A stretch of 64,000 nucleotides of DNA from Desulfoferula mesophila. Lineage in GTDB: Bacteria; Desulfobacterota; Desulfarculia; Desulfarculales; Desulfarculaceae. Within the stretch, counting starts at the first letter, position 1. Each line of letters opens with the position of its first letter. Below are positions 1 through 64,000 of the stretch, piece by piece. The stretch covers positions 2,557,501-2,621,500 of the forward strand of contig NZ_AP028679.1 in assembly GCF_037076455.1 (NCBI RefSeq), read 5' to 3'. The notes below the pieces were generated by a model. It did no database searches and was not told the origin of the DNA. It saw only the letters and a list, made by a program, of their open reading frames with translations. Made by a program: the position numbers and the translations under genes.

Positions 1-34
1 ACTGGAGCAAAATAGCAGCTAAACGCGGGCCCTG

Positions 35-502
35 TCAACAAACATCCCCGCCAAAATCGGAGCTTATTCCTTCGCCTTGGGCCAGGCGGGCCGCCTTGAG
101 AATCACCCTGTGGGTGTCGGGGGTCAGCTTAAAGCCATCCAGCCCCTCCAGACCGGTCCACAAGGCGGCGGCCGCGTCGTCGCCCGCGGTGGGCTCCAGG
201 GGGAGCGCGTAACACAAAAAGTCAACCAGCACGTAGTGATATTCCACTCGCCCCTGGGAGTCGTGCAGGATGCGCTCGATCACCTCCACCACGGGCCCCA
301 CCTCCACATCCAGGGAGGTTTCCTCGGCCACCTCCCGGGCGCAGGCCTGGACCAGGCTCTCGCCCAGCTCCACCCCGCCGCCGGGTATGGACCAGATGCC
401 CTTGGAGGGCTCCCTGCCCCGCTGGACCAGCAGGACCTGGTCGCCGCTCAGGACCACCGCCCCTACGCCCACCACCGGCAGTTCGGGATAATGTCGGCCC
501 AC
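35..502 (-). CDS. Nudix hydrolase
   Basis: A 155-residue Nudix-fold pyrophosphohydrolase. The Nudix box is complete: G42, E48, R56-E57 and E60-E61 fit the family pattern Gx5Ex7REUxEExG, with the helix residues that bind Mg2+. The family hydrolyses nucleoside diphosphates linked to another moiety; the substrate cannot be read from the sequence. The start lies 5 bp downstream of the stop of the UDP-sugar decarboxylase gene, so the two are probably co-transcribed, which would be compatible with a nucleotide-sugar or ADP-ribose type substrate (inference). Confidence 0.9.
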   Translation of the reverse strand: MGRHYPELPVVGVGAVVLSGDQVLLVQRGREPSKGIWSIPGGGVELGESLVQACAREVAEETSLDVEVGPVVEVIERILHDSQGRVEYHYVLVDFLCYALPLEPTAGDDAAAALWTGLEGLDGFKLTPDTHRVILKAARLAQGEGISSDFGGDVC

Positions 503-507
503 GAGGG

Positions 508-1446
<939 letters not shown>

Positions 1447-1606
1447 CTATTTTTCCTCCCGCCCCGCGAGGGATGCGGTTTAAATGTCCGATGCTGGCCG
1501 CATTATCCTAGAGGCGCGGTGACAGGTCAAGGCCGCTGAACTTGCCGAATACCCCCGGCCATGCTAAAAATTTAATGCATAATCATTTTTGCCAGCGAGG
1601 TGAGCA

Positions 1607-1813
1607 ATGGCCGGGGAAACGTGCCGCAACCATCCTGACCGCAAGTCGGTGGCCATGTGCCAAAAATACAGCCACGGCTACTGCTTGGATTGCCTGGAAA
1701 ACGACCCCCATTGCTCGGACCCGGACATTTATTGCAAATTCCGCGAGCAGTGCCTGGTCCACTTCCATTACAAAGAGCGCAAGCGGGAAGCGGCGAGAGC
1801 GGCCAGCGCATGA
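1607..1813 (+). CDS. Small cysteine-rich putative zinc-binding protein
   Basis: A 68-residue protein with eight cysteines and several histidines arranged as CxxH(x8)C, C(x2)C, HC, C and C, similar to a B-box or other small zinc-binding finger. No catalytic signature is visible. A GAGGTG-like ribosome site precedes the ATG. Its stop overlaps the start of the following cupin gene in an ATGA, so the two are translationally coupled. Zinc binding is inferred from the Cys/His spacing; function is unknown. Confidence 0.75.
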   Translation: MAGETCRNHPDRKSVAMCQKYSHGYCLDCLENDPHCSDPDIYCKFREQCLVHFHYKERKREAARAASA

Positions 1814-2151
1814 GCAACCAAGCGCCTTTTTCAGATTTCATCAGATCCCTGCCCGAGGCGGCCCTGGGTCTCAAGGGGGTCACCGCCTACCTTTTGGCCG
1901 CCCCCCAGGGCCAGGCGGTCTTTTTCGACCTGCCCGCCGGGGCCTCGGTGCCCCTGCACAGCCATGGCGCCCAATGGGGCATCGTGGTGTCCGGCGAGTT
2001 GGAGTTGACCATCGGAGATAAGACCGAAATCTATCGCAGCGGCCAGAGCTACAGCATCCCGGCCGGCGTGCTCCACGGGGCCACGACGCTGGCGCCCTCC
2101 CAGGTGATAGACGTTTTCGCCGAGCCCAACCGCTACTCGCCCCGCGCCTAG
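1810..2151 (+). CDS. Cupin-domain protein
   Basis: A 113-residue single-domain cupin. The central stretch has G-x-S-V-P-L-H-S-H followed by E (VSGELELTIG), matching cupin motif 1, and a second half with IPAGVLHG matching motif 2, so a metal site of His/His/Glu/His is likely. The ATG at 1810 was chosen over a longer upstream reading because it forms an ATGA overlap with the small Cys-rich gene and begins where cupin similarity begins. The role (sensor, isomerase or dioxygenase) cannot be assigned. Confidence 0.85.
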   Translation: MSNQAPFSDFIRSLPEAALGLKGVTAYLLAAPQGQAVFFDLPAGASVPLHSHGAQWGIVVSGELELTIGDKTEIYRSGQSYSIPAGVLHGATTLAPSQVIDVFAEPNRYSPRA

Positions 2152-2164
2152 AGTCTAACCAAGC

Positions 2165-2200
2165 CAAAAAAGCGGCCCGCCCCCCGGCGGACCGCTTTTC
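2165..2200. terminator. Bidirectional intrinsic terminator
   Basis: An 11-bp stem with one mismatch (2171-2181 with 2186-2196, AGCGG...CCGCT) and a 4-nt loop. It is flanked by a run of A on the left and TTTT on the right, so it can terminate in both directions between the convergent cupin and oxidoreductase genes. Confidence 0.85.
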
Positions 2201-2218
2201 GTTTCGCTTGGCGGCGGT

Positions 2219-2809
2219 TCAGAACTCCGTCACCTCGCCGCCCCGGATGGCCCGGCGCTCCCCGGTGTTCAGGTCCAGGGTCACCCCCGGTTCGATGGTG
2301 CCTTCCCGGGTGTAGCCCCGGTCTTCCCAAAAACCGCCCAGCATCCGCTCGCCCAGGGTGATGCTTTCCAGCCACTTGGCGCTTTTATAGCCCCACAGGT
2401 GGGGAACAAGCATGCGCAGGGGGCCGCCGTAATCCTTCTCCAGCGGCTCGTCCTCGACCCCCAGCACTAGCATCACCCTGGGGTGGTCCAGGTCCTTGAG
2501 GCTCACGGTGGTGGTGTAGCCCCCTCCCTGGCTGGTGAAGGTGGCATGGCTGGCCCCCGGCAACAACTCAAGTTGCGCCACGAAGTCGCGCCACAGCACC
2601 CCTTGCCAGCGAGCCCGCAGGCTGAAGCCCGACACCGAGGTGAGCCGGGCGTCCACCTCGCTCTGGGGCAAGGCCCTTATGGCGGACAGGTCGTACTCGC
2701 GCTCCCGATCCACCAAGCCGTCCACCTTGAGACGCCACTGCTCCGGGCCGATGGTGGGCCATCCCCCGGCCCGAAAAACCGGCATGCGATGGCTGGTCAA
2801 ATAGCTCAT
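2219..2809 (-). CDS. YedY/sulfite-oxidase-like molybdopterin oxidoreductase domain protein
   Basis: A 196-residue protein of the sulfite-oxidase/MsrP molybdopterin fold: WRLKVDGLV near the N-terminus, SVSGFSLRARWQGV, YTTTVSLKDL and GGPLRMLVPHLWGYKSAKW all match the family core. The ATG at 2809 was selected because it overlaps the stop of the upstream inhibitor gene (ATGA). No signal peptide is seen, unlike periplasmic MsrP. In many family members a Cys precedes the V-x-G-W/F-S motif and ligates Mo; here that position appears to be Ser (TSVSGFS), so catalytic competence is uncertain. Confidence 0.8.
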   Translation of the reverse strand: MSYLTSHRMPVFRAGGWPTIGPEQWRLKVDGLVDREREYDLSAIRALPQSEVDARLTSVSGFSLRARWQGVLWRDFVAQLELLPGASHATFTSQGGGYTTTVSLKDLDHPRVMLVLGVEDEPLEKDYGGPLRMLVPHLWGYKSAKWLESITLGERMLGGFWEDRGYTREGTIEPGVTLDLNTGERRAIRGGEVTEF

Positions 2810-3180
2810 CTCACCTCCACCTCCAGGCTGCGGCTCTTGGCGGGTTTCTTGTCCTTTTCCCAAGGCCGCGCATAGTTGAGCACAATCATGGCCCGACCCG
2901 GCCCCACGGCCTGGAAGGCCCAGACCTCCTGACCGCCGGCGCCCACCGGCGCCTTGCCGTCCGGCGCCTGGGGCTTGGCAGGCACGTACTCGCTGTTGAC
3001 CAGCTTCACCACCTTGGCGTCGGGCATTTTGGCCAGCATCCACTTGTAGCCGGTGGTGTGGTTGGCGGCCAGGGTCACCTGGAAAACCTGGCCCTCCTTG
3101 AGCACCAAAGTCTGCACCGGACCCCCAGCCCAGGCCGTGGCGGCGATGAGCAACAAACCCAGGGCGCCCAGGACGCTCAT
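2806..3180 (-). CDS. Chagasin/I42-type peptidase-inhibitor family protein
   Basis: A 124-residue protein with an N-terminal hydrophobic segment ending in AWA, consistent with a secreted protein. The mature part carries the three chagasin loops: NHTTGYKW, a Gly-rich GAGGQEVWAF and RPWE, the loops that plug papain-family active sites in characterised relatives. The ATG at 3180 starts just before the signal peptide; a longer reading adds a non-hydrophobic leader and would overlap the upstream gene. It is translationally coupled to the downstream oxidoreductase. Inhibitor activity is inferred from family. Confidence 0.8.
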   Translation of the reverse strand: MSVLGALGLLLIAATAWAGGPVQTLVLKEGQVFQVTLAANHTTGYKWMLAKMPDAKVVKLVNSEYVPAKPQAPDGKAPVGAGGQEVWAFQAVGPGRAMIVLNYARPWEKDKKPAKSRSLEVEVR

Positions 3181-3199
3181 ACAACGGCGCGGCAAGTCC

Positions 3200-3622
3200 T
3201 TACTCCGGGAACTTGAGGGTGAGCAGCAGGCCGCCATCCTCTTTCTCGGTCTTGACCTTGACCTCCAGGTTGTCGTTGCGCACCCCCAGAGCCAACAGCG
3301 CCTTGATCTTGTCGCCCTCGGCGTGGGTCATGGCCCGCACCGCCTCGATGACCTTGGGGCCGATCTCTGGTCCCGGAGAAGGCAGGGTGCTGGCCCGGTA
3401 CTTGGCCTGCACCGTGATCTCGCCGCTGGGAGCCTGGAACAAGCTGATCTTCTTGGCTCCCGCGTTGACCGCGTGCAAAACGCTCAGGGCCAGCCACTTG
3501 AGGGCCGCCTCGTCCTGGTCCTGGTCCTGGGCCAGCTTGGACATCTCCTCCAAATAGTCGGTGGTGGCAAAGCAGTCGCAGAGCTCCTGCACTTTCAAAT
3601 GGATGTTTCTTTTGTCTTCCAT
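3200..3622 (-). CDS. Hypothetical protein
   Basis: A 140-residue soluble acidic protein with no signal peptide or membrane segment and no motif I recognise. It has a helical first half with an acidic DQDQDE patch near residue 35 and an alternating hydrophobic C-terminal part ending in LLTLKFPE. It is likely the first gene of the three-gene unit with the inhibitor and the oxidoreductase (19-bp spacing). Codon use resembles the neighbours, so it looks like a genuine core gene of unknown role. Confidence 0.75.
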   Translation of the reverse strand: MEDKRNIHLKVQELCDCFATTDYLEEMSKLAQDQDQDEAALKWLALSVLHAVNAGAKKISLFQAPSGEITVQAKYRASTLPSPGPEIGPKVIEAVRAMTHAEGDKIKALLALGVRNDNLEVKVKTEKEDGGLLLTLKFPE

Positions 3623-4087
3623 GGCCGTCCTCGCTGTAAAAAAATAGGCGTCCTTGGGGGCGATTCCCTGGTCTCGAAATTTCCGGCGGCCACCTGACGG
3701 CGGCCTCGGAGTAAACCCATGTTTAAATTATAACGTCAATAAAAGAACGATGCTGAAACGTTCCCGGATTCCAATTGTGACAGTTTCGCGCAGCCGGCTG
3801 AGCGGCTCGGCCTTGCCGGGCAAGCCCGGGAGGCCGGCGATCAGCCGCAAATCGCCGGTTAGCGCTTGACGGCGCCTTAGGCTGGGGAAAAGAATGGCCT
3901 GGAAGCGAATACGCCTGTCGGCCTCAACCAGTTTTGCATCTTAGTGGTTTCAACCAGCCAAGCAGGTAGAGCCAGACTTTAACTCGGGGCTTAAGAAATG
4001 CCTTAGCCTCGCTACGCTTGGGCCGTGGCAATAAGTCGGCTTGGCCGGTATGGCGCCTAGGCTGCCTGGATGGTATAAGTATTATAA
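3623..4087. other. Intergenic region with no recognised gene
   Basis: Separates the divergent minus-strand inhibitor unit from the LacI-type regulator. It must carry both promoters. Short open frames here have no ribosome site or protein-like composition. I see GC-rich hairpins around 3815-3865 but no convincing operator or riboswitch. Confidence 0.5.
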
Positions 4088-5104
4088 ATGTCAACAATTT
4101 TAGAAATCGCCAAGCTGGCAAATGTTTCATATTCCACGGTCTCGCGGGCTCTCAATGGACAAAAGGGAGTCAGCGAGGCCATGCGGGAAAAGATCGTCCA
4201 GTTGGCCAAGGAGTTGGATTACTACCCCAATTCATCGGCCCGGGCCCTGGTCGCCAAACGGGTCGGCGTCATCGGGCTGATCATCCCCCGTACCTGTGAA
4301 TACACCTTTACCAGCCCCTATTACTCGCACATCCTCCTGGGCATCAGTTCCATGGCCACCCAGAGGGGATATCAGTTGATGCTGATCATCAACGAGAAAA
4401 ACAGCTACGCCATCCCCTATCATCGCCGCCAGGTCGATGGAGTCATCGTGGTGGGCAACCATTATGACGACCAGAGGATTTTTGACCTAGCCAAGCAGAA
4501 CATCCCCTGCGTGGCCGTGCCCGGCTTTGTCAAAGACTCGCCGGGCAACCCCATGAGCACTACCTCGGACAACTATGAAGCCAATTATCAGGCCCTCACC
4601 CACCTGGTGGGCCTGAAGCACCGCCGCATCGCCTATATTCTGGGGCACCGCAATTCCAAGTACTCGGTGGAGCGCCTGGAGGTTTACCGTGACGTCATGA
4701 ACGAACACGGCCTTGAGATCCGCGAAGAGTACACGCCCTACAGCGATTTTTCGGTGACCGACGGCTTCCGCCTGACCGGCAAGCTGCTGGACATGCCCGA
4801 GCCGCCCACCGCCCTGATTTGCACCAACGACTCCCTGAGCATGGGGGCGCTCAACCAGATCAAGGCCCGCAGCCTGCGCATACCTCAAGATCTCTCGGTG
4901 ATCGTCACCTGCGCTTCGGACATCCTGTCCCTGCACGAACCTCCCTTGACCCACATCCACGTGCCGGTCGTGGGGGTGGGAAGCGCCGCCGCCGCCATGC
5001 TAATAGAATTCATCGAAACCGGCGAGGCGCCTGGAGAGGTCCACGCAATACCCGCCCAGTTCACCGTCCGCAAATCCACCGGAATCAACCCCGAAGCCGC
5101 GTAG
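4088..5104 (+). CDS. LacI/GalR-family transcriptional regulator
   Basis: A 338-residue regulator. The N-terminus has the LacI helix-turn-helix (STILEIAKLANVSYSTVSRAL) and hinge (YYPNSSARALVAKR), followed by a periplasmic-binding-protein-like effector domain including GVIGLIIPRT and the C-terminal ICTNDSLSMGAL region. Full length for the family. It sits upstream of, and in the same direction as, a keto-acid catabolic and transport locus, with two LacI-type palindromes between it and the first enzyme gene. It is therefore the likely repressor of that locus; the effector is unknown. Confidence 0.93.
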   Translation: MSTILEIAKLANVSYSTVSRALNGQKGVSEAMREKIVQLAKELDYYPNSSARALVAKRVGVIGLIIPRTCEYTFTSPYYSHILLGISSMATQRGYQLMLIINEKNSYAIPYHRRQVDGVIVVGNHYDDQRIFDLAKQNIPCVAVPGFVKDSPGNPMSTTSDNYEANYQALTHLVGLKHRRIAYILGHRNSKYSVERLEVYRDVMNEHGLEIREEYTPYSDFSVTDGFRLTGKLLDMPEPPTALICTNDSLSMGALNQIKARSLRIPQDLSVIVTCASDILSLHEPPLTHIHVPVVGVGSAAAAMLIEFIETGEAPGEVHAIPAQFTVRKSTGINPEAA

Positions 5105-5208
5105 TAGGCCCCAAACCAAGGCAAAAGGGAGCGCCCAGGGGCTCCCGATGCGTCCCGGGAGACACCTCGGGGCCCCAACAGTTAGCGCCGATCATTGCCC
5201 TTGACTCT

Positions 5209-5224
5209 ACGCAAACGTTTGTGT
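5209..5224. promoter_or_regulatory. LacI-family operator, upstream copy
   Basis: ACGCAAACGTTTGTGT, a near-perfect palindrome with the central ACG/CGT pair typical of LacI/GalR operators. It differs by one base from the perfect copy 185 bp downstream. A TTGACT precedes it at 5201, which may be a -35 element. Confidence 0.75.
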
Positions 5225-5393
5225 TCTGATGCTTCCACCTTGATCCTGGCTCTATCCAAGGGAGAGGGCATGAGCGGCTTTCCGCTCCGGCATTCAGAGG
5301 AAAAGTTAGGAAAACGGAGCGCATTTTCCGTTTTCCGAGAATGTGTGTAGAGGAGTTCGGGTTCGCCCGGGGCCTCCTTTTTTTCGCCCATTA

Positions 5394-5409
5394 ACGCAAA
5401 CGTTTGCGT
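5394..5409. promoter_or_regulatory. LacI-family operator, perfect palindrome
   Basis: ACGCAAACGTTTGCGT reads identically on both strands and lies 52 bp before the BKACE start codon. Together with the copy at 5209 it suggests dimer binding at two sites and possible DNA looping by the adjacent LacI-type protein. Confidence 0.85.
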
Positions 5410-5460
5410 AATCGTCCACCGACCTGTCGCAGTCACGCTTACGAACCGAGGTAAACAGGC

Positions 5461-6327
5461 ATGGAATCACGACCGCTAGACAAGAACAAAGTCGTAATCA
5501 CCGTGGCCCAAACCGGGGCCATGTCCTCCAAGAGCATGAATCCCAACGTTCCCGAGCAGCCGGACGAGATCGCCCAGTCGGCTTATGATTGCTTCAACGA
5601 GGGCGCGGCCATCTGCCACATCCACGCCCGGGGCAAGGACGGCCAGCCCACCGCCGATACCGACATCTACCAAGACATCCACGACCGCATCCGCGCCAAG
5701 TGCAACATGATCATCCAGGACTCCACAGGCGGCGGCCCCAACTTGAGCCAGGAAGAGCGCATTCAGTGCCTCAAGACCGGCCCGGAAATGGCTTCGCTGA
5801 ACATGGGCTCCTTGATGCGCATCGGCGGGCCCTACAAGGGCACGGCATGGTCCAACATGCCCGAGGAGATCGACCACTACGTGCGCGAGATGGCCAAGTA
5901 CAACGTCAAGCCGGAGATGGAGGTGTTCAACCACGCCATGCTGGTGGACGTGCGCCGGGTCATCGAGGAAGGTCTGGTGGCCAAGCCCTATTACGTGAAC
6001 ATCGTGTTGGGCATGCGCTACCAGGGGGCCGAACCGGCCACGCCGGACACCCTCTACTCCATCGTCAAGGCCCTGCCCCCGGACACCATATTCAACGTGA
6101 CCGGCGTCGGCTCCGCCCAAACCACTATGGCCAACATGTCCATGCTGTTGGGTGGCTGCGTGCGGGTGGGCATGGAAGACAACCTCTACTACCGCAAGGG
6201 AGAGCCGGTTGAGAGCAACGCCCAGTTGGTAGCGCGCATAGTACGCATAGCCCGCGAGTTGGGCAAGGAACCAGCCACCCCTGAAGAGACCAGGGCCTAT
6301 TTCGGCCTCGATCCCGTGGCAGCCTAG
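5461..6327 (+). CDS. BKACE (DUF849) beta-keto acid cleavage enzyme
   Basis: A 288-residue TIM-barrel enzyme of the 3-keto-5-aminohexanoate cleavage protein family. The family condenses a beta-keto acid with acetyl-CoA, releasing acetoacetate and a new acyl-CoA, using a Zn2+ site. The metal-binding H53-x-H55 (CHIHARGKDG), the SLNMGS strand, the EVFN strand and RVGMEDNLYY match family positions. Substrate specificity cannot be read. It is the first structural gene after the two operators and is followed 13 bp later by a hydroxyacyl-CoA dehydrogenase, which fits a pathway that feeds an imported acid into CoA intermediates. Confidence 0.92.
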   Translation: MESRPLDKNKVVITVAQTGAMSSKSMNPNVPEQPDEIAQSAYDCFNEGAAICHIHARGKDGQPTADTDIYQDIHDRIRAKCNMIIQDSTGGGPNLSQEERIQCLKTGPEMASLNMGSLMRIGGPYKGTAWSNMPEEIDHYVREMAKYNVKPEMEVFNHAMLVDVRRVIEEGLVAKPYYVNIVLGMRYQGAEPATPDTLYSIVKALPPDTIFNVTGVGSAQTTMANMSMLLGGCVRVGMEDNLYYRKGEPVESNAQLVARIVRIARELGKEPATPEETRAYFGLDPVAA

Positions 6328-6340
6328 GAGTTGTAGCGCA

Positions 6341-7306
6341 ATGGAGACCAAGGACCTAAAGAAAATCGCCGTAATCGGCATGGGCACCATGGGGCCTGGC
6401 ATTTCCCAGGTTTTGGCGCATGCGGGCTTCGCGGTGAGCGGATACGACCTGAACCAGGACAGCTATCCCTTGGCAAGGCAGGTGATCGCCAACAACCTGG
6501 ACCTGCTCATCGAGGCGGGCCAGGCCCAGCCCGAGGATCTCGAGAAAACCCTGGACAAGATCACCTTCGTGGACTCCATGGAGGAAGCGGTCAAGGGCGC
6601 CCAGATCGTGGTGGAGGTGGTAAGCGAGAAACGCCCCATCAAGAAGGCGGTCTACGAGCAGATAGACCAATTGGCCGACCCCGAGGCCATAATCTGGAGC
6701 AACACCTCCACCTTGAACATCTTCGAGCTGATGGTACCCGCGCGTTTGCCGCGCACCATCATCGTGCATTGGTTCGCCCCGCCCCAGGTGCTGCCGCTCA
6801 TAGAGGTGGTGCAGGGCGACCAGACCCTGCCCGAGGTGGTGGAGTTCACCATGGGCTTCTTGGAACTGCTCAAGAAAAAGCCCGTGCTCATCAAAAACTA
6901 CGTTCCCGGCTTCATCATCAACCGCCTGCTGCGCATCCTGGGACGCGAGACCTATTTCCTGTTGGACAACGGCTACGTCACCCCGGAAGACCTGGACATG
7001 GCGGTCAAGGCCAGCATCGCGCCGCGCATGATGGTGCTGGGGCTGGCGCAGCGCTACGACTTCACCGGACTGGACCTCACCTACGCCAATTTGCACAATG
7101 AAGATTTCGTGGACGCCCCCTTTGACACCGAGCCCGAGTTCGTGGTCTCCCGGGTCAAAAAGAACCACTTGGGCATCAAGACGGGCATCGGCGTATACGA
7201 CTACGAGGGCCGCGACAAGGCGGAAGTGATCAAGGACCGCGACCGCTACCTGCTCAAGGTGGTGAACAGCCTGCAGTTCTGCCTGGACAAAAAGCGCCTG
7301 CTTTAG
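6341..7306 (+). CDS. 3-hydroxyacyl-CoA dehydrogenase family protein
   Basis: A 321-residue NAD-dependent dehydrogenase. It has the Rossmann motif GMGTMGPG (residues 13-20), the SNTSTL strand and the catalytic-region HWFAPPQVLPLIEVV, followed by the helical C-terminal dimerisation domain starting at GFIINRLL. The family includes beta-oxidation dehydrogenases as well as L-carnitine and L-gulonate dehydrogenases; the P-rich HWFAPP and neighbouring BKACE make a carnitine-dehydrogenase-like or keto-acid-linked role possible. An AGGAG ribosome site lies at the end of the BKACE gene. Confidence 0.9.
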   Translation: METKDLKKIAVIGMGTMGPGISQVLAHAGFAVSGYDLNQDSYPLARQVIANNLDLLIEAGQAQPEDLEKTLDKITFVDSMEEAVKGAQIVVEVVSEKRPIKKAVYEQIDQLADPEAIIWSNTSTLNIFELMVPARLPRTIIVHWFAPPQVLPLIEVVQGDQTLPEVVEFTMGFLELLKKKPVLIKNYVPGFIINRLLRILGRETYFLLDNGYVTPEDLDMAVKASIAPRMMVLGLAQRYDFTGLDLTYANLHNEDFVDAPFDTEPEFVVSRVKKNHLGIKTGIGVYDYEGRDKAEVIKDRDRYLLKVVNSLQFCLDKKRLL

Positions 7307-7413
7307 GCGAACGGCCAACACCGCCGCCGGCAAGGAAGATGGGGAGCAACCGATTTTGCTGATGGCAAGAAGTTAACCAATCCAGCATCAATTTCTCACT
7401 AGGAGGGAGAGAT

Positions 7414-8394
7414 ATGTCTGATAGTCGATTTTTGAGAATCGTCCTGGGAAGCCTGCTTCTGGTCTGTCTGGCCTTCGCGGGTCCGGCCTTTGCCGCCTAC
7501 CCGGAAAAGCCCGTCAACCTTCTCATTCCGTATGGCGGCGGCGGCTCTACCGACGTGACCGCCCGCATGCTGGCCAACCTGGCCCAGAAAGACTTCCCCA
7601 AGCCCATCGTGGTGGTGAACAAACCCGGCGGCGGCGGCGTGCTGATGCACGAGCTGCTGGCCCAGGCCAAGCCCGACGGCTACACCCTGGGCATCGTCTC
7701 CACCGGCGTGCTCACCCGCACCCCTTTCCTGCGCAAGGTGCGCTATGATCCCGAGAAGGACTTCACCTACATCCTGCTTTACGCCCTCTGGCAATACGGT
7801 TTGGTGGTCCAGGCAGACAGCCCCTGGAAGACCTTGGATGAGTTCCTGGACTACGCCAAGGCCAACCCCGGCAAGGTGACCTATTCCACGGCGGGCACCG
7901 GTTCGGCCCAGTACCTGGCCATGGAGTACCTGGCCCAGTTAAAGGGGATTAAATGGACCCACATCCCCTGCAAGGGCGGCATAGCCGCGGTTACCGCCCT
8001 TCTGGGCGGCCACGTGATGGCTTGCGCCCAGGCCACCGAATGGAAGCCCTACGTCGAGTCCGGTCAGCTGCGCCTGTTGGCCGTCCTGGGCGGCCAGCGC
8101 ATTCCGGCTTTCCCCAAGGTCAAGACGCTCAAGGAGCTTGGCTATGACTACGAGGTGATTTCAGGTCCCGGTCTTGCGGGTCCGGCGGGCATGCCTCCCG
8201 AGGTGGTGGCCTTCATAACCAAAGCCTTTACCAAGGCCGCCCACGAGAAGGAGTTCCTGGACCTTCTCAACAAGCTGGAAATGCTCCCCTTCGACCTGAA
8301 CAAGGCCCAATTCGAAGCCTATATCAAGAAGTCCGTGCCTGAAAAGAGGAAGCTGGTTAACAGCCTAGGCCTGGGATACGAGCAGTCTAAGTAA
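7414..8394 (+). CDS. tctC: Tripartite tricarboxylate transporter substrate-binding protein (TctC/Bug family)
   Basis: A 326-residue periplasmic binding protein. The signal peptide ends around AFA (residue 27). The mature start YPEKPVNLLIPYGGGGSTD is the classic Bug/TctC opening, and GTGSAQYLAMEYL plus PAGMPPEVV are further family stretches. AGGAGG at 7401 is a strong ribosome site. It binds the carboxylate for the TctAB membrane complex encoded just downstream. Ligand is unknown; the link to BKACE suggests a keto or hydroxy acid or carnitine-like compound (inference). Confidence 0.95.
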   Translation: MSDSRFLRIVLGSLLLVCLAFAGPAFAAYPEKPVNLLIPYGGGGSTDVTARMLANLAQKDFPKPIVVVNKPGGGGVLMHELLAQAKPDGYTLGIVSTGVLTRTPFLRKVRYDPEKDFTYILLYALWQYGLVVQADSPWKTLDEFLDYAKANPGKVTYSTAGTGSAQYLAMEYLAQLKGIKWTHIPCKGGIAAVTALLGGHVMACAQATEWKPYVESGQLRLLAVLGGQRIPAFPKVKTLKELGYDYEVISGPGLAGPAGMPPEVVAFITKAFTKAAHEKEFLDLLNKLEMLPFDLNKAQFEAYIKKSVPEKRKLVNSLGLGYEQSK

Positions 8395-8404
8395 TTGACA
8401 GAAT

Positions 8405-8434
8405 CTTGGCCGGGGGCACCCTCCCCCGGCCAAG
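8405..8434 (+). terminator. Intercistronic hairpin between tctC and tctB
   Basis: A perfect 12-bp stem (CTTGGCCGGGGG with its complement) and a 6-nt loop, with no U tract. Such hairpins after binding-protein genes usually stabilise the upstream mRNA or reduce readthrough, giving more TctC than TctAB. Confidence 0.65.
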
Positions 8435-8452
8435 GCCGAGGAGTCCCCTGGT

Positions 8453-8926
8453 ATGGTGAAGTTTAATAACGATACCTGGGCCGGCCTTATAATGCTGGTC
8501 TTTTCGTTGACGCTCGCGTTCTACATCACACCCAATCAGGTTGAATTACACCGCAACGTAGTGCTTCTGGCGCTTTCGCCTAGGCTGTTTTGCTACGTCA
8601 CGGCAGGCTTGCTCGGGTTTTTGTCGGCGATTTTGATCTACCTGAGCCTGAAGAAGGATGCGCAGCCCCTTAAGGAGCAATACACCTCCTGGCAACCGCT
8701 GATGCGAGGCCTGTTCTGCACGGGCATTGCCTGCGTATATGCGCTGCTGTCCGGCATCTTGGGCATTTTTGTCAGCACGGCCCTGGCCATGACCGTCCTG
8801 CTCATTTATTTCGGGGTGAGGAGTTGGAAGGGGATTTTGCTGTTTTTGGTCGTCCTTTTGGGCTTCATCTACTTCTTGTTCGTGCAAGCGTTGAAAGTGG
8901 TCATGCCCGACGGCCTTTTGTTCTGA
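8453..8926 (+). CDS. tctB: Tripartite tricarboxylate transporter small membrane subunit TctB
   Basis: A 157-residue protein with four predicted membrane segments (about residues 8-25, 36-58, 80-105 and 115-145), as in TctB. The order tctC-tctB-tctA and a GAGGAG ribosome site support the call. TctB sequence is poorly conserved, so the assignment rests on topology, length and position. Confidence 0.88.
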   Translation: MVKFNNDTWAGLIMLVFSLTLAFYITPNQVELHRNVVLLALSPRLFCYVTAGLLGFLSAILIYLSLKKDAQPLKEQYTSWQPLMRGLFCTGIACVYALLSGILGIFVSTALAMTVLLIYFGVRSWKGILLFLVVLLGFIYFLFVQALKVVMPDGLLF

Positions 8927-8956
8927 GCTAGACGGTACCTATCCCGGAGAAACAAC

Positions 8957-10477
8957 ATGGAACACTTGATGGCCGCTATCGACATGTTCTTTCAATTTCA
9001 TGTCATTGCCGGCGTCTTCTTTGGTGTGTTTTTGGGCATAGTCCTGGGAGCCATCCCGGGCTTGACCGCTACCATGGCCATCGCCCTGATCATCCCCATG
9101 ACCTTCTCTCTGGACCCCGTGGTTTCGGTTGGTCTGTTGGTCGGGGCCTACAAGGGCGGCAACTGCGGCGGGTCCATTCCCGCCATATTGTTGAACACCC
9201 CGGGCACCCCGGCGGCGGCGGCCACGGTTTTGGATGGTTTCGAGCTGGCCAAGCAGGGCAAATCGGTCAAGGCCTTGAAAATGGCCATCTACTCGTCGGT
9301 GATGGGCGACACCCTGAGCGACCTGGTCCTGATCCTGGTGGCGCCTCCCCTGGCCATGATAGCACTCAAGATGGGGCCGCCGGAGATGGCCGCCCTTATC
9401 TGCCTTTCCCTTTTAATCATCACCACCGTGTCCGGCGAATCCATGATCAAGGGCCTCATCGTGGGGGCCATTGGCCTCATCATCGGCACCATCGGTCTGG
9501 ACTCGGTCACGGCGGTGCGGCGCTTCGGCTTCGGCTTTCCCGAGCTGGATGAAGGCATCTCCTTGATCCCCATGCTCATCGGCCTCTTCGCCGTTTCCGA
9601 GTTTTTGATCAACACCGAGTCGGTTGGCATCGGTAAAGTGGCCCAGTTCTTCGCCCGCTCCAAGAATAGAGACGACAACCGGGTCTCGGGAAAGGAGTTC
9701 AAGGCCTGCGTGCCGCCCATCCTGCTTTCCACCGGCATAGGAACTATGTTGGGAGCCATACCCGGCATTGGGCCTTCCATTGCCGCCTTCGCCGGCTATG
9801 CCCAGGCCAAGAAGATATCCAGGCACCCAGAGCGCTTCGGCAAGGGCGCCCTGGAAGGGGTGGCCGCCGCGGAGGCCGGCAACAACGCCGTGTGCGGCGC
9901 CAACCTGATCCCCCTGCTCACCCTGGGCATCCCCGGCGACATCGGCGCGGCCGTGCTCCTGGGCGCCTTCATGATCCAGGGTCTGCACCCCGGCCCCATG
10001 CTGTTCAAAGAAAACATCTCCACCATCTATGCCATCTTCATGGCCCTGATGGTGGCCAACATTTTCAACTTTATAATTGCCAATTTCTTCATCAAGTTCG
10101 CCAGCAAGGTGGTTATGCTCCCCAAGGGCTATATTTTCCCGGCGGTGCTGGCCTTCTGCTTTTTCGGGGCCTACGGCTTCAACCAGAACCTGTTCGACGT
10201 GTGGATCGTAGTCATCTTCGGTCTGCTGGGCTACCTGCTTCGGCGCAACGGCTTCCCTCTGGCTCCCATGCTCATCGCCTTCATGCTGGAGCCCATACTG
10301 GAGAACTCCTTCCGCCAAAGCATGCTCATGTCCGGCGGCTCCCTGACCATTTTCGTGACCCACCCCATCTCCGGAATTTTCCTAGGGCTGGCGGCGGTGG
10401 GCATCCTGTGGATTGTAATCCAGGCCTTGCGCCACAAGATCAGCGCCAACAGCGCCACCCATCTATTGGACGACTGA
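8957..10477 (+). CDS. tctA: Tripartite tricarboxylate transporter large permease TctA
   Basis: A 506-residue permease with about 11-12 hydrophobic segments. It contains the family signatures GAIPGLTATMAIAL, GGSIPAILLNTPGTPAAAAT and, in the second half, AIPGIGPSIAAFAGYA and TLGIPGDIGAAVLLGA, the paired Gly/Pro loops of the TctA fold. It forms the ion-coupled membrane channel with TctB and receives substrate from TctC. Confidence 0.95.
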   Translation: MEHLMAAIDMFFQFHVIAGVFFGVFLGIVLGAIPGLTATMAIALIIPMTFSLDPVVSVGLLVGAYKGGNCGGSIPAILLNTPGTPAAAATVLDGFELAKQGKSVKALKMAIYSSVMGDTLSDLVLILVAPPLAMIALKMGPPEMAALICLSLLIITTVSGESMIKGLIVGAIGLIIGTIGLDSVTAVRRFGFGFPELDEGISLIPMLIGLFAVSEFLINTESVGIGKVAQFFARSKNRDDNRVSGKEFKACVPPILLSTGIGTMLGAIPGIGPSIAAFAGYAQAKKISRHPERFGKGALEGVAAAEAGNNAVCGANLIPLLTLGIPGDIGAAVLLGAFMIQGLHPGPMLFKENISTIYAIFMALMVANIFNFIIANFFIKFASKVVMLPKGYIFPAVLAFCFFGAYGFNQNLFDVWIVVIFGLLGYLLRRNGFPLAPMLIAFMLEPILENSFRQSMLMSGGSLTIFVTHPISGIFLGLAAVGILWIVIQALRHKISANSATHLLDD

Positions 10478-10492
10478 CACAGGCTCATATAT

Positions 10493-10545
10493 AGGCTCGG
10501 CTCCCCGCAATAACGCATAACCCCATTGCCAGGGGAGCCGAGCCT
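10493..10545 (+). terminator. Long perfect inverted repeat after tctA
   Basis: Two 14-bp arms, AGGCTCGGCTCCCC at 10493-10506 and its complement at 10532-10545, enclose a 25-nt loop. There is no T run, so it may be a Rho-dependent stop with an mRNA-protecting stem. The rest of the 250-bp gap up to the epimerase gene shows no gene. Confidence 0.55.
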
Positions 10546-10727
10546 ACTACCGTGGGGCACCGCGAAGGGGCAAGCAAGGGACTTTGGCCATTGACCAGCG
10601 CCGCCACCAGCCGTACCGATCGCCAATTCTTTTGGAAATCTGGAACAAACCACGGCGACCGGGGCTTCCCAGGGGCCGGCACCAGGGGCTTTTTCTGTAA
10701 CCGGCTTCATAACCGAAAGGTAGCGGC

Positions 10728-11126
10728 ATGTTGCGCAAAATAGGACATTTGGGTATCGCGGTTGAGAATATCGAACAAACCCTGGCCGTGTTCGCCGGTC
10801 TCTTCGAGAAGGATGTACCGCCCATCAAGGACGTGCCCGAGAAGAAAATGAAGGTGGCGGTGCTGCAACTGGAGGGGCTGGCCCTGGAATTTTTACAGGA
10901 CTACAGCGAGGCCGGTCCCCTGCGCCAGTTCGTGGAGCAACGGGGCAACGGGGTGCACCATTTCTGCGTGGAGGTGGAGGACATAGACCAGGCCATGCAA
11001 TCGTTGAACGCGCGGGGCATCGCCCTGCGCGATACCGCGCCCAGGATGGGGCTGCGCGGTAAACGAATCGCCTTTCTCGACACCAGCGCCCTGGACGGCC
11101 TGACCGTGGAGCTGTCCGAGCCCTAG
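10728..11126 (+). CDS. Methylmalonyl-CoA epimerase-like VOC protein
   Basis: A 132-residue vicinal-oxygen-chelate protein. The opening IGHLGIAVENIEQTL with a metal-binding His, the later GVHHFCVEVEDIDQAM and the C-terminal DGLTVELSE fit methylmalonyl-CoA epimerase, which interconverts the 2R and 2S isomers in propionate metabolism. It follows the transporter in the same direction, suggesting the imported acid yields propionyl- or methylmalonyl-CoA (inference). Another VOC lyase is possible. Confidence 0.85.
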   Translation: MLRKIGHLGIAVENIEQTLAVFAGLFEKDVPPIKDVPEKKMKVAVLQLEGLALEFLQDYSEAGPLRQFVEQRGNGVHHFCVEVEDIDQAMQSLNARGIALRDTAPRMGLRGKRIAFLDTSALDGLTVELSEP

Positions 11127-11275
11127 GCAGGGGGTTGCCCAGAGAGCGGCAGACGGTGAAATTTGGGTCTGGATTCGGGGCAGATTCCATGAGGCTTGTG
11201 CTTGCTCCAGGGGCCCGGGCCGCTTATTCTAAAATGAAGGTCAATAGTCAATCCTAATAACCGAGAGCGGCGGTA

Positions 11276-12430
11276 ATGAACCAGGAACCTGTCCCCATTG
11301 AGCGCCTGAATTTCTTCCTGGAAAAACTCGAACTCGACGACCGGGCCCAGGAGCGCCTGGCCCCTTGGCGCCAAATCTTCCTGGAGCACAGCGAGGAGTT
11401 CGGACGGGAATTCTGCGGGTATTTCCTGGGCATCGCCCGCACCAAGCAGATCATCGAGCAGGGGGAGTATCTACCCAACCTGGAAAAGGTGCTGGGCTCT
11501 TGGTTCCACGCCTTGTTCAAGGAAGAGTTTTCGGCCGGGTTTTTGAACTACCTGTGGAACAGCGGGGTGCGCCACGTGCGCCTCAACCTGGACCAGCGCT
11601 TCGTGAACCTGGGCTACGCCATGGCCCGCCAGTTCTGTCACCGCCTGGTGAGCCAAGAGATTCCGGTGGAGGAGCAAGAGGCGGTGATCGAGGTGGTGGA
11701 CCGCATGCTCGACTTTTGCGTGCTGGTGGCCACCGACTCCTTTATCACCACCACCTTCCGTTGCGACCGGCGCATGATCGAGGGTATCGCCCATCAGGTG
11801 CGCAACCCCATCACCATCATCGGCGGCAGCATCCGCCGCCTGCAAAAAAAGACCGAACCGGGCAGCCCGGCTTATATCGCCTACGAGATGGTGCTCAAGG
11901 AGAACGAGCGCCTGGAGCGCATGATGGGCGATATCTCCATGTACACCGGTTTGTTCCAGGAAGAGCCGCTGGCCAAGGTGTGCGACCTGGGCGAGTTCCT
12001 GGCGTTGGCCCACCGCTGGGTGGTGCAGCGGGGCCTCATGGAAGACATGGCGTGGCAGCCGGAACTGGCCCCCGGCTATGACAAGGTGTATTGCGACCCC
12101 CAGGACCTGGAGGCCATGCTGTGTTACCTGCTCGAAAACGCGGCCGAGGCGGCCGACCAGCAAGACCCCTTGTTGGAGGTGGCCACGGGGCCGGACCCGG
12201 ACGGGCACAGGGTCAAGCTGACCATTCGCAACAACGGCAACACCCCCGAGCCCATGCACATGGACGACATCCTTAGCCCCTTCCACTCCAGCAAGCCCAT
12301 GGGTACCGGCCTGGGCCTGCCCATCGTCTTTTTGGCCGCCCGGCGCAACCTGGGCCGCCTCAGCCTGGACCCCCGGCCCGGCGGGGGGGCCGTGTGCCGC
12401 CTCAGCCTGCCCGCACCGCCGGTGGAGTAG
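11276..12430 (+). CDS. Globin-coupled sensor histidine kinase
   Basis: A 384-residue soluble kinase. Residues about 10-160 form a protoglobin-type sensor: the stretch SGVRHVRLNLDQRFVNLGY places H100 at the proximal haem-binding position seen in globin-coupled sensors. The kinase core follows, with H173 in IAHQVRNPIT, an N-box at NAAEAA and a G-box GTGLGLPIV. It is therefore likely a cytoplasmic O2 or redox sensor. No response regulator gene is adjacent, so its partner is elsewhere. Haem binding is inferred from the motif. Confidence 0.85.
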   Translation: MNQEPVPIERLNFFLEKLELDDRAQERLAPWRQIFLEHSEEFGREFCGYFLGIARTKQIIEQGEYLPNLEKVLGSWFHALFKEEFSAGFLNYLWNSGVRHVRLNLDQRFVNLGYAMARQFCHRLVSQEIPVEEQEAVIEVVDRMLDFCVLVATDSFITTTFRCDRRMIEGIAHQVRNPITIIGGSIRRLQKKTEPGSPAYIAYEMVLKENERLERMMGDISMYTGLFQEEPLAKVCDLGEFLALAHRWVVQRGLMEDMAWQPELAPGYDKVYCDPQDLEAMLCYLLENAAEAADQQDPLLEVATGPDPDGHRVKLTIRNNGNTPEPMHMDDILSPFHSSKPMGTGLGLPIVFLAARRNLGRLSLDPRPGGGAVCRLSLPAPPVE

Positions 12431-12437
12431 GCTCTCT

Positions 12438-12926
12438 CTAGGAAACTGGCTGGAATTTCTCTTGCACCGCGCCGCACACCGGACAGCGCTCCGGCGCTTC
12501 GCCGGTGGCCACCCAACCGCATATGGAGCAGACCAGATAGGAACCCGCGTCCTCCTGGTCCCAGGCCTGGGCCAACTCCCCCTGTCGCTGGGCCACCCGG
12601 GCCGACTGGTCCAGGGCGGTGCCGGCCACGCCTTTGCCGTTTTGGTCGGCCACGGCCACCAGCTCGGCGTATTTGCGCAGCAGACCGGGCAGCATCTCCC
12701 CGGTCGTCTCCTTCAGGTTGGCCGCGCCGTCGCCCAGTTTGCCCCGCATGAGCATGAGAAAGCGCCGGGTGTGCACCTTCAGGGATGCGGCCAGGGCGTC
12801 GTAGAACTGCGCCTGTCCCTCCCGCCCCTGGCTGCGGGCCTGCTGGGCGAACATCTCCAGCCTGGCCCGGGCCAAACTGGCGTTCACAAAAGCCTCCTTT
12901 AGTTGCGGGTGCGGGGCGGGGCTCAT
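12438..12926 (-). CDS. Rubrerythrin-like protein with C-terminal rubredoxin domain
   Basis: A 162-residue protein with a helical N-terminal ferritin-like part and a C-terminal rubredoxin-type Fe(Cys)4 site: CSICG and CPVCG near residues 131-150. In true rubrerythrins the helices carry ExxH diiron ligands; here the equivalent KVH stretch is preceded by Leu (SLKVHTRR) and the last helix reads RVAQRQGE, so the diiron ligands look lost. It may act in electron transfer or peroxide defence rather than as a normal peroxidase. Convergent with the histidine kinase gene. Confidence 0.8.
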   Translation of the reverse strand: MSPAPHPQLKEAFVNASLARARLEMFAQQARSQGREGQAQFYDALAASLKVHTRRFLMLMRGKLGDGAANLKETTGEMLPGLLRKYAELVAVADQNGKGVAGTALDQSARVAQRQGELAQAWDQEDAGSYLVCSICGWVATGEAPERCPVCGAVQEKFQPVS

Positions 12927-12936
12927 GGGGCTCCTT

Positions 12937-13347
12937 TCAAATATCCTTGAACACCTTGGCCAGAGACTCCCCTGCCACGTGCATCTTCCATTCGTTCAAA
13001 TAGCCGAAGGGCGTGGCGCTGACCTGGTAGCCGGCCTCGCCCAGGCGCTGGGCCGCCCGGCCGGCCAGCTCTTGGGCCAACTCTGGAGGGGCCTTGCTGG
13101 TGGAGAGATGGCCAAAGGAGTGCAGCACCACCCGTTTGGTGGCGAACTTGCCGGCCAGCCACTTAATGTTCTTGAGCATCTTGCTGAGCACCTTGGACTC
13201 GCGTCCCTGGTCCTCGGCCTCGGCGTGATAAAACACCACCACCGCTTCACGGGCCTCGCCCTCCCCCGGCGCTTCGGGAGCATCCTCCAGCGACTTGGCA
13301 AAGGGGCGGTGCCAAAAGCTGGGCGCATAGAACATCAAAAGCTTCAC
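12937..13347 (-). CDS. Stand-alone archaeal-type threonyl-tRNA editing domain protein
   Basis: A 136-residue protein resembling the N-terminal editing domain of archaeal threonyl-tRNA synthetases (D-aminoacyl-tRNA deacylase fold). Matching stretches are the opening MKLLMFYAPSFWH, KRVVLHSFGHLSTSKAPPE and the C-terminal GYQVSATPFGYLNEWKMHV. That domain removes mischarged serine from tRNA-Thr; there is no synthetase or anticodon domain here. Its start overlaps the stop of the upstream thioesterase gene (ATGA), and the rubrerythrin-like gene follows 10 bp later. Editing activity is inferred. Confidence 0.75.
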   Translation of the reverse strand: MKLLMFYAPSFWHRPFAKSLEDAPEAPGEGEAREAVVVFYHAEAEDQGRESKVLSKMLKNIKWLAGKFATKRVVLHSFGHLSTSKAPPELAQELAGRAAQRLGEAGYQVSATPFGYLNEWKMHVAGESLAKVFKDI

Positions 13348-13841
13348 GGCTTGCTCTGGCGGCGGCTGCGCTTCTCTTGTTCCTTTTCGGCCAGACGCAT
13401 GGCGCGGCGGCTCATGGCCTCGGAGTTGCGGCGGTGCTCCTCGTCGGTCCCCAATATCAGGCCCGGCACCGGCGCCGGACGCTTGTCCCGGTCCAGGGCC
13501 ACGAAGGTGAGATAAGCGCTGGCTACGTGGCGCACCTGGCCCTTTTGGGGGTTTTCCGCCTCCACCCGAACCCCGATCTCCATGGAGCTCTTGCCCACCA
13601 GATTGATGCAGGCCTTGAGAAACAAAAGCTCGCCCACGTAAACCGGGTTGTGGAAATCCAGGCGGTCGATGCTGGCGGTTACCGCATTGCCCGCCGCATG
13701 GCGCAGGGCCACCACCCCCGCTGCGGAGTCGATGTTGTTCATGATGATCCCGCCGTGTACGTTGCCGGCCGGGTTGGCGTCCGCCGGTTGCATGACCACG
13801 GCCATCACCACGCTGCTGTCACTGACGTGTTTACTTTGCAT
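13344..13841 (-). CDS. Acyl-CoA thioesterase, hotdog fold (YciA/BFIT type)
   Basis: A 165-residue hotdog thioesterase. MQPADANPAGNVHGGIIMNNID contains the N-x-x-G-x-x-H-G-G motif and acidic D of the active site, and RLDFHNPVYVGELL is the central hotdog helix/strand signature. The last 30 residues are a basic tail. The family hydrolyses acyl-CoAs. First gene of a three-gene minus-strand unit with the editing-domain and rubrerythrin-like genes. Confidence 0.9.
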   Translation of the reverse strand: MQSKHVSDSSVVMAVVMQPADANPAGNVHGGIIMNNIDSAAGVVALRHAAGNAVTASIDRLDFHNPVYVGELLFLKACINLVGKSSMEIGVRVEAENPQKGQVRHVASAYLTFVALDRDKRPAPVPGLILGTDEEHRRNSEAMSRRAMRLAEKEQEKRSRRQSKP

Positions 13842-13929
13842 GACAATCCCTTTTTGACCTGTCAGGGGCGAAATTTTGCCTTAAGCTTACCGGGAAGAAG
13901 CGCCCTATGGCAAACAAAGGTGGAGTGAC

Positions 13930-15345
13930 ATGAACGGACCGCGCAAGACCAAGATAGTGGCCACCATCGGGCCGGCCAGCGCCGACCCCGCAGTGCTCGG
14001 CAAGATTATCGCCGCCGGGCTGGACGTGGCCCGCCTGAACTTCTCCCACGGCGACCACGCCAGCCACCGCCATACCATGGACCTGGTGCGCCGCCTGGCC
14101 GCCGAGCAGGGCCGCACCGTGGCCATCCTGCAGGACCTGGCCGGCCCCAAGATCCGCCTGGGCGAGCTGCCCCAACCCCTGCGCCTGGAGGCGGGCCAGG
14201 AGGTGGAGCTCACCCCCGGATCCACCGCCGATGAAGGCGTGCTGCCGGTGGACTACGCCGGGCTGGCGGAAGACGTGGCCCCGGGGCAGAGCATCCTCTT
14301 GGCCGACGGCCTAGTGGAACTCAAGGTCTTGGAAACCTCCGGCGGCCGGGTGAAGGCCGTGGTCAAGGTGGGCGGCGAGGTCAGCTCGCGCAAGGGGGTG
14401 AACCTGCCCACCAGCGAGCTGGGCATCAGTTCCTTCACCGAAAAGGACCGCCGCGACCTGGAGATGGGCCTGGCCGCCGGAGTGGATCTGGTGGCCTTGT
14501 CCTTCGTGCGCCACGAAAACGACCTGGCCCCGGTGCGCGAGCGCCTCAACCACAGCGACGATCCGCCCCTGTTGGTGGCCAAGATAGAAAAGCCCCAGGC
14601 GGTCGAGCGCCTGCATCAGATATTGGCCGCGGTGGACGGGGTGATGGTGGCCCGGGGAGACCTGGGGGTGGAGATGCCCCTGGAGCAGGTGCCGCTGATC
14701 CAAAAGCGCATCATCGCCGAGGCCCGCCGGGCGGGCAAGGTGGTGGTCACCGCCACCCAGATGCTGCGCTCCATGATGGACAACCCCCGTCCCACCCGGG
14801 CCGAGGCCGCCGACGTGGCCAACGCCATCTTGGACGGCACCGACGCGGTGATGCTCTCCGACGAGACCGCCATGGGTTCCTACCCGGTGGAATCGGTGAG
14901 CATGATGGACCGGCTGTGCCGGGCCAGCGAGGATCAGGTGAACAGCGAGGCCCTGCTCAAGGAGGAGCTGAGCCCCCTGCTGCCCGCCGTGGCCGCCGCC
15001 CTGAGCCGGGCCGCCTGCTGGTTGGCCCGCGACCTCAAACCGGCGGCCATCGTGGCCTCCACCACCAGCGGCGGCACCGCCCGGCTCATCAGCCGCTACC
15101 GCCCGGAGGTGGTCTTGGTGGGGCTGACCCCCGACCCCTCCACCTGCCGCCAACTGGCCCTGTCCTGGGGGGTGGTGCCCGCTCCGGTGAAGCCCTTCGA
15201 GGATATCGAACAGATGACTCAGCGGGCCAAGCAGTGGATTCTGGACAACGGCTTGGCCCAACCCGGCCAGCACATAATCCTCACCGGCGGGGTGCCGGTG
15301 GGCACGCCGGGCACCACCAACCTGCTCAAGGTGTTAGAGCTCTAA
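13930..15345 (+). CDS. pyk: Pyruvate kinase
   Basis: A 471-residue pyruvate kinase converting phosphoenolpyruvate and ADP to pyruvate and ATP. It opens with KTKIVATIGPAS, has RLNFSHG, the active-site lysine region LLVAKIEKPQAV, VMVARGDLGVEMP and the ATQMLRSM signature, and a full C-terminal domain ending in GGVPVGTPGTTNLLKV. Monocistronic-looking; divergent from the thioesterase gene. Confidence 0.97.
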   Translation: MNGPRKTKIVATIGPASADPAVLGKIIAAGLDVARLNFSHGDHASHRHTMDLVRRLAAEQGRTVAILQDLAGPKIRLGELPQPLRLEAGQEVELTPGSTADEGVLPVDYAGLAEDVAPGQSILLADGLVELKVLETSGGRVKAVVKVGGEVSSRKGVNLPTSELGISSFTEKDRRDLEMGLAAGVDLVALSFVRHENDLAPVRERLNHSDDPPLLVAKIEKPQAVERLHQILAAVDGVMVARGDLGVEMPLEQVPLIQKRIIAEARRAGKVVVTATQMLRSMMDNPRPTRAEAADVANAILDGTDAVMLSDETAMGSYPVESVSMMDRLCRASEDQVNSEALLKEELSPLLPAVAAALSRAACWLARDLKPAAIVASTTSGGTARLISRYRPEVVLVGLTPDPSTCRQLALSWGVVPAPVKPFEDIEQMTQRAKQWILDNGLAQPGQHIILTGGVPVGTPGTTNLLKVLEL

Positions 15346-15370
15346 GCAAGCGCGGAACGGGGAGGCCCGC

Positions 15371-15783
15371 CTAGAGAGCTTCCTCGTCCTCGTACACGTT
15401 GGCGATGCAGCACAGGAAGCGGCCCACCTCGTCCTGGCTCAGGTTCTTCATGCCGTGGGGCTCCATGGAGGGTATGTACACGCTGCTGCCCGGACCGCAC
15501 ACCTGGGTATCGACCAGCGCGTCGGTCTCGGCGTCAAAACCGTAGCACTCGAAGGTGCCTTCCAGGATGTACATGGTCTGGTGATAGAAGTGGCTGTGGA
15601 TGGGGATTTCCCCACCGGCTGGGCGGTGAACAGCCTGAGCCCGTACTCCGGGTAGCCGTGGCCGTCGTCGCCGCACTTGGACAGCCAGCGCACGCTGATG
15701 CCCTTTACCTCGTACATCTGGCCCCGGTAGGGGAACTCGCTGATTTTCACGTCCTGGGCGTCCAGGGCCTTGATGGCTTGCAT
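15371..15783 (-). pseudogene. Cupin-domain protein split by a one-base frameshift
   Basis: Two frames join into one about 137-residue cupin. The first (from 15783) gives MQAIKALDAQDVKISEF through LRLFTAQP; the second continues with GGEIPIHSHFYHQTMYILEG, containing the HxH-x-E metal motif, to the stop at 15371. The break is at about 15612-15622, where one extra base in a CC run (CAGCC to CAGCCC) would restore QPGGEIP. This is either a recent inactivating deletion or a homopolymer sequencing error. No slippery site for programmed frameshifting is visible. Confidence 0.8.
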
Positions 15784-15832
15784 AGCGCCGGCTTTCTCCG
15801 TCTATATAATTTCGTTTTCGGTTTGCGTGCGC

Positions 15833-17707
15833 CTAGGCCTCTGGGGCGGGCGCCTGCTGGGTGCCGTTGTCCGCGTCCGGCGGTGGAGGCGCTGGCAGGT
15901 TGCCTTTGGCCTCGGCCTTGACCAGCGCATCGAACTCCTTGCCGTCGATCACTTCCACCTTGAGCAGACGCTGGGCCACGTTCTCCAGAAGGTCGCGGTG
16001 CTTGGTCAACAGCTCGTGCACCTTCTCTTCGTGCTTTTCCATGAAACGGCGGATCTCGTCGTCCAATGCCGCGGCGGTGGCCTCGGAATACTCCTGGGAT
16101 GGAGGGGCGTAGCCCGAATCCTGGGGTATGAACACCGGCTGGTTGCGCCGGCTGTAGGTCACCGGCCCCAGGGTGGTGCCCATGCCGTATTGGGTGAGCA
16201 TGGCCCGAACCAGGTCGGTGGCCCGCTGCAGGTCGTTGGCCGCGCCGGTGGAGCCCTCGCCGAAGATGATCTGCTCGGCCACCCGGCCGCCCAGCATCAC
16301 CTCCACCTTGCCCTCCAACTCGCTGGTGGCCATGAGGTAGCGATCCTCGGTGGGGCGCTGCTCGGTGTAGCCCAAGGCGGCGATACCGCGGGGGATGATG
16401 GATATCTTGTGCACCTTGTCGGCCTTGGGGGTAAAGGCGGCCACCAGGGCGTGCCCGGTTTCGTGGTAGGCCACCCGCTTTTTCTCCTCCACGTTGATGA
16501 CCCGGTTTCTTTTCTCCAACCCGCCCACGATGCGGTCCACCGCCTCGTCCAGGTCGGCCATGGTCACCTCGTCGCGATTGGCCCGGGCGGCCAGCAGGGC
16601 GCCCTCGTTGAGGATGTTCTCCAAGTCCGCCCCCGAAAGGCCGGGGGTGCGCTGGGCCAGGTTTTTGAGCTTCACGTCCTTGGCCAGCACGATGCGCTTG
16701 GCGTGCACCTCCAGGATGGCGATGCGGCCGTTGAGGTCCGGCTTGTCCACCAGCACCTGGCGGTCGAAGCGCCCGGCCCGGAGCAGGGCCGCGTCCAAAA
16801 TCTCGGGGCGGTTGGTGGCGGCCATGATGATGACCCCCACCCTAGGATCGAAGCCGTCCATCTCCACCAGGAGTTGTTGCAGGGTCTGCTCGCGCTCGTC
16901 GTGCCCGCCCATGCTGCTCATGCCCCGAGCCTTACCCAGGGCGTCCAGCTCGTCGATGAACACGATGCAGGGGGCCTTTTCGCGAGCCTGCTTGAACAAG
17001 TCGCGCACCCGGGCCGCGCCCATGCCCACGAACAGCTCCACGAACTCCGAACCGCTGATGGAGAAGAAAGGCACCCCCGCCTCGCCGGCCACGGCCCGCG
17101 AGAGCAAGGTCTTGCCGGTGCCCGGAGGGCCCACCAAAAGCACGCCCTTGGGCATGCGCCCGCCCAGGCGGCTGAATTTCTCCGGGGTGCGCAAGAACTG
17201 GACTATCTCTTCCAGCTCTTCCTTGGCCTCGTCCACCCCGGCCACGTCGTCGAAGCGGGTGGGGATGTCCTCCTCGGCGAAGATCTTGGCCTTGTTGCCC
17301 GCGAAGTTCATGACCCCCTGGCCGGGGCCCATGCGCTTCATCATGAACCACCACACCCCCATGAACAGGAGGATGGGCACCATCCAGGAGAACAACGAGC
17401 GCAGGAAGGTGGACTCCACCTCGCCGCGGAACTCGATCTCGTGGCCTTGCAGCTCCTTGGCCAGGTCCGGCGAGACCCGCACCGTGTTGAAGTTGATCTC
17501 CGCGCCTTTATCGTCGAGCATCTTGCCGGAGATCATGTCCTTGCCGATGGCGATCTCCTTGACCTTGTCGGAGCGCACCTGATCCAGGAACTGGCTGTAG
17601 GGGATTTGTTTGGGACCGATCTGGCTGGATATCAGGTTGTTAAGAATCAGTACGAACCAGATTCCCAACAGCACGTACCAGATCGAAAACTTATGTTGCT
17701 TTTCCAA
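15833..17707 (-). CDS. ftsH: ATP-dependent zinc metalloprotease FtsH
   Basis: A 624-residue inner-membrane AAA protease. Two membrane segments (about 8-28 and 105-122) flank a periplasmic domain; the AAA domain has Walker A GPPGTGKT at 193-200, FIDELDALG and the arginine-finger region; the peptidase domain has HETGH with a downstream Asp. The C-terminal tail is Ala/Pro-rich. It degrades misfolded membrane proteins and regulators. The best start is TTG at 17707, preceded by GGGACGG; an ATG alternative at the same place is absent. Confidence 0.95.
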
Positions 17708-17780
17708 GCTAATCCGTCCCTTTCCCCGGCCGGGCCCGCGCCTCGGAGCCGCCCACCCATGCCCGCGGCGGGGTAATGAT

Positions 17781-17796
17781 TAACAACTAATTGTTA
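17781..17796. promoter_or_regulatory. Inverted repeat upstream of ftsH
   Basis: TAACAACTAATTGTTA, two 6-bp arms with a 4-bp spacer, 74 bp upstream of the ftsH start and in the gap beyond the end of the methyltransferase gene. It may be an operator for ftsH or part of its AT-rich promoter; no protein can be assigned. Confidence 0.35.
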
Positions 17797-17841
17797 TCAG
17801 GTTACTATCAGGACAAATATCGGTCAATAGCCGTGCGTGTT

Positions 17842-19035
17842 TCAAACGCGGCGACCCCAGGCAGCGTACAGCGGATCAGACTCGGGATACTCGCCGAAAT
17901 GGCGGTCGTCCGCGGGCCGGGGCCAGCCTCTTTGGCTAAGGCTGGCCAACTCGTCAAAAGCCCCGCACTCCAGAAAATAATCCAGCACCAAGCCCAGCTT
18001 CTCAAAGTCGTGCAGCTCCTTCCACAGGTGCACCGCCTTGGGCGGGAAAAAGCGGTTGGAAAAGCTGACCGCCAGCACCCCGCCGGGCCTGAGCACCCGG
18101 GCCGCCTCCACAAACATTTCCCGAGGCTGGGTCATGTATTCCACGCTCACCGTGCAGATCACCGCGTCAAAACTTTCGGCCTCAAAGGGCAGCTCCGGTT
18201 CCTGGTTGACATCGCGCACCAGGGCTTGGTCCACCTGGGGGTTGGCCTCCATTTCGGCCAGGTTCAGGCCCAGGCCCACCACCTCGGCCAGCTCCAGGCG
18301 CGGCGGCAGATGGCTCTGATAGCTGCTCATCAAATCCAACACCCGCGCGCCAGGCGGTATCAGTTCGCCGTACAGGGCGGCCACATGGGCGCTGGCCTGG
18401 GAATCCAGGTGGCCCACCAGGCGGGGCTCGACGTAAAAATCGCCGTCCGGGGCCTCGTCGTCGCGCAACAGGGCGTCGCCGCCCAAAAAGTCGGTGGGTT
18501 TGCCGCCCACCCTGGCCTGCATGCCCGGCCCGGCGCAGAGGCGGGCCATCCAGTCCACCCCCTGCCCGGTGGTCTTTTCCGGCGGCAACTGGGCCTGCTC
18601 CACCAGGGCCCGCAGTTTAAGGCCGCGCCCGGCCAGGGGATGGTTCAGGTCGGCCTCCAGGCCGTGCAGCTCGGCGGCCAGGCAGCGAAAGGGCTCGTTG
18701 CTTGTTGGCGACACGCCCGGCACGCCGGAAAGCAGACGGCGGGGATAAAAGCGGCCCATGCGCGGCAGGGCGGCCCCGCCCGCGAACTGCTTGAGGGGAA
18801 CGGCGCGCACCAGGTCCGGCTCGCGCGACGGCACCGCCTCGGCCGGGGTAGGCTCCATCTCCGCGCTCTGGCCGCGTTGCAGGCCCTTGAGGGCGTCCAG
18901 CAGCCGGGGGGGCAGCAGGTCTCCCCAAAGATCCGCCGGGGCGTACATCAGCTCGCGGTGGGTTGCTTCGGAGCTCTGCCAGGCCAGCTCCAAGACCAGC
19001 CCGGCCGCGCCCCTTATGTCCAGACCGGGGCTCAC
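17842..19035 (-). CDS. FKBP/SlyD-like domain fused to SAM-dependent methyltransferase
   Basis: A 397-residue two-domain protein. Residues about 10-150 look like an FKBP-type prolyl isomerase with a SlyD-like flap: LPPRLLDALKGLQRGQSAE and DLNHPLAGRGLKL are the recognisable strands. Residues about 195-395 form a class I methyltransferase with motif I VLDLMSSYQSHLP, FDAVICTVSVEY and VLRPGGVLAVSF. Substrate unknown. The GTG start overlaps the yceI-type stop (GTGA), so it is coupled to that gene. The unusual DLMSS in place of DxGxG is characteristic of a methyltransferase subgroup I believe occurs in other bacteria. Confidence 0.82.
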   Translation of the reverse strand: MSPGLDIRGAAGLVLELAWQSSEATHRELMYAPADLWGDLLPPRLLDALKGLQRGQSAEMEPTPAEAVPSREPDLVRAVPLKQFAGGAALPRMGRFYPRRLLSGVPGVSPTSNEPFRCLAAELHGLEADLNHPLAGRGLKLRALVEQAQLPPEKTTGQGVDWMARLCAGPGMQARVGGKPTDFLGGDALLRDDEAPDGDFYVEPRLVGHLDSQASAHVAALYGELIPPGARVLDLMSSYQSHLPPRLELAEVVGLGLNLAEMEANPQVDQALVRDVNQEPELPFEAESFDAVICTVSVEYMTQPREMFVEAARVLRPGGVLAVSFSNRFFPPKAVHLWKELHDFEKLGLVLDYFLECGAFDELASLSQRGWPRPADDRHFGEYPESDPLYAAWGRRV

Positions 19036-19625
19036 TTGGGCCGCACCAGTTCCAAATGGATGTACAGCTTCACCTTGTTGCCCACCACCCCCTGCTCGTA
19101 GAACTTGCCGCTGCCCACGTGATAGTTCAGGCGGTCCAGGGAAAACTCGCCCTGGAAACCCGTCACCATCTGCTTGGGGTTCATGGGGTTGGTCTTGGCC
19201 CCCAGGTAGGTGAATACGATCTGTTCCGGCCGGGTGACGTCCTTCATGGTCAGGCGGCCCTTGACCACGATGTGGTCCTTGCCTTGCTTGGTGAAGCTGT
19301 CGCTCACAAAGCGGATGACCGGATAGCGAGCCGCGTCAAAGAAATCGGCGGTCTTGAGATGCTTGTCCCGGGCGGCCACTCCGGTGTCGATGCTGTCCAC
19401 CTGAATGGTCAGTTCCACCTTGCTGGCGGCCAGGTCCTCGGGGCTGAAGAAAATTTTGCCGTCGAACTTGTGGAACTGGCCCATCACTGGGGCGAAGACG
19501 TGCTTGATGGTGAAAATCACCTGGCAATGGGGCGGGTCGATGCTCCACTGGGGCGCGGCGGCCAGGGCCGGAAGGCTCAGGCACAACACCAAAAGCAAAG
19601 CGAATATAGAGCGTGCGGCTTTCAT
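19032..19625 (-). CDS. YceI-family periplasmic protein
   Basis: A 197-residue protein with an N-terminal signal peptide (cleavage after about ALAA) and a YceI lipocalin-like domain: WSIDPPHCQVIFTIKHVF, SIDTGVAARDKHLKTADFF and GSGKFYEQGVVGNKV are classic. The family binds polyprenoid or amphiphilic ligands in the periplasm. The ATG at 19625 sits directly before the signal peptide; a much longer in-frame reading upstream is not protein-like and runs into the kinase gene. Confidence 0.93.
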   Translation of the reverse strand: MKAARSIFALLLVLCLSLPALAAAPQWSIDPPHCQVIFTIKHVFAPVMGQFHKFDGKIFFSPEDLAASKVELTIQVDSIDTGVAARDKHLKTADFFDAARYPVIRFVSDSFTKQGKDHIVVKGRLTMKDVTRPEQIVFTYLGAKTNPMNPKQMVTGFQGEFSLDRLNYHVGSGKFYEQGVVGNKVKLYIHLELVRPK

Positions 19626-19702
19626 GCTGCCTCTCGTTGATATAGTTGGGTTGCTACTTAAATTATGCCGCCTGGGGCCCGGTAAATCCATGGCTAGACG
19701 CC

Positions 19703-21040
19703 TCAGCCGGCCACGGCCCTCGCCATAAAAAAACAATCGCGATCGGCCCGACCCACGTAACCGCCGTCCAGGCTCACGTACCAGGCGGCCCGGGGGGTGG
19801 CCCAGTCGGCGGACCACAGGCGCTGGGCCAGAGGATCCAGCAAGGGGTGGCCGCAAAAGCCGTCCGGCCCCTGGGGAGGCCCCAACAGCGAGATCAGCTC
19901 CGGCGCGGTGGGCAGGCGCCAGTCGGCCCGCCCGCCCAGGCGGCGCAGGTTCAAGGCCCGTGCATAGGCCGGGGCCTGCTCCCAGGTAAGGGGCTGGGGC
20001 GAACACCCGCGCTGCCAGTACAGGCCGGTGTTGAGGTCCTGGGCCACGCGGGGCCCCGCTTCGCGCAATTGGCGCGGCGCCCAGACCCGGGGGCGCATGA
20101 GCCCATCCAGGCCCAGCGCCTGGCGCGCGCCGGACAGCTTGACGAGCCGCCCCCGCCCGCGCGGCCGGTTGGCCTCTGCCTCGTGCTTGGGCGCGGCGTT
20201 GAGCTCCGGCCAGGCGGCGCACACCGCCTCGCGTCTCTGCGCCCACTGCTGGGCCAGGGCCTCCAGGGCCTGGGCCATCCGGCCGGCCGTGGCGAAGCGA
20301 TTCGCGGGATCAGGAGCCATGGCTTGCCCCAGGAACTCGTCCCAGGCGACGTCGGCCAGGGGGGCCAGGGCCGAGGCCGCCGGGCCGCCCGCTTCGGGCA
20401 GGACTCCGGTAAGCAGGCGGAACAGGCTCACCCCCATGGAGTAGATATCCGCCTGGGGGCCGGCGTTCAGGGGATCGCTCTCCTGTTCCGGGGCGGCATA
20501 GGCCGGGGAGCCAAGCACCAGGTTGCGCGGGCCGCCCAGGCTCTCGCCCCGGTGGTGGCTCAGGCCCAAGTCGCCCAGGCGCACCACGCCACCGTCGCCC
20601 AGCATGAGGTTGGCCGGTTTAAGATCACCGTGCACCAGGCCAGCCCCGTGCAGGGCCTGCAGGGCGCTCAGGCTCTGGCGGCCGTAGTCGATCACCTGGT
20701 CCAGGCCCAGGGCCCGGCTGGGGTCTTCCAGGCGCGGCCCCTCGCCGATGATGTCGGCCAGGCCGAGGCAGAAATGCTCCATCAGGTAATAGGCGGGGTC
20801 GGCCTCGTGCACGGCCAGCACCCGCACCAGGTTGGGGTGCTTGAGCCCGGCCAGGTTGTGAGCCTCGTCCACAAAGCGGCTGAACAGAGCCTCGCGGCCC
20901 GCCAGCGCTTCCAGCTCGGGACGAGGGGCAAAGAGCTTGAGGGCCCGCACGGGACCCACGTCTTGGCGCACCTTGTACACCCGGGACATGCCCCCCCGCC
21001 CCAGGAGACCCAGCACCTGGTATCCGTCGATGAGCTTCAC
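19703..21040 (-). CDS. Hanks-type Ser/Thr protein kinase with C-terminal DUF1566 domain
   Basis: A 445-residue protein. The kinase domain (about 5-270) has GLLGRGGMSRVYK, K35, E59, the catalytic loop HGDLKPAN (a non-RD kinase, with Gly in place of Arg), and DLG at 157-159 in place of DFG. Residues about 315-445 match the DUF1566/Lcl domain: DLNTGLYWQR, WRLPTAPEL and WYVSLDGGYV. No membrane segment is seen. The start is GTG at 21040, 7 bp after the phosphoesterase stop, with a GGCGCGGG leader. Target unknown. Confidence 0.85.
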   Translation of the reverse strand: MKLIDGYQVLGLLGRGGMSRVYKVRQDVGPVRALKLFAPRPELEALAGREALFSRFVDEAHNLAGLKHPNLVRVLAVHEADPAYYLMEHFCLGLADIIGEGPRLEDPSRALGLDQVIDYGRQSLSALQALHGAGLVHGDLKPANLMLGDGGVVRLGDLGLSHHRGESLGGPRNLVLGSPAYAAPEQESDPLNAGPQADIYSMGVSLFRLLTGVLPEAGGPAASALAPLADVAWDEFLGQAMAPDPANRFATAGRMAQALEALAQQWAQRREAVCAAWPELNAAPKHEAEANRPRGRGRLVKLSGARQALGLDGLMRPRVWAPRQLREAGPRVAQDLNTGLYWQRGCSPQPLTWEQAPAYARALNLRRLGGRADWRLPTAPELISLLGPPQGPDGFCGHPLLDPLAQRLWSADWATPRAAWYVSLDGGYVGRADRDCFFMARAVAG

Positions 21041-21047
21041 CCCGCGC

Positions 21048-21776
21048 CTACAACAAGCGGTCCGCGTTGAACTGGGGCAGGCCCAGGCGGCGTATCTTTT
21101 CCACCGTGGCCCTGGCGTCGTATTCCACGCAGCGCACCTCCAGCGTGCCCTCCTCCCGGTCCACGATGACATACTTGGCCCGCTTGTCGCCGTCGCGGGG
21201 CTGGCCCACCGCGCCCGCGTTGATCAGATAGCGGTCGCCCGCCTTCAGACGGTGCATGCCCTGTTTCAGGTTGAGGCGCTCCAGGCCACCCGTGGCGGGC
21301 AAGTGGGCCATGGCCAGCTCGTGGCTGTGGCCCACCAGGCACAGGGGCTCGTCGATCAGGCCCATGCGCCGCAAAATCTCTTTGCGGTCCAGCTCGAAAT
21401 AATAGGTGCGCGGCGAATCCGGCGGCGCGCCGTGCACCAGGCGGCAGCAGTCCAGCACCAAATAGACGGGCAGCGTGGCCAGCCACTCCAGGGATTGTTG
21501 GCTGATCAGCGCCATGTTCTGCTCCAGGGAGCGCCGGGCGGTGGGGTTGAACCAGGCCAGCTCCTGGCGGCGGCACATGCCCAGCTCGTGGTTGCCCATT
21601 ACGCTGGGCAGCCCCAGCTCCCTGGTCAGCGCCACGCAGGCCTCGGGGTCCGGGCCATAGCCCACGATGTCGCCCAACAGGGCGATCTGGTCGGCCCCGG
21701 CCTGGTCGATGTCGGCCAACACCGCCGTGTAGGCTTCCAGGTTGCCGTGAATATCGCTGAGAACCGCCAAACGCAT
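21048..21776 (-). CDS. Calcineurin-like metallophosphoesterase (YfcE/MJ0936 type)
   Basis: A 242-residue phosphoesterase with all blocks of the dimetal site: SDIHGN (residues 7-12), GDIVGYGP, GNHE, the LVHGAP His and GHSH. Single-domain size is typical. The start is the ATG directly before the first strand MRLAVLSDIHGN. It lies between the kinase gene and a glycosyltransferase in a close-packed minus-strand run; whether it opposes the kinase as a protein phosphatase is speculative. Confidence 0.9.
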   Translation of the reverse strand: MRLAVLSDIHGNLEAYTAVLADIDQAGADQIALLGDIVGYGPDPEACVALTRELGLPSVMGNHELGMCRRQELAWFNPTARRSLEQNMALISQQSLEWLATLPVYLVLDCCRLVHGAPPDSPRTYYFELDRKEILRRMGLIDEPLCLVGHSHELAMAHLPATGGLERLNLKQGMHRLKAGDRYLINAGAVGQPRDGDKRAKYVIVDREEGTLEVRCVEYDARATVEKIRRLGLPQFNADRLL

Positions 21777-21778
21777 AA

Positions 21779-22651
21779 TTATAAATCTAGCACAGCCTCG
21801 AACTCGGGGGCAGACAGATCGGCGTGGCGGGCCTCCAAGGCGCCCAGCACCCTGGCCCGGGGGCCCAGGGGCGACCACAGGCGGGGATCGCTGGCCACAA
21901 ACACCGCCAGGGTGGGGGCGCCCAGGGCGGCGGCCAGATGGCTCACCCCGCTGTCCGCGCCCACGTAGAGCGACGCGCCCCGCAAGGCCTGGGCCAAGTC
22001 CTCCATGGCCGGGTCGGCCAGGATTTGGTGGGGCACCTCCGCCAGGGATAGGGCCAGGGCCTGGCGATAGTCGCTTTCCTCGGCCGGCCCCAGCAGTAAG
22101 GTAAAGGTGGGATGCTTTTCCAGCAGGCGGCGGGCCAGGAGGGCGGTCAGCTCCGGGTCCAGGCGCTTGGCCCTGCCCCCGCTGCCCGGAGCCAATATAA
22201 CGCCGGCGGGGCTGCCTGGAGGTGGAAGCAGGGGGCCCAGCGGCCGGGGACTCCCGGCCAGACCCAGGCGCGCCAACTGCTCCACCTGCCAGCGCCCCAC
22301 CTGTTGGTAAGTCCCTCGGGGCGGGCGGGTGGTCACGGCGCTCACCTGGGGCACGGCCGAGGCCAGGTTTCTCAGCAACACCGGGTCCGGCGCGGCGGCG
22401 AACACCACGGCCCGCTCAAAGCCGCGCAGCCATTTAAGCAGGGCGTGCTCCATGGCAGGAGAAAACAGCGAGGCGAAGCGGGCCGCTTCTCGCTCGTGCA
22501 CCTGCTCGGGGGGCAGAATCAGGCGGCCCCACTCTCCCCGGCCCCACAGGTGCAAGGAACCCAGCCCGGCCAGGCGCCCCAAGGCGGGCCAGGACAGGAC
22601 AAAATCGCCCAGGGCACCCAGATGCAGGGCCAGGGTGCCGTCTGTGGCCAT
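21779..22651 (-). CDS. Glycosyltransferase family 9 (heptosyltransferase-like)
   Basis: A 290-residue GT-B fold protein. It has the N-terminal LGALGDFVLSWPALGRL, ILAPGSGGRAKRLDPE in the nucleotide-sugar region, and YVGADSGVSHLAAALGAPTLAVF, the GT9 acceptor/donor signature. GT9 enzymes add heptose or related sugars to lipopolysaccharide core. It is slightly shorter than typical heptosyltransferases (about 330-350). Start abuts the stop of the upstream flavin reductase gene. Confidence 0.88.
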   Translation of the reverse strand: MATDGTLALHLGALGDFVLSWPALGRLAGLGSLHLWGRGEWGRLILPPEQVHEREAARFASLFSPAMEHALLKWLRGFERAVVFAAAPDPVLLRNLASAVPQVSAVTTRPPRGTYQQVGRWQVEQLARLGLAGSPRPLGPLLPPPGSPAGVILAPGSGGRAKRLDPELTALLARRLLEKHPTFTLLLGPAEESDYRQALALSLAEVPHQILADPAMEDLAQALRGASLYVGADSGVSHLAAALGAPTLAVFVASDPRLWSPLGPRARVLGALEARHADLSAPEFEAVLDL

Positions 22652-24646
22652 TCAGCAGGCGGGGCCCTTGGGCGGGGCGTCCAGGGCGCCCTCCTCGGCC
22701 AGGCGGTTAATCTCCAGGGCGGCCCGCAGCCCTTCGGCGGCGGCCTGGCCCAGGCCCGCCGGGCTCATGGCGTCGCCCACCAGGAAGATGGCGTTCACCT
22801 TGGGCTCCAAGGCCAGGAAGAGTTTTTCGTTGGGCTTGGCCCCCAGGGCCGAGACAAAGGTGTCCACCGGCTCCACGTAGGTCAGCTGGCGGCTGCCGTC
22901 GGGCCGGGTGTGCAAAAAGCTCACCTTGTTCTCGAACAGGCGGCGCACCTTGGCCCGGATGTAGCGGCGCACCTTGTACTTGGCCAGTTCGCGGCGCATG
23001 TGATAGCGCCGGGCCGGTCCCAGGTCGTTGCCGATGCCCAGGCCCAGCTCGATGATGCACACGTCGTGGCCCCGGGTGGCCAGGTAGTGGGCCACCTCGC
23101 TGCCCAGGTTGCCGCCGCCCATCACCGCCACCTTGTAACCGACTTCCACCTCGCCGGAGAGCACCTGGCGGGCGGTGACCAGGGGTGCATCGCCGGCGCC
23201 GGGCAGATCGGGCAGGATGGGCTCGCTACCCGCGGCCACCACCACGGCCTGGGGATTGATCTTGCATACCGCGCCCACCGTGGCCTTGGTGCCCAGCCTG
23301 ACCTCCACGTTGGGCAGCTCCGACAGGGCCTGGCGGTAGAAATCGATCATGCCCCTGAACTCCTGCTTGCCCGGAGGCAGGCAAGCCAGGCGAACTTGCC
23401 CGCCCAACTCCTCTTCGGCCTCGAACAGCACCACTCGGTGGCCCAGGCGCCCCAGGGTGGTGGCCGCTTCCGCGCCCGACAAACCGCCGCCCACCACCAC
23501 GGCGGTGATCGGCTTGGTGGCCGGCTTGAGCTGCTCGGCCTGCACCTCCAGGCCCACCCAGGGATTGGACACGCAGCTGATGGGCGCGCCGAACAGTACC
23601 TTGTCGATGCAGCCCTGGTTGCAGCCGATGCAGGGCCGCACCCCGCCGCCGCCTCCCTGGGCCGCCTGGTTGAGCCACTGGGGGTCGGCCACAAAGGCCC
23701 GCCCCACGGCCACCATGTCCAGCCCCTCCAGGGCGGCCTCGGCCTCGGGCGCGTTGCGGATGCGCCCCACCCCGGCCACCGGCACCTCCACCGCCTGCCT
23801 CACCCGGCGGGCCGCCGCCACGTGCACCCCCGGCGGCACCGGAACCGGCGGCACCACCATGGAGGGAGTTTCGTACACTCCGCCGGTCACCGAGATCAAA
23901 TCCACCCCCGCGGGCACCAGCAGCTTGGCCGTGGCCGCCGCCTCTTCCGGGCCCATGCCGCCGGCCACGTGGTCGTCGCCCGATAGCCTGAAAGAGATGA
24001 GCGCCTGGGGGCCCGCCGCCCGGCGCACCGCCTGGATCACCTCCACGGCGAAGCGGGCCCGGCGCTTCAGGTCGCCGCCGTAGGCGTCCTGGCGCTTGTT
24101 GGCATAGGGGGTGATGAACTCGTGCACCAGGTATTCGTGGCCGCCGTGAATCTCCACCCCCTCGAACCCCGCTTCCATGGCCCGCCAGGCGGCCCGGGCA
24201 AAGGCCTGAATCATGGCCTCGATCTCGATGACGGTCATGGCCCGGGGGGTGGCGTGGGAGGTGGGGCCGCGCAGGGCGCTGGGGGCCATGGCCTCGCCCA
24301 CCAGCCGGGGATGGGCGTTTCGCCCGCCGTGAATGAGTTGCAGGATGGGCAGACTGCCCTGCTCCTTGACCGCCGCGGCCAGCTTGGCCATTCCGGGGAT
24401 TAGAGCATCGTCGTGGGCCATGAAGTTGCGGTCGATCACCTTGCCCGAGTGGTGCACGCAGGCCGCCTCCACCACCAGCAGGCCGGGGCGTCCGGCGGCC
24501 CGAGCGCGGTAATAGGCCAGCATGGCGGGGGTCACGTTGCCCTGGCCGTCGGCCAGGTTGCTGCCCATGGAAGGCAAGATGACGCGGTTGGGCAGCGTGT
24601 GGCTGCCTATGGTTATGGGGCTGAGCAGCTTTTCAAAAGCGGCCAT
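22652..24646 (-). CDS. FMN/FAD/[4Fe-4S] old-yellow-enzyme-type reductase (2,4-dienoyl-CoA reductase-like)
   Basis: A 664-residue enzyme. The N-terminal OYE TIM barrel (about 1-345) is followed by CIGCNQGC with a further Cys 12 residues on for a 4Fe-4S cluster, then an FAD/NAD(P)-binding domain with VVGGGLSGAEAA and a second dinucleotide motif GGGNLGSEVA. This matches FadH, trimethylamine dehydrogenase and BaiH-like enoate reductases. Substrate unknown. The ATG at 24646 follows a strong AGGAGAGGAA and was preferred over an upstream in-frame ATG that adds 11 residues. Confidence 0.92.
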   Translation of the reverse strand: MAAFEKLLSPITIGSHTLPNRVILPSMGSNLADGQGNVTPAMLAYYRARAAGRPGLLVVEAACVHHSGKVIDRNFMAHDDALIPGMAKLAAAVKEQGSLPILQLIHGGRNAHPRLVGEAMAPSALRGPTSHATPRAMTVIEIEAMIQAFARAAWRAMEAGFEGVEIHGGHEYLVHEFITPYANKRQDAYGGDLKRRARFAVEVIQAVRRAAGPQALISFRLSGDDHVAGGMGPEEAAATAKLLVPAGVDLISVTGGVYETPSMVVPPVPVPPGVHVAAARRVRQAVEVPVAGVGRIRNAPEAEAALEGLDMVAVGRAFVADPQWLNQAAQGGGGGVRPCIGCNQGCIDKVLFGAPISCVSNPWVGLEVQAEQLKPATKPITAVVVGGGLSGAEAATTLGRLGHRVVLFEAEEELGGQVRLACLPPGKQEFRGMIDFYRQALSELPNVEVRLGTKATVGAVCKINPQAVVVAAGSEPILPDLPGAGDAPLVTARQVLSGEVEVGYKVAVMGGGNLGSEVAHYLATRGHDVCIIELGLGIGNDLGPARRYHMRRELAKYKVRRYIRAKVRRLFENKVSFLHTRPDGSRQLTYVEPVDTFVSALGAKPNEKLFLALEPKVNAIFLVGDAMSPAGLGQAAAEGLRAALEINRLAEEGALDAPPKGPAC

Positions 24647-24727
24647 TTCCTCTCCTGTCCAGAAGGCGAATCGGTGCAAGGAATCCCAACAGGTGGCTCA
24701 ACATTCTATCTCAGGCAGGCCGCGATA

Positions 24728-25327
24728 TTAAAGGACGCTCTCATCTCCGTTGTCATGGTTGTGCACCCACAGGTCGTCGCGCTTTTCAAACCACCAGTCG
24801 GTCCAATCGGTGGTGAGCACCGCCTGTGCCAACTCCTTGGCCGCCTCGGTGTGCAGGCGCTTGAGGGCGTAGTGGATCCAGTGCTTGGCGTAGATGTTGC
24901 CCAGATCCTGCTGCTCCTTGAGCTCGATGAGCAGATCAAGCTGGTCCGCGTCCTTGGCCAACCGGGCCTCGGGGGTGCGGCACTGGTTGAACTCTTGGGC
25001 CAGTTCCTTGATGCGCGTGGCGGTGGCTTCGGGCAGATCGCGGGTGGCGTGCTCCAGGGCCTTGTCCTCGTCCACGGTGCAGTAGCGCTTGTTCATGTAG
25101 TTCAAATCGCCGGTGCGGGCCTCGGCCAGGTCGTGGTGCAGCAGCAAGAGGGCCACCCTGGTCTCGTCCACCCCCTCCACCTCCAGGGCCAGCAGATAGC
25201 CCAACAGGGCGGCCCGGAAGCAGTGGTCGGCTATGGATTCGCCGCCGCTGCCCAGAAAGGGATAGCCGGTGCGGGGCATCTTCTTGAGCATGCCCGCCTC
25301 GAATAGCAGGCGCGCCAGGGCTTTCAT
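24728..25327 (-). CDS. HD-domain phosphohydrolase (HDDC2/YfbR-like)
   Basis: A 199-residue HD-superfamily protein with H (IADHCFRAALLG), HHD (LLLLHHDLAEARTGD) and D (KDADQLDLLIE), the metal ligands of 5-prime-deoxynucleotidase-like enzymes. The start overlaps the stop of the FmdE-like gene (ATGA). Likely a cytoplasmic nucleotide phosphohydrolase; exact substrate not predictable. Confidence 0.87.
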   Translation of the reverse strand: MKALARLLFEAGMLKKMPRTGYPFLGSGGESIADHCFRAALLGYLLALEVEGVDETRVALLLLHHDLAEARTGDLNYMNKRYCTVDEDKALEHATRDLPEATATRIKELAQEFNQCRTPEARLAKDADQLDLLIELKEQQDLGNIYAKHWIHYALKRLHTEAAKELAQAVLTTDWTDWWFEKRDDLWVHNHDNGDESVL

Positions 25328-25875
25328 GCGCCCACCTCGGCCGCGCAGGAACGGCACAGGCACCGGCCGTCCACCTCCACGGTGCGGCTGGCCTGGGTGG
25401 GCTCGCCGCAACGGGCGCAGAGAATCGATTTCTCGATAACCGCCTCGGCGGGGGGCTCCACCGCCACCTCCTCCACCTTTATGAGCTGCTCCTGGGGCGC
25501 ATTTAACAGGTCTTTGATAAAGGCCTCGCGGTCCACCTTGCCGTCAGGCCCGGTGTGCTTGAGCCGGTCGCCGATGAAGCTGACCCGAACCGCCCGGTTG
25601 CGGCCCCGGTCGATCACGGTGAAGGCCTGTTTGCCATAGTCGCGCCAGATGAGGTTGCCCTTGCCAAAGGTGGTGGAGAGCATCTGCTGAAAGGCGTCCA
25701 CGCTGCAGGAATTGTTTTCCGCGATGGTCACCACTTCCTCGTCCTCGGACTTGCCCAGATCCAGGGCCCGGGCCGCGGCCTGGGCCGCCCGGTAGCCGAT
25801 CAACAGCCCGGGACACAGATGGCCGTGGAAAGCCACCACCGGTTTGAGGGGTTCGGGCAATGCTCCTAAATCCAT
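25324..25875 (-). CDS. FmdE-family protein with C-terminal zinc ribbon
   Basis: A 183-residue protein with the FmdE core: FHGHLCPGLLIGYRAAQAA at the N-terminus and NNSCSVDAFQ, followed by a C-terminal CARCG and CRSC zinc ribbon. FmdE was named for a subunit of formylmethanofuran dehydrogenase, but in bacteria the family often appears without that complex. The ATG at 25875 has a near-consensus AAGGAGG ribosome site, which rules out the long upstream reading. Coupled to the HD hydrolase gene. Function in this organism is unknown, possibly molybdenum/tungsten enzyme related. Confidence 0.88.
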   Translation of the reverse strand: MDLGALPEPLKPVVAFHGHLCPGLLIGYRAAQAAARALDLGKSEDEEVVTIAENNSCSVDAFQQMLSTTFGKGNLIWRDYGKQAFTVIDRGRNRAVRVSFIGDRLKHTGPDGKVDREAFIKDLLNAPQEQLIKVEEVAVEPPAEAVIEKSILCARCGEPTQASRTVEVDGRCLCRSCAAEVGA

Positions 25876-25913
25876 GGCTGTCAACCTCCTTGCATCGATA
25901 AGCCGCTCAGACT

Positions 25914-27299
25914 CTAGCGGCCAAAGGTTATGGACTGCTGGGCCCGGCCGCGCTGGAACAGGACGGACACCTTGGGCTGGTGGCGGCTGCGCACCATTTC
26001 CAGGTAGAACTCGTCCACGTCGCCCACCGGTTCGCGGCCAAGACGGCGCACCAGGTCGCCGGGCATCAGACCGGACCGCTGGGCCTTGGAGTCGGGGCGC
26101 ACCTTGGTCACCATCAGGGCCTGCCCCCGGGCCAGCCGGTTGCGCTGCTCGGCCGAGGCGTCCATGGGTCCTATCTCCAGGCCCAGGCGCTGCCAGACCA
26201 GCTCCTTGGCCCGCGCCAGGGGATAAGCCTCGACCACGACGTCGCGGCTTTCGCGCTTGCCTTGGCGCAAAAGCCACATTTTTACTTTTTGGCCGGGAGC
26301 CAGCGCGCCCAGGCGGGACTGATAATCCGCCGTGTCCTCCAGGGAAACCCCGTCCAGGGCCAGGACCACCATGCCCCGCTGGATTCCGGCGGCGGCGGCC
26401 GGGCTGTCCTTTTCCACCTGCACCACCACCACCCCCGAAGGAGCCTCCAGGCCGAAGTGGGAGGCCAGGCGGGGGGTGATGTCCTGCAACTCCAGACCCA
26501 GCCAAGTGGGGATCACCTTGCCGTGGGTCAGCAGGTCGTCCACCACCCGGCGCACCCGGTTAACCGGTATGGCGAAACCGATGCCCTGGGCCCGCTGGAA
26601 GATGGCGGTGTTGATGCCCATCACCTCGCCGTCCAGGTTCAACAGCGGCCCCCCGGAGTTGCCGGGGTTGATGCTGGCGTCGGTCTGGATAAGCCCGCCC
26701 ATCCACTCGCCGCGGCCCACGGGCACCCGCCGGTTCAGCGCGCTGACCACCCCGGTGGTCACGGTGTGTTGCAGGCCAAAGGGGTTGCCGATGGCGATGA
26801 GGCTCTCGCCGATCATCAGCGAGCGCGAGTCGCCCAGCTTGACCTGGGGCAAGGGGCTGCCCCGGGGGGTTATCTGGAGCACGGCCAGGTCGGAGGAAGG
26901 ATCGGATCCCACCAACTTGGCCTTGAACACCCGGCGGTCGGCCAGCTGCACCCGGATGTCGCTACCCCCATCGACCACGTGGCTGTTGGTGACGATTAGG
27001 CCCTTTTTTCCGTCAATGACCACCCCGGAGCCCAGGTTGGTCTGCTCCCTCTCCAGGGGCTGGAAAAACTCCTGGAAAAAGCGGTCCAGCATGTCGTCGC
27101 CGCTGCTGAAGGTGCGGGTGCGCACCCTGGCGGTGCTGGAGATGTTGACCACCGCCGGTCCGGCGGCGCGCACCACCGACACCACCGGGGTGACCCGGTT
27201 CTGGCCCAAGGCCTGGCCCGGCAGGGCCAAAGCGGCCAGGAACAGGCAAACCAGCCAGGGGGCCGTACTGATGACTCGGGGTAAGTTACGCATCCTCAT
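25914..27299 (-). CDS. HtrA/Deg-type periplasmic serine protease
   Basis: A 461-residue protease with an N-terminal hydrophobic signal (about residues 12-32). The trypsin-like domain has a complete triad, H107 (NSHVVDGG), D137 (SSDLAVLQ) and S215 (NPGNSGGPLL). Two PDZ domains follow, each with a GLEL/GLEIG-type carboxylate-binding loop. It degrades or chaperones damaged envelope proteins. Size fits DegQ/DegS-like proteins with two PDZ domains. Confidence 0.93.
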   Translation of the reverse strand: MRMRNLPRVISTAPWLVCLFLAALALPGQALGQNRVTPVVSVVRAAGPAVVNISSTARVRTRTFSSGDDMLDRFFQEFFQPLEREQTNLGSGVVIDGKKGLIVTNSHVVDGGSDIRVQLADRRVFKAKLVGSDPSSDLAVLQITPRGSPLPQVKLGDSRSLMIGESLIAIGNPFGLQHTVTTGVVSALNRRVPVGRGEWMGGLIQTDASINPGNSGGPLLNLDGEVMGINTAIFQRAQGIGFAIPVNRVRRVVDDLLTHGKVIPTWLGLELQDITPRLASHFGLEAPSGVVVVQVEKDSPAAAAGIQRGMVVLALDGVSLEDTADYQSRLGALAPGQKVKMWLLRQGKRESRDVVVEAYPLARAKELVWQRLGLEIGPMDASAEQRNRLARGQALMVTKVRPDSKAQRSGLMPGDLVRRLGREPVGDVDEFYLEMVRSRHQPKVSVLFQRGRAQQSITFGR

Positions 27300-27364
27300 T
27301 CATCATTCATCCCATGCACTCGGAAAGCCCGGCGAGCCTGGAAGGCGGCCGAACGCCCAATGCC

Positions 27365-27871
27365 CTAAGTATGGCCGGTCTGGATGCCCATCGCCAGGGC
27401 CATGGGCACAAAACTGATCCCATTATGGGTCTGCATCTCTGCCGTCGGCTCAAAGCCCAGGCGCCGGTATGCTTCGAGCGCGTTGGGCGAGGCGTTCACC
27501 GTGACCCTCTCGATAGCGCCCTTTTGCTGCCGATAAAGCTCCAGGGCCCGCCGCAGCAGATGCTTTCCCAGGCCTTGGCCCTGCGAGGCGTCCTCGGTGA
27601 AAAACAGGGCGATGTGCCCGGGCTCGCGCATTTCCACGAAAGCCGCCAAGCGCGCCCCGTTCCAGGCGGCCAACATGAGGTTGCCCTCTTCCAGGCGCTG
27701 GGCCAGGGCCTCGGGGGTGGCGTAGCTCAAAAACTCCTCCCGCCCCTCGGGGGGGAACCGCGGGGCCACGAACCGGTTGAAAACCCTGACCACCAGTTGG
27801 GAAGCCGTGGCCTCCTCGCCGGGGTCAAGCGGTCGAATCTTCATCTGATCCATAACGCCCATGCCTGCCAT
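27365..27871 (-). CDS. GNAT-family N-acetyltransferase
   Basis: A 168-residue GNAT protein: KIRPLDPGEEATASQL start, IALFFTEDASQGQGLGKHLLRRALE with the Q-x-x-G-x-G acetyl-CoA loop, and NASPNALEAYRRLGFEP near the end. Substrate unknown. Several in-frame ATGs lie close together (residues 1, 4, 7 and 10); none has a strong ribosome site, so the start may be up to 9 codons downstream. Confidence 0.88.
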   Translation of the reverse strand: MAGMGVMDQMKIRPLDPGEEATASQLVVRVFNRFVAPRFPPEGREEFLSYATPEALAQRLEEGNLMLAAWNGARLAAFVEMREPGHIALFFTEDASQGQGLGKHLLRRALELYRQQKGAIERVTVNASPNALEAYRRLGFEPTAEMQTHNGISFVPMALAMGIQTGHT

Positions 27872-27975
27872 TCCCTAGCTGACTTAAAAGACCTTCAAAA
27901 CCATATGAACCTGAGACCATATTGTCAACGCGGCGTAATTTGACCTTTGCGAATCCCGGGGAGTAGACTTTTTTT

Positions 27976-28740
27976 ATGCGCGTTTTGCTGACCAACGATG
28001 ACGGGGTCTATGCCCCCGGCCTCAAGGCCCTGCACCAGGCCCTGGCCGGGGAACACGAGTTGTGGGTGGTGGCTCCCGAGACCGAGCAGTCGGCCGTGGG
28101 ACACGCCATCACCCTGGCCGACCCCATCCGGGTGCACCCCCTGACCGCCGAGAGCGGCATGCAGGGCTGGGCGGTCAACGGCACCCCGGCCGACTGCGTG
28201 AAGCTGGCGGTGCGCAGCCTTTTGCCCCAGCCGGTGCAGATGGTGATCTCGGGCATCAACCAGGGGGCCAACGTGGGGGTCAACCTCCTGTATTCCGGCA
28301 CGGTCAGCGCGGCCACCGAGGGGGCCATCATGGGCCTGGGAGCCATCAGCGTGTCCCTGGCCACCCACCACCCCTCGGACTTCGGCCCGGCGGCCCGGGT
28401 GATTGCCAGCCTGGTAAAAGCCTGGCCCGGCCTGGGGGTGCCGCCGGGGGTATCGTTGAACGTGAACGTGCCCGCCCTGCCCCCCCAGGAGATAAAAGGC
28501 ATCCGCCTGGCCCGCCAGTCCACCGCCTCCCTGCGCGAGACATTCTTGGAGCGGCGCGACCCCAGAGGACACACCTATTACTGGCAGGCCGGAGAGGTGA
28601 TGGGGGTGGACGGCAACGGCGACACCGACTATCCCGCCCTGCTGGAGGGCTATGTGACCATCACCCCGGTGGGCCACGACCTGACTCACGATGGGGCCCT
28701 GGAGGCCTTGGCGGATAGCGATTTCGGGCTGAGTCTGTGA
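27976..28740 (+). CDS. surE: 5'/3'-nucleotidase SurE
   Basis: A 254-residue metal-dependent nucleotidase. It opens with the diagnostic MRVLLTNDDGVYAPG (metal-binding DD), has APETEQSAVGHAIT, the NGTPADCVKL strand and VVISGINQGANVG-like metal region. Hydrolyses nucleoside monophosphates. Divergent from the GNAT gene. Confidence 0.95.
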   Translation: MRVLLTNDDGVYAPGLKALHQALAGEHELWVVAPETEQSAVGHAITLADPIRVHPLTAESGMQGWAVNGTPADCVKLAVRSLLPQPVQMVISGINQGANVGVNLLYSGTVSAATEGAIMGLGAISVSLATHHPSDFGPAARVIASLVKAWPGLGVPPGVSLNVNVPALPPQEIKGIRLARQSTASLRETFLERRDPRGHTYYWQAGEVMGVDGNGDTDYPALLEGYVTITPVGHDLTHDGALEALADSDFGLSL

Positions 28741-29064
28741 ACCGCATGCCACGCCAAAAGCGCTAGGCATAGTAGCATATTGTCTCGTAACACCTGGTCA
28801 CTCCTAGTGTATTAGCCAATGGGTACATTTGCCCCACGGCGGGGGATAATGCACCATTAAACCCCCGGCTTGTAATATTGTGAAAATTGTCCCGTACGGG
28901 CCGCCGAGGGGGCGTCACCAGCGAACTTTCCTTTAATGATCGCTCCTAACGGTAATTAGCCAAGTGCTCAAATAGGATATGACCTTAGATGGCATGCAAC
29001 TTGCTTAGAAAGACGGGCAACATTCACGCGCCTTCCGATAAACATTGGCGCCAGGAGAAAGACA
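28741..29064. other. Intergenic region with no recognised gene
   Basis: AT-richer stretch between surE and a tiny zinc-ribbon gene. It probably carries the promoter for the latter. I see no RNA gene, repeat family or conserved regulatory fold in it. Confidence 0.5.
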
Positions 29065-29244
29065 ATGCCCGCATACGAGTACATCTGCAGCAACTGCGAA
29101 GCCAAGGAACAGCGCATCGGCGGCTTGGACGACCACACCATCATTTGCGACCAGTGCGGCCAGATCATGGTGCGCCAGGCGGATCTGGACACCTTGTTGG
29201 CGTCCTACTCTCAGGTAAAGCAGCAGGCCGACAGCCTGGGCTAA
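29065..29244 (+). CDS. Small FmdB-like zinc-ribbon protein
   Basis: A 59-residue protein starting MPAYEYICSNCEAKEQ and continuing with TIICDQCGQIM: two CxxC pairs 17 residues apart, as in the FmdB/CxxC putative regulatory protein family, although the second loop differs from the usual CPxCG. An AGGAG ribosome site at 29053 with an 7-nt spacer supports the start. The C-terminal half is a helical tail. Likely zinc-binding; function unknown. Confidence 0.82.
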   Translation: MPAYEYICSNCEAKEQRIGGLDDHTIICDQCGQIMVRQADLDTLLASYSQVKQQADSLG

Positions 29245-29296
29245 AATCTGAGTTTTTCCACCGCCCCTCATCCGAGGCGGTGTCCGGGGTTCTATC

Positions 29297-30055
29297 ATGA
29301 ACCAATCGGGGCGCCCGGATATGCGGAGCGGCTTGCAAGAGGCCTCTTCCAGAGGCCTCTTCGTTATTCTGGAGCAACTCTACCAAGAGCTTCCCGACAC
29401 CACCTGTGCCCGCCGCGGCGCCTGCTGTGGCCTGCTCCCCCCGGTTTTCACCGTTGAATTAGCTGGTTGGCTGCATAGCCTGCCAGAGGTCCCCTATAAG
29501 GAACGCGCCACTCAGGCCCGGCGCCTGGTGGAGCATTTCCTGGGCAACGCGGCCCAACGCCGCGCCTGCCCCTGGGCCCGCCCCGATGCCTGCGCCATCT
29601 ACCCCCAGCGCTTCCTGGGTTGCCGCGCCTATGGCCTGTGGTCGCCCGAGGCCTACGCGGTTCGCGCCGCCCAAGCCCTGCGGGGCCAGCAAGCCGTGGC
29701 CCAGGCCTGGCAGGGCCTGGGAGTGACGTTGCCCCCCGAGGTGTTGGCCCCGGCCCCGCCTTATTGCCGGCAGGTGCGACCGGCCGGTGGCTCCGGCGTG
29801 GACGATACGGCCATTGAGTCGCTGGAGGAACGGGCCCTGGAGTTGAGCCGTGATCTGCCGCCCAGCCTGGAGCGGCTGCACGATTTCGGCGGGGACATCT
29901 CCTTTGCCGTGGCCACCCTGGCCCTGGGCCAGGCCCAGGCCCTGAGCCTCAAGGTGGCGGTGACCAAAGCCCTGCTGGCCGGCGACCAGGCCGAAGCCCA
30001 GGAATTGCTGGCCAAGGCCGGCACGGCGGCCCGGCGCTGGGCCCAGTCGTTTTAA
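29297..30055 (+). CDS. YkgJ-type cysteine-cluster protein
   Basis: A 252-residue protein whose first half has the YkgJ CxxCxxxCC-like pattern: TTCARRGACCGL, then RACPWARPDACAIYPQRFLGCRAYG. Family members probably bind Zn or an FeS cluster; the function is not established. The C-terminal half is an Ala/Leu-rich helical region. The start is uncertain: ATG at 29297 or 29321; the N-terminal codons include a self-complementary AGAGGCCTCT pair that could form a terminator-like stem. Confidence 0.75.
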   Translation: MNQSGRPDMRSGLQEASSRGLFVILEQLYQELPDTTCARRGACCGLLPPVFTVELAGWLHSLPEVPYKERATQARRLVEHFLGNAAQRRACPWARPDACAIYPQRFLGCRAYGLWSPEAYAVRAAQALRGQQAVAQAWQGLGVTLPPEVLAPAPPYCRQVRPAGGSGVDDTAIESLEERALELSRDLPPSLERLHDFGGDISFAVATLALGQAQALSLKVAVTKALLAGDQAEAQELLAKAGTAARRWAQSF

Positions 30056-30110
30056 TCTGACATATTAATTAGCATTTACTGGCTATTATATCTTTTTATT
30101 AATATCGTTT

Positions 30111-30851
30111 CTAATTTTGTTTGGCCCGCTTTTCCGCTGCCTTGGCCTGCCTTTTACGGCACCAGTCCTCGTAGCGCCCGGCCAGCTCACGGAAGCGGTC
30201 CACGCTGAAAGGCGGCCGCTTGATGGCCGCCAAGGTGCCGGGCCGCACCCTGCCCTCCCGGGCCACCTCTTCCCCCGCCTGGGCGATCAGGGCCAGGTGG
30301 GGCTCCAGCACCGCGGGCTCCATCTGGATGGCCAGGGAGCCGGGCACGCAAAACTCGGCAATGCATCGGCCGCCGAAGTTCTCGGCCATGTCGCGGATGG
30401 TGGCGATCATGGGCGCGAACACCACCGGCTCGGGAAAGGAGCAGGTGGAGATGAGCATCACCTTGGAGGGCATCCGCCAGACCATGGGATGACGGGTCAT
30501 GCCGGTCGCATCGCTGAACAAAAAGGGCTGCATGCCGCACACGCAGCGGTCCATCACCACCTTGAGCTGGGCGCTCACCGTGTCGGTGTACACCGGCGAG
30601 GCCCATACCACCAGGTCAGATTGCTGCAGAAAAGACACCACCAGGTCCATGTCGTCGCGCTGAGCGCAGCGGCCCGGGTGCAGATGCATGCAGCTCAGAC
30701 AGGCGGTGCAGGGGGCAATGTCCATATCCGCCGCGTAAAGGGTATCCACCTGGGCTCCCCCCCGCAGCAAGCCCTGGGCCAGGGCCTGGCCCAGCTTGGC
30801 GGTGACTCCCTTGGCCCCCCGGGCGCTACCGTTGATTATCACTGCGCGCAT
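30111..30851 (-). CDS. NADPH-dependent FMN reductase-like flavodoxin-fold protein
   Basis: A 246-residue protein starting AVIINGSARGAKGVTAKLGQAL, the FMN phosphate loop of the WrbA/IsfD-type flavoproteins, followed by the CTACLSCMHLHPGRCAQRDDM cysteine segment and ASPVYTDTVSAQLKVVMDR. This set matches multimeric flavodoxin/iron-sulfur flavoprotein relatives; the cysteines may be redox active. Convergent with the YkgJ-type gene. Confidence 0.85.
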   Translation of the reverse strand: MRAVIINGSARGAKGVTAKLGQALAQGLLRGGAQVDTLYAADMDIAPCTACLSCMHLHPGRCAQRDDMDLVVSFLQQSDLVVWASPVYTDTVSAQLKVVMDRCVCGMQPFLFSDATGMTRHPMVWRMPSKVMLISTCSFPEPVVFAPMIATIRDMAENFGGRCIAEFCVPGSLAIQMEPAVLEPHLALIAQAGEEVAREGRVRPGTLAAIKRPPFSVDRFRELAGRYEDWCRKRQAKAAEKRAKQN

Positions 30852-30912
30852 TTTTTCCTCCTTCTGCCGGCCAAATTAGCACATCCGTCCCAATCGGGGA
30901 AAAAATGCGGCG

Positions 30913-32514
30913 TCATTTTTTTGACGTTCGCAACCACCACGCGCTGAAGCAGGTCTGCAAAAGGCTCAGACCCACGAAATACCAGGCCCAAAGCGGCCAT
31001 CCGGCCAAGGTGCCCCCTACCCGCCCCCACGCCCAGTAGTCCTGGGCCGCCAGAAAGATGCCGCCGAACAGCAGCAGGGCCAACCAGCCCCGCTTGCTGA
31101 AGCGGGGCAGGCTCAGGCCGCCGGAAAGGAGCTGCACCGCCAGATAGGCCGCGCATGACACGGCCATGACCGGCACGGCGGGCAAAAACCCGCCGGTGGG
31201 CAGCAGCTTGAAATGATAGGCCAGGACCAAAACCTCTCCGGCCAGGATGGAGACGATGGCCGCGTTGGCCCGGGGCTTGCGCAGGTACAGGCCCAGGAAC
31301 ACGGTGGGGAACAAGGCGGCCAGGCCGGTGAAGGCGGTGAGCCCCAGCTGGAGAATGGTGGTGTTGGACAGCAGGGCCACGGCCAGCCCGGCCAGGGCCA
31401 AGATCACCACGAAGACCCGTCCCACCAGGCCGCTCTGAGCCTTGCGGCCCCGCAGATAAGGGAACAGGTCCCGGCTGAAAATGGAGCTCAGGGTCAAGAG
31501 CTGGGAGTCCATGGTGGACATCAGCGCGGCCAGGCCGGCGGCCAACACCAGGGTGCCCATTAAGTCTCCGGCCAGGTGGGTCATCAGCAGGGGCACGATG
31601 GCGTCGGACTCGCGCCCGGCCAAATTGGGAAAGGCCAGATGACCCAACACCCCCAGGGCCACGGGCAAGGCGAACACCACCGTGCAGATCAGGGGGTACA
31701 GGGCCATGGTGCGGCCCAGGGAACCTTGGCTGCGGGCGGAATAAAAGCGCTGGAAGAGCTGGGGAAACATGGGGTCGCAAAAAAACCACAGGGCCATGAA
31801 GCTGAACCACACCGCCGGGCTGTAGACCCCGTGGGGGCCGGGGCGGCTGAACAGGGCGGGCTCGGCCTGGCGCACCTGGTCAAAGGCCCGGCCCCATCCA
31901 CCGTAATGAGACACCACCAGGCCCAGGGCTCCGGCCATGAGCACCAGCATGAATATCCCCTGGAACACGTCGGTCCAGGCCACGGCCTTGAGCCCGCCCC
32001 GCAGGGTGTAGGCCAGGATGATGACCGTGACCAGCGAGGCCCCGGCCCAGGCGGGCAGGCCGAAGAGCTGGCCCAGCACCTTGGCCCCGGCCAGGGGCTG
32101 CAGGGCCAGGTAGGGCACGGTGAACACCACCATGACCAAGGCGAACAGCCCGGCCAGGGGACGGCTGGCGTAGACCTGCTCCACCAGTTCGGCCGGGGTC
32201 ACCAGCTCGTGGGTGCGGCCCCATTCCCAAACCTTGCGGCCCACCAGCCAGAAAGTCAGGGCCATGAAGCCGGTGCCAAAGGCCATGATGGGAAAAAAGC
32301 TGAGCCCCTCGCGGTAGCCGGCCCCCGAGGCGCCGAACACGGTGAAGGCGCTGAAGTTGGTGGCGGCCATGGTGCCCACCAGCACGAAAGGCCCCAGACC
32401 CCGTCCGGCCAGAAAATAGTCGCTGGGGCCGTCGCGCAGCCGGCTTTTGGCCATAAAGCCCAGGATGAGCACCACCAAGAAATAAACCGTCAGGACAACT
32501 ATTTTTGTCAGCAT
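30913..32514 (-). CDS. Sodium:solute symporter (SSS family)
   Basis: A 533-residue transporter with about 13 membrane segments. The region SDYFLAGRGLGPFVLVGTMAATNFSAF and the later GGLKAVAWTDVFQG are SSS-family signatures (PutP/PanF fold) and fit Na+-coupled uptake. The substrate cannot be read. The ATG at 32514 has a GGGAG site and lies directly before the first membrane segment; a 24-codon extension upstream overlaps a terminator-like hairpin and was rejected. Confidence 0.92.
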   Translation of the reverse strand: MLTKIVVLTVYFLVVLILGFMAKSRLRDGPSDYFLAGRGLGPFVLVGTMAATNFSAFTVFGASGAGYREGLSFFPIMAFGTGFMALTFWLVGRKVWEWGRTHELVTPAELVEQVYASRPLAGLFALVMVVFTVPYLALQPLAGAKVLGQLFGLPAWAGASLVTVIILAYTLRGGLKAVAWTDVFQGIFMLVLMAGALGLVVSHYGGWGRAFDQVRQAEPALFSRPGPHGVYSPAVWFSFMALWFFCDPMFPQLFQRFYSARSQGSLGRTMALYPLICTVVFALPVALGVLGHLAFPNLAGRESDAIVPLLMTHLAGDLMGTLVLAAGLAALMSTMDSQLLTLSSIFSRDLFPYLRGRKAQSGLVGRVFVVILALAGLAVALLSNTTILQLGLTAFTGLAALFPTVFLGLYLRKPRANAAIVSILAGEVLVLAYHFKLLPTGGFLPAVPVMAVSCAAYLAVQLLSGGLSLPRFSKRGWLALLLFGGIFLAAQDYWAWGRVGGTLAGWPLWAWYFVGLSLLQTCFSAWWLRTSKK

Positions 32515-32532
32515 GGCTGCAAGGCTCCCGCC

Positions 32533-32572
32533 CAAAAACAAACGGCCACCCCGGCGCAGACCGGGATGGCCG
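32533..32572 (-). terminator. Attenuator or terminator in the symporter leader
   Basis: On the minus strand a 12-bp stem with one mismatch (32543-32554 with 32561-32572) and a 6-nt loop is followed directly by TTTGTTTTTG. No gene lies upstream on this strand, so it may attenuate the symporter transcript or block readthrough into it. Confidence 0.6.
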
Positions 32573-32711
32573 AAACCTAGAAACATAATCTGCGATTACC
32601 TCTATAGCCGCCGCGCCGGGCCTTGGCAAGCAATTATTGGGCTCAGGTAACCCTTAGCCCGCTATATTGTTGACGACTTGGGGCCCCTATGGTAAAAATC
32701 GCTCAACGTTT

Positions 32712-32787
32712 TCCCCGGTAGCTCAGTTGGCAGAGCAGGTGGCTGTTAACCACCGGGCCGTTGGTTCGAGTCCGACCCGGGGAGCCA
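32712..32787 (+). tRNA. tRNA-Asn (GTT)
   Basis: A complete 76-nt cloverleaf: acceptor TCCCCGG/CCGGGGA, D arm GCTC/GAGC, anticodon arm GGTGG/CCACC with loop CTGTTAA giving anticodon GTT, T arm with TTCGAGT and encoded CCA. From 32738 the 3' part is duplicated at 57267, so the 3' half is probably supplied by the integrated element. Confidence 0.97.
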
Positions 32788-32790
32788 AAA
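32738..32790 (+). repeat. attL: left copy of the 53-bp tRNA-Asn repeat
   Basis: From the anticodon stem through CCA plus AAA. It matches the copy at 57267-57319 with a single mismatch (T at 32761, C at 57290). This copy is in the functional tRNA. Confidence 0.92.
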
Positions 32791-32795
32791 ATTAC

Positions 32796-32830
32796 AAGGA
32801 GTTAGGCCTTTTGGCCTAGCTCCTTTTTTT
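32796..32830 (+). terminator. tRNA-Asn terminator (element-side copy)
   Basis: AAGGAG-TAGGCC paired with GGCCTA-CTCCTT around a TTTT loop, with one mismatched pair, then a run of seven T. It has a diverged counterpart after attR at 57325. Confidence 0.88.
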
Positions 32831-32833
32831 GGC

Positions 32834-32853
32834 GGGTAAGCAGGGGGTAAGCA
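32834..32853 (+). repeat. Paired GGGTAAGCA repeats, left end
   Basis: GGGTAAGCA at 32834 and 32845, exactly 11 bp apart. The same word at the same 11-bp spacing is at the right end of the element near the integrase, so these are candidate integrase arm-binding sites. Confidence 0.7.
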
Positions 32854-32896
32854 TCAGGAGCCATTTCGGCTGCCGGTGGATCCTCAATCGCAAGGA

Positions 32897-33559
32897 TCAA
32901 TCATCAACCGCATTTGGATGTTTTGCGGGAATTATCATGGCCTCACTGTGCAGGGCCACCATAGCCGCCGACTGTACTTGGCCCGAGTCGTGCCGCACCA
33001 CCTGCTGCAGAACCTTGGCGGAATGCCGGCCCCCAATGCAGCCTAGGGCTCGGGCTGCGGTGCAGCGCACCTGGATCGGCTGGCTGCGATCATTTATCAG
33101 ATCGGCCAAGGGCCCCACCACTTTCTCTCCACCGATTTTGCCAAGAGCGTGGGCGGCCACTCGGCGCATGGTGGGATCGGGATCGCCCAGCAGCGCGATC
33201 AGGGTGGCTGTTGCCTCGGAGCAGCGAATTTCGCCCAAGGTGTAAACCGCCACCGCGCGCACCTGGTCACTCGAAGCCCCCACCAGGGCAATCAGGGTAG
33301 CACGGTCCAGCGCGCCGACCGGAGCCATAAGCCCTTGTTGGACGGCCCGGTTACAGGTATCCAAAACCTTCTTTTGCAGGTGGCAAGGTATTGCCTTCGC
33401 ATGGTCATCTGTCGCGCTCACCCTCGCCTGGGTGGCGCTCACCGCCAAGTCCGGCGCGGGAAACGACCAAAGCAGGACCAGGCACAGCACCCCAGCCAAA
33501 AGGCCGTAGGTAATGCGGAGGGTTCCACCACTGGGGCTGCTCTGGGCGTCATTGGCCAT
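32897..33559 (-). CDS. HEAT-repeat protein with N-terminal membrane anchor
   Basis: A 220-residue protein. A single hydrophobic segment (about residues 18-38) near the N-terminus suggests a signal anchor, followed by a linker and three to four HEAT/PBS-type repeats such as RAVAVYTLGEI, MRRVAAHALGKIGG and QVRCTAARALGCIGG. Such repeats mediate protein contacts. ATG at 33559 has an AAGGAGGTG ribosome site. Its 3' end lies in the segment that also resembles the chromosome beyond attR. Function unknown. Confidence 0.82.
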   Translation of the reverse strand: MANDAQSSPSGGTLRITYGLLAGVLCLVLLWSFPAPDLAVSATQARVSATDDHAKAIPCHLQKKVLDTCNRAVQQGLMAPVGALDRATLIALVGASSDQVRAVAVYTLGEIRCSEATATLIALLGDPDPTMRRVAAHALGKIGGEKVVGPLADLINDRSQPIQVRCTAARALGCIGGRHSAKVLQQVVRHDSGQVQSAAMVALHSEAMIIPAKHPNAVDD

Positions 33560-33838
33560 TGGCACACCTCCTTGCCAAGATAAAAATAACCGTATCAATA
33601 GGTTGCGGAGTAGTTTCGGGGGAGTCGCCACCATTCTGGGTAGTGTCGGTTTCCTGACACTTGGGGCGTGTTGGTCACAGGTGCCCCCCGATGCGATAAA
33701 AACTTATCTATGGAAATTCAGGATAGGTATGGGCCGTTACCAAGGTGTTACCATTTTGATCAGAGGGGCAAAGCGCGAGAGGATTGGGCGGGACAAGTTT
33801 AATTTTATAGCTTAATTACGCGATGTGGTCCGTCTGGG

Positions 33839-36800
33839 TCAGTCGCGCTGGTCGGTGATACTCTGCCGGATGGACTCCGTCACCCACCCGGGCTCGGCGT
33901 CCATGTGTTCCTTGAGCCATCGGCGGCACTGCTGGTAGGTCTGCAAGGCCTCGCCGATGCGGCCGCTACGCTGCTGTATCAGCATCAATCGCTGATAGGA
34001 TTCCTCGCGCCAAGGAGCCGCCGCGATGAGCCGTTTGGCGGTCTCCATGGCCTGGGCCACCTGCCAAGCCTCCTCCTGTAACCGCATCAGTTCCTGTAAC
34101 AGGTCGGCGTACTCGTCGGTAAGTTTTTCCCGGGGCTCCCGGCACCATTCCAAATATTCTTCGTTGGCCAGCAAAGGGCCGGCGTAACTATCCGCCGCCC
34201 GCCCCAACAGTTCCAAAAGGCCTTCTTCGTCTCCATCGCGCCGCGCCTGGGCGGCTTGCCGGAGCAGGTCACGGAAATTTTCCACATCCAAGCGGCAACA
34301 CTCGCGGTTCAGAGATATTCGGCCCCCCTCCAATAGCACATAGGAAGAACCCAGGTCGTTGTTCAGTTCCGGTTCCAGGGCTTTGCGCAAGCGGTGCAGG
34401 GTCACGCGAAAGGTGCGCTCGGCGGATTCGGGATCGCTGTCCGGCCAGATGGCCTCCATGAGGCGCTCTTTGGGCAGCCCCCAAGGACCCAGAACCGCCA
34501 GGGCCATGAGCAGCAGCTTGGCCTGTTTGCGTCCCCAGGCGCCATTGCCCAGAACGCGTTCCCCCACCTTTACCGAATCCCCCCCCAGCACATTGATCTC
34601 CAGCAGGGGAGCGCGGTTTCTCCAGACCGAGCGCTTGCATTCCAAGGCCAAATCGACCACTCGTTGGTCAGGGTGTTTCAGAAGTTCTTCCGCCGCCCGG
34701 CGGTAGTCCGGCTCCTGCCTCTGCGCCATGATCGCCATCAATTCGCGGGCCTGGGAGACTGCGCCCATCGCGAGAGACAAAACGATAAGCTCGGCTACCT
34801 CCTGGGCCCGCAGCAGCATAAAATAGCCGTAGCCTTTCCCGCGGCGTCGGTCGGCGGCTCGCAGCAACCATCCTTTCACCTCCGGGGAGCCCAGCCCCTG
34901 GTCGTGGGCCAGCAAGGCCAAGAACAACTCGCTCTCGTGGAGCAATTGGATGGCTCCGTGGTCCGCATACAGCTGGTGGGCCCGGCGGGCAAATGGCTCC
35001 AGCTCCGAGGTCCGGCGCCCCAGGTCGCGGCCCACCATCGCCTTGACCATTAAGCTGGAGGCCAAATGCTGCACCGCCATGCAAAGATCGGTGTCCAGCT
35101 CGGTCACGGCCTGGTCTGCCATATCCCAGGCCAGCTGCGGCTCGTACCTGCGGGCGTGACTAATGGCCAAAAGCTCCTTGCTGGTGGCCCGCAGGAATGG
35201 GGTTACGGTTTCTGGGGGGATGGCACCGTATTTTGCGGCGCAGATCTTGGCTCGTTCATGGTCTCCGATCAAGGCCGACCAGAGGGTGTCATAGATGATA
35301 TGCACCGGTAGCAGGTACATTAAACCCTTGCGCGCGATCTTTTCCCCGCCGAAATCCAAGTAGCGGCGCGCCAGGTCGAGATTGCCCTGGAGTAGGTTCA
35401 GATAGCTCAAGGGGGCGAAAGCTTCCGCCGGCAACTCGCCCAACGGGGACTGCTTACTCAGGGCGATGAGCTGTCTGCCCTTGTCCTCCGCCTTTTGGAG
35501 GTCCCCCGTGAAGTTCAAGGCATCTATGTAATGGATCAGCAGCCCTAGGGTAAGCGGCGGATTGTCGAGTTCCGCGGCGATGAGCTCCGCCTGTTCGCAG
35601 GCCCACACCGCCTCGCGCGCGCTGCCCCTTACGGCATACAGCAGGGCGATGTTGCTCAACAGCCCCACCCGTTCCGCCGGGTAAAGCGCGGGCCCCAATT
35701 GGTCCAAAAAGCACTTGGCCTCCTTGACGCCGGCCTCGAGCACGCTCCAGGGAAGGGCGAGGTGATGCCCGTCCAAGGAAAGGGCCAATGACAACAGCAT
35801 TCCTCGGTCGTCCTTGCGCCGGGCGAACTCCATTTTCAACTCCGGCAGGGCGCGCGTCACATAGCCGAAATCCTTCCATAGCAAGGTGCGGCACTGGTAG
35901 TAAAGCAACCAGGGGTCCCCGGTTACCAAGGGGGCGGGGATTTTGCCGATCCAGCGCTCCAAATCGGTCAACCTGCCCTGGTCCAGCAACTCGGGGCCCA
36001 GCCGTTTGATGGCCGAGGCGGCGGCTTGGTGGTCTCCGGCCTCGTGGTAGCAGCGAAGCGCCTCCTCCCAGTATCCGCGCCCGGCCATGACCTGCCCGGC
36101 CCGCAGCATGTAATCTCTTTGCTCCGCTGGTGACAACTGCTCCCGGTAGAGCCTTTGCAAAAATTCGCTGAAAAGCTGATGCAGACGGTAGACCCGGCCG
36201 AACTCGTTGTCGAGCGACGAACTGATGAAATGATGACGCCGGCAAAGTTGATCCAATATCTCCTGGGGCTTGGACTCTCCGGTCAGTTCGGCCAAAACGC
36301 TCGGTTCCAACACCGACAGCGGGGCGCAACGCACGAGAAAATCACGCACCCTTGCCGTCTCGCTTTGAAAGAGATTGCGTGCGATGTATTGGAACACCTC
36401 GTCCTTTACTTTATTTTCCACCTCCAGTTGGAAATAATCCAATTGTCCCAGCTCGGGCATCCCCCGCAGTATTTGGCCGCACAGGATCACTCCCCCGATC
36501 CAGCCCTCGCTGAGCCGGTAAATTGCCTCCAACTGGTTTTGACCCGGGGCCTGACCGGTAAGGAGCAACAACAGGGATTCCACTTCTTGGGCGGTGCAGG
36601 CCAGATCGCGGTTGCCCAAGGCGAAGGCCCGGCGCTTGATGGTCAGCTCCGGCTGATAGGGCTGGATTTCGCGGGACAGGACGATGATCCGGTGTTCCTC
36701 AGGCAAGTTCTCGATGAGGGCGGACAGCAATTCCTGGGAGGACGCGTCTGCTGGCAGCCGATCCAGGCCGTCCAGCACCAGGCTGGTTCCCGGAGGCAGG

Positions 36801-37177
36801 TTTTCATACAGCAGGCGCGCCAGAAAAACGACCTGAGCCCGGTCCTGCACCGGCATGCGGCCTAGGCCCGCCTCGGATAGCAGGTGGTCCGGCCCGCGGC
36901 CCAAAGCTATGGACAGGCTGTGCACCAAAGACAGGAATAAGTTTTCCAGGGGAGCGTCCTCGGCGCCAACATTGAGCCAGGCAATGGGTAAGGTGTTCTT
37001 TTCGGCCCAGGAGGATATCAGAGTGGTCTTGCCCTGGGCCGCCTGGCCGGTTACAAACCAGATGTTTTTATGCTGGTTATCCTTCAGCAGGTTCAGCAAC
37101 CGCTGGCGCTGCAGGACTCTGGGCAAAGAGGGCCTGCGGTATTTGGCAATGGAGACGTAGGATTCATGCATGCTCAT
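33839..37177 (-). CDS. STAND ATPase regulator with C-terminal SARP/BTAD activator domain
   Basis: A 1112-residue regulator. The N-terminal NTPase domain has a P-loop GQAAQGKTTLISSW and a Walker B-like LVLDGLDRL, as in MalT/STAND proteins. A long helical, TPR-like middle (about 380-870) follows. The C-terminal 240 residues combine an OmpR-like winged helix (INVLGGDSVKVGE, ERTFRVTLHRLRKAL) with a bacterial transcriptional activation domain ending in the LIQQRSGRIGEALQTYQQCR type repeat. These proteins activate transcription when a ligand releases the STAND switch. ATG at 37177 is preferred; a TTG 16 codons upstream is possible. Confidence 0.88.
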   Translation of the reverse strand: MSMHESYVSIAKYRRPSLPRVLQRQRLLNLLKDNQHKNIWFVTGQAAQGKTTLISSWAEKNTLPIAWLNVGAEDAPLENLFLSLVHSLSIALGRGPDHLLSEAGLGRMPVQDRAQVVFLARLLYENLPPGTSLVLDGLDRLPADASSQELLSALIENLPEEHRIIVLSREIQPYQPELTIKRRAFALGNRDLACTAQEVESLLLLLTGQAPGQNQLEAIYRLSEGWIGGVILCGQILRGMPELGQLDYFQLEVENKVKDEVFQYIARNLFQSETARVRDFLVRCAPLSVLEPSVLAELTGESKPQEILDQLCRRHHFISSSLDNEFGRVYRLHQLFSEFLQRLYREQLSPAEQRDYMLRAGQVMAGRGYWEEALRCYHEAGDHQAAASAIKRLGPELLDQGRLTDLERWIGKIPAPLVTGDPWLLYYQCRTLLWKDFGYVTRALPELKMEFARRKDDRGMLLSLALSLDGHHLALPWSVLEAGVKEAKCFLDQLGPALYPAERVGLLSNIALLYAVRGSAREAVWACEQAELIAAELDNPPLTLGLLIHYIDALNFTGDLQKAEDKGRQLIALSKQSPLGELPAEAFAPLSYLNLLQGNLDLARRYLDFGGEKIARKGLMYLLPVHIIYDTLWSALIGDHERAKICAAKYGAIPPETVTPFLRATSKELLAISHARRYEPQLAWDMADQAVTELDTDLCMAVQHLASSLMVKAMVGRDLGRRTSELEPFARRAHQLYADHGAIQLLHESELFLALLAHDQGLGSPEVKGWLLRAADRRRGKGYGYFMLLRAQEVAELIVLSLAMGAVSQARELMAIMAQRQEPDYRRAAEELLKHPDQRVVDLALECKRSVWRNRAPLLEINVLGGDSVKVGERVLGNGAWGRKQAKLLLMALAVLGPWGLPKERLMEAIWPDSDPESAERTFRVTLHRLRKALEPELNNDLGSSYVLLEGGRISLNRECCRLDVENFRDLLRQAAQARRDGDEEGLLELLGRAADSYAGPLLANEEYLEWCREPREKLTDEYADLLQELMRLQEEAWQVAQAMETAKRLIAAAPWREESYQRLMLIQQRSGRIGEALQTYQQCRRWLKEHMDAEPGWVTESIRQSITDQRD

Positions 37178-37410
37178 CGTACTTTTTGATTCGAACAATC
37201 TGCCTTTCGGTGGCAAGAATCTCAATTATTAAAATCATAAAACAACAAACTAATGGGAAACAAGCCGCTTACTCCGGGGACCGCGCCTACCCGGGAGCGG
37301 CTACCTGAGTTAACGCTTACCGGCTTGCGGGGCCGCTGCGTGGCCTCCCAGAGCGGCTTCCCTTTTTATAGGTTCAGGGCCAGGCGAGGGCCTGAGTTTG
37401 GCGGGAGGGA

Positions 37411-37629
37411 TCAGTCCATTATCCACTCCAAGGCCAGCTGGGAGGCCCTCTCAGGGGAAATCTCCTTGCCCATGGTTGACAGCTTGGCCACCACCTCCGC
37501 GGAGGTGATAGGGGCCCTTTGGTCCCCCTCCAGCCGGAACGCCTTTAAGTCCTTGGTCAGGACAAAGGCCACGCCCTCGGATTCCACAAAGCAATCATCA
37601 TTAGGGCCGAGCTCTAGATAAAGCGGCAT
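37411..37629 (-). CDS. Small hypothetical protein
   Basis: A 72-residue protein with an AAAGGGGGG ribosome site before its ATG. It is beta-rich at the N-terminus (LYLELGPNDDCFVESEGVAFVL) and helical at the C-terminus (ISPERASQLALEWIMD). I do not recognise the family. It is 112 bp upstream-side of the next minus-strand gene, so it could be expressed alone. No cargo role can be assigned. Confidence 0.65.
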   Translation of the reverse strand: MPLYLELGPNDDCFVESEGVAFVLTKDLKAFRLEGDQRAPITSAEVVAKLSTMGKEISPERASQLALEWIMD

Positions 37630-37742
37630 GGTCCCCCCTTTCTCCTACCCCCATTGTAGCCCAAAAGCTCAGCCTGGAGGCCGTAAGGCGTCCTCAGGTG
37701 GTGGTTCGGTTTGAATGAAAAAGGATGTTGGGCCCCTCAGCC

Positions 37743-38498
37743 TTATAGCGGGGGGTTCACGAGGTCTTGGAACTTATCGACCGTCTCAGAGACGAGTTTT
37801 AAGAACTGGTTGAGCGTTGGGATAATCGGCTGGCCCTTGTAGGGCATTGGGTCACCGAAAAACATGTCGAGATTAGCCTTACCCTTGTTTGTGATCTTAA
37901 GATTTTCGGACGTGTTTATTGCAAGAAGTTCTCTGCCCTCCCTGACCTCAAGGGTTCCGTTGATGAATTTTGTTCCCTTGTCCCCTTCTGCAGACACACC
38001 GCTCACCAAGGTCGTAGCCAAGGTGGGGATAATGATTTTGTGCTTGTCGTAGATGTCCAGGCTGTGGAGGGCGTACAGGGCGTCATTCCCTCCAGGGTAT
38101 GGCTTAATATCATCAATTATGAGCTGGCCGATAGTTGAGGTGGTTTCCTTTTTAAGTATTTGTTTGACGGCTTTTTCAAGGTCCCGCCTAGTCTTGCGAA
38201 ACGGGAACATTAGCCTATCGTCTGGTGTTTCCCCCGTCCTAAGAACCGAATCCCAAACAGCTAAATCCAACGCCGCCCTGAGGTTATGAATGGCATCCCC
38301 AACAACGAGGGCGGTACGCGACGGGAGTTGGGCGTTGAATTCAAGGCAGAGGCTGTTGCGTCCCGTATGGATGTTTTCCTTAACCACGAGACGATAGAAG
38401 TCAGACTGGCTTATGTGTTGCAAAATAGAGTTAAGTTCACCGATGTGGTGCTTGGCCCTATCAACCTTTAATCTGGCACCGTCAAAGTAATCGCCCAC
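37743..38498 (-). CDS. Hypothetical protein, HEPN-like motif possible
   Basis: A 251-residue soluble protein. The stretch VVGDAIHNLRAALDLAVWD resembles a motif seen in many uncharacterised mobile-element proteins and is reminiscent of HEPN-type RxxxxH arrangements, although the order is not canonical. The remainder is mixed alpha/beta with no catalytic signature I recognise. Lower GC than the core genome around it, in keeping with transfer. A defence role is possible but unsupported. Confidence 0.7.
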   Translation of the reverse strand: MGDYFDGARLKVDRAKHHIGELNSILQHISQSDFYRLVVKENIHTGRNSLCLEFNAQLPSRTALVVGDAIHNLRAALDLAVWDSVLRTGETPDDRLMFPFRKTRRDLEKAVKQILKKETTSTIGQLIIDDIKPYPGGNDALYALHSLDIYDKHKIIIPTLATTLVSGVSAEGDKGTKFINGTLEVREGRELLAINTSENLKITNKGKANLDMFFGDPMPYKGQPIIPTLNQFLKLVSETVDKFQDLVNPPL

Positions 38499-38574
38499 GA
38501 GACTGCCGCCGAGTTTTGGAGTGTGGCCCTAGTCTAACAGAGCCGCTCTCCTCACCAAATCCCCAACGTGGTCA

Positions 38575-38784
38575 CTACGTCCTTTCTTTCTTGCCGTCCA
38601 GCAGGATTTCATCGCCGCCGTGCTGCCACACCACCAGGGCGTCTCGGCATCCGCCCTCGGCCAATATGTTTTCCTCGTAATAGAGATTCCGCTGTCGCAA
38701 AAAACCTTTTTTGCGCCCGCAACCATGGCAAATTGTTGGGTAATTTAATTCTGTGCAGTTTGCAGTAGCGGGGCGCAGCGGAAT
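38575..38784 (-). pseudogene. Open zinc-ribbon-like frame without a canonical start
   Basis: A frame of about 70 codons reads ...NCTELNYPTICHGCGRKK, then LRQRNLYYEENILAEGG and ends KKER T at 38575. The CxxC pair, charged composition and a third Cys look like a small zinc-ribbon protein. The frame is closed upstream at 38796 and offers only ATT or CTG as start. It may be the 3' part of a decayed gene or use a rare start. This is the only plausible gene in the 374-bp gap. Confidence 0.35.
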
Positions 38785-38872
38785 CCCAGTATTCTAACCG
38801 CAAGAGAACGTACCCCCCCGAGTCGCGCCGGGGGCCCGATAATTAAGCCTGGCAAACCTAAGGAGATTAGGT

Positions 38873-39097
38873 ATGGCAGGCTTTTCCAATTATCCCATCC
38901 CACCCGCGTTGTTAACCTCCCCCCAAGCCTCCGATTACTGCGGCTTTTCGCACCGCACGTTTGAGAACTGGCGGCTCAGAGGCGGTGGCCCGCCTTTTTG
39001 TAAACTCGGCGGAGCTGTTCGGTATCGGCTGGCCGACCTCGACCGCTGGATCGAAGACAACCTCCGCGAGTCCACCTCCTCCGACGGCGAGAACTAG
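38873..39097 (+). CDS. AlpA/excisionase-type helix-turn-helix protein
   Basis: A 74-residue MerR-like HTH protein (HTH_17 type): SPQASDYCGFSHRTFENWRL followed by FCKLGGAVRYRLADLDRWIEDN, the conserved wing and second helix of AlpA and phage excisionases. A good ribosome site (AAGGAGATTAGGT) precedes it. It starts the rightward replication gene run and is the best candidate recombination directionality factor or integrase regulator for the element. Confidence 0.85.
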   Translation: MAGFSNYPIPPALLTSPQASDYCGFSHRTFENWRLRGGGPPFCKLGGAVRYRLADLDRWIEDNLRESTSSDGEN

Positions 39098-39099
39098 CC

Positions 39100-39564
39100 A
39101 TGGGTTGGTCTGACCTACTACCCGCGCTGGTCACAGGCGGCACAGCCCTGCTTGGCGGCTTGGCGAGCGGAGATTCACTAACTGGCAGTCCACCGCAACC
39201 GGGCAAGAAGAGCGTGCAGCCCTCCACAGCCGAGGGTCAGCAACTATTGGCCTCTTTGCAGAACGACATCTTGCGCGCCAAGCCCATGAACCTGTCCGTG
39301 AAGGGGGTGAACATCCCCATCCTGGACCCGTTCATGAAGGCCAAGGCCCGCACGGCAAAGAATCTGATGGCGGGCGAAGTTGACGGGACGCCCGGAGACG
39401 GAGGGCTGCTTGGCCGCCTCGCATGGCCGATTGGCGCCGCGGCCAACCTGTTGGGCGACGTGGACAGTTCGATGATTGATTTGGGCGACTGGTCCAACGA
39501 TGAGTCTGGCGCCTACGATCCTACCGGATACGATTGGACCGACCTTATCTGGAAGGGCCTGTAA
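39100..39564 (+). CDS. Hypothetical element protein
   Basis: A 154-residue protein with a Gly/Ala-rich hydrophobic N-terminal segment (about residues 7-24: LPALVTGGTALLGGLA) that could be membrane-active, then a polar region rich in Asp. It starts 3 bp after the AlpA stop, and its own stop overlaps the helicase start (TAATG), so it belongs to the replication operon. The N-terminus is reminiscent of small phage virion proteins, but I cannot assign a family. Confidence 0.7.
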   Translation: MGWSDLLPALVTGGTALLGGLASGDSLTGSPPQPGKKSVQPSTAEGQQLLASLQNDILRAKPMNLSVKGVNIPILDPFMKAKARTAKNLMAGEVDGTPGDGGLLGRLAWPIGAAANLLGDVDSSMIDLGDWSNDESGAYDPTGYDWTDLIWKGL

Positions 39565-40802
39565 TGGCTGGTGGGCCGGTAACAGCGCTTCGGGGTGATC
39601 CCGGCCCAGGGAGCGCCGAAGACCACGCCTGCATGAAGGCTGCGGTTGATGCCCGCGTCGAGGAGGAGCGGGCGAATTATGGGCCGCCGCCCAACCCGTT
39701 TGAGTGCAAGCCCTGTCCCGGCGAGTGGTTCCGTGAGGATCCACCACCCCGTAAGTACCTATTTGACGAGGTCGTGCCTGAGGGCTTGGTGGCTGGCCTT
39801 GGTGGTTCGGGGGGCGGGGGCAAGACCTTTATCGCTACGCAAATGGCGATATCCGCCGCGACGGGCAGAACCTTCGGCCCCTTTCAGCCGGCCGGCGCAC
39901 GCCCTGCAATGATAGTGCTGCTTGAGGACGTGGAGTCGGAAGCGCGGCGCCGCCTACATGACATCGGTAAGGTGTGGGGTCTGAGCCCACAACACATAGA
40001 GGCGCTAGAAACGAACCTGTATGTTGTGTCCATGGTCGGCAGGATGCGCCCCCTAGTTGAGCTTGACGCTGCCGGCAACCCCACACTCACCGAGACCTAC
40101 TATCAGCTTTTAGAGGCGGTCATCAAGTTGGGGATACGTTTTCTGCTCGTCGACCCCAAATCGCGAACATCACGGCTTGATGAAAACCGTGCAGAGCATG
40201 CAGTAGCCCACTCCCAGATGTGGGAGCAAATGGTTGCGGCTGTGCCGGGCTTGGTGGTGTTGTTTACGCACCACAGTCCTAAAGGGTTATCAGACCAAGG
40301 GCGCATGAGCGCCGACACAGTTTTTCGGGGGTCGTCAGGCCTTGTTGACTCAATCAGGTGGGGTGCCGGGCTGCGCGTGATGACTCGGGCTGACGCCGAA
40401 ATGTACGGAGTACAAAACCATCGAGACTACGCCGAGCTAGACCTGGTCAAGGTCAACTATGCTCCGCAGTGGCCTGGCCCGGTCTACTTCGAACGTGGCC
40501 CCGGCGGGGTTTTGATTCCCGCAAACCTACAGCGAGACCGCGCGGTGCTAACCACAGAGGCGTTCGCCAGGGCCCTGGCCGAGGACGGCGGCGAGTACAG
40601 CCGGCGCGAGCTAAGCAGGTCGCCTGGGGCTGGTATCAGGGGCAATCTCAAGGACTGGTTGCCCGGCTGGAAAGCCTCCCACCTCGACCGGACGATTGAT
40701 ACCGCGTTGCGCCAGGGCCTTGTGGAAGAGGTCCAGATATTGGCCGGGCCGAAGTCCACACCCAAATTGGTATTACGGCCGGTGACGGAGCCCAGCGCAT
40801 GA
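39564..40802 (+). CDS. RepA-like RecA-fold replicative helicase/ATPase
   Basis: A 412-residue RecA-fold ATPase of the RSF1010 RepA/AAA_25 type. Walker A is GLGGSGGGGKTFIA, the aromatic/acidic LLEDVESEARRR follows, Walker B is RFLLVDPKSR, and VVLFTHHSPKG is the sensor-like strand with paired His typical of this family. Such helicases unwind plasmid or satellite origins. ATG at 39564 overlaps the upstream stop. It is followed by an AT-rich repeat region and the primase gene, a layout typical of an autonomous replication module. Confidence 0.87.
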   Translation: MAGGPVTALRGDPGPGSAEDHACMKAAVDARVEEERANYGPPPNPFECKPCPGEWFREDPPPRKYLFDEVVPEGLVAGLGGSGGGGKTFIATQMAISAATGRTFGPFQPAGARPAMIVLLEDVESEARRRLHDIGKVWGLSPQHIEALETNLYVVSMVGRMRPLVELDAAGNPTLTETYYQLLEAVIKLGIRFLLVDPKSRTSRLDENRAEHAVAHSQMWEQMVAAVPGLVVLFTHHSPKGLSDQGRMSADTVFRGSSGLVDSIRWGAGLRVMTRADAEMYGVQNHRDYAELDLVKVNYAPQWPGPVYFERGPGGVLIPANLQRDRAVLTTEAFARALAEDGGEYSRRELSRSPGAGIRGNLKDWLPGWKASHLDRTIDTALRQGLVEEVQILAGPKSTPKLVLRPVTEPSA

Positions 40803-41008
40803 GTTTATACCCGTCAAATTTTAACCTGGTGGATACCCGGCAAGAAAAAAACATGTCGAGTATTAACCTGCTGTTTTGGCTCGATAATGCCCGCAAACAA
40901 ACCTGTCAAATTTTATACCTGTCGAAAATCAAATCTGCCAAGTTTATCTACCTGATTTTACATAACTTTAAACCTGTCAATACCCGCCCCCCTAAAGGGG
41001 GGGGGAGA
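40803..41008. other. Candidate replication origin with iteron-like repeats
   Basis: AT-rich DNA, contrasting with the GC-rich flanks, holding imperfect copies of ACCTGTCAAATTTTA-type repeats: ACCCGTCAAATTTTAACCTG at 40809, a diverged copy at 40851, ACCTGTCAAATTTTATACCTG-like at 40901 (first 15 bases identical to the consensus), and ACCTGTCAATACCCG at 40972. It ends in a C6/G9 hairpin at 40987-41005. Its position between helicase and primase genes suggests an origin; a promoter region for the primase is an alternative. Confidence 0.55.
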
Positions 41009-41012
41009 AAAG

Positions 41013-41040
41013 CCTGCCGGGAATCGCCGGGCAGGGTTTT
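41013..41040 (+). terminator. Terminator-like stem before the primase gene
   Basis: CCTGCC pairs with GGCAGG, with an inner GG/CC pair, followed by TTTTCTCCC. It may end helicase transcripts or attenuate primase expression. Confidence 0.5.
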
Positions 41041-41086
41041 CTCCCATGCCCCCCTTGGGGCCATGCCGCCTTATCGGAGGGACCCA

Positions 41087-42448
41087 ATGACCACCCTACC
41101 TGACCTGTACCGAGCCGATGGCTACGTGGCCAAGCGGGTGTCCAGCACCGGCGGCGGTGAGCATGCCGGGCCCTGCCCGCACTGCGGTGGCCGGGACCGC
41201 TTCCACCTGTGGCCGGAGACTGGGCGCTGGTGGTGCAGGCAGTGCAACAAGTCGGGGGACCTCCCTGGCTACCTGATGGAGTTTCACGGCATGGCCTATC
41301 CTGCGGCCATGGAACGCCTTGGACTTGACCTGCCCAAGCGGCCCCTACGGGCCGTGGCCAAGTCCCAGCCCACGCCCTGGGCCCCGAAGGCCGCCACGCA
41401 GCCCCTGTCCCTCTGGGCTGATGAAGCTGAGGACCTAGTCACGCGGGCCCACGCCCAACTCTTGGGCGATGCCAAGGCAATTTCGTATCTGAGGGGCCGT
41501 GGTTTGACCCTGGAGAGCATAAAAGCCTTCCGCCTGGGTCTGCTCCTCAAGAATTCGTACCGTGAACGTAGCGCCTGGGGTTTGCCTGAGGTGCTCCATG
41601 AAGACGGGCCGCGCAAAGGCAAGCCCAAGCTGTTGTGGATTCCGGCCGGTATCGTGATCCCCACCTTCGGTCAGGACAACGAGGTGGTGGGCATCAAGAT
41701 TCGGCGTTGGGATGGCGAACCCCGTTATTACCGTCTGCCGGGATCGGCTAACCGCTGTCTGGTGGCGGGCTCCGGCCCCGTGGTGGTTGTGGTTGAGAGC
41801 GAGCTTGATGCTCTGCTGTTGGCCCAGGTGGCCGGTGATATTGTGACCGCCGTGGCCCTGGGGAGCGCTCAAGCGCGGCCGGATGCCGAAACCCACGACC
41901 GGCTCATGGCGGCGGCCACGATCCTCCAAGCCCTCGACTATGACGAGGCCGGGGCCAAGGCAGCCTGGGGCTGGTGTCGCGACATCTACCAGCAAGCCGT
42001 GCGCTGGCCGGTGCCCGAGGGCAAGGACCCAACAGAGGCCCTCCAGGCTGACGTTGACCTTCGCTTGTGGGTCAAGGCGGGCATCGACAGTGCGGCCCCC
42101 AAGAAGGTTTCCCTCGCCCCGCAGCCGCAGGGCTCTGTCGATGAACGATCCCACGGCGATGCGGGTGAGGCTGGAGACAACCAGGAGCAGACCGCGGCTC
42201 CTGAATCTAACACCATCGCGTTTGCATGGGGCCACCACGAAAAGCCAAAGATAGACAACCTGGTGTTGTGCCGAACCTGCGAGACCTTTAAGCACGGATC
42301 AGGTGATACCCGCAACGCTTTTGGCCTTTGCCGGGGCTCGCCCTGGGATGGCCATCCGGGCCAGTGGCCGGGGGCCGAGCACCCTTGTCCAAACTTCAAA
42401 CTCACAGGAGATTTTAATGACAACACCGAAAGACAACTTGCGAGTTAA
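41087..42448 (+). CDS. DNA primase with CHC2-type zinc finger and Toprim domain
   Basis: A 453-residue primase of phage or plasmid type. The zinc-binding N-terminus has CPHCGGRDRFHLW and WWCRQCNKSGD. The Toprim region has VVVVESELDALLLAQ with the catalytic Glu and a later ALDYDEAGAKAAWGW with the acidic pair. The C-terminus contains a further Cys-rich segment (VLCRTCETFKHG). ATG at 41087 has a GGAGG site; the longer open frame upstream covers the AT-rich repeat region and is not protein-like. It primes replication with the RepA-like helicase. Confidence 0.9.
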   Translation: MTTLPDLYRADGYVAKRVSSTGGGEHAGPCPHCGGRDRFHLWPETGRWWCRQCNKSGDLPGYLMEFHGMAYPAAMERLGLDLPKRPLRAVAKSQPTPWAPKAATQPLSLWADEAEDLVTRAHAQLLGDAKAISYLRGRGLTLESIKAFRLGLLLKNSYRERSAWGLPEVLHEDGPRKGKPKLLWIPAGIVIPTFGQDNEVVGIKIRRWDGEPRYYRLPGSANRCLVAGSGPVVVVVESELDALLLAQVAGDIVTAVALGSAQARPDAETHDRLMAAATILQALDYDEAGAKAAWGWCRDIYQQAVRWPVPEGKDPTEALQADVDLRLWVKAGIDSAAPKKVSLAPQPQGSVDERSHGDAGEAGDNQEQTAAPESNTIAFAWGHHEKPKIDNLVLCRTCETFKHGSGDTRNAFGLCRGSPWDGHPGQWPGAEHPCPNFKLTGDFNDNTERQLAS

Positions 42449-42662
42449 CGCGAACCTCGCCGAAGCCCTTGAGTTCTTGAACGGCTTGGGCCACCGCTAC
42501 GCTGCGGAGGCGCGATAATTCGCCGACCTAGGTGAACCGGAAGGCCCCTGGGAAGAATCATCGGTGGCTGGCGTGGCGAAATTCGGGGCAGCCCTTCTCG
42601 GCATCATGCAGGCCATCGAACAACATCTTGAGCGCATCGCGCAGGGAGTCAGAAAGCAATGA
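42417..42662 (+). pseudogene. Small element gene interrupted by an in-frame stop
   Basis: ATG at 42417 with an AGGAGATT site opens MTTPKDNLRVNANLAEALEF and runs into TAA at 42516-42518 after 33 codons. The same frame continues with FADLGEPEGPWEESS through AIEQHLERIAQGVRKQ to a TGA at 42660, which overlaps the next gene's ATG as ATGA. The preserved frame and coupling suggest an 81-residue gene broken by a single nonsense change. If the truncated form is functional it is a 33-residue peptide. Confidence 0.6.
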
Positions 42663-42973
42663 AGAATAATCAAGGAAACGCTCCGGCAACCACCATCGAG
42701 ACCCAGCCCCCCGACCAGCCGGACGAGGGCAGGCCACCCAGTGAAGAAAGGGTTGACGCCTATCAGCACTTGCTAACGTTTGCCCAACGAGTTGAGGCAA
42801 CAGGAAAACGGTATATTGAACTGGAGCAGGACACGGAGGGCCTAAACTGCCTTTGGCTCGGGGCCCAGGCGCGATACATGGCCGCCAAGCTGGATGAGGA
42901 AAGCGTCCAGTCCCAAACACTTACCGGCATCGAAATGTTGTTGGAACAGTTGGTTCAGGGGCGCGGCTACTGA
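42659..42973 (+). CDS. Small hypothetical protein
   Basis: A 104-residue protein with a polar, Pro-rich N-terminal 30 residues followed by a helical region (VDAYQHLLTFAQRVEATGKRYIELEQ). It overlaps the preceding interrupted gene and the next gene by ATGA/TGATG junctions, so it is part of the same operon. No family is recognised. Confidence 0.7.
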   Translation: MKNNQGNAPATTIETQPPDQPDEGRPPSEERVDAYQHLLTFAQRVEATGKRYIELEQDTEGLNCLWLGAQARYMAAKLDEESVQSQTLTGIEMLLEQLVQGRGY

Positions 42974-43440
42974 TGGGAAAGCCTGCAAATGCAGGGGGAA
43001 TGCAGGGCCGTGACAAGACCGGAAGGTTTAAACCAGGTCGTTCCGGCAACCCCAAAGGGAAAAAGCCCGGCACCCGCCACAAGGCCACCATGGCGGCCCA
43101 GGAGCTTTTGGACGGCGAAAGCGAGGCCTTGACCCGCCGAGCGGTGGATCTCGCTCTGGGGGGCGACGTGGCGGCCCTGCGCCTTTGCCTGGAGCGGCTG
43201 ATCCCGCCGCGCAGGGACAGCCCGGTCAACCTTGGATTGCCCCCCATTGAGAATGCCTGTGGCGCCTCTAAGGCTTTGTCGGCATTGCTGGCAGCGGTGA
43301 GTAATGGCGAGTTGTCACCAGGCGAAGCGAAACCTATTGCCGACCTGATTGAGGCGCTTAGGCGGACCTTGGAAGTTGAGGACTTGGAAGCGCGCCTTGA
43401 GGCGCTCGAAAAACGACTTGGGCCGGAGATCGTGCAATGA
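42973..43440 (+). CDS. DUF5681-domain protein
   Basis: A 155-residue basic protein whose N-terminus carries the DUF5681 signature GRFKPGRSGNPKGKKPGTRH, then a helical domain with ALTRRAVDLALGGDVAALRLCLERLIPPR. Such proteins commonly lie in prophages and satellites near packaging genes, but activity is not established. The C-terminus is a predicted coiled coil (ALRRTLEVEDLEARLEALEKRL). Coupled to both neighbours by overlapping stops and starts. Confidence 0.83.
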   Translation: MGKPANAGGMQGRDKTGRFKPGRSGNPKGKKPGTRHKATMAAQELLDGESEALTRRAVDLALGGDVAALRLCLERLIPPRRDSPVNLGLPPIENACGASKALSALLAAVSNGELSPGEAKPIADLIEALRRTLEVEDLEARLEALEKRLGPEIVQ

Positions 43441-43697
43441 GAGCCATACATAAAAGAGTTGGTCGTCTTGAGAAAGCAGTTCGGGGCGACAGGGACGTTG
43501 AGCGGCGGTATGAGGTTTTTCGGCAGGGGCTTGCTGAATTTTTCCCCGGGGGTAAGGTTTCCCCCAGCCGCACAACCGGGGCGACCGGAGATGATGACGT
43601 CCTGCGCGGCGTTCAGGACCCCGAGTTGCGGCGAAAGCTAGATGAGTTTCTCGCCCCCTTCCAGCCCACTCCGGGGGAAGAGCCCGGCCAACCCTGA
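43437..43697 (+). CDS. Small hypothetical protein
   Basis: An 86-residue protein overlapping the DUF5681 gene by ATGA. It begins with a basic helix (MRAIHKRVGRLEKAVRGDRDVERRY-type, cut short here) and ends in a Pro-rich acidic tail. It is the last gene of the rightward replication operon before the IS110 region. No family recognised. Confidence 0.65.
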   Translation: MRAIHKRVGRLEKAVRGDRDVERRYEVFRQGLAEFFPGGKVSPSRTTGATGDDDVLRGVQDPELRRKLDEFLAPFQPTPGEEPGQP

Positions 43698-43768
43698 AAC
43701 CCGTCGCTACCCTGGGCGCCACTCATAAGGGTGGCGTCCGCCCATGTCCTGGGCGGGATGGGCGTCGG

Positions 43769-43972
43769 TTATTCGGTAGTCTCTCCCTCGGGCGGCAGAA
43801 GGATGTACCTCGGCAGGGTTATCTCGTTCGCCTGCATCATCGCGTCCTCGTGCATCTGTACTCTCGTCAGAGGATAAGTGGATACCAAGGACAACAATTT
43901 AACAGAGCAACAACAAGTTGATTTAAGTTGATGCAGCTCAGCAATCAACCTTTCTTCTCTGAGTGTGGTCAT
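43769..43972 (-). CDS. Possible small protein
   Basis: A 67-residue minus-strand frame with MTTLREERLIAELHQLK and a Cys triplet near residue 20. No ribosome site precedes the ATG; a 5-codon extension is possible. A second small frame at 43994-44116 on the same strand reads LTEREEKLESAIALKLALSGKK, so both may be pieces of an older gene next to IS110. Weak evidence. Confidence 0.3.
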   Translation of the reverse strand: MTTLREERLIAELHQLKSTCCCSVKLLSLVSTYPLTRVQMHEDAMMQANEITLPRYILLPPEGETTE

Positions 43973-44215
43973 TCTGGTCAAGGGCAAAATTTATCAATAG
44001 GCCTTTTCCTTTTTTCCGGACAAAGCCAGTTTAAGGGCGATCGCGCTTTCAAGCTTCTCTTCGCGCTCAGTTAAGACCCGGCGCATGGATGTGGATCGAG
44101 AATTGGCGCCCCTCATCTTAGCAACGTGGTCCCGGCCACAAGCAAGTATTTCAGGTTCGACGCCAATCCTCGAATAGCGCGTTCGCTTTTTTTAGGCCAA
44201 CAATCTCCTTTTTGC

Positions 44216-45256
44216 TCAGGCCACGACTGGGTATTTGGAGTTATAAACTTCTCCGGTGGTCAATAGCTTGTGGGCCAGGACTAGAAGTCTTCTGGCCAAG
44301 GCAACTGCAGCCACCTTCTTTCCCCGCTTCACAATCAGCCTGCGGGACCATTTACGCAAAGGGATCGTGAGATTCTTACTGCGCATGGCCGCCCAGGCGG
44401 CCTGCACCGCGAAATAGCGCATCAGACTTCGTCCCTGGCGGGTTATCCCTCCCCGGCGTTGCACCGCTCCGCTGTCACGGGACGAGGGGATCAGACCGGC
44501 ATAACTGGCCAGCTGATTTGAGCGCCTGAAACGCTTTATGTCATCTATGCCGCTGAGAATGCCCAGGGTGACGATGGGGCCGAAACCGGGCATCTCCAGA
44601 AGCAGTTGCGCCTCAGGCCAACAGCTCAACTCCTCATGGACCAAGGCATCAAACTCCTGCCTTTGCTGCTCCAAGTGGTCCCAGATGCTGCGTTGGGTGA
44701 TCAGGAATGGCTTCATCCAAATGGGCACCGCCGGATTATCAAGGACTTTTTCCCAGTGGCTATCCTTGGGCCATTGGGCCTTTTTCATCTCCACCCCAAC
44801 CGAACGCAGCATGGCCTTTACTGCGTTTACCGTCATATTGCGCTGCTTGAGAATTTGCTGCCGAGTCTGCATCAAAGAGCGGGCCCGACGTGCTTTTTCT
44901 CTAGGCACATTGACCGCGATTCGCTCAGCCAAGCCACCTCGCAGCCCATCGGCAAGGGCCCGGGCATCGTGGCGGTCGCTCTTCTTCTTACTGTCGGCGA
45001 TCATTTTGAATTGACGGGCGTCGACCACGATGGGCTCAATTCCAGCCTCACGCAACACATCCACCACCCACCAGGTCATGGAGCCAGTTTCAAGAGCAAC
45101 CGCTATTTCGTCTTTGGGCCAACGATGGATTGCATCAAGCCATCCAGTTTCACCGCTGGGAACCGTACCCCGGTGGATGACTTTGCCCTCCTGATCCAAA
45201 GCGCAAAAAGTCGTGGTCTTCTTGTGAATGTCCATGCCAACATAAATCATGGTCAA
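44216..45256 (-). CDS. IS110-family transposase
   Basis: A 346-residue DEDD transposase. The N-terminal RuvC-like domain has MIYVGMDIHKKT (D9), ALETGS (E56) and KSDRHDARALADGL (D93/D96); the C-terminal Tnp20 domain has MPGFGPIVTLGILS and LASYAGLIPSSRDSGA with the catalytic Ser region and GGITRQGRSLMRY. IS110 elements integrate without terminal inverted repeats and are guided by a bridge RNA. Full length, so probably active. It separates the replication genes from the Kai operon. Confidence 0.95.
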   Translation of the reverse strand: MTMIYVGMDIHKKTTTFCALDQEGKVIHRGTVPSGETGWLDAIHRWPKDEIAVALETGSMTWWVVDVLREAGIEPIVVDARQFKMIADSKKKSDRHDARALADGLRGGLAERIAVNVPREKARRARSLMQTRQQILKQRNMTVNAVKAMLRSVGVEMKKAQWPKDSHWEKVLDNPAVPIWMKPFLITQRSIWDHLEQQRQEFDALVHEELSCWPEAQLLLEMPGFGPIVTLGILSGIDDIKRFRRSNQLASYAGLIPSSRDSGAVQRRGGITRQGRSLMRYFAVQAAWAAMRSKNLTIPLRKWSRRLIVKRGKKVAAVALARRLLVLAHKLLTTGEVYNSKYPVVA

Positions 45257-45480
45257 CCCTCCCTTTAATGGTCTCTAAGTACCCAAGACCATTGTCCCAA
45301 AGCGGGGGGATGACCACACTCATCTCATCTTAGCATCACCTACACCTCTCCCTTGCCGCGCAAACTGTAGCTTGCCTTACCTCCCTCAAACCTGAATCTC
45401 CCTAGCCCACCCAGGATAAATCAGAGTGCCCCTGATTTCCATGCAGGGGCCTGGACCGTAACACTGGCGAACCGAATCTG
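45257..45480 (-). ncRNA. Candidate IS110 bridge RNA region
   Basis: The 5' non-coding flank of the transposase on its own strand, where bridge RNAs of the IS110 group are encoded. It contains two clean hairpins: an 8-bp stem AATGGTCT/AGACCATT at 45267-45293 and a 7-bp stem GCCCCTG/CAGGGGC at 45428-45450. Boundaries and loops that would pair with donor and target DNA are not determined. Confidence 0.45.
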
Positions 45481-45902
45481 TAGCGAACTTTGGTCTAATC
45501 AATGAAAGGTTCTCAAAATATCCTAATTTTCACTAGGGTTTATTTCAATGAAACCAATGGGATGCAAATAAGTTAAAATATATAATTAATATAAATATTT
45601 ATCTGATCCTATCAGGTATAATTAAGGTACCTTGAATTGAACTGACAAAGGTCATGGCCTGCCCTCGCCAAATGCCAGTAGTGGAGCGTGTTGATAAACC
45701 AACATGGTCCGAGGATAGCGGTTTCTCTGTTGAGATAAACATCTCTGATCACCGCCAGCGCCTTCTTAACATTACTCCCGTTACTCCCGGCAAAATTAAG
45801 GCCGATATTTTCGTGATGGGCAGCAGTGCTCATGCAAGCGTGATTGGTGATTATTGCCAATCCACAGCCCATCATCCGGCATCATTTGAAAGGTAGTTTT
45901 GC
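45481..45902. other. AT-rich gap before kaiC with no supported gene
   Basis: AT-rich DNA, especially 45530-45650, unlike the GC-rich kaiC that follows. It probably contains the kaiC operon promoter. Opposed open frames of about 80 codons cover 45612-45896, but neither has a ribosome site or a recognisable family. A GAAAGG site lies just before kaiC. Confidence 0.5.
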
Positions 45903-47663
45903 ATGGCCGCCAAGAAGGCAACCAGCAGCAATCCCGAGCCCCGAATCCAAGCCGTGAAGAAGCTTCCCACCGGCACCGAAGGTCTGGACGTGGTGCTGCA
46001 AGGCGGCCTGCCCCTGGGCCGCACCACCGCCCTGGTGGGCGGGCCGGGCGGCGGCAAGACCTCCCTGTGCACCAATATCGCCGCCAACTGCGCCGGGCGG
46101 GGCGACGCATGTCTCTATCTCTCCTTTGAGATGAGCCATCAGGCCACCACCCGGGACGCTGCTTCGCTTGGTTTCGACTTCCCCGCGCTGGAAAAGCAGG
46201 GAAGCCTGGTGTTCGTGGACGGGCGACCCGCTTTGGGGTCCCAGAAGAGCGGTGAGTTCGACCTAGGCGGCTTGCTGGCCGTGGTAAAGGGCCTGAGTCG
46301 GGAGAAAAAAGTAAAACTCGTGATCCTGGACGCGGTGGAGGTTCTGCTCCAAGCGTTCAGCGACCCCGATCAACGGATCCAGGCCCTGCAAGAGCTGCAT
46401 ATCTGGCTGGAGGAGAACAACTTTACCTCGCTGATCACCGCGCGAGCTCCGGCGCAATCGGAGGGCCAAACCGACCTGGGCCAGATCGAGTTCATGTGCG
46501 ACTGCTTGGTCTACGTGGATCAGCGGGTGGAGCAGGAAATGACCACCCGGCGCCTGCGGGTGATCAAGTACCGGGGCTCGGACACGGGCCGCAACGAGTA
46601 TCCCTTCATCATCGCCCCCGGCGGCATCAAGCTGATTGCCCTGAGCAGCACCAAGCTGGACAAGGGGCCACTCACATCTACGGTTTCCAGCGGTCACCCG
46701 GTGCTGGACGAGGTGTTAGGTGGCGGTTATCGCCGGGGTTCCTCGGTGCTCTTGACCGGCGAGACCGGCACCGGCAAGACGACCTTCGCCTGCATCTTCG
46801 CCAACGCCGCCTGCCGCAAGGGCGAAAGGGTGCTTTACGTGGGCTTCGAGGAGGCCAGCTCGGCAATTATCGCCGGAATGCGTAGCACAGGCCTGGACCT
46901 GGAGCCTGTGGTCAAAAAGGGCAACCTGAGGTTCCACACGGTTATGCCGGAGTCCATGGGGGGCGAGGAGCACCTCATTCACATCGTGGACCAGGTGAAA
47001 AGCTTCAACCCCGATCATGTCGTCGTGGACGCCATTAGCGCCTTTTTGCGCCTGGGCGGCCCCGAGGCGGGTTTCAACTTTGCGGCTCGCCTGATCACCC
47101 ACCTGAAGTCGCACGGAGTCACTACCCTGCTGCTGAATCAGATCGACGGCATGTCCAATGTCCACGATATCTCGGGCATGGGTGTCTCCACCCTTTTGGA
47201 CTCCCTGGTTTTCCTGCGTTACATGGAATCCGGCGGCGAGATGAACCGCATGCTGCTGGTGCTCAAGTCGCGGGGCATGGCCCACTCCAACCAGTACCGC
47301 GAGTACCTCATGAGTGATCAGGGAATCGAGTTCCTGGACCTGTACAAGGGCACGGGTGAGGTCAAGACCGGAACCGCCCGCAAGGAACAGGAAGCGCGCG
47401 AGGCCGCCGAGCTTCACCGCCGCGAGGCCGTGGTCAAGCAAATGGAGCGGGCGGTGGCTTTAAAGCAGGCCGCTGTCCACAATCAGCGAAATCTGGAGGA
47501 AAGCGAGCTGGCCTTGGCCGAGGCTGAGCTTGCAGCTGCCCGCCTGGAACTTGATCTATGGCATCAGGGGCGGCAAAAGCGGGGAGAGATGCGCCAGGGC
47601 CTCAGGGCCGACTCACCCGAGGCCAAAAAGCCCACCCGCGAGGGCAAGAAGGGCGGTGCGTGA
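45903..47663 (+). CDS. kaiC: KaiC-family double-domain ATPase/kinase with coiled-coil tail
   Basis: A 586-residue KaiC homologue. CI has Walker A GGPGGGKTS at 46-54 and LVILDAVEVLL; CII has TGETGTGKTT at 285-294 and VVVDAISAFL. CII keeps the twin catalytic Glu (GFEEAS, 316-317), but CI has FEM, with only one Glu (E76). The dual phosphosite of cyanobacterial KaiC, Ser-Thr, is present as S429-T430 (GVSTLLDS). After about residue 490 a charged coiled coil and Lys-rich tail replace the cyanobacterial C-terminal peptide. It starts the five-gene operon; no KaiA is present. Confidence 0.95.
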   Translation: MAAKKATSSNPEPRIQAVKKLPTGTEGLDVVLQGGLPLGRTTALVGGPGGGKTSLCTNIAANCAGRGDACLYLSFEMSHQATTRDAASLGFDFPALEKQGSLVFVDGRPALGSQKSGEFDLGGLLAVVKGLSREKKVKLVILDAVEVLLQAFSDPDQRIQALQELHIWLEENNFTSLITARAPAQSEGQTDLGQIEFMCDCLVYVDQRVEQEMTTRRLRVIKYRGSDTGRNEYPFIIAPGGIKLIALSSTKLDKGPLTSTVSSGHPVLDEVLGGGYRRGSSVLLTGETGTGKTTFACIFANAACRKGERVLYVGFEEASSAIIAGMRSTGLDLEPVVKKGNLRFHTVMPESMGGEEHLIHIVDQVKSFNPDHVVVDAISAFLRLGGPEAGFNFAARLITHLKSHGVTTLLLNQIDGMSNVHDISGMGVSTLLDSLVFLRYMESGGEMNRMLLVLKSRGMAHSNQYREYLMSDQGIEFLDLYKGTGEVKTGTARKEQEAREAAELHRREAVVKQMERAVALKQAAVHNQRNLEESELALAEAELAAARLELDLWHQGRQKRGEMRQGLRADSPEAKKPTREGKKGGA

Positions 47664-47959
47664 TGGCCAAGAAAACCAAGCCTGGCCAAAGCCAGCTGCG
47701 GTTCCTGCGGCTGTTCTTGGCCGGTGACGAGCCCAACTCAGCCCTGGCCAGGAAGAACCTGGAGCGCATCGTCAAACAAAACTCCATCGATCCCTCCTTG
47801 GTTGAAGTGGTCGACGTATATGAGGACCACCGCACCGCCCTGGACAACAAGGTATTGCTCACGCCCACCCTGTTGATTGGGCTGCCCGGCAGCGTGACCA
47901 GGGTGGTGGGCAATCTGCAGGACGTGGACAGCTTGATCCACCAGATTGAAGCCGCCTAG
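47663..47959 (+). CDS. kaiB: KaiB-family thioredoxin-like clock protein
   Basis: A 98-residue KaiB homologue. LRFLRLFLAGDEPNSALARKN is the thioredoxin-like opening with SxxA, VEVVDVYEDH the second strand, and LLTPTLLIGLPGSVTRVVGN the cis-proline TPTL strand and GxxxRVxG loop of KaiB. The ATG overlaps the kaiC stop (TGATG). In cyanobacteria KaiB binds the CI ring of KaiC in a phosphorylation-dependent manner; the same contact is inferred here. The start was placed after 35 non-homologous upstream codons. Confidence 0.94.
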   Translation: MAKKTKPGQSQLRFLRLFLAGDEPNSALARKNLERIVKQNSIDPSLVEVVDVYEDHRTALDNKVLLTPTLLIGLPGSVTRVVGNLQDVDSLIHQIEAA

Positions 47960-50900
47960 ATGCCTCAGAACAAAAAGCCGACCTACGAACAGCTCGAGCA
48001 GCGACAGGAAGAGCTGGAGCAGCGCCTGGCCGAGGCAGAGCAGATGCTGGACGCCCTACGCCGTGGCGAGGTGGACGCGGTGCTGGCCCAGGAACAGCCC
48101 ATCGTCCTGTGGCCCAGGGAGTTGGAGCGAAAGCTTAAGGAAAGCGAGACGGCCCTGGTCGAAGCCCAGACCACAGCCAAGATCGGGAGCTGGCAATACG
48201 AAGTAGCCCAGGACAAGCCCATCTGGTCGCAAGAGATGTTTCGCATCTTCGACCGCGACCCCGCCCAAGGCGAACCCCCTTGGTGGGAGCATAAGGATTT
48301 TTTCCATCCCGAGGACTGGGAGCGTCTCGACCAGGCGGTGCGCGACGCTATTGAGAAGGGGCGGCTCTATCGCGAGGAGTTTCGTGTCATCCGCCGCGAC
48401 GGGAGTGTCATCTGGGCCGAGACCATAGGAAAGGCACATCGAAATGAAGCCGGTAAAGTCTTCAGCCTATCTGGAACAGTTCAAGACATAAATGAGCGCA
48501 AAAAAGCCGAACTGGCTTTGTCCGAAAACGAAAAGAAATACCGACGCCTGACAGACAATTCCCCAGACATGATATACCGGATGTCTTTGCCTGATGGTAA
48601 ATATGATTTTGTCAGCAGGGCAGCAGAGACTCTTACTGGATATCCACCAGACACATGGTATGCAAACCCGCTCCTGATCAAGGAGATAATCCCACCGGAC
48701 TGGCATTCCTATTTAAATTTACAATGGAGCCGCCTGCAGAAGGGCGAAGTCCCACCAACTTATGAGTATCAACTCTTGCATAAAAACGGGGAAGTCAGGT
48801 GGATAAACCAGCGCAACGTTGCGGTCCGTGATGAACAAGGCCAACTGATCGCCATTGAAGGTATCCTCAACGATATCACCCAGCGCAAGGAGGCCGAACT
48901 GGCCCTGGCCGATAGTGAAGAGAAATTCCGCACCCTTTATGCCAGCATTCGCGATGCCATCCTCATTGCCGGCACAGACCGTAATATCCTCGATTGCAAC
49001 ATCGCGTTCACGGATGTTTTTGGTTACACCCTGGATGAAATCAGGGGACAAGCAACCTCCGTTTTGTATGAGAGTCAGGAAGAATTCGCCCGTATGGGCC
49101 GGGAGATTCAAGAGCACTTAAAAGATCGCACCTTTGTTGCAACCATTAATTACCGCAGAAAAGATGGAAAAGTCTTCCCAGGGGAGACCAGCGTTTATTA
49201 TCAGACCAACGACCGAGGCGAAGTGGTGGGGTTGGTCGGTATAATCCGGGACATTTCGGCAAAGGTGGCCGCCGAAAAAGAGTTGCGTGAGAGCAGGGAC
49301 CTACTTCACCGGACCGAGGCAATTGCCAAGATCGGCGGCTGGGAGTTGGATGCAAAAACCCTCAGGCAGAAATGGACCGATGGCATTTACCGCATTCACG
49401 AGGTGGACCCGGACTTTGATCCCAATTTGGAAGAGGCAATCGAGTTTTACGCACCCGAGGCCCGCCCGGTCATACGACATGCGGTGGAGCAGGCACTTGA
49501 GAAAGGCGAGCCTTATAATCTGGTGTTGCCTTTCATAACCGCGAAAGGCAGGCATTTGTGGGTCCGTGCCCAGGGAGAGGCCAAGTGGGAAAACGGTGCC
49601 ATAGTGCGCATTGGTGGCACCTTCCAGGACATCACAGCCCAAAAATCAGCCCGAAACCAATTGCGCCTAGAGCGCGATCTTTCTAAGAAGTACCTGGACA
49701 CCGCTGGGGTGATTCTCTTGGCCTTGGACAAGCAGGGCCGCATCGAACTGATCAACCGCAAAGGCTGCCAGCTGCTGGGTTGTCGGGTCGAGGAAGCAGT
49801 GGGCCAGGATTGGTTTACCAGCTACATCCCCGAAGATTCGCGCCAGCGAATTCGGGCCGTGCACGAAAATATCATGGCAGGCATGGTGGAGTTGCACACC
49901 TACGAGGAAAATACGGTGATCAGCGACTCCGGAGAGCAAAGGCTCATTCGCTGGTTCAATACGGTCATAAAGGACTCCGAGAGCAACATCACCGGCACCC
50001 TGAGTTCCGGCGAGGACATCACCGAATACAAAGCCGCCCAGGAAGCCATCAACCGGCTGGCGGCCATTGTGGAATCCTCTCAAGACGCCATCACCGGCAA
50101 GGACCTGCAAGGCATCATCACCTCCTGGAACGATGCTGCCGAGCGCATATACGGCTATACCGCCGAGGAGGCCATAGGCCAGCATATTTCCCTGATCGTG
50201 CCCGAGGACAAGCGTGGCGAAGTGGAGCAGGTGCTCACCGCCGTGGGCCGGGGAGAGGCCATCAGAATCCACGAAACCGTGCGGCGGCGCAAGGACGGCA
50301 GCCTGGTGGATGTGTCGCTATCGGTTTCGCCGGTGCGCGATGACCAGGAACAACTGGTCGGCGCTGCCACCATCGCCCACGAGATCACCGAGCTCAAGTG
50401 GGCCCGCCGGGAAAAGGAGAAACTGGAGAGCCAACTGCGGCAGGCTCAGAAGATGGAGGCCATCGGCACCCTGGCTGGCGGCATAGCCCACGACTTCAAC
50501 AACATCCTAGCGGCGATCATGGGCTACAGCGAGTTGGCCCAGGACAGCCTGCCAGCCGATTCCGAGGCGGCGGAAAACATCAAGACGGTCATTGATTCCG
50601 CCCAGCGGGCCAAGGAACTGACCTGCCAAATACTCTCCTTCAGCCGCCAGACCGAACATGAGCAGGTTGCCTTGGACTTGGAGCCCATCATCAAGGAAAT
50701 CTTGAAAATGCTCCGTGCCACCATACCCACCACCATCGAGATCAAGCAAAACATTCCCGTTGGCACCGGCAAAATCATGGCCGACCCAGTGCAGATACAC
50801 CAGATCCTCCTGAACCTGTGCAACAACGCTGCCCAGGCCATGGAAGAAACGGGTGGGGTATTGAGCGTGGATTTGGATGTGGTTGATATCGACGAGTTGA

Positions 50901-51589
50901 CCGCAGATGGATATGTGGGCCTGGCTCCCGGTAGGTACCAGCGGCTCAGTGTGGGCGACACCGGTGTGGGCATGAAAAGGGAAGTGCAGGAGCGCATTTT
51001 CGAGCCCTTCTACACCACCAAGGATGTGGGCAAGGGGACCGGAATGGGCCTGTCGGTGGTCCACGGCATAGTCAATGACTACGGCGGGGCCATCACGGTC
51101 TACAGCGAACCAGGGGAAGGTTCCACCTTCCATGTTTACCTGCCGCTGGCTGAGGCCAAGCCAGACAAAGAACAGGCATCCTCGTCGCCACCAGAACTGC
51201 GCCGGGGAAGCGAAAGCATACTATTCGTCGATGATGAGCCTGCTCTGGTGGATATCGGCAAGCAAACCTTGTCCCGTCTTGGCTACAAAGTGCAGGGTTT
51301 CACCTCGGCCCAAGAAGCATTGGAAGCCTTTCAATCCGCGCCCGACGAGTTTGACCTGTTAATTACCGACTTCACCATGTCCAAGATGAATGGTGTTCAA
51401 TTGGCCAGCGAAATCCTAGCCATCAAACCGGACCTGCCTATAATCATGTGCACGGGTTTCTCTGAGCGGCTCTCCTCTGTTTCATCACAAGAAATAGGAG
51501 TGACCCGCCTGGCCCTGAAGCCGCTCATGCCCAGAGACATCGCGCGCATCATAAGGGAGGTCTTAGATAAAGACCAAACACACTCTTGA
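47960..51589 (+). CDS. Hybrid sensor histidine kinase with six PAS domains and a receiver domain
   Basis: A 1209-residue soluble kinase starting directly after the kaiB stop. Order: an N-terminal coiled coil (about 1-60), six PAS/PAC units (about 70-180, 183-310, 312-440, 441-565, 574-695, 699-815), a HisKA helix with H844 in [14 protein letters not shown], an HATPase domain with [11 protein letters not shown], and a C-terminal receiver (about 1087-1205) with DDE at 1091-1093 and phosphoacceptor D1137. No membrane segments, so it senses cytoplasmic signals and/or the KaiBC complex. It may act like SasA, though it has no KaiB-like sensor domain. Confidence 0.93.
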
Positions 51590-51790
51590 GCAGATGACCC
51601 GGCAGCGGGCATACCAAATGACCTGTGGTTACGAGGATTGCAACGATGCTGATTACGATAGTTGGTTTGCGCGGCGCCCTGCCTCCCCGCCCCGTTCCCT
51701 CTCGCATTTGCCAAAGGTAAGCTAGTGCCTCCCGACAAGAACAACTCGAAAGAGCACGCTGCACGCGAAAAAAGCGAAAAGGGCCAGCAT

Positions 51791-54360
51791 ATGCATTTCG
51801 AGCAGGAGATAATCTACAGTAAAAAAGCCTTGGCCGTGGACGATGATGCGGCCATCCTGGACATCTTGAGCCAGGCCGCCCGGGGGCGCGTTGATTTGAC
51901 CACCGCCTCGAGCGCCAAGGAAGGCATAGCTCTGCTGGAGGAGCAGGGTCCCTTCGGGGTGGTGATGAGCGATCTCAGGATGCCTGATGTAGACGGCATA
52001 CAGTTCTTGGACCTGGTAAGGAAGCGATGGCCCCACACGGTGCGCATACTGTTCACCGGCTTCGCCGATTTGCAGGCGGCCACCAAAGCCATCAACACCT
52101 CCCAGGTTTTCAGGCTGCTCACCAAACCCGCCCACAACAAGGAAATTCTGGCGGCCCTGTCCGACGGGCTGAAGCAACACCGGATGATAGTGGCCGATGA
52201 GGCCCATCTGCTGGAGCGGGAACGCCAGTTCCGCACCGCTCTGCTGGACCTGCCCCTGCCGGCCATGATCCACGCCGAGGACGGCCAATTGGTTCTGATG
52301 AACCGAGCCTGGCGAGAGATTTCAGGCTGGGCCACCGAGGACATTCCGGACTTTAACGCCTGGCGCCAAAAAGCCCTTGACCGGGATGCGGAGGAAGTTC
52401 AAAAAGAGTTTTCGGAGATATACGCAATCCAAGGCAGAGTGGCCCACGGCGAGCAGACTGTTATCACCAAGCAGGGCGCGCGCCTGGTTTGGGATTTCAG
52501 CTCCGCCTCCCTGGGCGAGATGCCCGACGGCCGCCGCGCCATCATCTCCATCGCCTCGGACGTCACCCAGCGCCGGGCCATGGAGGAGTCCCTGTCCCGA
52601 GCGGGGCAGGTGTTCGACAACGCCACCAACGGTATCCTAGTCACCGATTACGACGGGTCATCCTGGACGTGAACCCCGCCATGTGCCGGATAAGCGGCTA
52701 TAGCCGGGATGAACTCATCGGGCAAAATCCCCGCCTGTTCCGCTCCGGCCGCCACGACGAAGGCTTTTACCACCGCATGTGGCAGGAGATCAAAGGCCCC
52801 GGCTCCTGGCGCGGCGAGATATGGAACCGCCGCAAAAACGGCGAGATATTCCCCGGCCTGCTCACCATCTCTACGGTGGAGGACGGCTCCGGCAAGCGAT
52901 ACGGCTTCGTGGCCAGCACCTCCGACCTCAGCCCCCTGCACCAGGCCCAGGAGCGCACTGAGTACCTAGCCCGACACGACGCCCTGACCAGCCTACCCAA
53001 CCGCGACGCCTTGCAGGACCTGCTGCAAGAGGCCATGGCCCAGGCCGACCAAAGCGGAGAGCAGGTGGTGGTGTCCTATCTGGACCTGGACCAGTTCAAG
53101 TTGGTCAACGAGTCGCTCGGGTACCAGGCGGGGGACCGGACCCTGCAGGAAGTCGCCCGGCGCCTGCGGCGGGGCCTGGAGCAGGACAACAGCCTGGTGC
53201 GCTGGGGCGGCGACCACTTCGTTGCGGTTTCGGTCACCCAGCGGGGCAGCGCGGATGCCGAAGACAAGGCGCGGCGCCTGCTGGAGAGCGTGAATCTTCC
53301 CCTGGATGTGGACGGCCATCGGCTGTTTTTGACCATCAGCGCCGGCCTGAGCCTCTACCCCGGCGACGCCCAAACTCCCGAAGAGCTTGTCCAACACGCC
53401 GACACCGCCATGCACTCGGCCAAGCAGCTGGGCCGCAACCACTACAAAATGTTCTATGAGACCATGAACCAGGAGGTTGTCGAGCGGCTCGCCCTGGAGA
53501 GCGAGCTGCGTACCGCCCTGGAGCAAAAGCAGTTCATTCTGCACTACCAGCCCCAGGTGGAGCTGGCCACCGGCCGGGTGCGGGGCCTTGAGGCCCTTGT
53601 GCGCTGGCGGCACACCCAACGGGGCCTGCTGATGCCCGACCAATTCATTTCCGTAGCCGAAGATGCCGATCTCATCGCGCCCTTGGGCGTCCAAGTGCTG
53701 GAAATGGCCTGCCGACAGATTCGCCTCTGGATGGAGCGGGGGTTGCCGGTGGAACGGGTGGCGGTGAATCTTTCGGCCCACCAGTTATGGGAAGACGACC
53801 TGGCCGAAACCGTCACTGAGATAATGGAAAAGCACGGCTGTCCGCCTCAGCGCTTGGAACTGGAGGTCACCGAAAGCGTGATTATGAGTTCGGTGGAAAA
53901 GGGCCGCGAGGCGCTGGCCAAGCTTCACCGGCTGGGGGTGGAGGTGTCCATAGACGACTTCGGCACCGGCTACAGCTCGCTTTACTATCTCAAAAAGCTG
54001 CCCTTCAGCGTGTTGAAAATCGACAAATCCTTCGTTGATGACCTGCCCGGAGACGCCGACAGCGTCAACATCGTGGCCAGCATCGCCACCCTGGCCCACG
54101 GCATGGGCAAGCAGGTGGTGGTGGAAGGGGTCGAGACCCTCCCCCAGCTGGAGTCGGTGGCCTCCTGTGGCTGCGAGATAGTGCAGGGCTTCTACTTTTC
54201 GCGCCCCCTGCCCCCGGAGGAGATAGAAAGGATCCTCAGCTGCGATCGGCGCCCCTTTGCCAACCGGTTGCCTGGCGCCCGCTGGGTCGGCACTAAATTA
54301 AAACCTCTTTGCAAAATGAAGAGCTTGCCGTTTTTGTTTTTCCCAGGAGTCGCTCGATGA
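51791..54360 (+). pseudogene. Response regulator REC-PAS-PAS-GGDEF-EAL protein, frameshifted in this sequence
   Basis: One gene split at about 52656-52660. The first part has a receiver (DDD near residue 17, phosphoacceptor D61 in SDLRMPDVDG), one PAS, and the start of a second PAS, NATNGILVTDYDG. The next frame resumes precisely with VILDVNPAMCRISGYS, then GGDEF and EAL domains. One base lost in the GGG run of GACGGGTC explains it. The GGDEF signature is GGDHF, so the cyclase is probably inactive, while EALVRW, DDFGTGYSSL and VVEGVET make the EAL phosphodiesterase look active. ATG at 51791; GTG at 51725 is an alternative. Confidence 0.85.
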
Positions 54361-55709
54361 TACGCCTTACCAAAAAAGTCTTCTTCGACCTGGCCATCTG
54401 GATGATCGGGTTGGGCCTGGCCATGGGCGTGGTCTTTCCATTCTTCATGGTGCTCATGGGGGTGCCCGCCCAGATGGTGCTCACCCCTTGGTTTTTCGCC
54501 GCCTGCATGGGTGCTGGCTTCGTGGTCGGAACGGCTAACATAGGCTTGGCTCGCGGCGTGGTGGGGAAGCGGCTTCGCCTGCTGGCCGAACGTATGCGGG
54601 TGGTTGAGGGCAACTTGAATCATATGGCAGCCGGCGACGGCATGGAGGACTGCTCCCCTGAGGACTGCTACATCGCCGTAGACTCCAGCGATGAGATCGG
54701 CGAGAGCGCCCAGGCCTTCAACAATCTGGTGGGCGCCCTGGCCGAGGCCCACCAGAGCGAGGGAGCGGTGAGCGAGTTCAGTCGGCTGCTGGCCAGCCAA
54801 ATGGAGTTGGAGGCATTGACCGAACAGGCCCTGCGGCAGCTCATGGGTCACACCCGGGCCAGCGCCGGGGCCCTGTTGGTGGAAACAGAGGGTGAACTCA
54901 AGATGGCGGCCTCCCATGGCCTGCGGGGCCCTGCCGATTTGGGACAGAGCGACCATGTGCGCGCTGCCATGCGAACCGGCCAGCTACAGCGGGTACTGTT
55001 GCCCCCGGAGTTGACCGTGGAGGGAGTGCTGGCCGACTTCAAGCCCCGCGAGGTGCTGGTGGAGCCGGTGATGTACAAATCGGTGCCCATTGGAGTCATC
55101 GTATTGGCCACGGGTGAGGCCTTCGACGAAAAGGGCCTGCACCGCCTGGAACTGCTGCGCCCAGGGCTGGCTCTGGCCCTAAACAACGGCTTGGCCCACG
55201 AACGTTTGCAGCGCCTGGCCGCCTTGGATCCCCTCACCGGAATCTATAATCGCCGCTTCGGCCTGGCCCGCTTGCAGGAGGAGTTCGGCCGGGCGGTGCG
55301 CGACAGCTCCCCCCTGGGGGTGGTTATGTTCGACCTGGACCATTTCAAGAGCGTCAACGACACGTACGGCCACCTGGTGGGCGACCGTGTGTTGGTCCAC
55401 ATGGCCAAGTTGGCCCGCTCGGTCATGCGCGAGGGCGACGTGTTGGTCCGCTACGGCGGCGAGGAGTTTCTGGCCATCCTGCCCGCCGCTTCCCGGGAAG
55501 ACTGCCGCGCGGTGGGTGAACGCCTGCGCCGCTTGGTACAGGAGAGTGCGGTGCGCGACGGGGAGCAGGAAATACGCATTACGGTGAGCGCCGGGGTGGC
55601 AGCCACCCCGGAACTAACCGTGGACAGCCCCAACGACCTGGTGAGTCAGGCCGACCAAGCGTTGTATGAAGCCAAGGACATGGGCCGCAACCAAGTCAGG
55701 ATCGCCTAA
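54357..55709 (+). CDS. Membrane diguanylate cyclase with HAMP-like and GAF-like regions
   Basis: A 450-residue protein. Two membrane segments (about 9-35 and 42-65) precede a HAMP-like helix, a GAF-like region (about 135-280) and a GGDEF domain with intact GGEEF at 367-371 and the RxxD inhibitory site (REGD) five residues upstream, so it should make c-di-GMP with product inhibition. ATG at 54357 overlaps the stop of the frameshifted regulator (ATGA) and has AGGAG. It is the output gene at the end of the Kai operon. Confidence 0.92.
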   Translation: MIRLTKKVFFDLAIWMIGLGLAMGVVFPFFMVLMGVPAQMVLTPWFFAACMGAGFVVGTANIGLARGVVGKRLRLLAERMRVVEGNLNHMAAGDGMEDCSPEDCYIAVDSSDEIGESAQAFNNLVGALAEAHQSEGAVSEFSRLLASQMELEALTEQALRQLMGHTRASAGALLVETEGELKMAASHGLRGPADLGQSDHVRAAMRTGQLQRVLLPPELTVEGVLADFKPREVLVEPVMYKSVPIGVIVLATGEAFDEKGLHRLELLRPGLALALNNGLAHERLQRLAALDPLTGIYNRRFGLARLQEEFGRAVRDSSPLGVVMFDLDHFKSVNDTYGHLVGDRVLVHMAKLARSVMREGDVLVRYGGEEFLAILPAASREDCRAVGERLRRLVQESAVRDGEQEIRITVSAGVAATPELTVDSPNDLVSQADQALYEAKDMGRNQVRIA

Positions 55710-55871
55710 TCCTTTGACGCTAGTAAAACCTCATGCGATTTTTACCTGTTCGGTCTTGATAAAACTTTTCGGCTACTACTTGTAGTTGCGGCGTTGCTCA
55801 TTTATTGATTAGAGGAAACGCAAGCTATTCTGGTGGCCATCCTTTCACACACTTCTATAGATTGAACGTTT

Positions 55872-57095
55872 TCATTTAACTTTTGATCGTCTTTGACGCT
55901 TGGTAAGGGGCAACACCTTCTTTTCTGGCTTCCGGGCCATGGCCCCGGCAATTCTCTCTCCGATCTGATTTGCGGCCTGCTTAAGGGGATCAGCGGGCAG
56001 GTGGCTATAACGCATGGTCGTCTGGGCCTGGGTGTGCCCCAGCAGCTTTCCTATGGTGGGATAGCTCATGCCAACCCCGGCCCCGACGCTGGCGAACGAG
56101 TGTCGCAGATCGTGCAGCCGCACATCATCCAGCCCTGCCCTCTCCCGTATCCGCCGCCAGGGGCGCTGTAGGTTGACCAGCGGCCTCATGGGCCGGGCGC
56201 CTGGGCAGACAAATTGATTGCCGGCCTGGCGTGGGGTGCTTTCAAGTAGGTCCAGGGCGACTTGCCCCAACGGAACAAATCGTTGTCCGGTTTTGCTGTC
56301 CCTCAGGTTAAGGCACCCGCGCTCCCAATCAACGTCGTCCCATCTAAGGTTCAGGACCTCAGAGAGCCGGCAGCCGGTAAAAATCAACAGTCGCACGGCG
56401 GTGATCACGGCGGGCAGTTCCGAGTTCTCTTGTTCAACCTCAGCCAAGGCTTTTCCCAGCCGGGCCCATTCGTCCTCGGACAAATAGCGCTGCCGCTTTT
56501 CCTCCTTGTACTTCTGGATATGCCTGGCGGGGTTGGTGCCATCAGGCCGGAGTCCCCAAGCCTCGGCCAAGTTGAACATCTTGCGCACTACCTCGAGGAC
56601 TCGGTTGGCCTGGTATGACTTTTCTCGCAGGCTGTGGTGCAGTTTCGCTATCTGCTCGCGGGAAACCTCATCGACGTTGTAGCGACCCAGGGCGGGCAGG
56701 ATGTAGTGATCAACGAGGTAACGATCTTTACGTATACTCTCCGACTTTTTTTTGACCTCGCTATGCTCGGCCATGTAACGAGAAGCCAGTTGTGCGACCG
56801 TAGGAGCGCCCCTGGCCGCAATACGCTCCTCGGCGGGGTCGTTGCCCCGGTCAACCTCCGATAGCTTCTCTCGGGCGGTCTTACGGGCCTGATCAAGCGT
56901 CATACGACCGTATTTCCCCAGGGTGACACGCCGGCTCCGGCCCTGAGCGTTGTAATACTGGATGCAAAACGATTTTACGCTAGAGGGTTTTACCCTCACC
57001 CCCAGACCCACCTGTTCTGTGTCCCAAAAAACCAGGTCTGATCCTTCGGCCTTGACGCCATCAAGCAGTCTCTTGGTTAATTTCACCTTTGGCAT
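55872..57095 (-). CDS. Tyrosine integrase (P4/prophage type)
   Basis: A 407-residue integrase. The N-terminal DUF4102-like domain (LTKRLLDGVKAEG, LVFWDTEQVGLGVRVKPS) is the arm-binding part of P4-type integrases. The catalytic residues are R243 (TGCRLSEV), H328 and R331 (HDLRHSFAS), H354 (LLGHTQ) and Y363 (MRYSHL). ATG at 57095 has a GGGAGG site. Its gene lies at the attR end, and its own leader overlaps one GGGTAAGCA repeat, so it may autoregulate. Confidence 0.95.
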   Translation of the reverse strand: MPKVKLTKRLLDGVKAEGSDLVFWDTEQVGLGVRVKPSSVKSFCIQYYNAQGRSRRVTLGKYGRMTLDQARKTAREKLSEVDRGNDPAEERIAARGAPTVAQLASRYMAEHSEVKKKSESIRKDRYLVDHYILPALGRYNVDEVSREQIAKLHHSLREKSYQANRVLEVVRKMFNLAEAWGLRPDGTNPARHIQKYKEEKRQRYLSEDEWARLGKALAEVEQENSELPAVITAVRLLIFTGCRLSEVLNLRWDDVDWERGCLNLRDSKTGQRFVPLGQVALDLLESTPRQAGNQFVCPGARPMRPLVNLQRPWRRIRERAGLDDVRLHDLRHSFASVGAGVGMSYPTIGKLLGHTQAQTTMRYSHLPADPLKQAANQIGERIAGAMARKPEKKVLPLTKRQRRSKVK

Positions 57096-57106
57096 GGCAT
57101 CCTCCC

Positions 57107-57163
57107 GGGTAAGCAGAGCCCCCAAATTGCCCGGGTAAGCATTGGGTAAGCACCGGGTAAGTA
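57107..57163 (+). repeat. GGGTAAGCA repeats at the integrase end
   Basis: GGGTAAGCA at 57107, 57133 and 57144, and GGGTAAGTA at 57155, the last three at exact 11-bp spacing. The same pattern is at the left end. Candidate integrase arm-type sites; the copy at 57107 lies in the integrase leader. Confidence 0.75.
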
Positions 57164-57266
57164 ATCCACGGGTAGAATAGCGTAAAGCACGGTATCATTT
57201 CAAGCAGTAACTATGCTATTTAACGAAGTGTGTCGTTTTGGAGAGTAAACGAGCGGAGCTTAAACT

Positions 57267-57319
57267 GGTGGCTGTTAACCACCGGGCCGCTGGTTCGAGT
57301 CCGACCCGGGGAGCCAAAA
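57267..57319 (+). repeat. attR: displaced 3' part of tRNA-Asn
   Basis: 53 bp identical to 32738-32790 except one base. It lacks the acceptor 5' strand and D arm, so it is not a tRNA gene. Presumably the original 3' end pushed away by integration. Confidence 0.92.
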
Positions 57320-57324
57320 GATTC

Positions 57325-57358
57325 AAGGGCCTAGGCGATTTCGCCTGGGCCCTTTTTT
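57325..57358 (+). terminator. Original tRNA-Asn terminator beyond attR
   Basis: AAGGGCC-AGGCG paired with CGCCT-GGCCCTT around a short loop, then TTTTTT. A diverged counterpart of the stem after attL. Confidence 0.82.
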
Positions 57359-57482
57359 GTTGCATGGCAAGCACAGGGGATGCAATAGGATCGATTTCAG
57401 CTGCCGGTGTCGCCTCAATCGCAAGGATTAATCATCAACCGCGCTTTCCACTCGACTGCCCTGCCTCTCGCACCGCGCGGCC

Positions 57483-58604
57483 CTAGCTAAGATCCTCCAG
57501 GGCCCGGTCTACCTCTTCTTGCAGCAGCCCCCGGGCCGTCCCGGCGGCCTCTCGCAGGGCCCGCGCCGCCGCGTCTCCGCCGATGCGCCCCAGGGCCCAG
57601 GCGCACATGGCCCGCACCCGCTCGTCCTGGTTTTTCCCCAGGGCCTGGACCAGGTCCGCCACGTAGGCCTCATCGCGAGTGTTGCCCATGACCCGGGCCA
57701 CGTTCATCTTCCAGCGCCACAGGTCCTTTTCGCTCATGTAGAACATGTGGGGCCAGATGCGCCGTTTAAAGTATTCCAGGTCCATGTGCAAGAGCTTGGG
57801 CAACTGGAAGTCCTCGGCCTTGGCCGCCGCCTTGGGGTTAACCGGCAGCTCGGCGGCCAGCCAGGGGGCGTTGCGGGGGCAGACGTTCTGGCAGTGGTCG
57901 CAGCCGTAGACCCACAGGCCCATGGGCTCCCTGAGCTCCCTGGGGGTCAGGCCCTCGCCGTAGTAAGACAGATAGGAGATGCAGCGCCGGGGGTCCAGCT
58001 TGCGCGGCCCTTTGAGGGCCCCGGTGGGGCAGGCGCTCAGGCAGGAGTTTTTGCACCAGTCGGGGCAGCCCACCCCCATGCTGGGTTGGCCGGGGGGCAG
58101 CTCGGCGTCGCAGACCAAAGCGATGGGCAACACCCAGGAGCCGCGCCGTCCCGCCCGGTTGGAATAGAACAAGCAGTTCTTGCCGAAGTCCCCCATGCCG
58201 GCCCGGGCCGCGGCCAGACGGTGGGACAGGTTCCAAGGAAACTCGGTGGCCACCCCCCGCTCCCGCAGGAACGAGCGGAAGGCCTTGATGCGCCGGCTCA
58301 GGCCGTCCTTGGTCACCCGGTCGTCATCCAGGTAGCAACGGCCGAAGTGCCTCTCCAGGGAGGCGGGGTAGGCCCGGCTAAAGTACAGCTCCAGGAGCAC
58401 GATGATGGATTTGGCCCCGGGCAACACCCGGGCCGGGTCCACCCCGGCCTCCAGGTCCAGGCCCAGAGCCTTGGTCCAGGCGTACTCGGCCCGGCGCTCG
58501 GCCAGCACCTCGCTCTGGTGGCTGAAGGGCTCGGCAGTGGTGAAGCCGATGTCAACGAAGCCCAATTCCCTCGCCATATTCCTTAGCTCGTCCGCGCTAA
58601 CCAT
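57483..58604 (-). CDS. QueG-like iron-sulfur reductase with HEAT-repeat C-terminus
   Basis: A 373-residue protein related to epoxyqueuosine reductase. The N-terminal domain has AGMGDFGKNCLFYS; the ferredoxin part has C180-x3-C-x3-C-x3-CP (unlike the CxxCxxCxxxCP spacing of classical QueG) and CDHCQNVCPRN for a second 4Fe-4S cluster. The end is HEAT-like: RVRAMCAWALGRIGG. It may be a QueG homologue with altered cluster spacing or a related corrinoid/FeS protein; queuosine function is inferred. Confidence 0.8.
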   Translation of the reverse strand: MVSADELRNMARELGFVDIGFTTAEPFSHQSEVLAERRAEYAWTKALGLDLEAGVDPARVLPGAKSIIVLLELYFSRAYPASLERHFGRCYLDDDRVTKDGLSRRIKAFRSFLRERGVATEFPWNLSHRLAAARAGMGDFGKNCLFYSNRAGRRGSWVLPIALVCDAELPPGQPSMGVGCPDWCKNSCLSACPTGALKGPRKLDPRRCISYLSYYGEGLTPRELREPMGLWVYGCDHCQNVCPRNAPWLAAELPVNPKAAAKAEDFQLPKLLHMDLEYFKRRIWPHMFYMSEKDLWRWKMNVARVMGNTRDEAYVADLVQALGKNQDERVRAMCAWALGRIGGDAAARALREAAGTARGLLQEEVDRALEDLS

Positions 58605-58674
58605 GCGCTTCTCCCCGCCCCCGGCCTGCCCGGCCCCGGGGACCCCTTGGTTGTGCCTCCCGCAACTTTGCCCG

Positions 58675-59001
58675 CTAGGCGCCCGCAGCTTTGGCGGAGC
58701 ATTCGATCAGCAAGGACTTGCGGATGGCCGCCTCGCGCAGGGGCAGGGCCTGAGCCAGGTAGCCAGGGTCTTGGGCCATTTGCTTAAAGGCCGCCCGGCT
58801 GGGGTATTCTACGAAAAAGACCAGGTCCGCGTCGAACTCGCCAATGAGGGCCGATTGCGGGGCATAGAGGGCGCTGTGCATCCTGCCGCCCGCCTCCCGT
58901 AAAAAGGGCGCGGCGGCCTTCAGGTATTCCCGGTATTTGCGGGCTCCATCCCCGGGCTTGAACCACAGGGCATTGAGCATGTAGATCTTTTCCTCGGCCA
59001 T
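58675..59001 (-). CDS. DUF1330-like small alpha+beta barrel protein
   Basis: A 108-residue protein of the dimeric ferredoxin-like fold seen in DUF1330 and related antibiotic-monooxygenase-like families: KIYMLNALWFKPGDG, LVFFVEYPSRAAFKQMAQDPGY. The YPS-x-x-AF motif is characteristic. No catalytic role is established for the family. Confidence 0.8.
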   Translation of the reverse strand: MAEEKIYMLNALWFKPGDGARKYREYLKAAAPFLREAGGRMHSALYAPQSALIGEFDADLVFFVEYPSRAAFKQMAQDPGYLAQALPLREAAIRKSLLIECSAKAAGA

Positions 59002-59018
59002 GCTACCCCCATTGAGGC

Positions 59019-59846
59019 CTAGGCCAGCTTGGCCAGGCCGTTTTTAAGCACCGGGCCATTGGGAGTCTCCGCCTCCAGGCGGCACTCGTCCCCCTGCCGC
59101 CAAATCTTGACCCGCAGCTCATCGCCCGGGAAAACCGGCCCGGCGAAGCGAGCGGAATACTCCCGCAAACCGTCCGGCTCGCCCCCCAGGGGGCCGTTGA
59201 CCAGGGCCCGGCAGGCGTAGCCGTAGGTGCACAGGCCGTGCAGCACCGGGCGCGAAAATCCGGCCAGGGCCGCGGCTTGGGGATCGATGTGCAGGGGATT
59301 GAGGTCCCCCAACAGGCGGTACAGGGCGGCCTGTTGGGGCGGCACCCGGTAGGTCAGATCGTAATCAGGCTCCCGTTCCGGCGGGGCATGGATCACCGCC
59401 TTGGGGCCCGGCTCCCCCCCGAAGCCGCCGCCGCCCAGATAGAACACCTTCCACTGGGTGTCGAACAATGGGACGCCGTCTTCCAAGGCTCCCTGCACCA
59501 GCACCTCGATGAGTGCACCCTTGCCCTTGTCGAAGATGTTGGCCACCCGGCTGGTGAGCACCACCCGGGCCTGGGCGGGCAGGGGCCGGTGCAACACCAG
59601 GCTCTGCTCGCCGTGCACCATCAGCGGCTTTACCAGCCCCGGCATCTGCGGCCAGACCCGCAAGGCCGGCACCACCGCGAAGCTTGGCAACACCTGCATG
59701 CCGCCCGGATGGCCCTCGTAGAGCAGGGAGGCCTCCTCAGGCCCCGCCCCCACGGCCAGGGCGTAGAGGGCCGCGTCCTGCCAGGTGTAGGCGCTGGTTA
59801 GCGGCCCCCTGGTCAGGCCGACGAGGCTGGGGTCTACGGGGGGCAT
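59019..59846 (-). CDS. MaoC-like (R)-specific enoyl-CoA hydratase
   Basis: A 275-residue double-hotdog hydratase. The C-terminal half holds the hydratase-2 motif YRLLGDLNPLHIDPQAA with catalytic Asp and His, followed by FSRPVLHGLCTYGYA. The start MPPVDPSLVG matches the family N-terminus, so the ATG at 59846 was chosen over one 33 codons upstream. It hydrates trans-2-enoyl-CoA to (R)-3-hydroxyacyl-CoA, for fatty acid or polyhydroxyalkanoate metabolism. It ends 17 bp before the DUF1330-like gene. Confidence 0.9.
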   Translation of the reverse strand: MPPVDPSLVGLTRGPLTSAYTWQDAALYALAVGAGPEEASLLYEGHPGGMQVLPSFAVVPALRVWPQMPGLVKPLMVHGEQSLVLHRPLPAQARVVLTSRVANIFDKGKGALIEVLVQGALEDGVPLFDTQWKVFYLGGGGFGGEPGPKAVIHAPPEREPDYDLTYRVPPQQAALYRLLGDLNPLHIDPQAAALAGFSRPVLHGLCTYGYACRALVNGPLGGEPDGLREYSARFAGPVFPGDELRVKIWRQGDECRLEAETPNGPVLKNGLAKLA

Positions 59847-60011
59847 AAAAGGTCCGTGTTGGGGTTGGCTGGGATCCGAGGGTTGCGGCCGCAGGGCAAA
59901 ACTACCATCGCGGCCCACGACTCGCTCCGCACCAGCTGATGCCATATATCACGTATTACGTTGCTTGGCGTCATACGTTTATCGCAAAGATACAATACCT
60001 GGTCAATATAA

Positions 60012-60170
60012 TTAAATGCGCTGGGCCCGGGCGTCCCGGCCTGCCTGAACGACTTTCGCAATGTTGGGTTTTGTTAGGTTCTCGGCCCCGATGAACCTGG
60101 CCGCCTTCTCGGAGTAGCCCGCTCGGATCGCCGCCTGGGTGTCAAGACGTACACCTGATAACCCTCGCAC
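60012..60170 (-). pseudogene. Remnant of a phage terminase small subunit
   Basis: A 52-codon frame reads LDTQAAIRAGYSEKAARFIG then AENLTKPNIAKVV, closely matching the helix-turn-helix segment of the Terminase_2 family (NATQAAIRAGYS...). The usual N-terminal part and ATG are missing; only a GTG is available, and the C-terminus is cut after about 20 residues. It is a decayed prophage remnant. Confidence 0.65.
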
Positions 60171-60759
60171 TCAGGACGATCATTCGACTACCCCTAACAC
60201 CTAGCCCTCCCCGGCCGGGATCGTCGATCCTGGAATAGAAATTGGCCCTTGAGTCCCGCAGTTCAGATGCTTTCTGCGGGCTGTCCAGATTAGCTTTTAT
60301 ATCCTCTTATGATTTTGTTAGGCGGGAGTGGATTAAAGGTGTAGCCGAAAAGTTTAACTGCGCCGAGCCTGCTAATTTTTAAGAATGGTTTTGTAAGGTT
60401 GGTTGGGGTGAGTAAAACAACCGCCAACTCAAGTTGGAGACATGATCTTAGCCCTCAGCCCGGAGGGTTCACATTAAGGGAGAGGAAGCAAGTTTTATGC
60501 GTTCACCGGGAAGAGTTCGATTAATCTTATGAAATGCAATTTGCATAGAAACTCCTCGTCGTGCCAGCCAGCCGTAAAAAAATTACCCGCCATTGCCAAA
60601 ATCACTTTGAGCCCTAGCGCGCGCTAAAACATATAAATGCTGTAATAACAGATAATTAAACTAGACAAACCTCCCATGGGCTTTTTTGGCCCGCCTTATG
60701 CATCCATACTAAGGGAATCTATAATTTAAACGGTAGGTGATGACATGAATAGAAAGCTC
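60171..60759. other. Intergenic region with no recognised gene
   Basis: AT-richer than the flanks. It lies between the terminase remnant and the IS21 left end. I see no intact gene; it may hold more decayed phage DNA. Confidence 0.5.
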
Positions 60760-60815
60760 TGTAAATGGCGGTCCAAAAGCGAGACGATTTTAGTGGCGGT
60801 TGAAAACCGTGACAC
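60760..60815 (+). repeat. IS21 left terminal repeat array
   Basis: Outer TGTAAATGGCGG and inner TGGCGGT...AAAACCGTGACAC, the multiple transposase-binding repeats typical of IS21. Confidence 0.8.
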
Positions 60816-60899
60816 ATTGATTCAGTTTTCTTCAGGTGTTTTGGTGCGATGGAGGCCATGGTGGCTTCCAGGCCAGGACTCTCTGGAGGAGCGGAAGGG

Positions 60900-62411
60900 G
60901 TGTACACGGACATGGATCAATGGGCCCGGATCAGACTTGAGTTGCGCGATGGCCAGGCGAGCAAGCGCGAGTTAATGCGTAGAGAGGGCATCCATTGGGA
61001 TACCCTGCAAAAGATTCAGAATTTTCCCGAGCCTCCCGGATACCGGCTCAGCACCCCCCGAGCCAAGCCCAAGCTTGGCCCCTACCTTGAGTTGATCGCC
61101 CGGATCATAAAAGAGGACAAAAAGGTTCCCAAGAAGCAAAGGCACACGGCCACGCGCATATATCACCGCATCAAGGAGGCGGGTTATCAGGGCAAGTACA
61201 CCCAGGTAAAGGAGGCGGTGCGCGCAATCAAGCGCGTGAGCCAGGAGGTGTACATGCCCCTGGTCCATCGTCCCGGCGAGGCGCAGGTGGACTTTGGCTA
61301 TGCCCTGGCCAAGGTTTCCGGGGAGCTTCGCAAGATAGCGCTTTTTATCATGGCCTTGCCGTACTCCGATGCCTTTTTCGTGGCGGCCTTCGACAAGGAG
61401 TGCAGCGAGAGCTACTGGGAAGGGCATGCCAGGGCGTTCGAGTTTTTCGGTGGGGTGCCCCACCGGATCAGTTACGACAATAGCAAGGTCCTGGTTTCCA
61501 AGATCATAGGGCCTCATGAGCGCAAGCTGACCGATGGTTTTCTCAAGCTGCAGAGCCATTACCTTTTTCGGGAGCATTTTTGTCGGGTGCGGCGTCCAAA
61601 CGAGAAGGGCGTGGTGGAAGGGGTGGTCAAGTACGCCCGGCAGAATTTTTTGGTGCCAGTGCCCCAGGTGAAGGACCTGGCCGAGCTCAATGCCATGCTT
61701 TTAAGGCAGTGCCGCGACGACATGAAGCGCCGTTTGCGTGGCAAGGGCGGTAGCAAGGCCGAGGTTTTGCAGGAAGACCAGACAGCCTTTGTCCCCCTGC
61801 CTCCCTCCCGCTTCGATGCCTGCCGCAAACAGCCTACCCGGGCCAATTCATTGTCCCTGGTCCGCTTCGACGACAATGACTACTCGGTGCCGGTGGCTTG
61901 TGCCCACCATGAAATTGTGGCCAAGGGCTATGTGGATCGGGTGGTGCTCTGCCACCATGACGTGGTGGTGGCCCGCCACTCCCGATCCTGGGGCAAGGAA
62001 GGGGTGTTTTTCGACTACCGGCATTATCTGCCCTTGCTGGAGCGCAAGCCTGGCTCCCTGGACCACGCCCGCCCCCTGGCTGACCTAGATCTGTCTGAGT
62101 GCTTTGAGGTCTTGAGGCGGCGGCTGGTGGCCGGGGAAGACATGCCTGGCCAGGGCACCCGTAAATACATAAAGGTCCTACGTTTGCTGGAGGACCACTC
62201 CATGGCCAGACTGAAGCGGGCGGTGGAGCAGGCATTGTACGCGGGAGCCTATGCCCCGGAGGCCATTGTCCACCTGCTGGAGCCGCCATCATCAGGGCCC
62301 GCGGCCACCTTCCTGCTGGACGGTCGTGAGCACCTGGGCCGAGTGAGCGTGGCCGGGCCCGATATCACAGTCTATGACTCCCTCCTCGCGCAGGGAGGGG
62401 CGCTGTCATGA
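60900..62411 (+). CDS. istA: IS21 transposase IstA
   Basis: A 503-residue DDE transposase. The start VYTDMDQWARIRLEL matches the usual MYTDM/EQW start of IstA, so the GTG at 60900 with GGAGGAGC was chosen. HTH region SKRELMRREGIHWDTLQKI; catalytic D131 (QVDFGYA), D193 (SYDNSK) and E235 (RRPNEKGVVEG); C-terminal beta-barrel. It catalyses cut-and-paste transposition with IstB. Confidence 0.95.
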   Translation: MYTDMDQWARIRLELRDGQASKRELMRREGIHWDTLQKIQNFPEPPGYRLSTPRAKPKLGPYLELIARIIKEDKKVPKKQRHTATRIYHRIKEAGYQGKYTQVKEAVRAIKRVSQEVYMPLVHRPGEAQVDFGYALAKVSGELRKIALFIMALPYSDAFFVAAFDKECSESYWEGHARAFEFFGGVPHRISYDNSKVLVSKIIGPHERKLTDGFLKLQSHYLFREHFCRVRRPNEKGVVEGVVKYARQNFLVPVPQVKDLAELNAMLLRQCRDDMKRRLRGKGGSKAEVLQEDQTAFVPLPPSRFDACRKQPTRANSLSLVRFDDNDYSVPVACAHHEIVAKGYVDRVVLCHHDVVVARHSRSWGKEGVFFDYRHYLPLLERKPGSLDHARPLADLDLSECFEVLRRRLVAGEDMPGQGTRKYIKVLRLLEDHSMARLKRAVEQALYAGAYAPEAIVHLLEPPSSGPAATFLLDGREHLGRVSVAGPDITVYDSLLAQGGALS

Positions 62412-63184
62412 AGGACCAGGACAAACCCACCGTGCTCTTGGAGTACCACCTCAAAAAGCTGAAGCTGCCCACCATTCTCCGGGAATACGCGGCCATGGCC
62501 AAGGTCTGCAGCCAAGACCGCTCCGATTACATGACCTACCTGCTGCGCCTGACCGAGCGGGAGCTTCTGGACCGCGAGAAGCGGGCAGCCGAAAGGCGCA
62601 TCAAGCAAGCCGCCTTTCCGGTGATCAAGACCATGGACACCTTTGATTTCAAGGCACAGCCCTCCATCAATCAGCAGCTGGTCAGGGAGCTGATGAGGGG
62701 CGAGTACATCGCCAAAAAGGAAAACGTGCTCCTGATCGGAAACTCCGGCACCGGCAAGACCCAGCTGGCCAGCGCCATGGCCTTTGCGGCCTGCGCCCAG
62801 GGAAGCAAGGTGAAATTCTACAGCGCCACCGCCCTGGTCACAGAGCTCATGGAATGCCGCGAGGAAAGACGTCTGCAACGCCTGCAGAAACAGCTCCAGC
62901 GCCTACACCTGCTGGTCATCGATGAACTGGGCTATGTGCCCTTCTCCAAGATAGGCGCTCAAATGCTATTCGAGGTGGTGGGTAGGGCATATGAACAACA
63001 AAGCCTCATGATCACCACCAATCTCCCTTTCCAGCAATGGACGGAGGTCTTCGGCTCCGAAAGACTCACCGGTGCACTGCTGGACAGACTGACCCATAGG
63101 TGCCACATCATCGAGGCCAATGGAGAAAGCTACCGGCTCCGCCAAGCCAAAAGACGATCCCAGGCAAAGCCCAAAACCAACTAA
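62408..63184 (+). CDS. istB: IS21 helper ATPase IstB
   Basis: A 258-residue DnaC/DnaA-like AAA+ ATPase: Walker A LIGNSGTGKTQLASA, Walker B LHLLVIDELGYVPF and a sensor-1 SLMITTNLPFQQWTEVF. The ATG overlaps the istA stop. IstB assembles target DNA complexes for IstA. Confidence 0.95.
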   Translation: MKDQDKPTVLLEYHLKKLKLPTILREYAAMAKVCSQDRSDYMTYLLRLTERELLDREKRAAERRIKQAAFPVIKTMDTFDFKAQPSINQQLVRELMRGEYIAKKENVLLIGNSGTGKTQLASAMAFAACAQGSKVKFYSATALVTELMECREERRLQRLQKQLQRLHLLVIDELGYVPFSKIGAQMLFEVVGRAYEQQSLMITTNLPFQQWTEVFGSERLTGALLDRLTHRCHIIEANGESYRLRQAKRRSQAKPKTN

Positions 63185-63235
63185 GGCAAGATCATGATTG
63201 ACAGCATGAACAACAGGACTATATCTCTAAAACAA

Positions 63236-63286
63236 GTGTCACGGTTTTAGACCGCCAACTGTCCCGCACTTACTCCGCCATTCACA
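63236..63286 (-). repeat. IS21 right terminal repeat array
   Basis: Inverted copies of the left array: GTGTCACGGTTTT...CCGCCA and, at the outer edge, CCGCCATTCACA. They define the right boundary of the element. Confidence 0.8.
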
Positions 63287-63562
63287 GTTTTGGTTGTTGC
63301 GGACCGACTACGTGCTCGCCGGCAACTGTCGGACGCCTGGAAGACGATGGTGTGCTGGTCGTGGAGAGTATTTCTTGATTTTCGCCGGTATTTAAAATTC
63401 TAGCATACGTCTCGCGGCGATTGGAAGCATCTGCGGCAAAGTTAACAATGCTGAGGCCAAGGCCCGCTTGCCTCCCGGAGCAACCGCGCGGCGGTATTCC
63501 GATGATCCGGCGCCTTAGGCCCGCCAAGGCGTCCGGCCCAAAATTAATGGATGGAGGCGCAG

Positions 63563-63593
63563 TTGCGTACCGGCAAAGGGCTTGCCGTATAAT
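63563..63593 (+). promoter_or_regulatory. Possible promoter for kup
   Basis: A consensus -10 TATAAT at 63588 with TTGCGT at 63563, spaced 19 bp. Spacing is longer than ideal. It would give a leader of about 70 nt. Confidence 0.4.
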
Positions 63594-63673
63594 CTTGCAT
63601 TAGGTCGGAAGGTGCCGGGCACTGCAGGCCATCACTCGTTTCGGCCGCCGCGGAGGTGAAGGGAAGGCTCTGG

Positions 63674-64000
63674 ATGCCCGCAGCCAAGCACAATTCGATT
63701 CCAACAGCTCCGGGCTCCCCTCCGCCCACGGAGAAGAGCGGGGCTCCTATCGACAAGCGGCTGGCCGGCCTTTCCCTGGCCGCCCTGGGGGTGGTCTTCG
63801 GGGACATCGCCACCAGCCCCATATACGCCATCAGGGAATGCTTTCACGGCGAATATGGAATCGCGGTCACCCAGGCCAACGTGATGGGCATCCTGTCGTT
63901 GATGTTCTGGTCCCTCATCCTGATCGTGGGTTTCAAATACCTCACCTTCGTTTTTAGGGCGGACAACCATGGAGAAGGGGGCGTCATAGCCCTTACCGCC
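63674..64000 (+). CDS. kup: Kup-family potassium transporter, N-terminal part (cut by window end)
   Basis: The first 109 codons of a Kup/HAK potassium uptake protein. After a 28-residue Pro/Ala-rich N-terminus come [20 protein letters not shown], the diagnostic first membrane segment, and [16 protein letters not shown] in the second. The frame is open to the window edge. ATG at 63674 follows a GAAGG site. Kup mediates proton-coupled K+ uptake. Confidence 0.93.

Follow-up and report, generated by a model that had tools for sequence, protein, structure and literature searches.

A 24.5-kb integrative element in a tRNA-Asn gene carries an AlpA-RepA-primase module and a KaiBC and c-di-GMP cargo

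Does the 24.5 kb of DNA that follows the start of a tRNA-Asn gene in this genome form a mobile element and, if so, of what kind is it and what does it carry? We analysed a window of 64 kb, positions 2,557,501-2,621,500 of one 4.48-Mb contig of the host genome (coded G000). The single tRNA that ARAGORN found in this window was tRNA-Asn(GTT), at 32712-32787 on the plus strand. The first-pass annotation had proposed that this gene harbours an integrated element of about 24.5 kb, delimited by a 53-bp direct repeat with one mismatch. Both proposals were borne out, the element itself by the repeat, the restored tRNA, the arm sites and a sister element. The repeat consists of the final 50 nt of tRNA-Asn and 3 nt more, so that the core spans the tRNA from the anticodon stem to the 3' end, and its two plus-strand copies, the left core repeat (attL, 32738-32790) and the right core repeat (attR, 57267-57319), are identical at 52 of 53 positions. 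Measured from repeat start to repeat start, the element occupies 32738-57266 (24,529 bp), and the 3' two thirds of the tRNA gene, its integration target, come from the element. Joining the flanks in silico gave a complete tRNA-Asn with one mismatch in the T stem, which the left copy does not have. As expected of an integrative element in a tRNA gene, the tRNA 3' end is rebuilt on one side, a displaced fragment lies on the other, and a tyrosine integrase adjoins one end.

This integrase, already predicted at the right end, was found there at 55872-57125 on the minus strand. It has arm-binding, core-binding and catalytic domains (Pfam, including PF00589 and PF13356). Residues R253, K278, H338, R341, H364 and Y373 were invariant in an alignment of eight relatives, and we take them to be those expected for catalysis in this family. 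Moreover, the motif GGGTAAGCA occurs as an exact match five times in the window, always on the plus strand (32834, 32845, 57107, 57133 and 57144) and only at the element ends, versus about 0.1 copies per window expected on that strand under a first-order random model. Two of the copies, 11 bp apart, make up the left arm (32834-32853, plus strand), at the same offsets as in the sister elements. The other three lie in the right arm beside GGGTAAGTA at 57155 (57107-57163, plus strand), where the motif search and TRF both detected them. These repeats are read as putative arm-type sites, presumably bound by the integrase.

In the congener G006, the same tRNA-Asn holds a sister element of 20,373 bp (C2, ~316.8-337.3 kb) with a perfect 52-nt repeat, an integrase 86% identical to the present one and arm sites at matching spacings. 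Common to the two elements are DUF5681, several small proteins and a gene of AlpA size; the sister carries other cargo and has a Toprim-DUF3987 replication protein where the present element has RepA and a primase. Left-arm sites lie 46 and 57 nt past the tRNA both in G000 and in G006, and likewise at a tRNA-Phe locus of the same genome; in G002 the offsets are 44 and 55. No arm sites were found behind the tRNA-Asn of G001, G004 and G005 or behind the G006 attR. Since other genes follow the tRNA in G001, G004 and G005, their sites are free of the present element family and not bare. The comparison with empty sites in relatives, which the first-pass annotation had offered as a way to refute the element, thus left it standing: at the same site, the congener carries a homologous element whose cargo differs, and these three genomes have a tRNA-Asn free of arm sites.

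A terminator of the element type (hairpin and T run in the sequence, compared across genomes) follows the tRNA at 32796-32830 on the plus strand. The terminators found 3' of the right core repeat, of the G006 attR and of the tRNA in G001 and G005 are mutually 74-83% identical, and those behind the left ends are less alike to them (61-74% in most comparisons). In the simplest reading, tRNA 3' end and terminator alike seem to be supplied by the element itself.

Alternatively, the repeat might be a second tRNA remnant present by chance, or the product of a local duplication, and no att site at all. What speaks for this is that the left and right copies remain similar (80-86%) for about 120 nt past the 53-nt repeat. 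However, a chance origin is contradicted by the joined flanks, which restore tRNA-Asn, by the arm-type sites, present at the ends only, by the integrase, and by the same layout in another species, where the sister has the same ends. A plain duplication can be ruled out as the cause of the continued similarity, because decayed arm sites are still present, in register, beside the right copy: TGGCAAGCA at offset 48 and GGGGATGCA at offset 59 (57365-57384, plus strand, outside the present element). We therefore regard this alternative as extremely improbable, the continuation being the left arm of an older element.

Judged by these remains, the right flank is not plain chromosome: it begins with an older sister element's left arm, now decayed, and the right core repeat doubles as the attL of that element. 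A third tRNA 3' end, more decayed, lies at 2,651,985-2,652,056, with a GGDEF gene behind it at 2,652,118. In G007, the orthologous GGDEF gene is located about 1.2 kb past tRNA-Asn, preceded by a left arm that has decayed and by a HEAT gene, and a further flank gene is 95% identical to its G000 counterpart. The position of this ortholog, close behind tRNA-Asn, implies that in G000 the tRNA and the ancestral flank lie about 61.8 kb apart. This array comprises the present element and about 37 kb of older IS-rich material, from which an integrase of the present element's family is absent. The ancestral right flank accordingly starts near 2,652,056 of the genome, about 37 kb beyond the element. The gene queG (57483-58604), to the right of the element, was considered as proof that the right core repeat borders native chromosome. 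This was ruled out because queG occupies another place in both G001 and G006, and because the right flank of G007 matches from 2,652,118 onwards. The similarity past the repeat, the older element at the right, the sister elements, the arm-type sites and the KaiBC and c-di-GMP cargo were all absent from the first-pass annotation.

What does the element encode? Its left part, on the minus strand, contains genes for a HEAT-repeat protein (32897-33559; Pfam HEAT_2), a relative of which lies behind tRNA-Asn in G007, a 1112-aa MalT/SARP-like regulator with AAA_16 and BTAD domains (33839-37177; Pfam, NCBIfam), and two called proteins of unknown function of 72 aa (37411-37629) and 251 aa (37743-38498), the latter with no family matched. 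The plus-strand genes that follow form the replication module, and here the AlpA-like protein, the RepA-like helicase and the primase anticipated by the first-pass annotation were all found. The AlpA/excisionase-like HTH_17 protein (38873-39097; PF12728, 2e-11; TIGR01764, weak) precedes a small conserved protein, 56% identical in the G006 element (39214-39564), a RepA-type helicase with AAA_25 (39633-40802; PF13481), which shows ~30% identity to plasmid 'helicase RepA family' proteins, and a primase with Zn-ribbon and Toprim (41087-42448; PF08273, PF13155; PHROG primases). Next come a 104-aa protein, 37% identical in the G006 element (42659-42973), a DUF5681 protein (42973-43440; PF18932, 4e-13), with relatives in G003, G006, G015 and viral contigs, and a called protein of 86 aa (43437-43697). 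The replication module is shared with elements in G006 and G015. Single-sequence scans of the genome and the viral contigs gave no close relatives of the helicase, the primase had no match in phage records, and neither iterons nor a replication origin were seen in the element. From this gene content we infer that it may replicate autonomously. An IS110-family transposase gene (44216-45250, minus strand; Pfam), which the genome has in four or more identical copies, this one included, separates the module from the cargo. Counting against a mobile element, this insertion may have disturbed it.

The kaiC-kaiB, hybrid-kinase and c-di-GMP genes, all on the plus strand, take up about 9.8 kb of the element. 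KaiC (45903-47663) has a coiled-coil tail and exceeds the curated cut-off of the KaiC model PRK09302. Its top PDB match was 8DBA, the wild-type KaiC of R. sphaeroides (PMC10076222), aligned over residues 18-552 with the tail included, and a Ser-Thr pair occupies the positions of the 8DBA phosphoserines. The adjoining KaiB-like protein (47663-47959) was matched with modest significance (PF07689 in a longer frame; PDB KaiB, 1e-10). Thus, the three features of a KaiBC hourglass, a coiled-coil-tailed KaiC, a phosphosite pair and a neighbouring KaiB, are present together. They are followed by a hybrid histidine kinase with multiple PAS domains and a receiver (47960-51589; Pfam), a receiver-PAS protein (51725-52672; Pfam), a PAS-GGDEF-EAL protein (52669-54360; Pfam, NCBIfam) and a GGDEF protein (54357-55709; Pfam). 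In the host, this cargo probably works as a timer of the KaiBC hourglass type that feeds the hybrid kinase and the c-di-GMP enzymes. The only signal of a defence cargo was given by weak HEAT-repeat matches.

A second kaiC-kaiB-kinase set is present in the host genome at 1.09 Mb, with a KaiC 67% identical to that of the element and with GGDEF-EAL and GGDEF genes adjoining. The element KaiC shows 86% identity to the KaiC of G001 and 81% to its G005 counterpart, even though in the neighbouring genes of the chromosome G005 is closer than G001. This opposite pattern weakly suggests horizontal movement. The kaiC loci of G001 and G005 run into contig ends. The element KaiC had no match in phage records. 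In support of the idea that KaiBC genes can reside on mobile DNA, kaiC is present on plasmids of Cereibacter and others, and a Mesorhizobium IME provides a precedent (PMC9973854).

Taken together, we consider with fair confidence that this is a non-conjugative integrative element, with a lambda-type tyrosine integrase that uses core and arm sites, an AlpA-RepA-primase-DUF5681 module and a Kai/c-di-GMP cargo. In the proposed working, Int would recombine attL with attR to release a circle, with AlpA as excision factor or activator; RepA and the primase would copy the circle; and the circle would re-enter at tRNA-Asn, rebuilding the tRNA and its terminator. Travel between cells would require some helper, and in the host the Kai cargo would serve as an hourglass-type timer driving the hybrid kinase and the c-di-GMP enzymes. 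The element is real, sharply bounded and probably still functional.

How could it travel? As the first-pass annotation had stated, conjugation and virion genes are lacking: none of the called genes of the element matched a family of relaxases, mobilisation proteins, T4SS or mating-pair components, terminases, portals or capsids. The absence of mating-pair formation genes sets it apart from an ICE, and the absence of virion genes from a prophage. Lacking any transfer gene, it could by now be immobile. A true phage satellite, induced and packaged by a helper phage as the PICIs are, is possible, though we would not bet on it. Phage structural or lytic genes are absent, and the combination of int, an AlpA-type regulator and primase-replication genes resembles that of the Gram-negative PICIs (PMC6092414). 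Moreover, relatives of DUF5681 with 58-60% identity occur in viral contigs, near primase-type genes in L110 and, in L112, in front of genes for tail completion, head completion, TerS and TerL. Virions of Salmonella phage were found to contain a DUF5681 protein (PMC8954984), and an HK97-type prophage in the host genome, near 4.11 Mb, is a possible helper. Against this, no terminase or TerS was matched among the called genes, DUF5681 has no relatives elsewhere in the host genome, and 24.5 kb exceeds the usual size of satellites. PICIs have about one third of the genome size of their helpers, and many of them, not all, use TerS or helper cos/pac sites. A role of DUF5681 as the small terminase of the element was not supported: the AlphaFold model was weak (mean pLDDT 69), no PDB match was obtained at E <= 0.001, and it is not needed as TerS in L112 because that contig has a separate TerS gene (Terminase_4). 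Its relatives in phage contigs are best described as a link to phages and not as a mechanism.

The element could also be integrative and mobilisable, with a conjugative helper moving it through a postulated oriT, which we find rather unlikely. An integrase is present, the RepA-type helicase is like those of mobilisable plasmids, and the Mesorhizobium IME with KaiBC genes points the same way (PMC9973854). A relaxase or mobilisation protein was not matched among the called genes. IMEs have an oriT, with or without a relaxase (PMC11389934). Equally doubtful is that a once-mobile island has become fixed, with the IS110 insertion and the loss of transfer functions. The IS110 copy inside the element and the IS-rich, decayed material beside it would fit, but the integrase is intact with invariant catalytic positions, the arm sites are perfect and the repeat nearly so, while the older neighbours are the ones that have decayed. 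AlpA, the primase and the phage-associated DUF5681 make us lean towards a phage. Nevertheless, the element is filed as an integrative element and not as a satellite, because the phage link gives no mechanism, with TerS separate in L112, and a conjugative helper could act instead.

A bolder proposal, which we regard as improbable, is that these elements form an undescribed satellite-like family with one attP anatomy: the tRNA 3' end, a terminator of its own, a pair of arm sites spaced by 11 bp, the DUF5681 replication module, an exchangeable sensory cargo, the integrase and four arm sites. The present member would then spread a KaiBC timer and c-di-GMP circuit between strains, possibly timing its own activity.

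The element belongs to a known kind; its unusual cargo, the preserved sister and the decayed copies are its interesting parts. Precise bounds, two legible arms, the sister in the same site of another species and the decayed older copies alongside make it possible to read directly how elements integrate, turn over and replace terminators at a tRNA hotspot. It is also a further case of a KaiBC timekeeping set on mobile DNA, relevant to the question of how these timers spread among bacteria that are not photosynthetic. Tycheposons are tRNA-integrated elements with a tyrosine recombinase, replication genes and adaptive cargo, and the present element is like them in all these respects, a likeness drawn by description only. 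They are listed as a satellite family (PMC11389934). With the Gram-negative phage-inducible chromosomal islands (PMC6092414) it shares int, AlpA, a primase, an exclusive att site and the lack of virion genes, but it is larger, and no TerS was matched among its called genes. Like IMEMsp.CA2 of Mesorhizobium, it is an integrative element with KaiBC genes, although IMEMsp.CA2 has a traACD mobilisation locus (PMC9973854) and none was found in the present element. Finally, as in the KaiBC hourglass of Rhodobacter (Cereibacter) sphaeroides (PMC10076222), a coiled-coil-tailed KaiC with two hydroxyl residues at the phosphosites is accompanied by KaiB. Here, the pair is Ser-Thr instead of Ser-Ser, and the Kai genes are linked with those of a multi-PAS hybrid kinase and of c-di-GMP enzymes.

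A third related element was found in the Desulfoferula mesophila genome (contig NZ_AP028679.1, 1,384,966-1,417,411). It encodes an integrase 74% identical to that of the tRNA-Asn element, carries a near-perfect repeat of 30 nt at its ends, contains arm-like GGGAAGCA sites and has genes in common with the sister element present in the same tRNA-Asn of the congener G006. Moreover, at a tRNA-Phe locus (3,322,001-3,341,000), which carries a DUF3987 gene and encodes an integrase that shares 52% identity with that of the tRNA-Asn element, the left-arm spacing (two arm-type sites 11 bp apart) matches that of the latter.

The chromosome also contains a second, divergent kaiC-kaiB-kinase locus (about 1,089,300-1,099,700), with RR-PAS-GGDEF-EAL and GGDEF genes. 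Note that an IS21-type element lies ~12 kb from this locus, as does a gene that encodes an integrase.

At the right core repeat of the tRNA-Asn element, att2, the adjoining gene is queG (window 57483-58604). Near att3, the decayed third tRNA 3' end, we observed a chimeric frame (positions 6022-6783 of the stretch L063) in which the 61 residues at the C-terminus share 88% identity with the tail of queG; upstream of this portion lies what, judged by eye, appears to be a piece of an AMP-ligase gene.

The gene content of an 8-kb stretch (about 1,736,177-1,744,056) makes it a candidate capsid-forming satellite: it encodes an HTH_17 (AlpA-like) protein, a DnaB-like helicase, a terminase large subunit, an HK97-type major head protein, a gp10-like protein and an integrase, and no tail genes were seen in these 8 kb. 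The same chromosome carries an HK97-type prophage (about 4,107,700 to beyond 4,119,000) that is a possible helper for the tRNA-Asn element; its genes include those for terminase, portal, protease, major head and minor tail. Finally, in two IMG/VR viral contigs (L110 and L112) an MmeI-type restriction-modification gene is followed by DUF5681, and in L112 DUF5681 is in turn followed by the tail-completion, head-completion, TerS and TerL genes.

Follow-up and report, generated by a model that had tools for sequence, protein, structure and literature searches.

A kaiC-kaiB-kinase operon with c-di-GMP genes on a tRNA-Asn integrative element of Desulfoferula mesophila, and an N-terminal module common to kai-adjacent output proteins

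The window, a stretch of 64,000 nucleotides corresponding to bases 2557501-2621500 of the one-contig 4.48 Mb genome of Desulfoferula mesophila, contains at 45903-55709, all on the + strand, genes coding for KaiC, KaiB, a hybrid kinase, a c-di-GMP regulator and a GGDEF protein, in this order, as assigned by ORF and Pfam analyses. The core is a kaiC-kaiB-kinase operon like those of R. sphaeroides and R. palustris, with no KaiA recognised in the element ORFs scanned; this is a widespread and already published arrangement. Its carrier, judged from its sequence features, is a 24.5 kb tRNA-Asn integrative element. The locus is an ordinary core in a real element, with an unusual, lineage-specific c-di-GMP attachment, and the most useful by-product of its analysis is a module at the N-terminus of the kinase: what is new here is that kai-adjacent kinases and PAS-GGDEF-EAL proteins have this module in common. 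The overall reading, in which the operon is element cargo with an added c-di-GMP output, running from a KaiC timer through the kinase to the regulator, is proposed at slightly less than even chances. The features of the operon are the following:

45430-45897, + strand: stretch before kaiC that is also conserved in congener G001 (78.6%)
45903-47663, + strand: kaiC, 586 aa, with two ATPase domains, S429/T430 phosphosites and a C-terminal coil extension (Pfam; alignment)
47663-47959, + strand: kaiB, 98 aa (Pfam PF07689 over cut-off; PDB matches)
47960-51589, + strand: hybrid kinase with six PAS, HisKA, HATPase and REC domains (Pfam; motif positions)
47981-48130, + strand: N-terminal module of the kinase, proposed Kai docking module, predicted as helix and hairpin (HMM, genome scans)
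51791-52672, + strand: REC-PAS part of the split regulator (ORF, Pfam; start by homology)
52660-54360, + strand: second part of the regulator, PAS-GGDEF(GGDHF)-EAL, whose ORF lies in a different frame and is open from 52489 (ORF, Pfam, motifs)
54357-55709, + strand: membrane-anchored GGDEF protein, GGEEF with RxxD I-site (Pfam; motifs)

The junctions between the genes are as originally predicted: kaiC and kaiB overlap by 1 nt (TGATG), the kinase start adjoins the kaiB stop with no gap, the regulator and the cyclase overlap by 4 nt (ATGA), and 201 bp separate the kinase from the regulator when the start of the latter is set at ATG 51791, as in its homologues. The two overlaps and the abutting kaiB and kinase genes are as expected under translational coupling. 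Promoter and terminator sites in the operon were no more numerous than in shuffled sequences, and transcript boundaries are therefore not claimed. The predicted order of five genes is also found, with each gene placed as stated; however, the fourth consists of two ORFs and not of one. A small ORF (45612-45875, - strand), divergent from kaiC, lies within the conserved 470 bp upstream of it and is conserved in G001 (L050:11572-12042).

KaiC scores over the cut-off of NCBIfam NF006799; alignment and motifs revealed two domains, with both P-loops and the S/T phosphosites present and the CII Glu pair kept. Its closest PDB relative by phmmer is R. sphaeroides KaiC, and the match to 8dba/8fwi extends to residue 552 of 586, the C-terminal coil included; the R. 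sphaeroides protein is a KaiA-independent, ATP/ADP-driven hourglass, whose C-terminal coil has been described (PMC10076222). Among named relatives the closest is a Desulfarculaceae MAG, whose KaiC is 81% identical. Directly downstream of kaiC are kaiB and the PAS histidine kinase, and in the element ORFs covered by the domain searches nothing resembling KaiA was recognised.

The locus was compared with 80 named loci having a related KaiC and with about 30 further Desulfobacterota loci. Most of the 80 consist of kaiC-kaiB(-kaiB) followed by a PAS kinase, while in four of them (Nitrospira and Nitrospirae, Thiodictyon, Thiocystis) a PAS-GGDEF-EAL protein takes the place of the kinase; the pattern of kaiC-kaiB followed by either type of protein was already stated by De Luca 2011 (PMC3164672). 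A kaiC-kaiB-PAS kinase order is reported for R. palustris (PMC4794148) and a kaiC-kaiB-PAS kinase-CheY operon for Bradyrhizobium (PMC3899966). The order kaiC-kaiB-kinase is plasmid-borne in R. sphaeroides, Pararhizobium and Rhizobium, the plasmids of the last two being typed as conjugative; KaiC was not found on phages or viral contigs. The suggestion that the module is undescribed in kind is not supported: the core is published and is found also on conjugative plasmids, and GGDEF/EAL neighbours of kaiCB are likewise published. The Legionella kai operon presumably has a GGDEF/EAL neighbour as well, but it is not counted here as evidence. To our knowledge, the signal output of KaiBC systems outside cyanobacteria is still an open question.

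R. sphaeroides, which has kaiC-kaiB-HWE kinase on plasmid pB, and R. palustris share with the present locus the order kaiC-kaiB-PAS kinase and, as far as the element ORFs scanned show, the lack of KaiA, and the likeness of R. sphaeroides extends to the coil-extended KaiC and to the same N-terminal kinase module. However, neither has a REC-PAS-PAS-GGDEF-EAL or GGDEF gene attached in the stretch compared, and the R. sphaeroides kinase is simpler and carried by plasmid pB rather than by a tRNA element. In the kaiC-kaiB-(kaiB)-PAS-GGDEF-EAL arrangement known from Nitrospira, Thiodictyon and Thiocystis, the kai operon is likewise directly joined to a GGDEF-EAL protein, which carries the N-terminal module in Thiodictyon and Thiocystis and a relaxed form of it in Nitrospira; there it replaces the kinase, whereas here a module-bearing kinase precedes a REC-headed regulator without the module. 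Pararhizobium (p3) and Rhizobium sp. BG4 (pRPC2) have, as the element here would, a transferable kaiCB-kinase set, but on a plasmid typed as conjugative. In Rhizobium sp. BG4 the set is followed, at a distance of about 1.4 kb, by an EAL-domain gene, whose product differs from the regulator described here in having another start and no N-terminal REC.

The original prediction that the operon lies inside an integrated element is confirmed. The tRNA-Asn gene is intact, the two ends are marked by att repeats, and the element has genes for an integrase and for replication:

32712-32787, + strand: intact tRNA-Asn(gtt), left attachment site, with the repeat from 32738 (ARAGORN; direct repeat)
32831-32856, no strand: GGGTAAG-type repeats within the left end, which may serve as arm sites of the integrase (sequence)
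39534-42448, + strand: AAA_25 ATPase (39534-40802) and DnaG-like primase (40799-42448), replication pair (Pfam, NCBIfam, PHROGs)
44216-45256, - strand: IS110 transposase (Pfam; 100% identical copy elsewhere in the genome)
55872-57125, - strand: tyrosine integrase (Pfam, PHROG_1)
57132-57171, no strand: GGGTAAG-type repeats within the right end, which may likewise serve as arm sites (sequence)
57267-57358, + strand: right attachment site, tRNA-Asn 3′ part and terminator (repeat; match to the native site of congeners)

The left and right att copies are 86% identical over 92 nt, with a further 88 nt at 80%, and the integrase adjoins the right-hand tRNA-Asn copy. In congeners, the symporter-tRNA-Asn pair is kept, and the sequence natively present at the 3′ end of the tRNA-Asn is 82-90% identical to the right-hand copy. 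Pfam and PHROGs recognised no conjugation genes among the element ORFs scanned. A homologue of the ORF at 39100 adjoins the same tRNA in G006, indicating that the tRNA-Asn site was used more than once.

Several further observations concern the element and its surroundings. Elsewhere in the genome (L018:10935-11207 and 11985-12056, C1:2650935-2652056), a fragment of the queG C-terminus (88% over 273 bp) is followed, after about 0.8 kb, by the tRNA-Asn 3′ end in a third copy; together they suggest repeated insertions at tRNA-Asn. The IS110 copies at 44216-45256 of the window, upstream of kaiC, and at L012:16010-17398 are 100% identical over 1389 bp, which suggests a recent transposition. The element also carries the gene of a large AAA_16/BTAD regulator of 1128 aa (33839-37225, - strand). 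Just beyond the att copies lie the ends of a HEAT-repeat gene (32897-33634, - strand) and of queG (57483-58604, - strand), whose product has HEAT repeats at its end, and the sequence between att and gene is similar on the two sides (80% over 88 nt).

The fourth gene is split by a one-base frameshift near 52655, at a short G-run, so that the REC-PAS frame stops at 52672. Its homologues are single ORFs in five of five cases (the paralogous locus, G001, G005, G006 and G007), the paralogue forming one continuous frame at L019:1082-3580. A programmed frameshift is not favoured, as no slippery heptamer was seen by eye and the relatives are single ORFs. An assembly or base-calling error, which would leave the module fully intact, has nearly an even chance: the difference falls at a short G-run, apart from it the two halves show good conservation, with about 70% identity to G001, and the remaining long ORFs of the window are unbroken; however, a true recent inactivation would look identical. 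If the split is real, the element kinase may act through the intact paralogous regulator, or the c-di-GMP branch may be in decay.

The EAL catalytic motifs and the REC aspartate are present in the regulator. Since both copies keep the EAL residues and have a degenerate GGDEF (GGDHF in the window, GADQF in the paralogue), the regulator is more likely a phosphodiesterase, while the GGEEF and RxxD I-site of the last gene product make it a likely c-di-GMP (diguanylate) cyclase. A design with one protein degrading and one making the messenger, as had been suggested, is nevertheless not conserved, because the gene of the degrader is frameshifted and the GGDEF gene at a second kai locus is of a different type.

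This second locus, in the same genome, had not been pointed out originally. Compared with the window, identity is 67% for its kaiC, 57% for its kaiB and 53% for its kinase, a hybrid with five PAS domains. Beside them lies a REC-PAS-PAS-GGDEF-EAL gene that is intact and points away from kaiC, followed by a GGDEF gene, which differs from that of the window outside the GGDEF domain. The paralogous kai locus (L011:2235-8933) adjoins N-ATPase (AtpR-type) genes. The only two full copies of the regulator in the genome sit at its only two kaiC-kaiB loci, in different orientations; the probability of both adjacencies arising by chance would be roughly 1e-5, if they were independent.

The original prediction was to fail if, among other things, the gene order was a one-off or a common fixed locus. 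For the kaiC-kaiB-kinase core, a one-off accident is rejected, the core being common among the compared loci. None of these loci, however, has the five genes in exactly this layout; a hybrid kinase together with a REC-PAS-PAS-GGDEF-EAL protein was found at none of about 110 other kai loci, several of them on short contigs. For the EAL link, the second locus weakens the idea of an accident, and the kai-regulator linkage is lineage-specific rather than one-off.

In four congeners (G001, G005, G006 and G007) the regulator is a standalone gene, with about 17 kb of synteny around it in G001 and G006 and at another site in G005 and G007; in D. mesophila the regions corresponding to these native sites are present without the gene. 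The regulator is not near kai in the kai-bearing congeners G001, G005 and G006, and G007 has the regulator with no kai detected. The distribution of kai in the genus is patchy, with a divergent form in G006 and different surroundings in each of the three genomes; it was not detected in G002, G003, G004 and G007. Identity to G001 is about 70% for the window regulator, 69% for the ordinary gene queG and 86% for kaiC, a pattern that fits, without proving it, kai genes moving between lineages and a regulator joined to them within the genus.

These data bear also on another explanation, that only kaiC-kaiB-kinase is a functional unit, the c-di-GMP genes being neighbours assembled on the element, with a decaying regulator and a kinase signaling elsewhere. 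It agrees with the presence of the core without c-di-GMP genes in nearly all relatives, with the standalone regulator of the four congeners, with the frameshift and with the different GGDEF gene at the second locus, but not easily with the fact that, in a genome of 4.48 Mb, both regulator copies adjoin the only two kaiC-kaiB loci; it is considered a real but minority possibility, at roughly one chance in three.

The preferred reading is that of a timer connected to c-di-GMP. KaiC, coil-extended and predicted to be self-phosphorylating and responsive to ATP/ADP and KaiB, would act as an hourglass timer or energy sensor, and the hybrid kinase would sense its state by means of the helix-hairpin module at the kinase N-terminus. 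From there phosphate would pass to the kinase's own REC and/or to that of the regulator, as the domains and the double linkage suggest; the phosphorylated PAS-PAS-GGDEF-EAL regulator, a phosphodiesterase by its motifs, would change c-di-GMP levels, and the last protein would make the messenger. As the phosphodiesterase gene of the window is split, the signal may reach c-di-GMP solely by way of the paralogous locus, whose regulator is intact. The phosphorelay is plausible, given the intact catalytic motifs and the linkage of a kinase and an EAL gene at both kai loci. If true, the locus would be a transferable unit that connects KaiBC to c-di-GMP and of which a single genome has two diverged forms.

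The N-terminal module is recognisable as RLAEAE..L.AIR.GEVDA at the start of kai-adjacent kinases and PAS-GGDEF-EAL proteins alike. An HMM built from half of the strict cases and tested on the held-out remainder, in loci chosen for kai, matched 47 of 51 kai-adjacent proteins and none of the 34 remaining PAS/kinase ORFs of these loci. An HMM from all cases matched 70 ORFs, each of them directly downstream of kaiC/kaiB, the adjacency of three (L131, L068, L076) being taken from the locus survey. A scan of 395 genomes of the phylum, in which limited candidates per genome were scored and matches away from kai may be missed, placed 37 of the 39 matches listed beside kaiC or kaiB: 36 within about 2.2 kb downstream of KaiC and one beside KaiB at a contig end (G415); the two others (G285:C303, G162:C216) have no adjacent kai. 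In the genus, where all candidates were scored, the only strong matches are the four kai kinases. The module is present in the plasmid-borne R. sphaeroides and rhizobial kinases and absent from KaiC-only loci (L057, L058, L059), from loci with kaiB before kaiC (L056, L210) and also from a few kaiC-kaiB loci (L055, L064, L271). Pfam has no family at this position, and no paper was retrieved by a literature text search for the motif string. In the AlphaFold prediction the first PAS is preceded by a helix and a short hairpin, the hairpin with low confidence.

The module is proposed to be a Kai docking module. More generally, in non-cyanobacterial and archaeal kaiC-kaiB operons a helix-hairpin of about 50 residues, at the N-terminus of the kinase or PAS-GGDEF-EAL protein that follows, may be a shared and so far unrecognised interface that reads KaiBC, extended here by phosphorelay to a kai-linked c-di-GMP regulator; this is held with caution, as a possibility clearly short of even. 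Its competitor, rated close to evenly balanced, is a dimerisation or signaling helix that belongs to a single lineage of kinases and was passed on together with the operon, without binding Kai. The position directly before the first PAS domain and the predicted fold would suit such a helix, and co-inheritance could account for the association with kai; however, the module heads proteins with unrelated outputs, either histidine kinase or GGDEF-EAL, and nearly all the phylum-wide matches listed are at kai loci. As a mark of output proteins across many phyla, the module would allow a cheap direct test and the prediction of outputs from sequence. Two forms of the module seem to exist among kai loci L060-L139: one with TL.GA(D/E) after GEVDA, often accompanied by two kaiB genes, and the other with KP.Y.EL before GEVDA, often with one kaiB.
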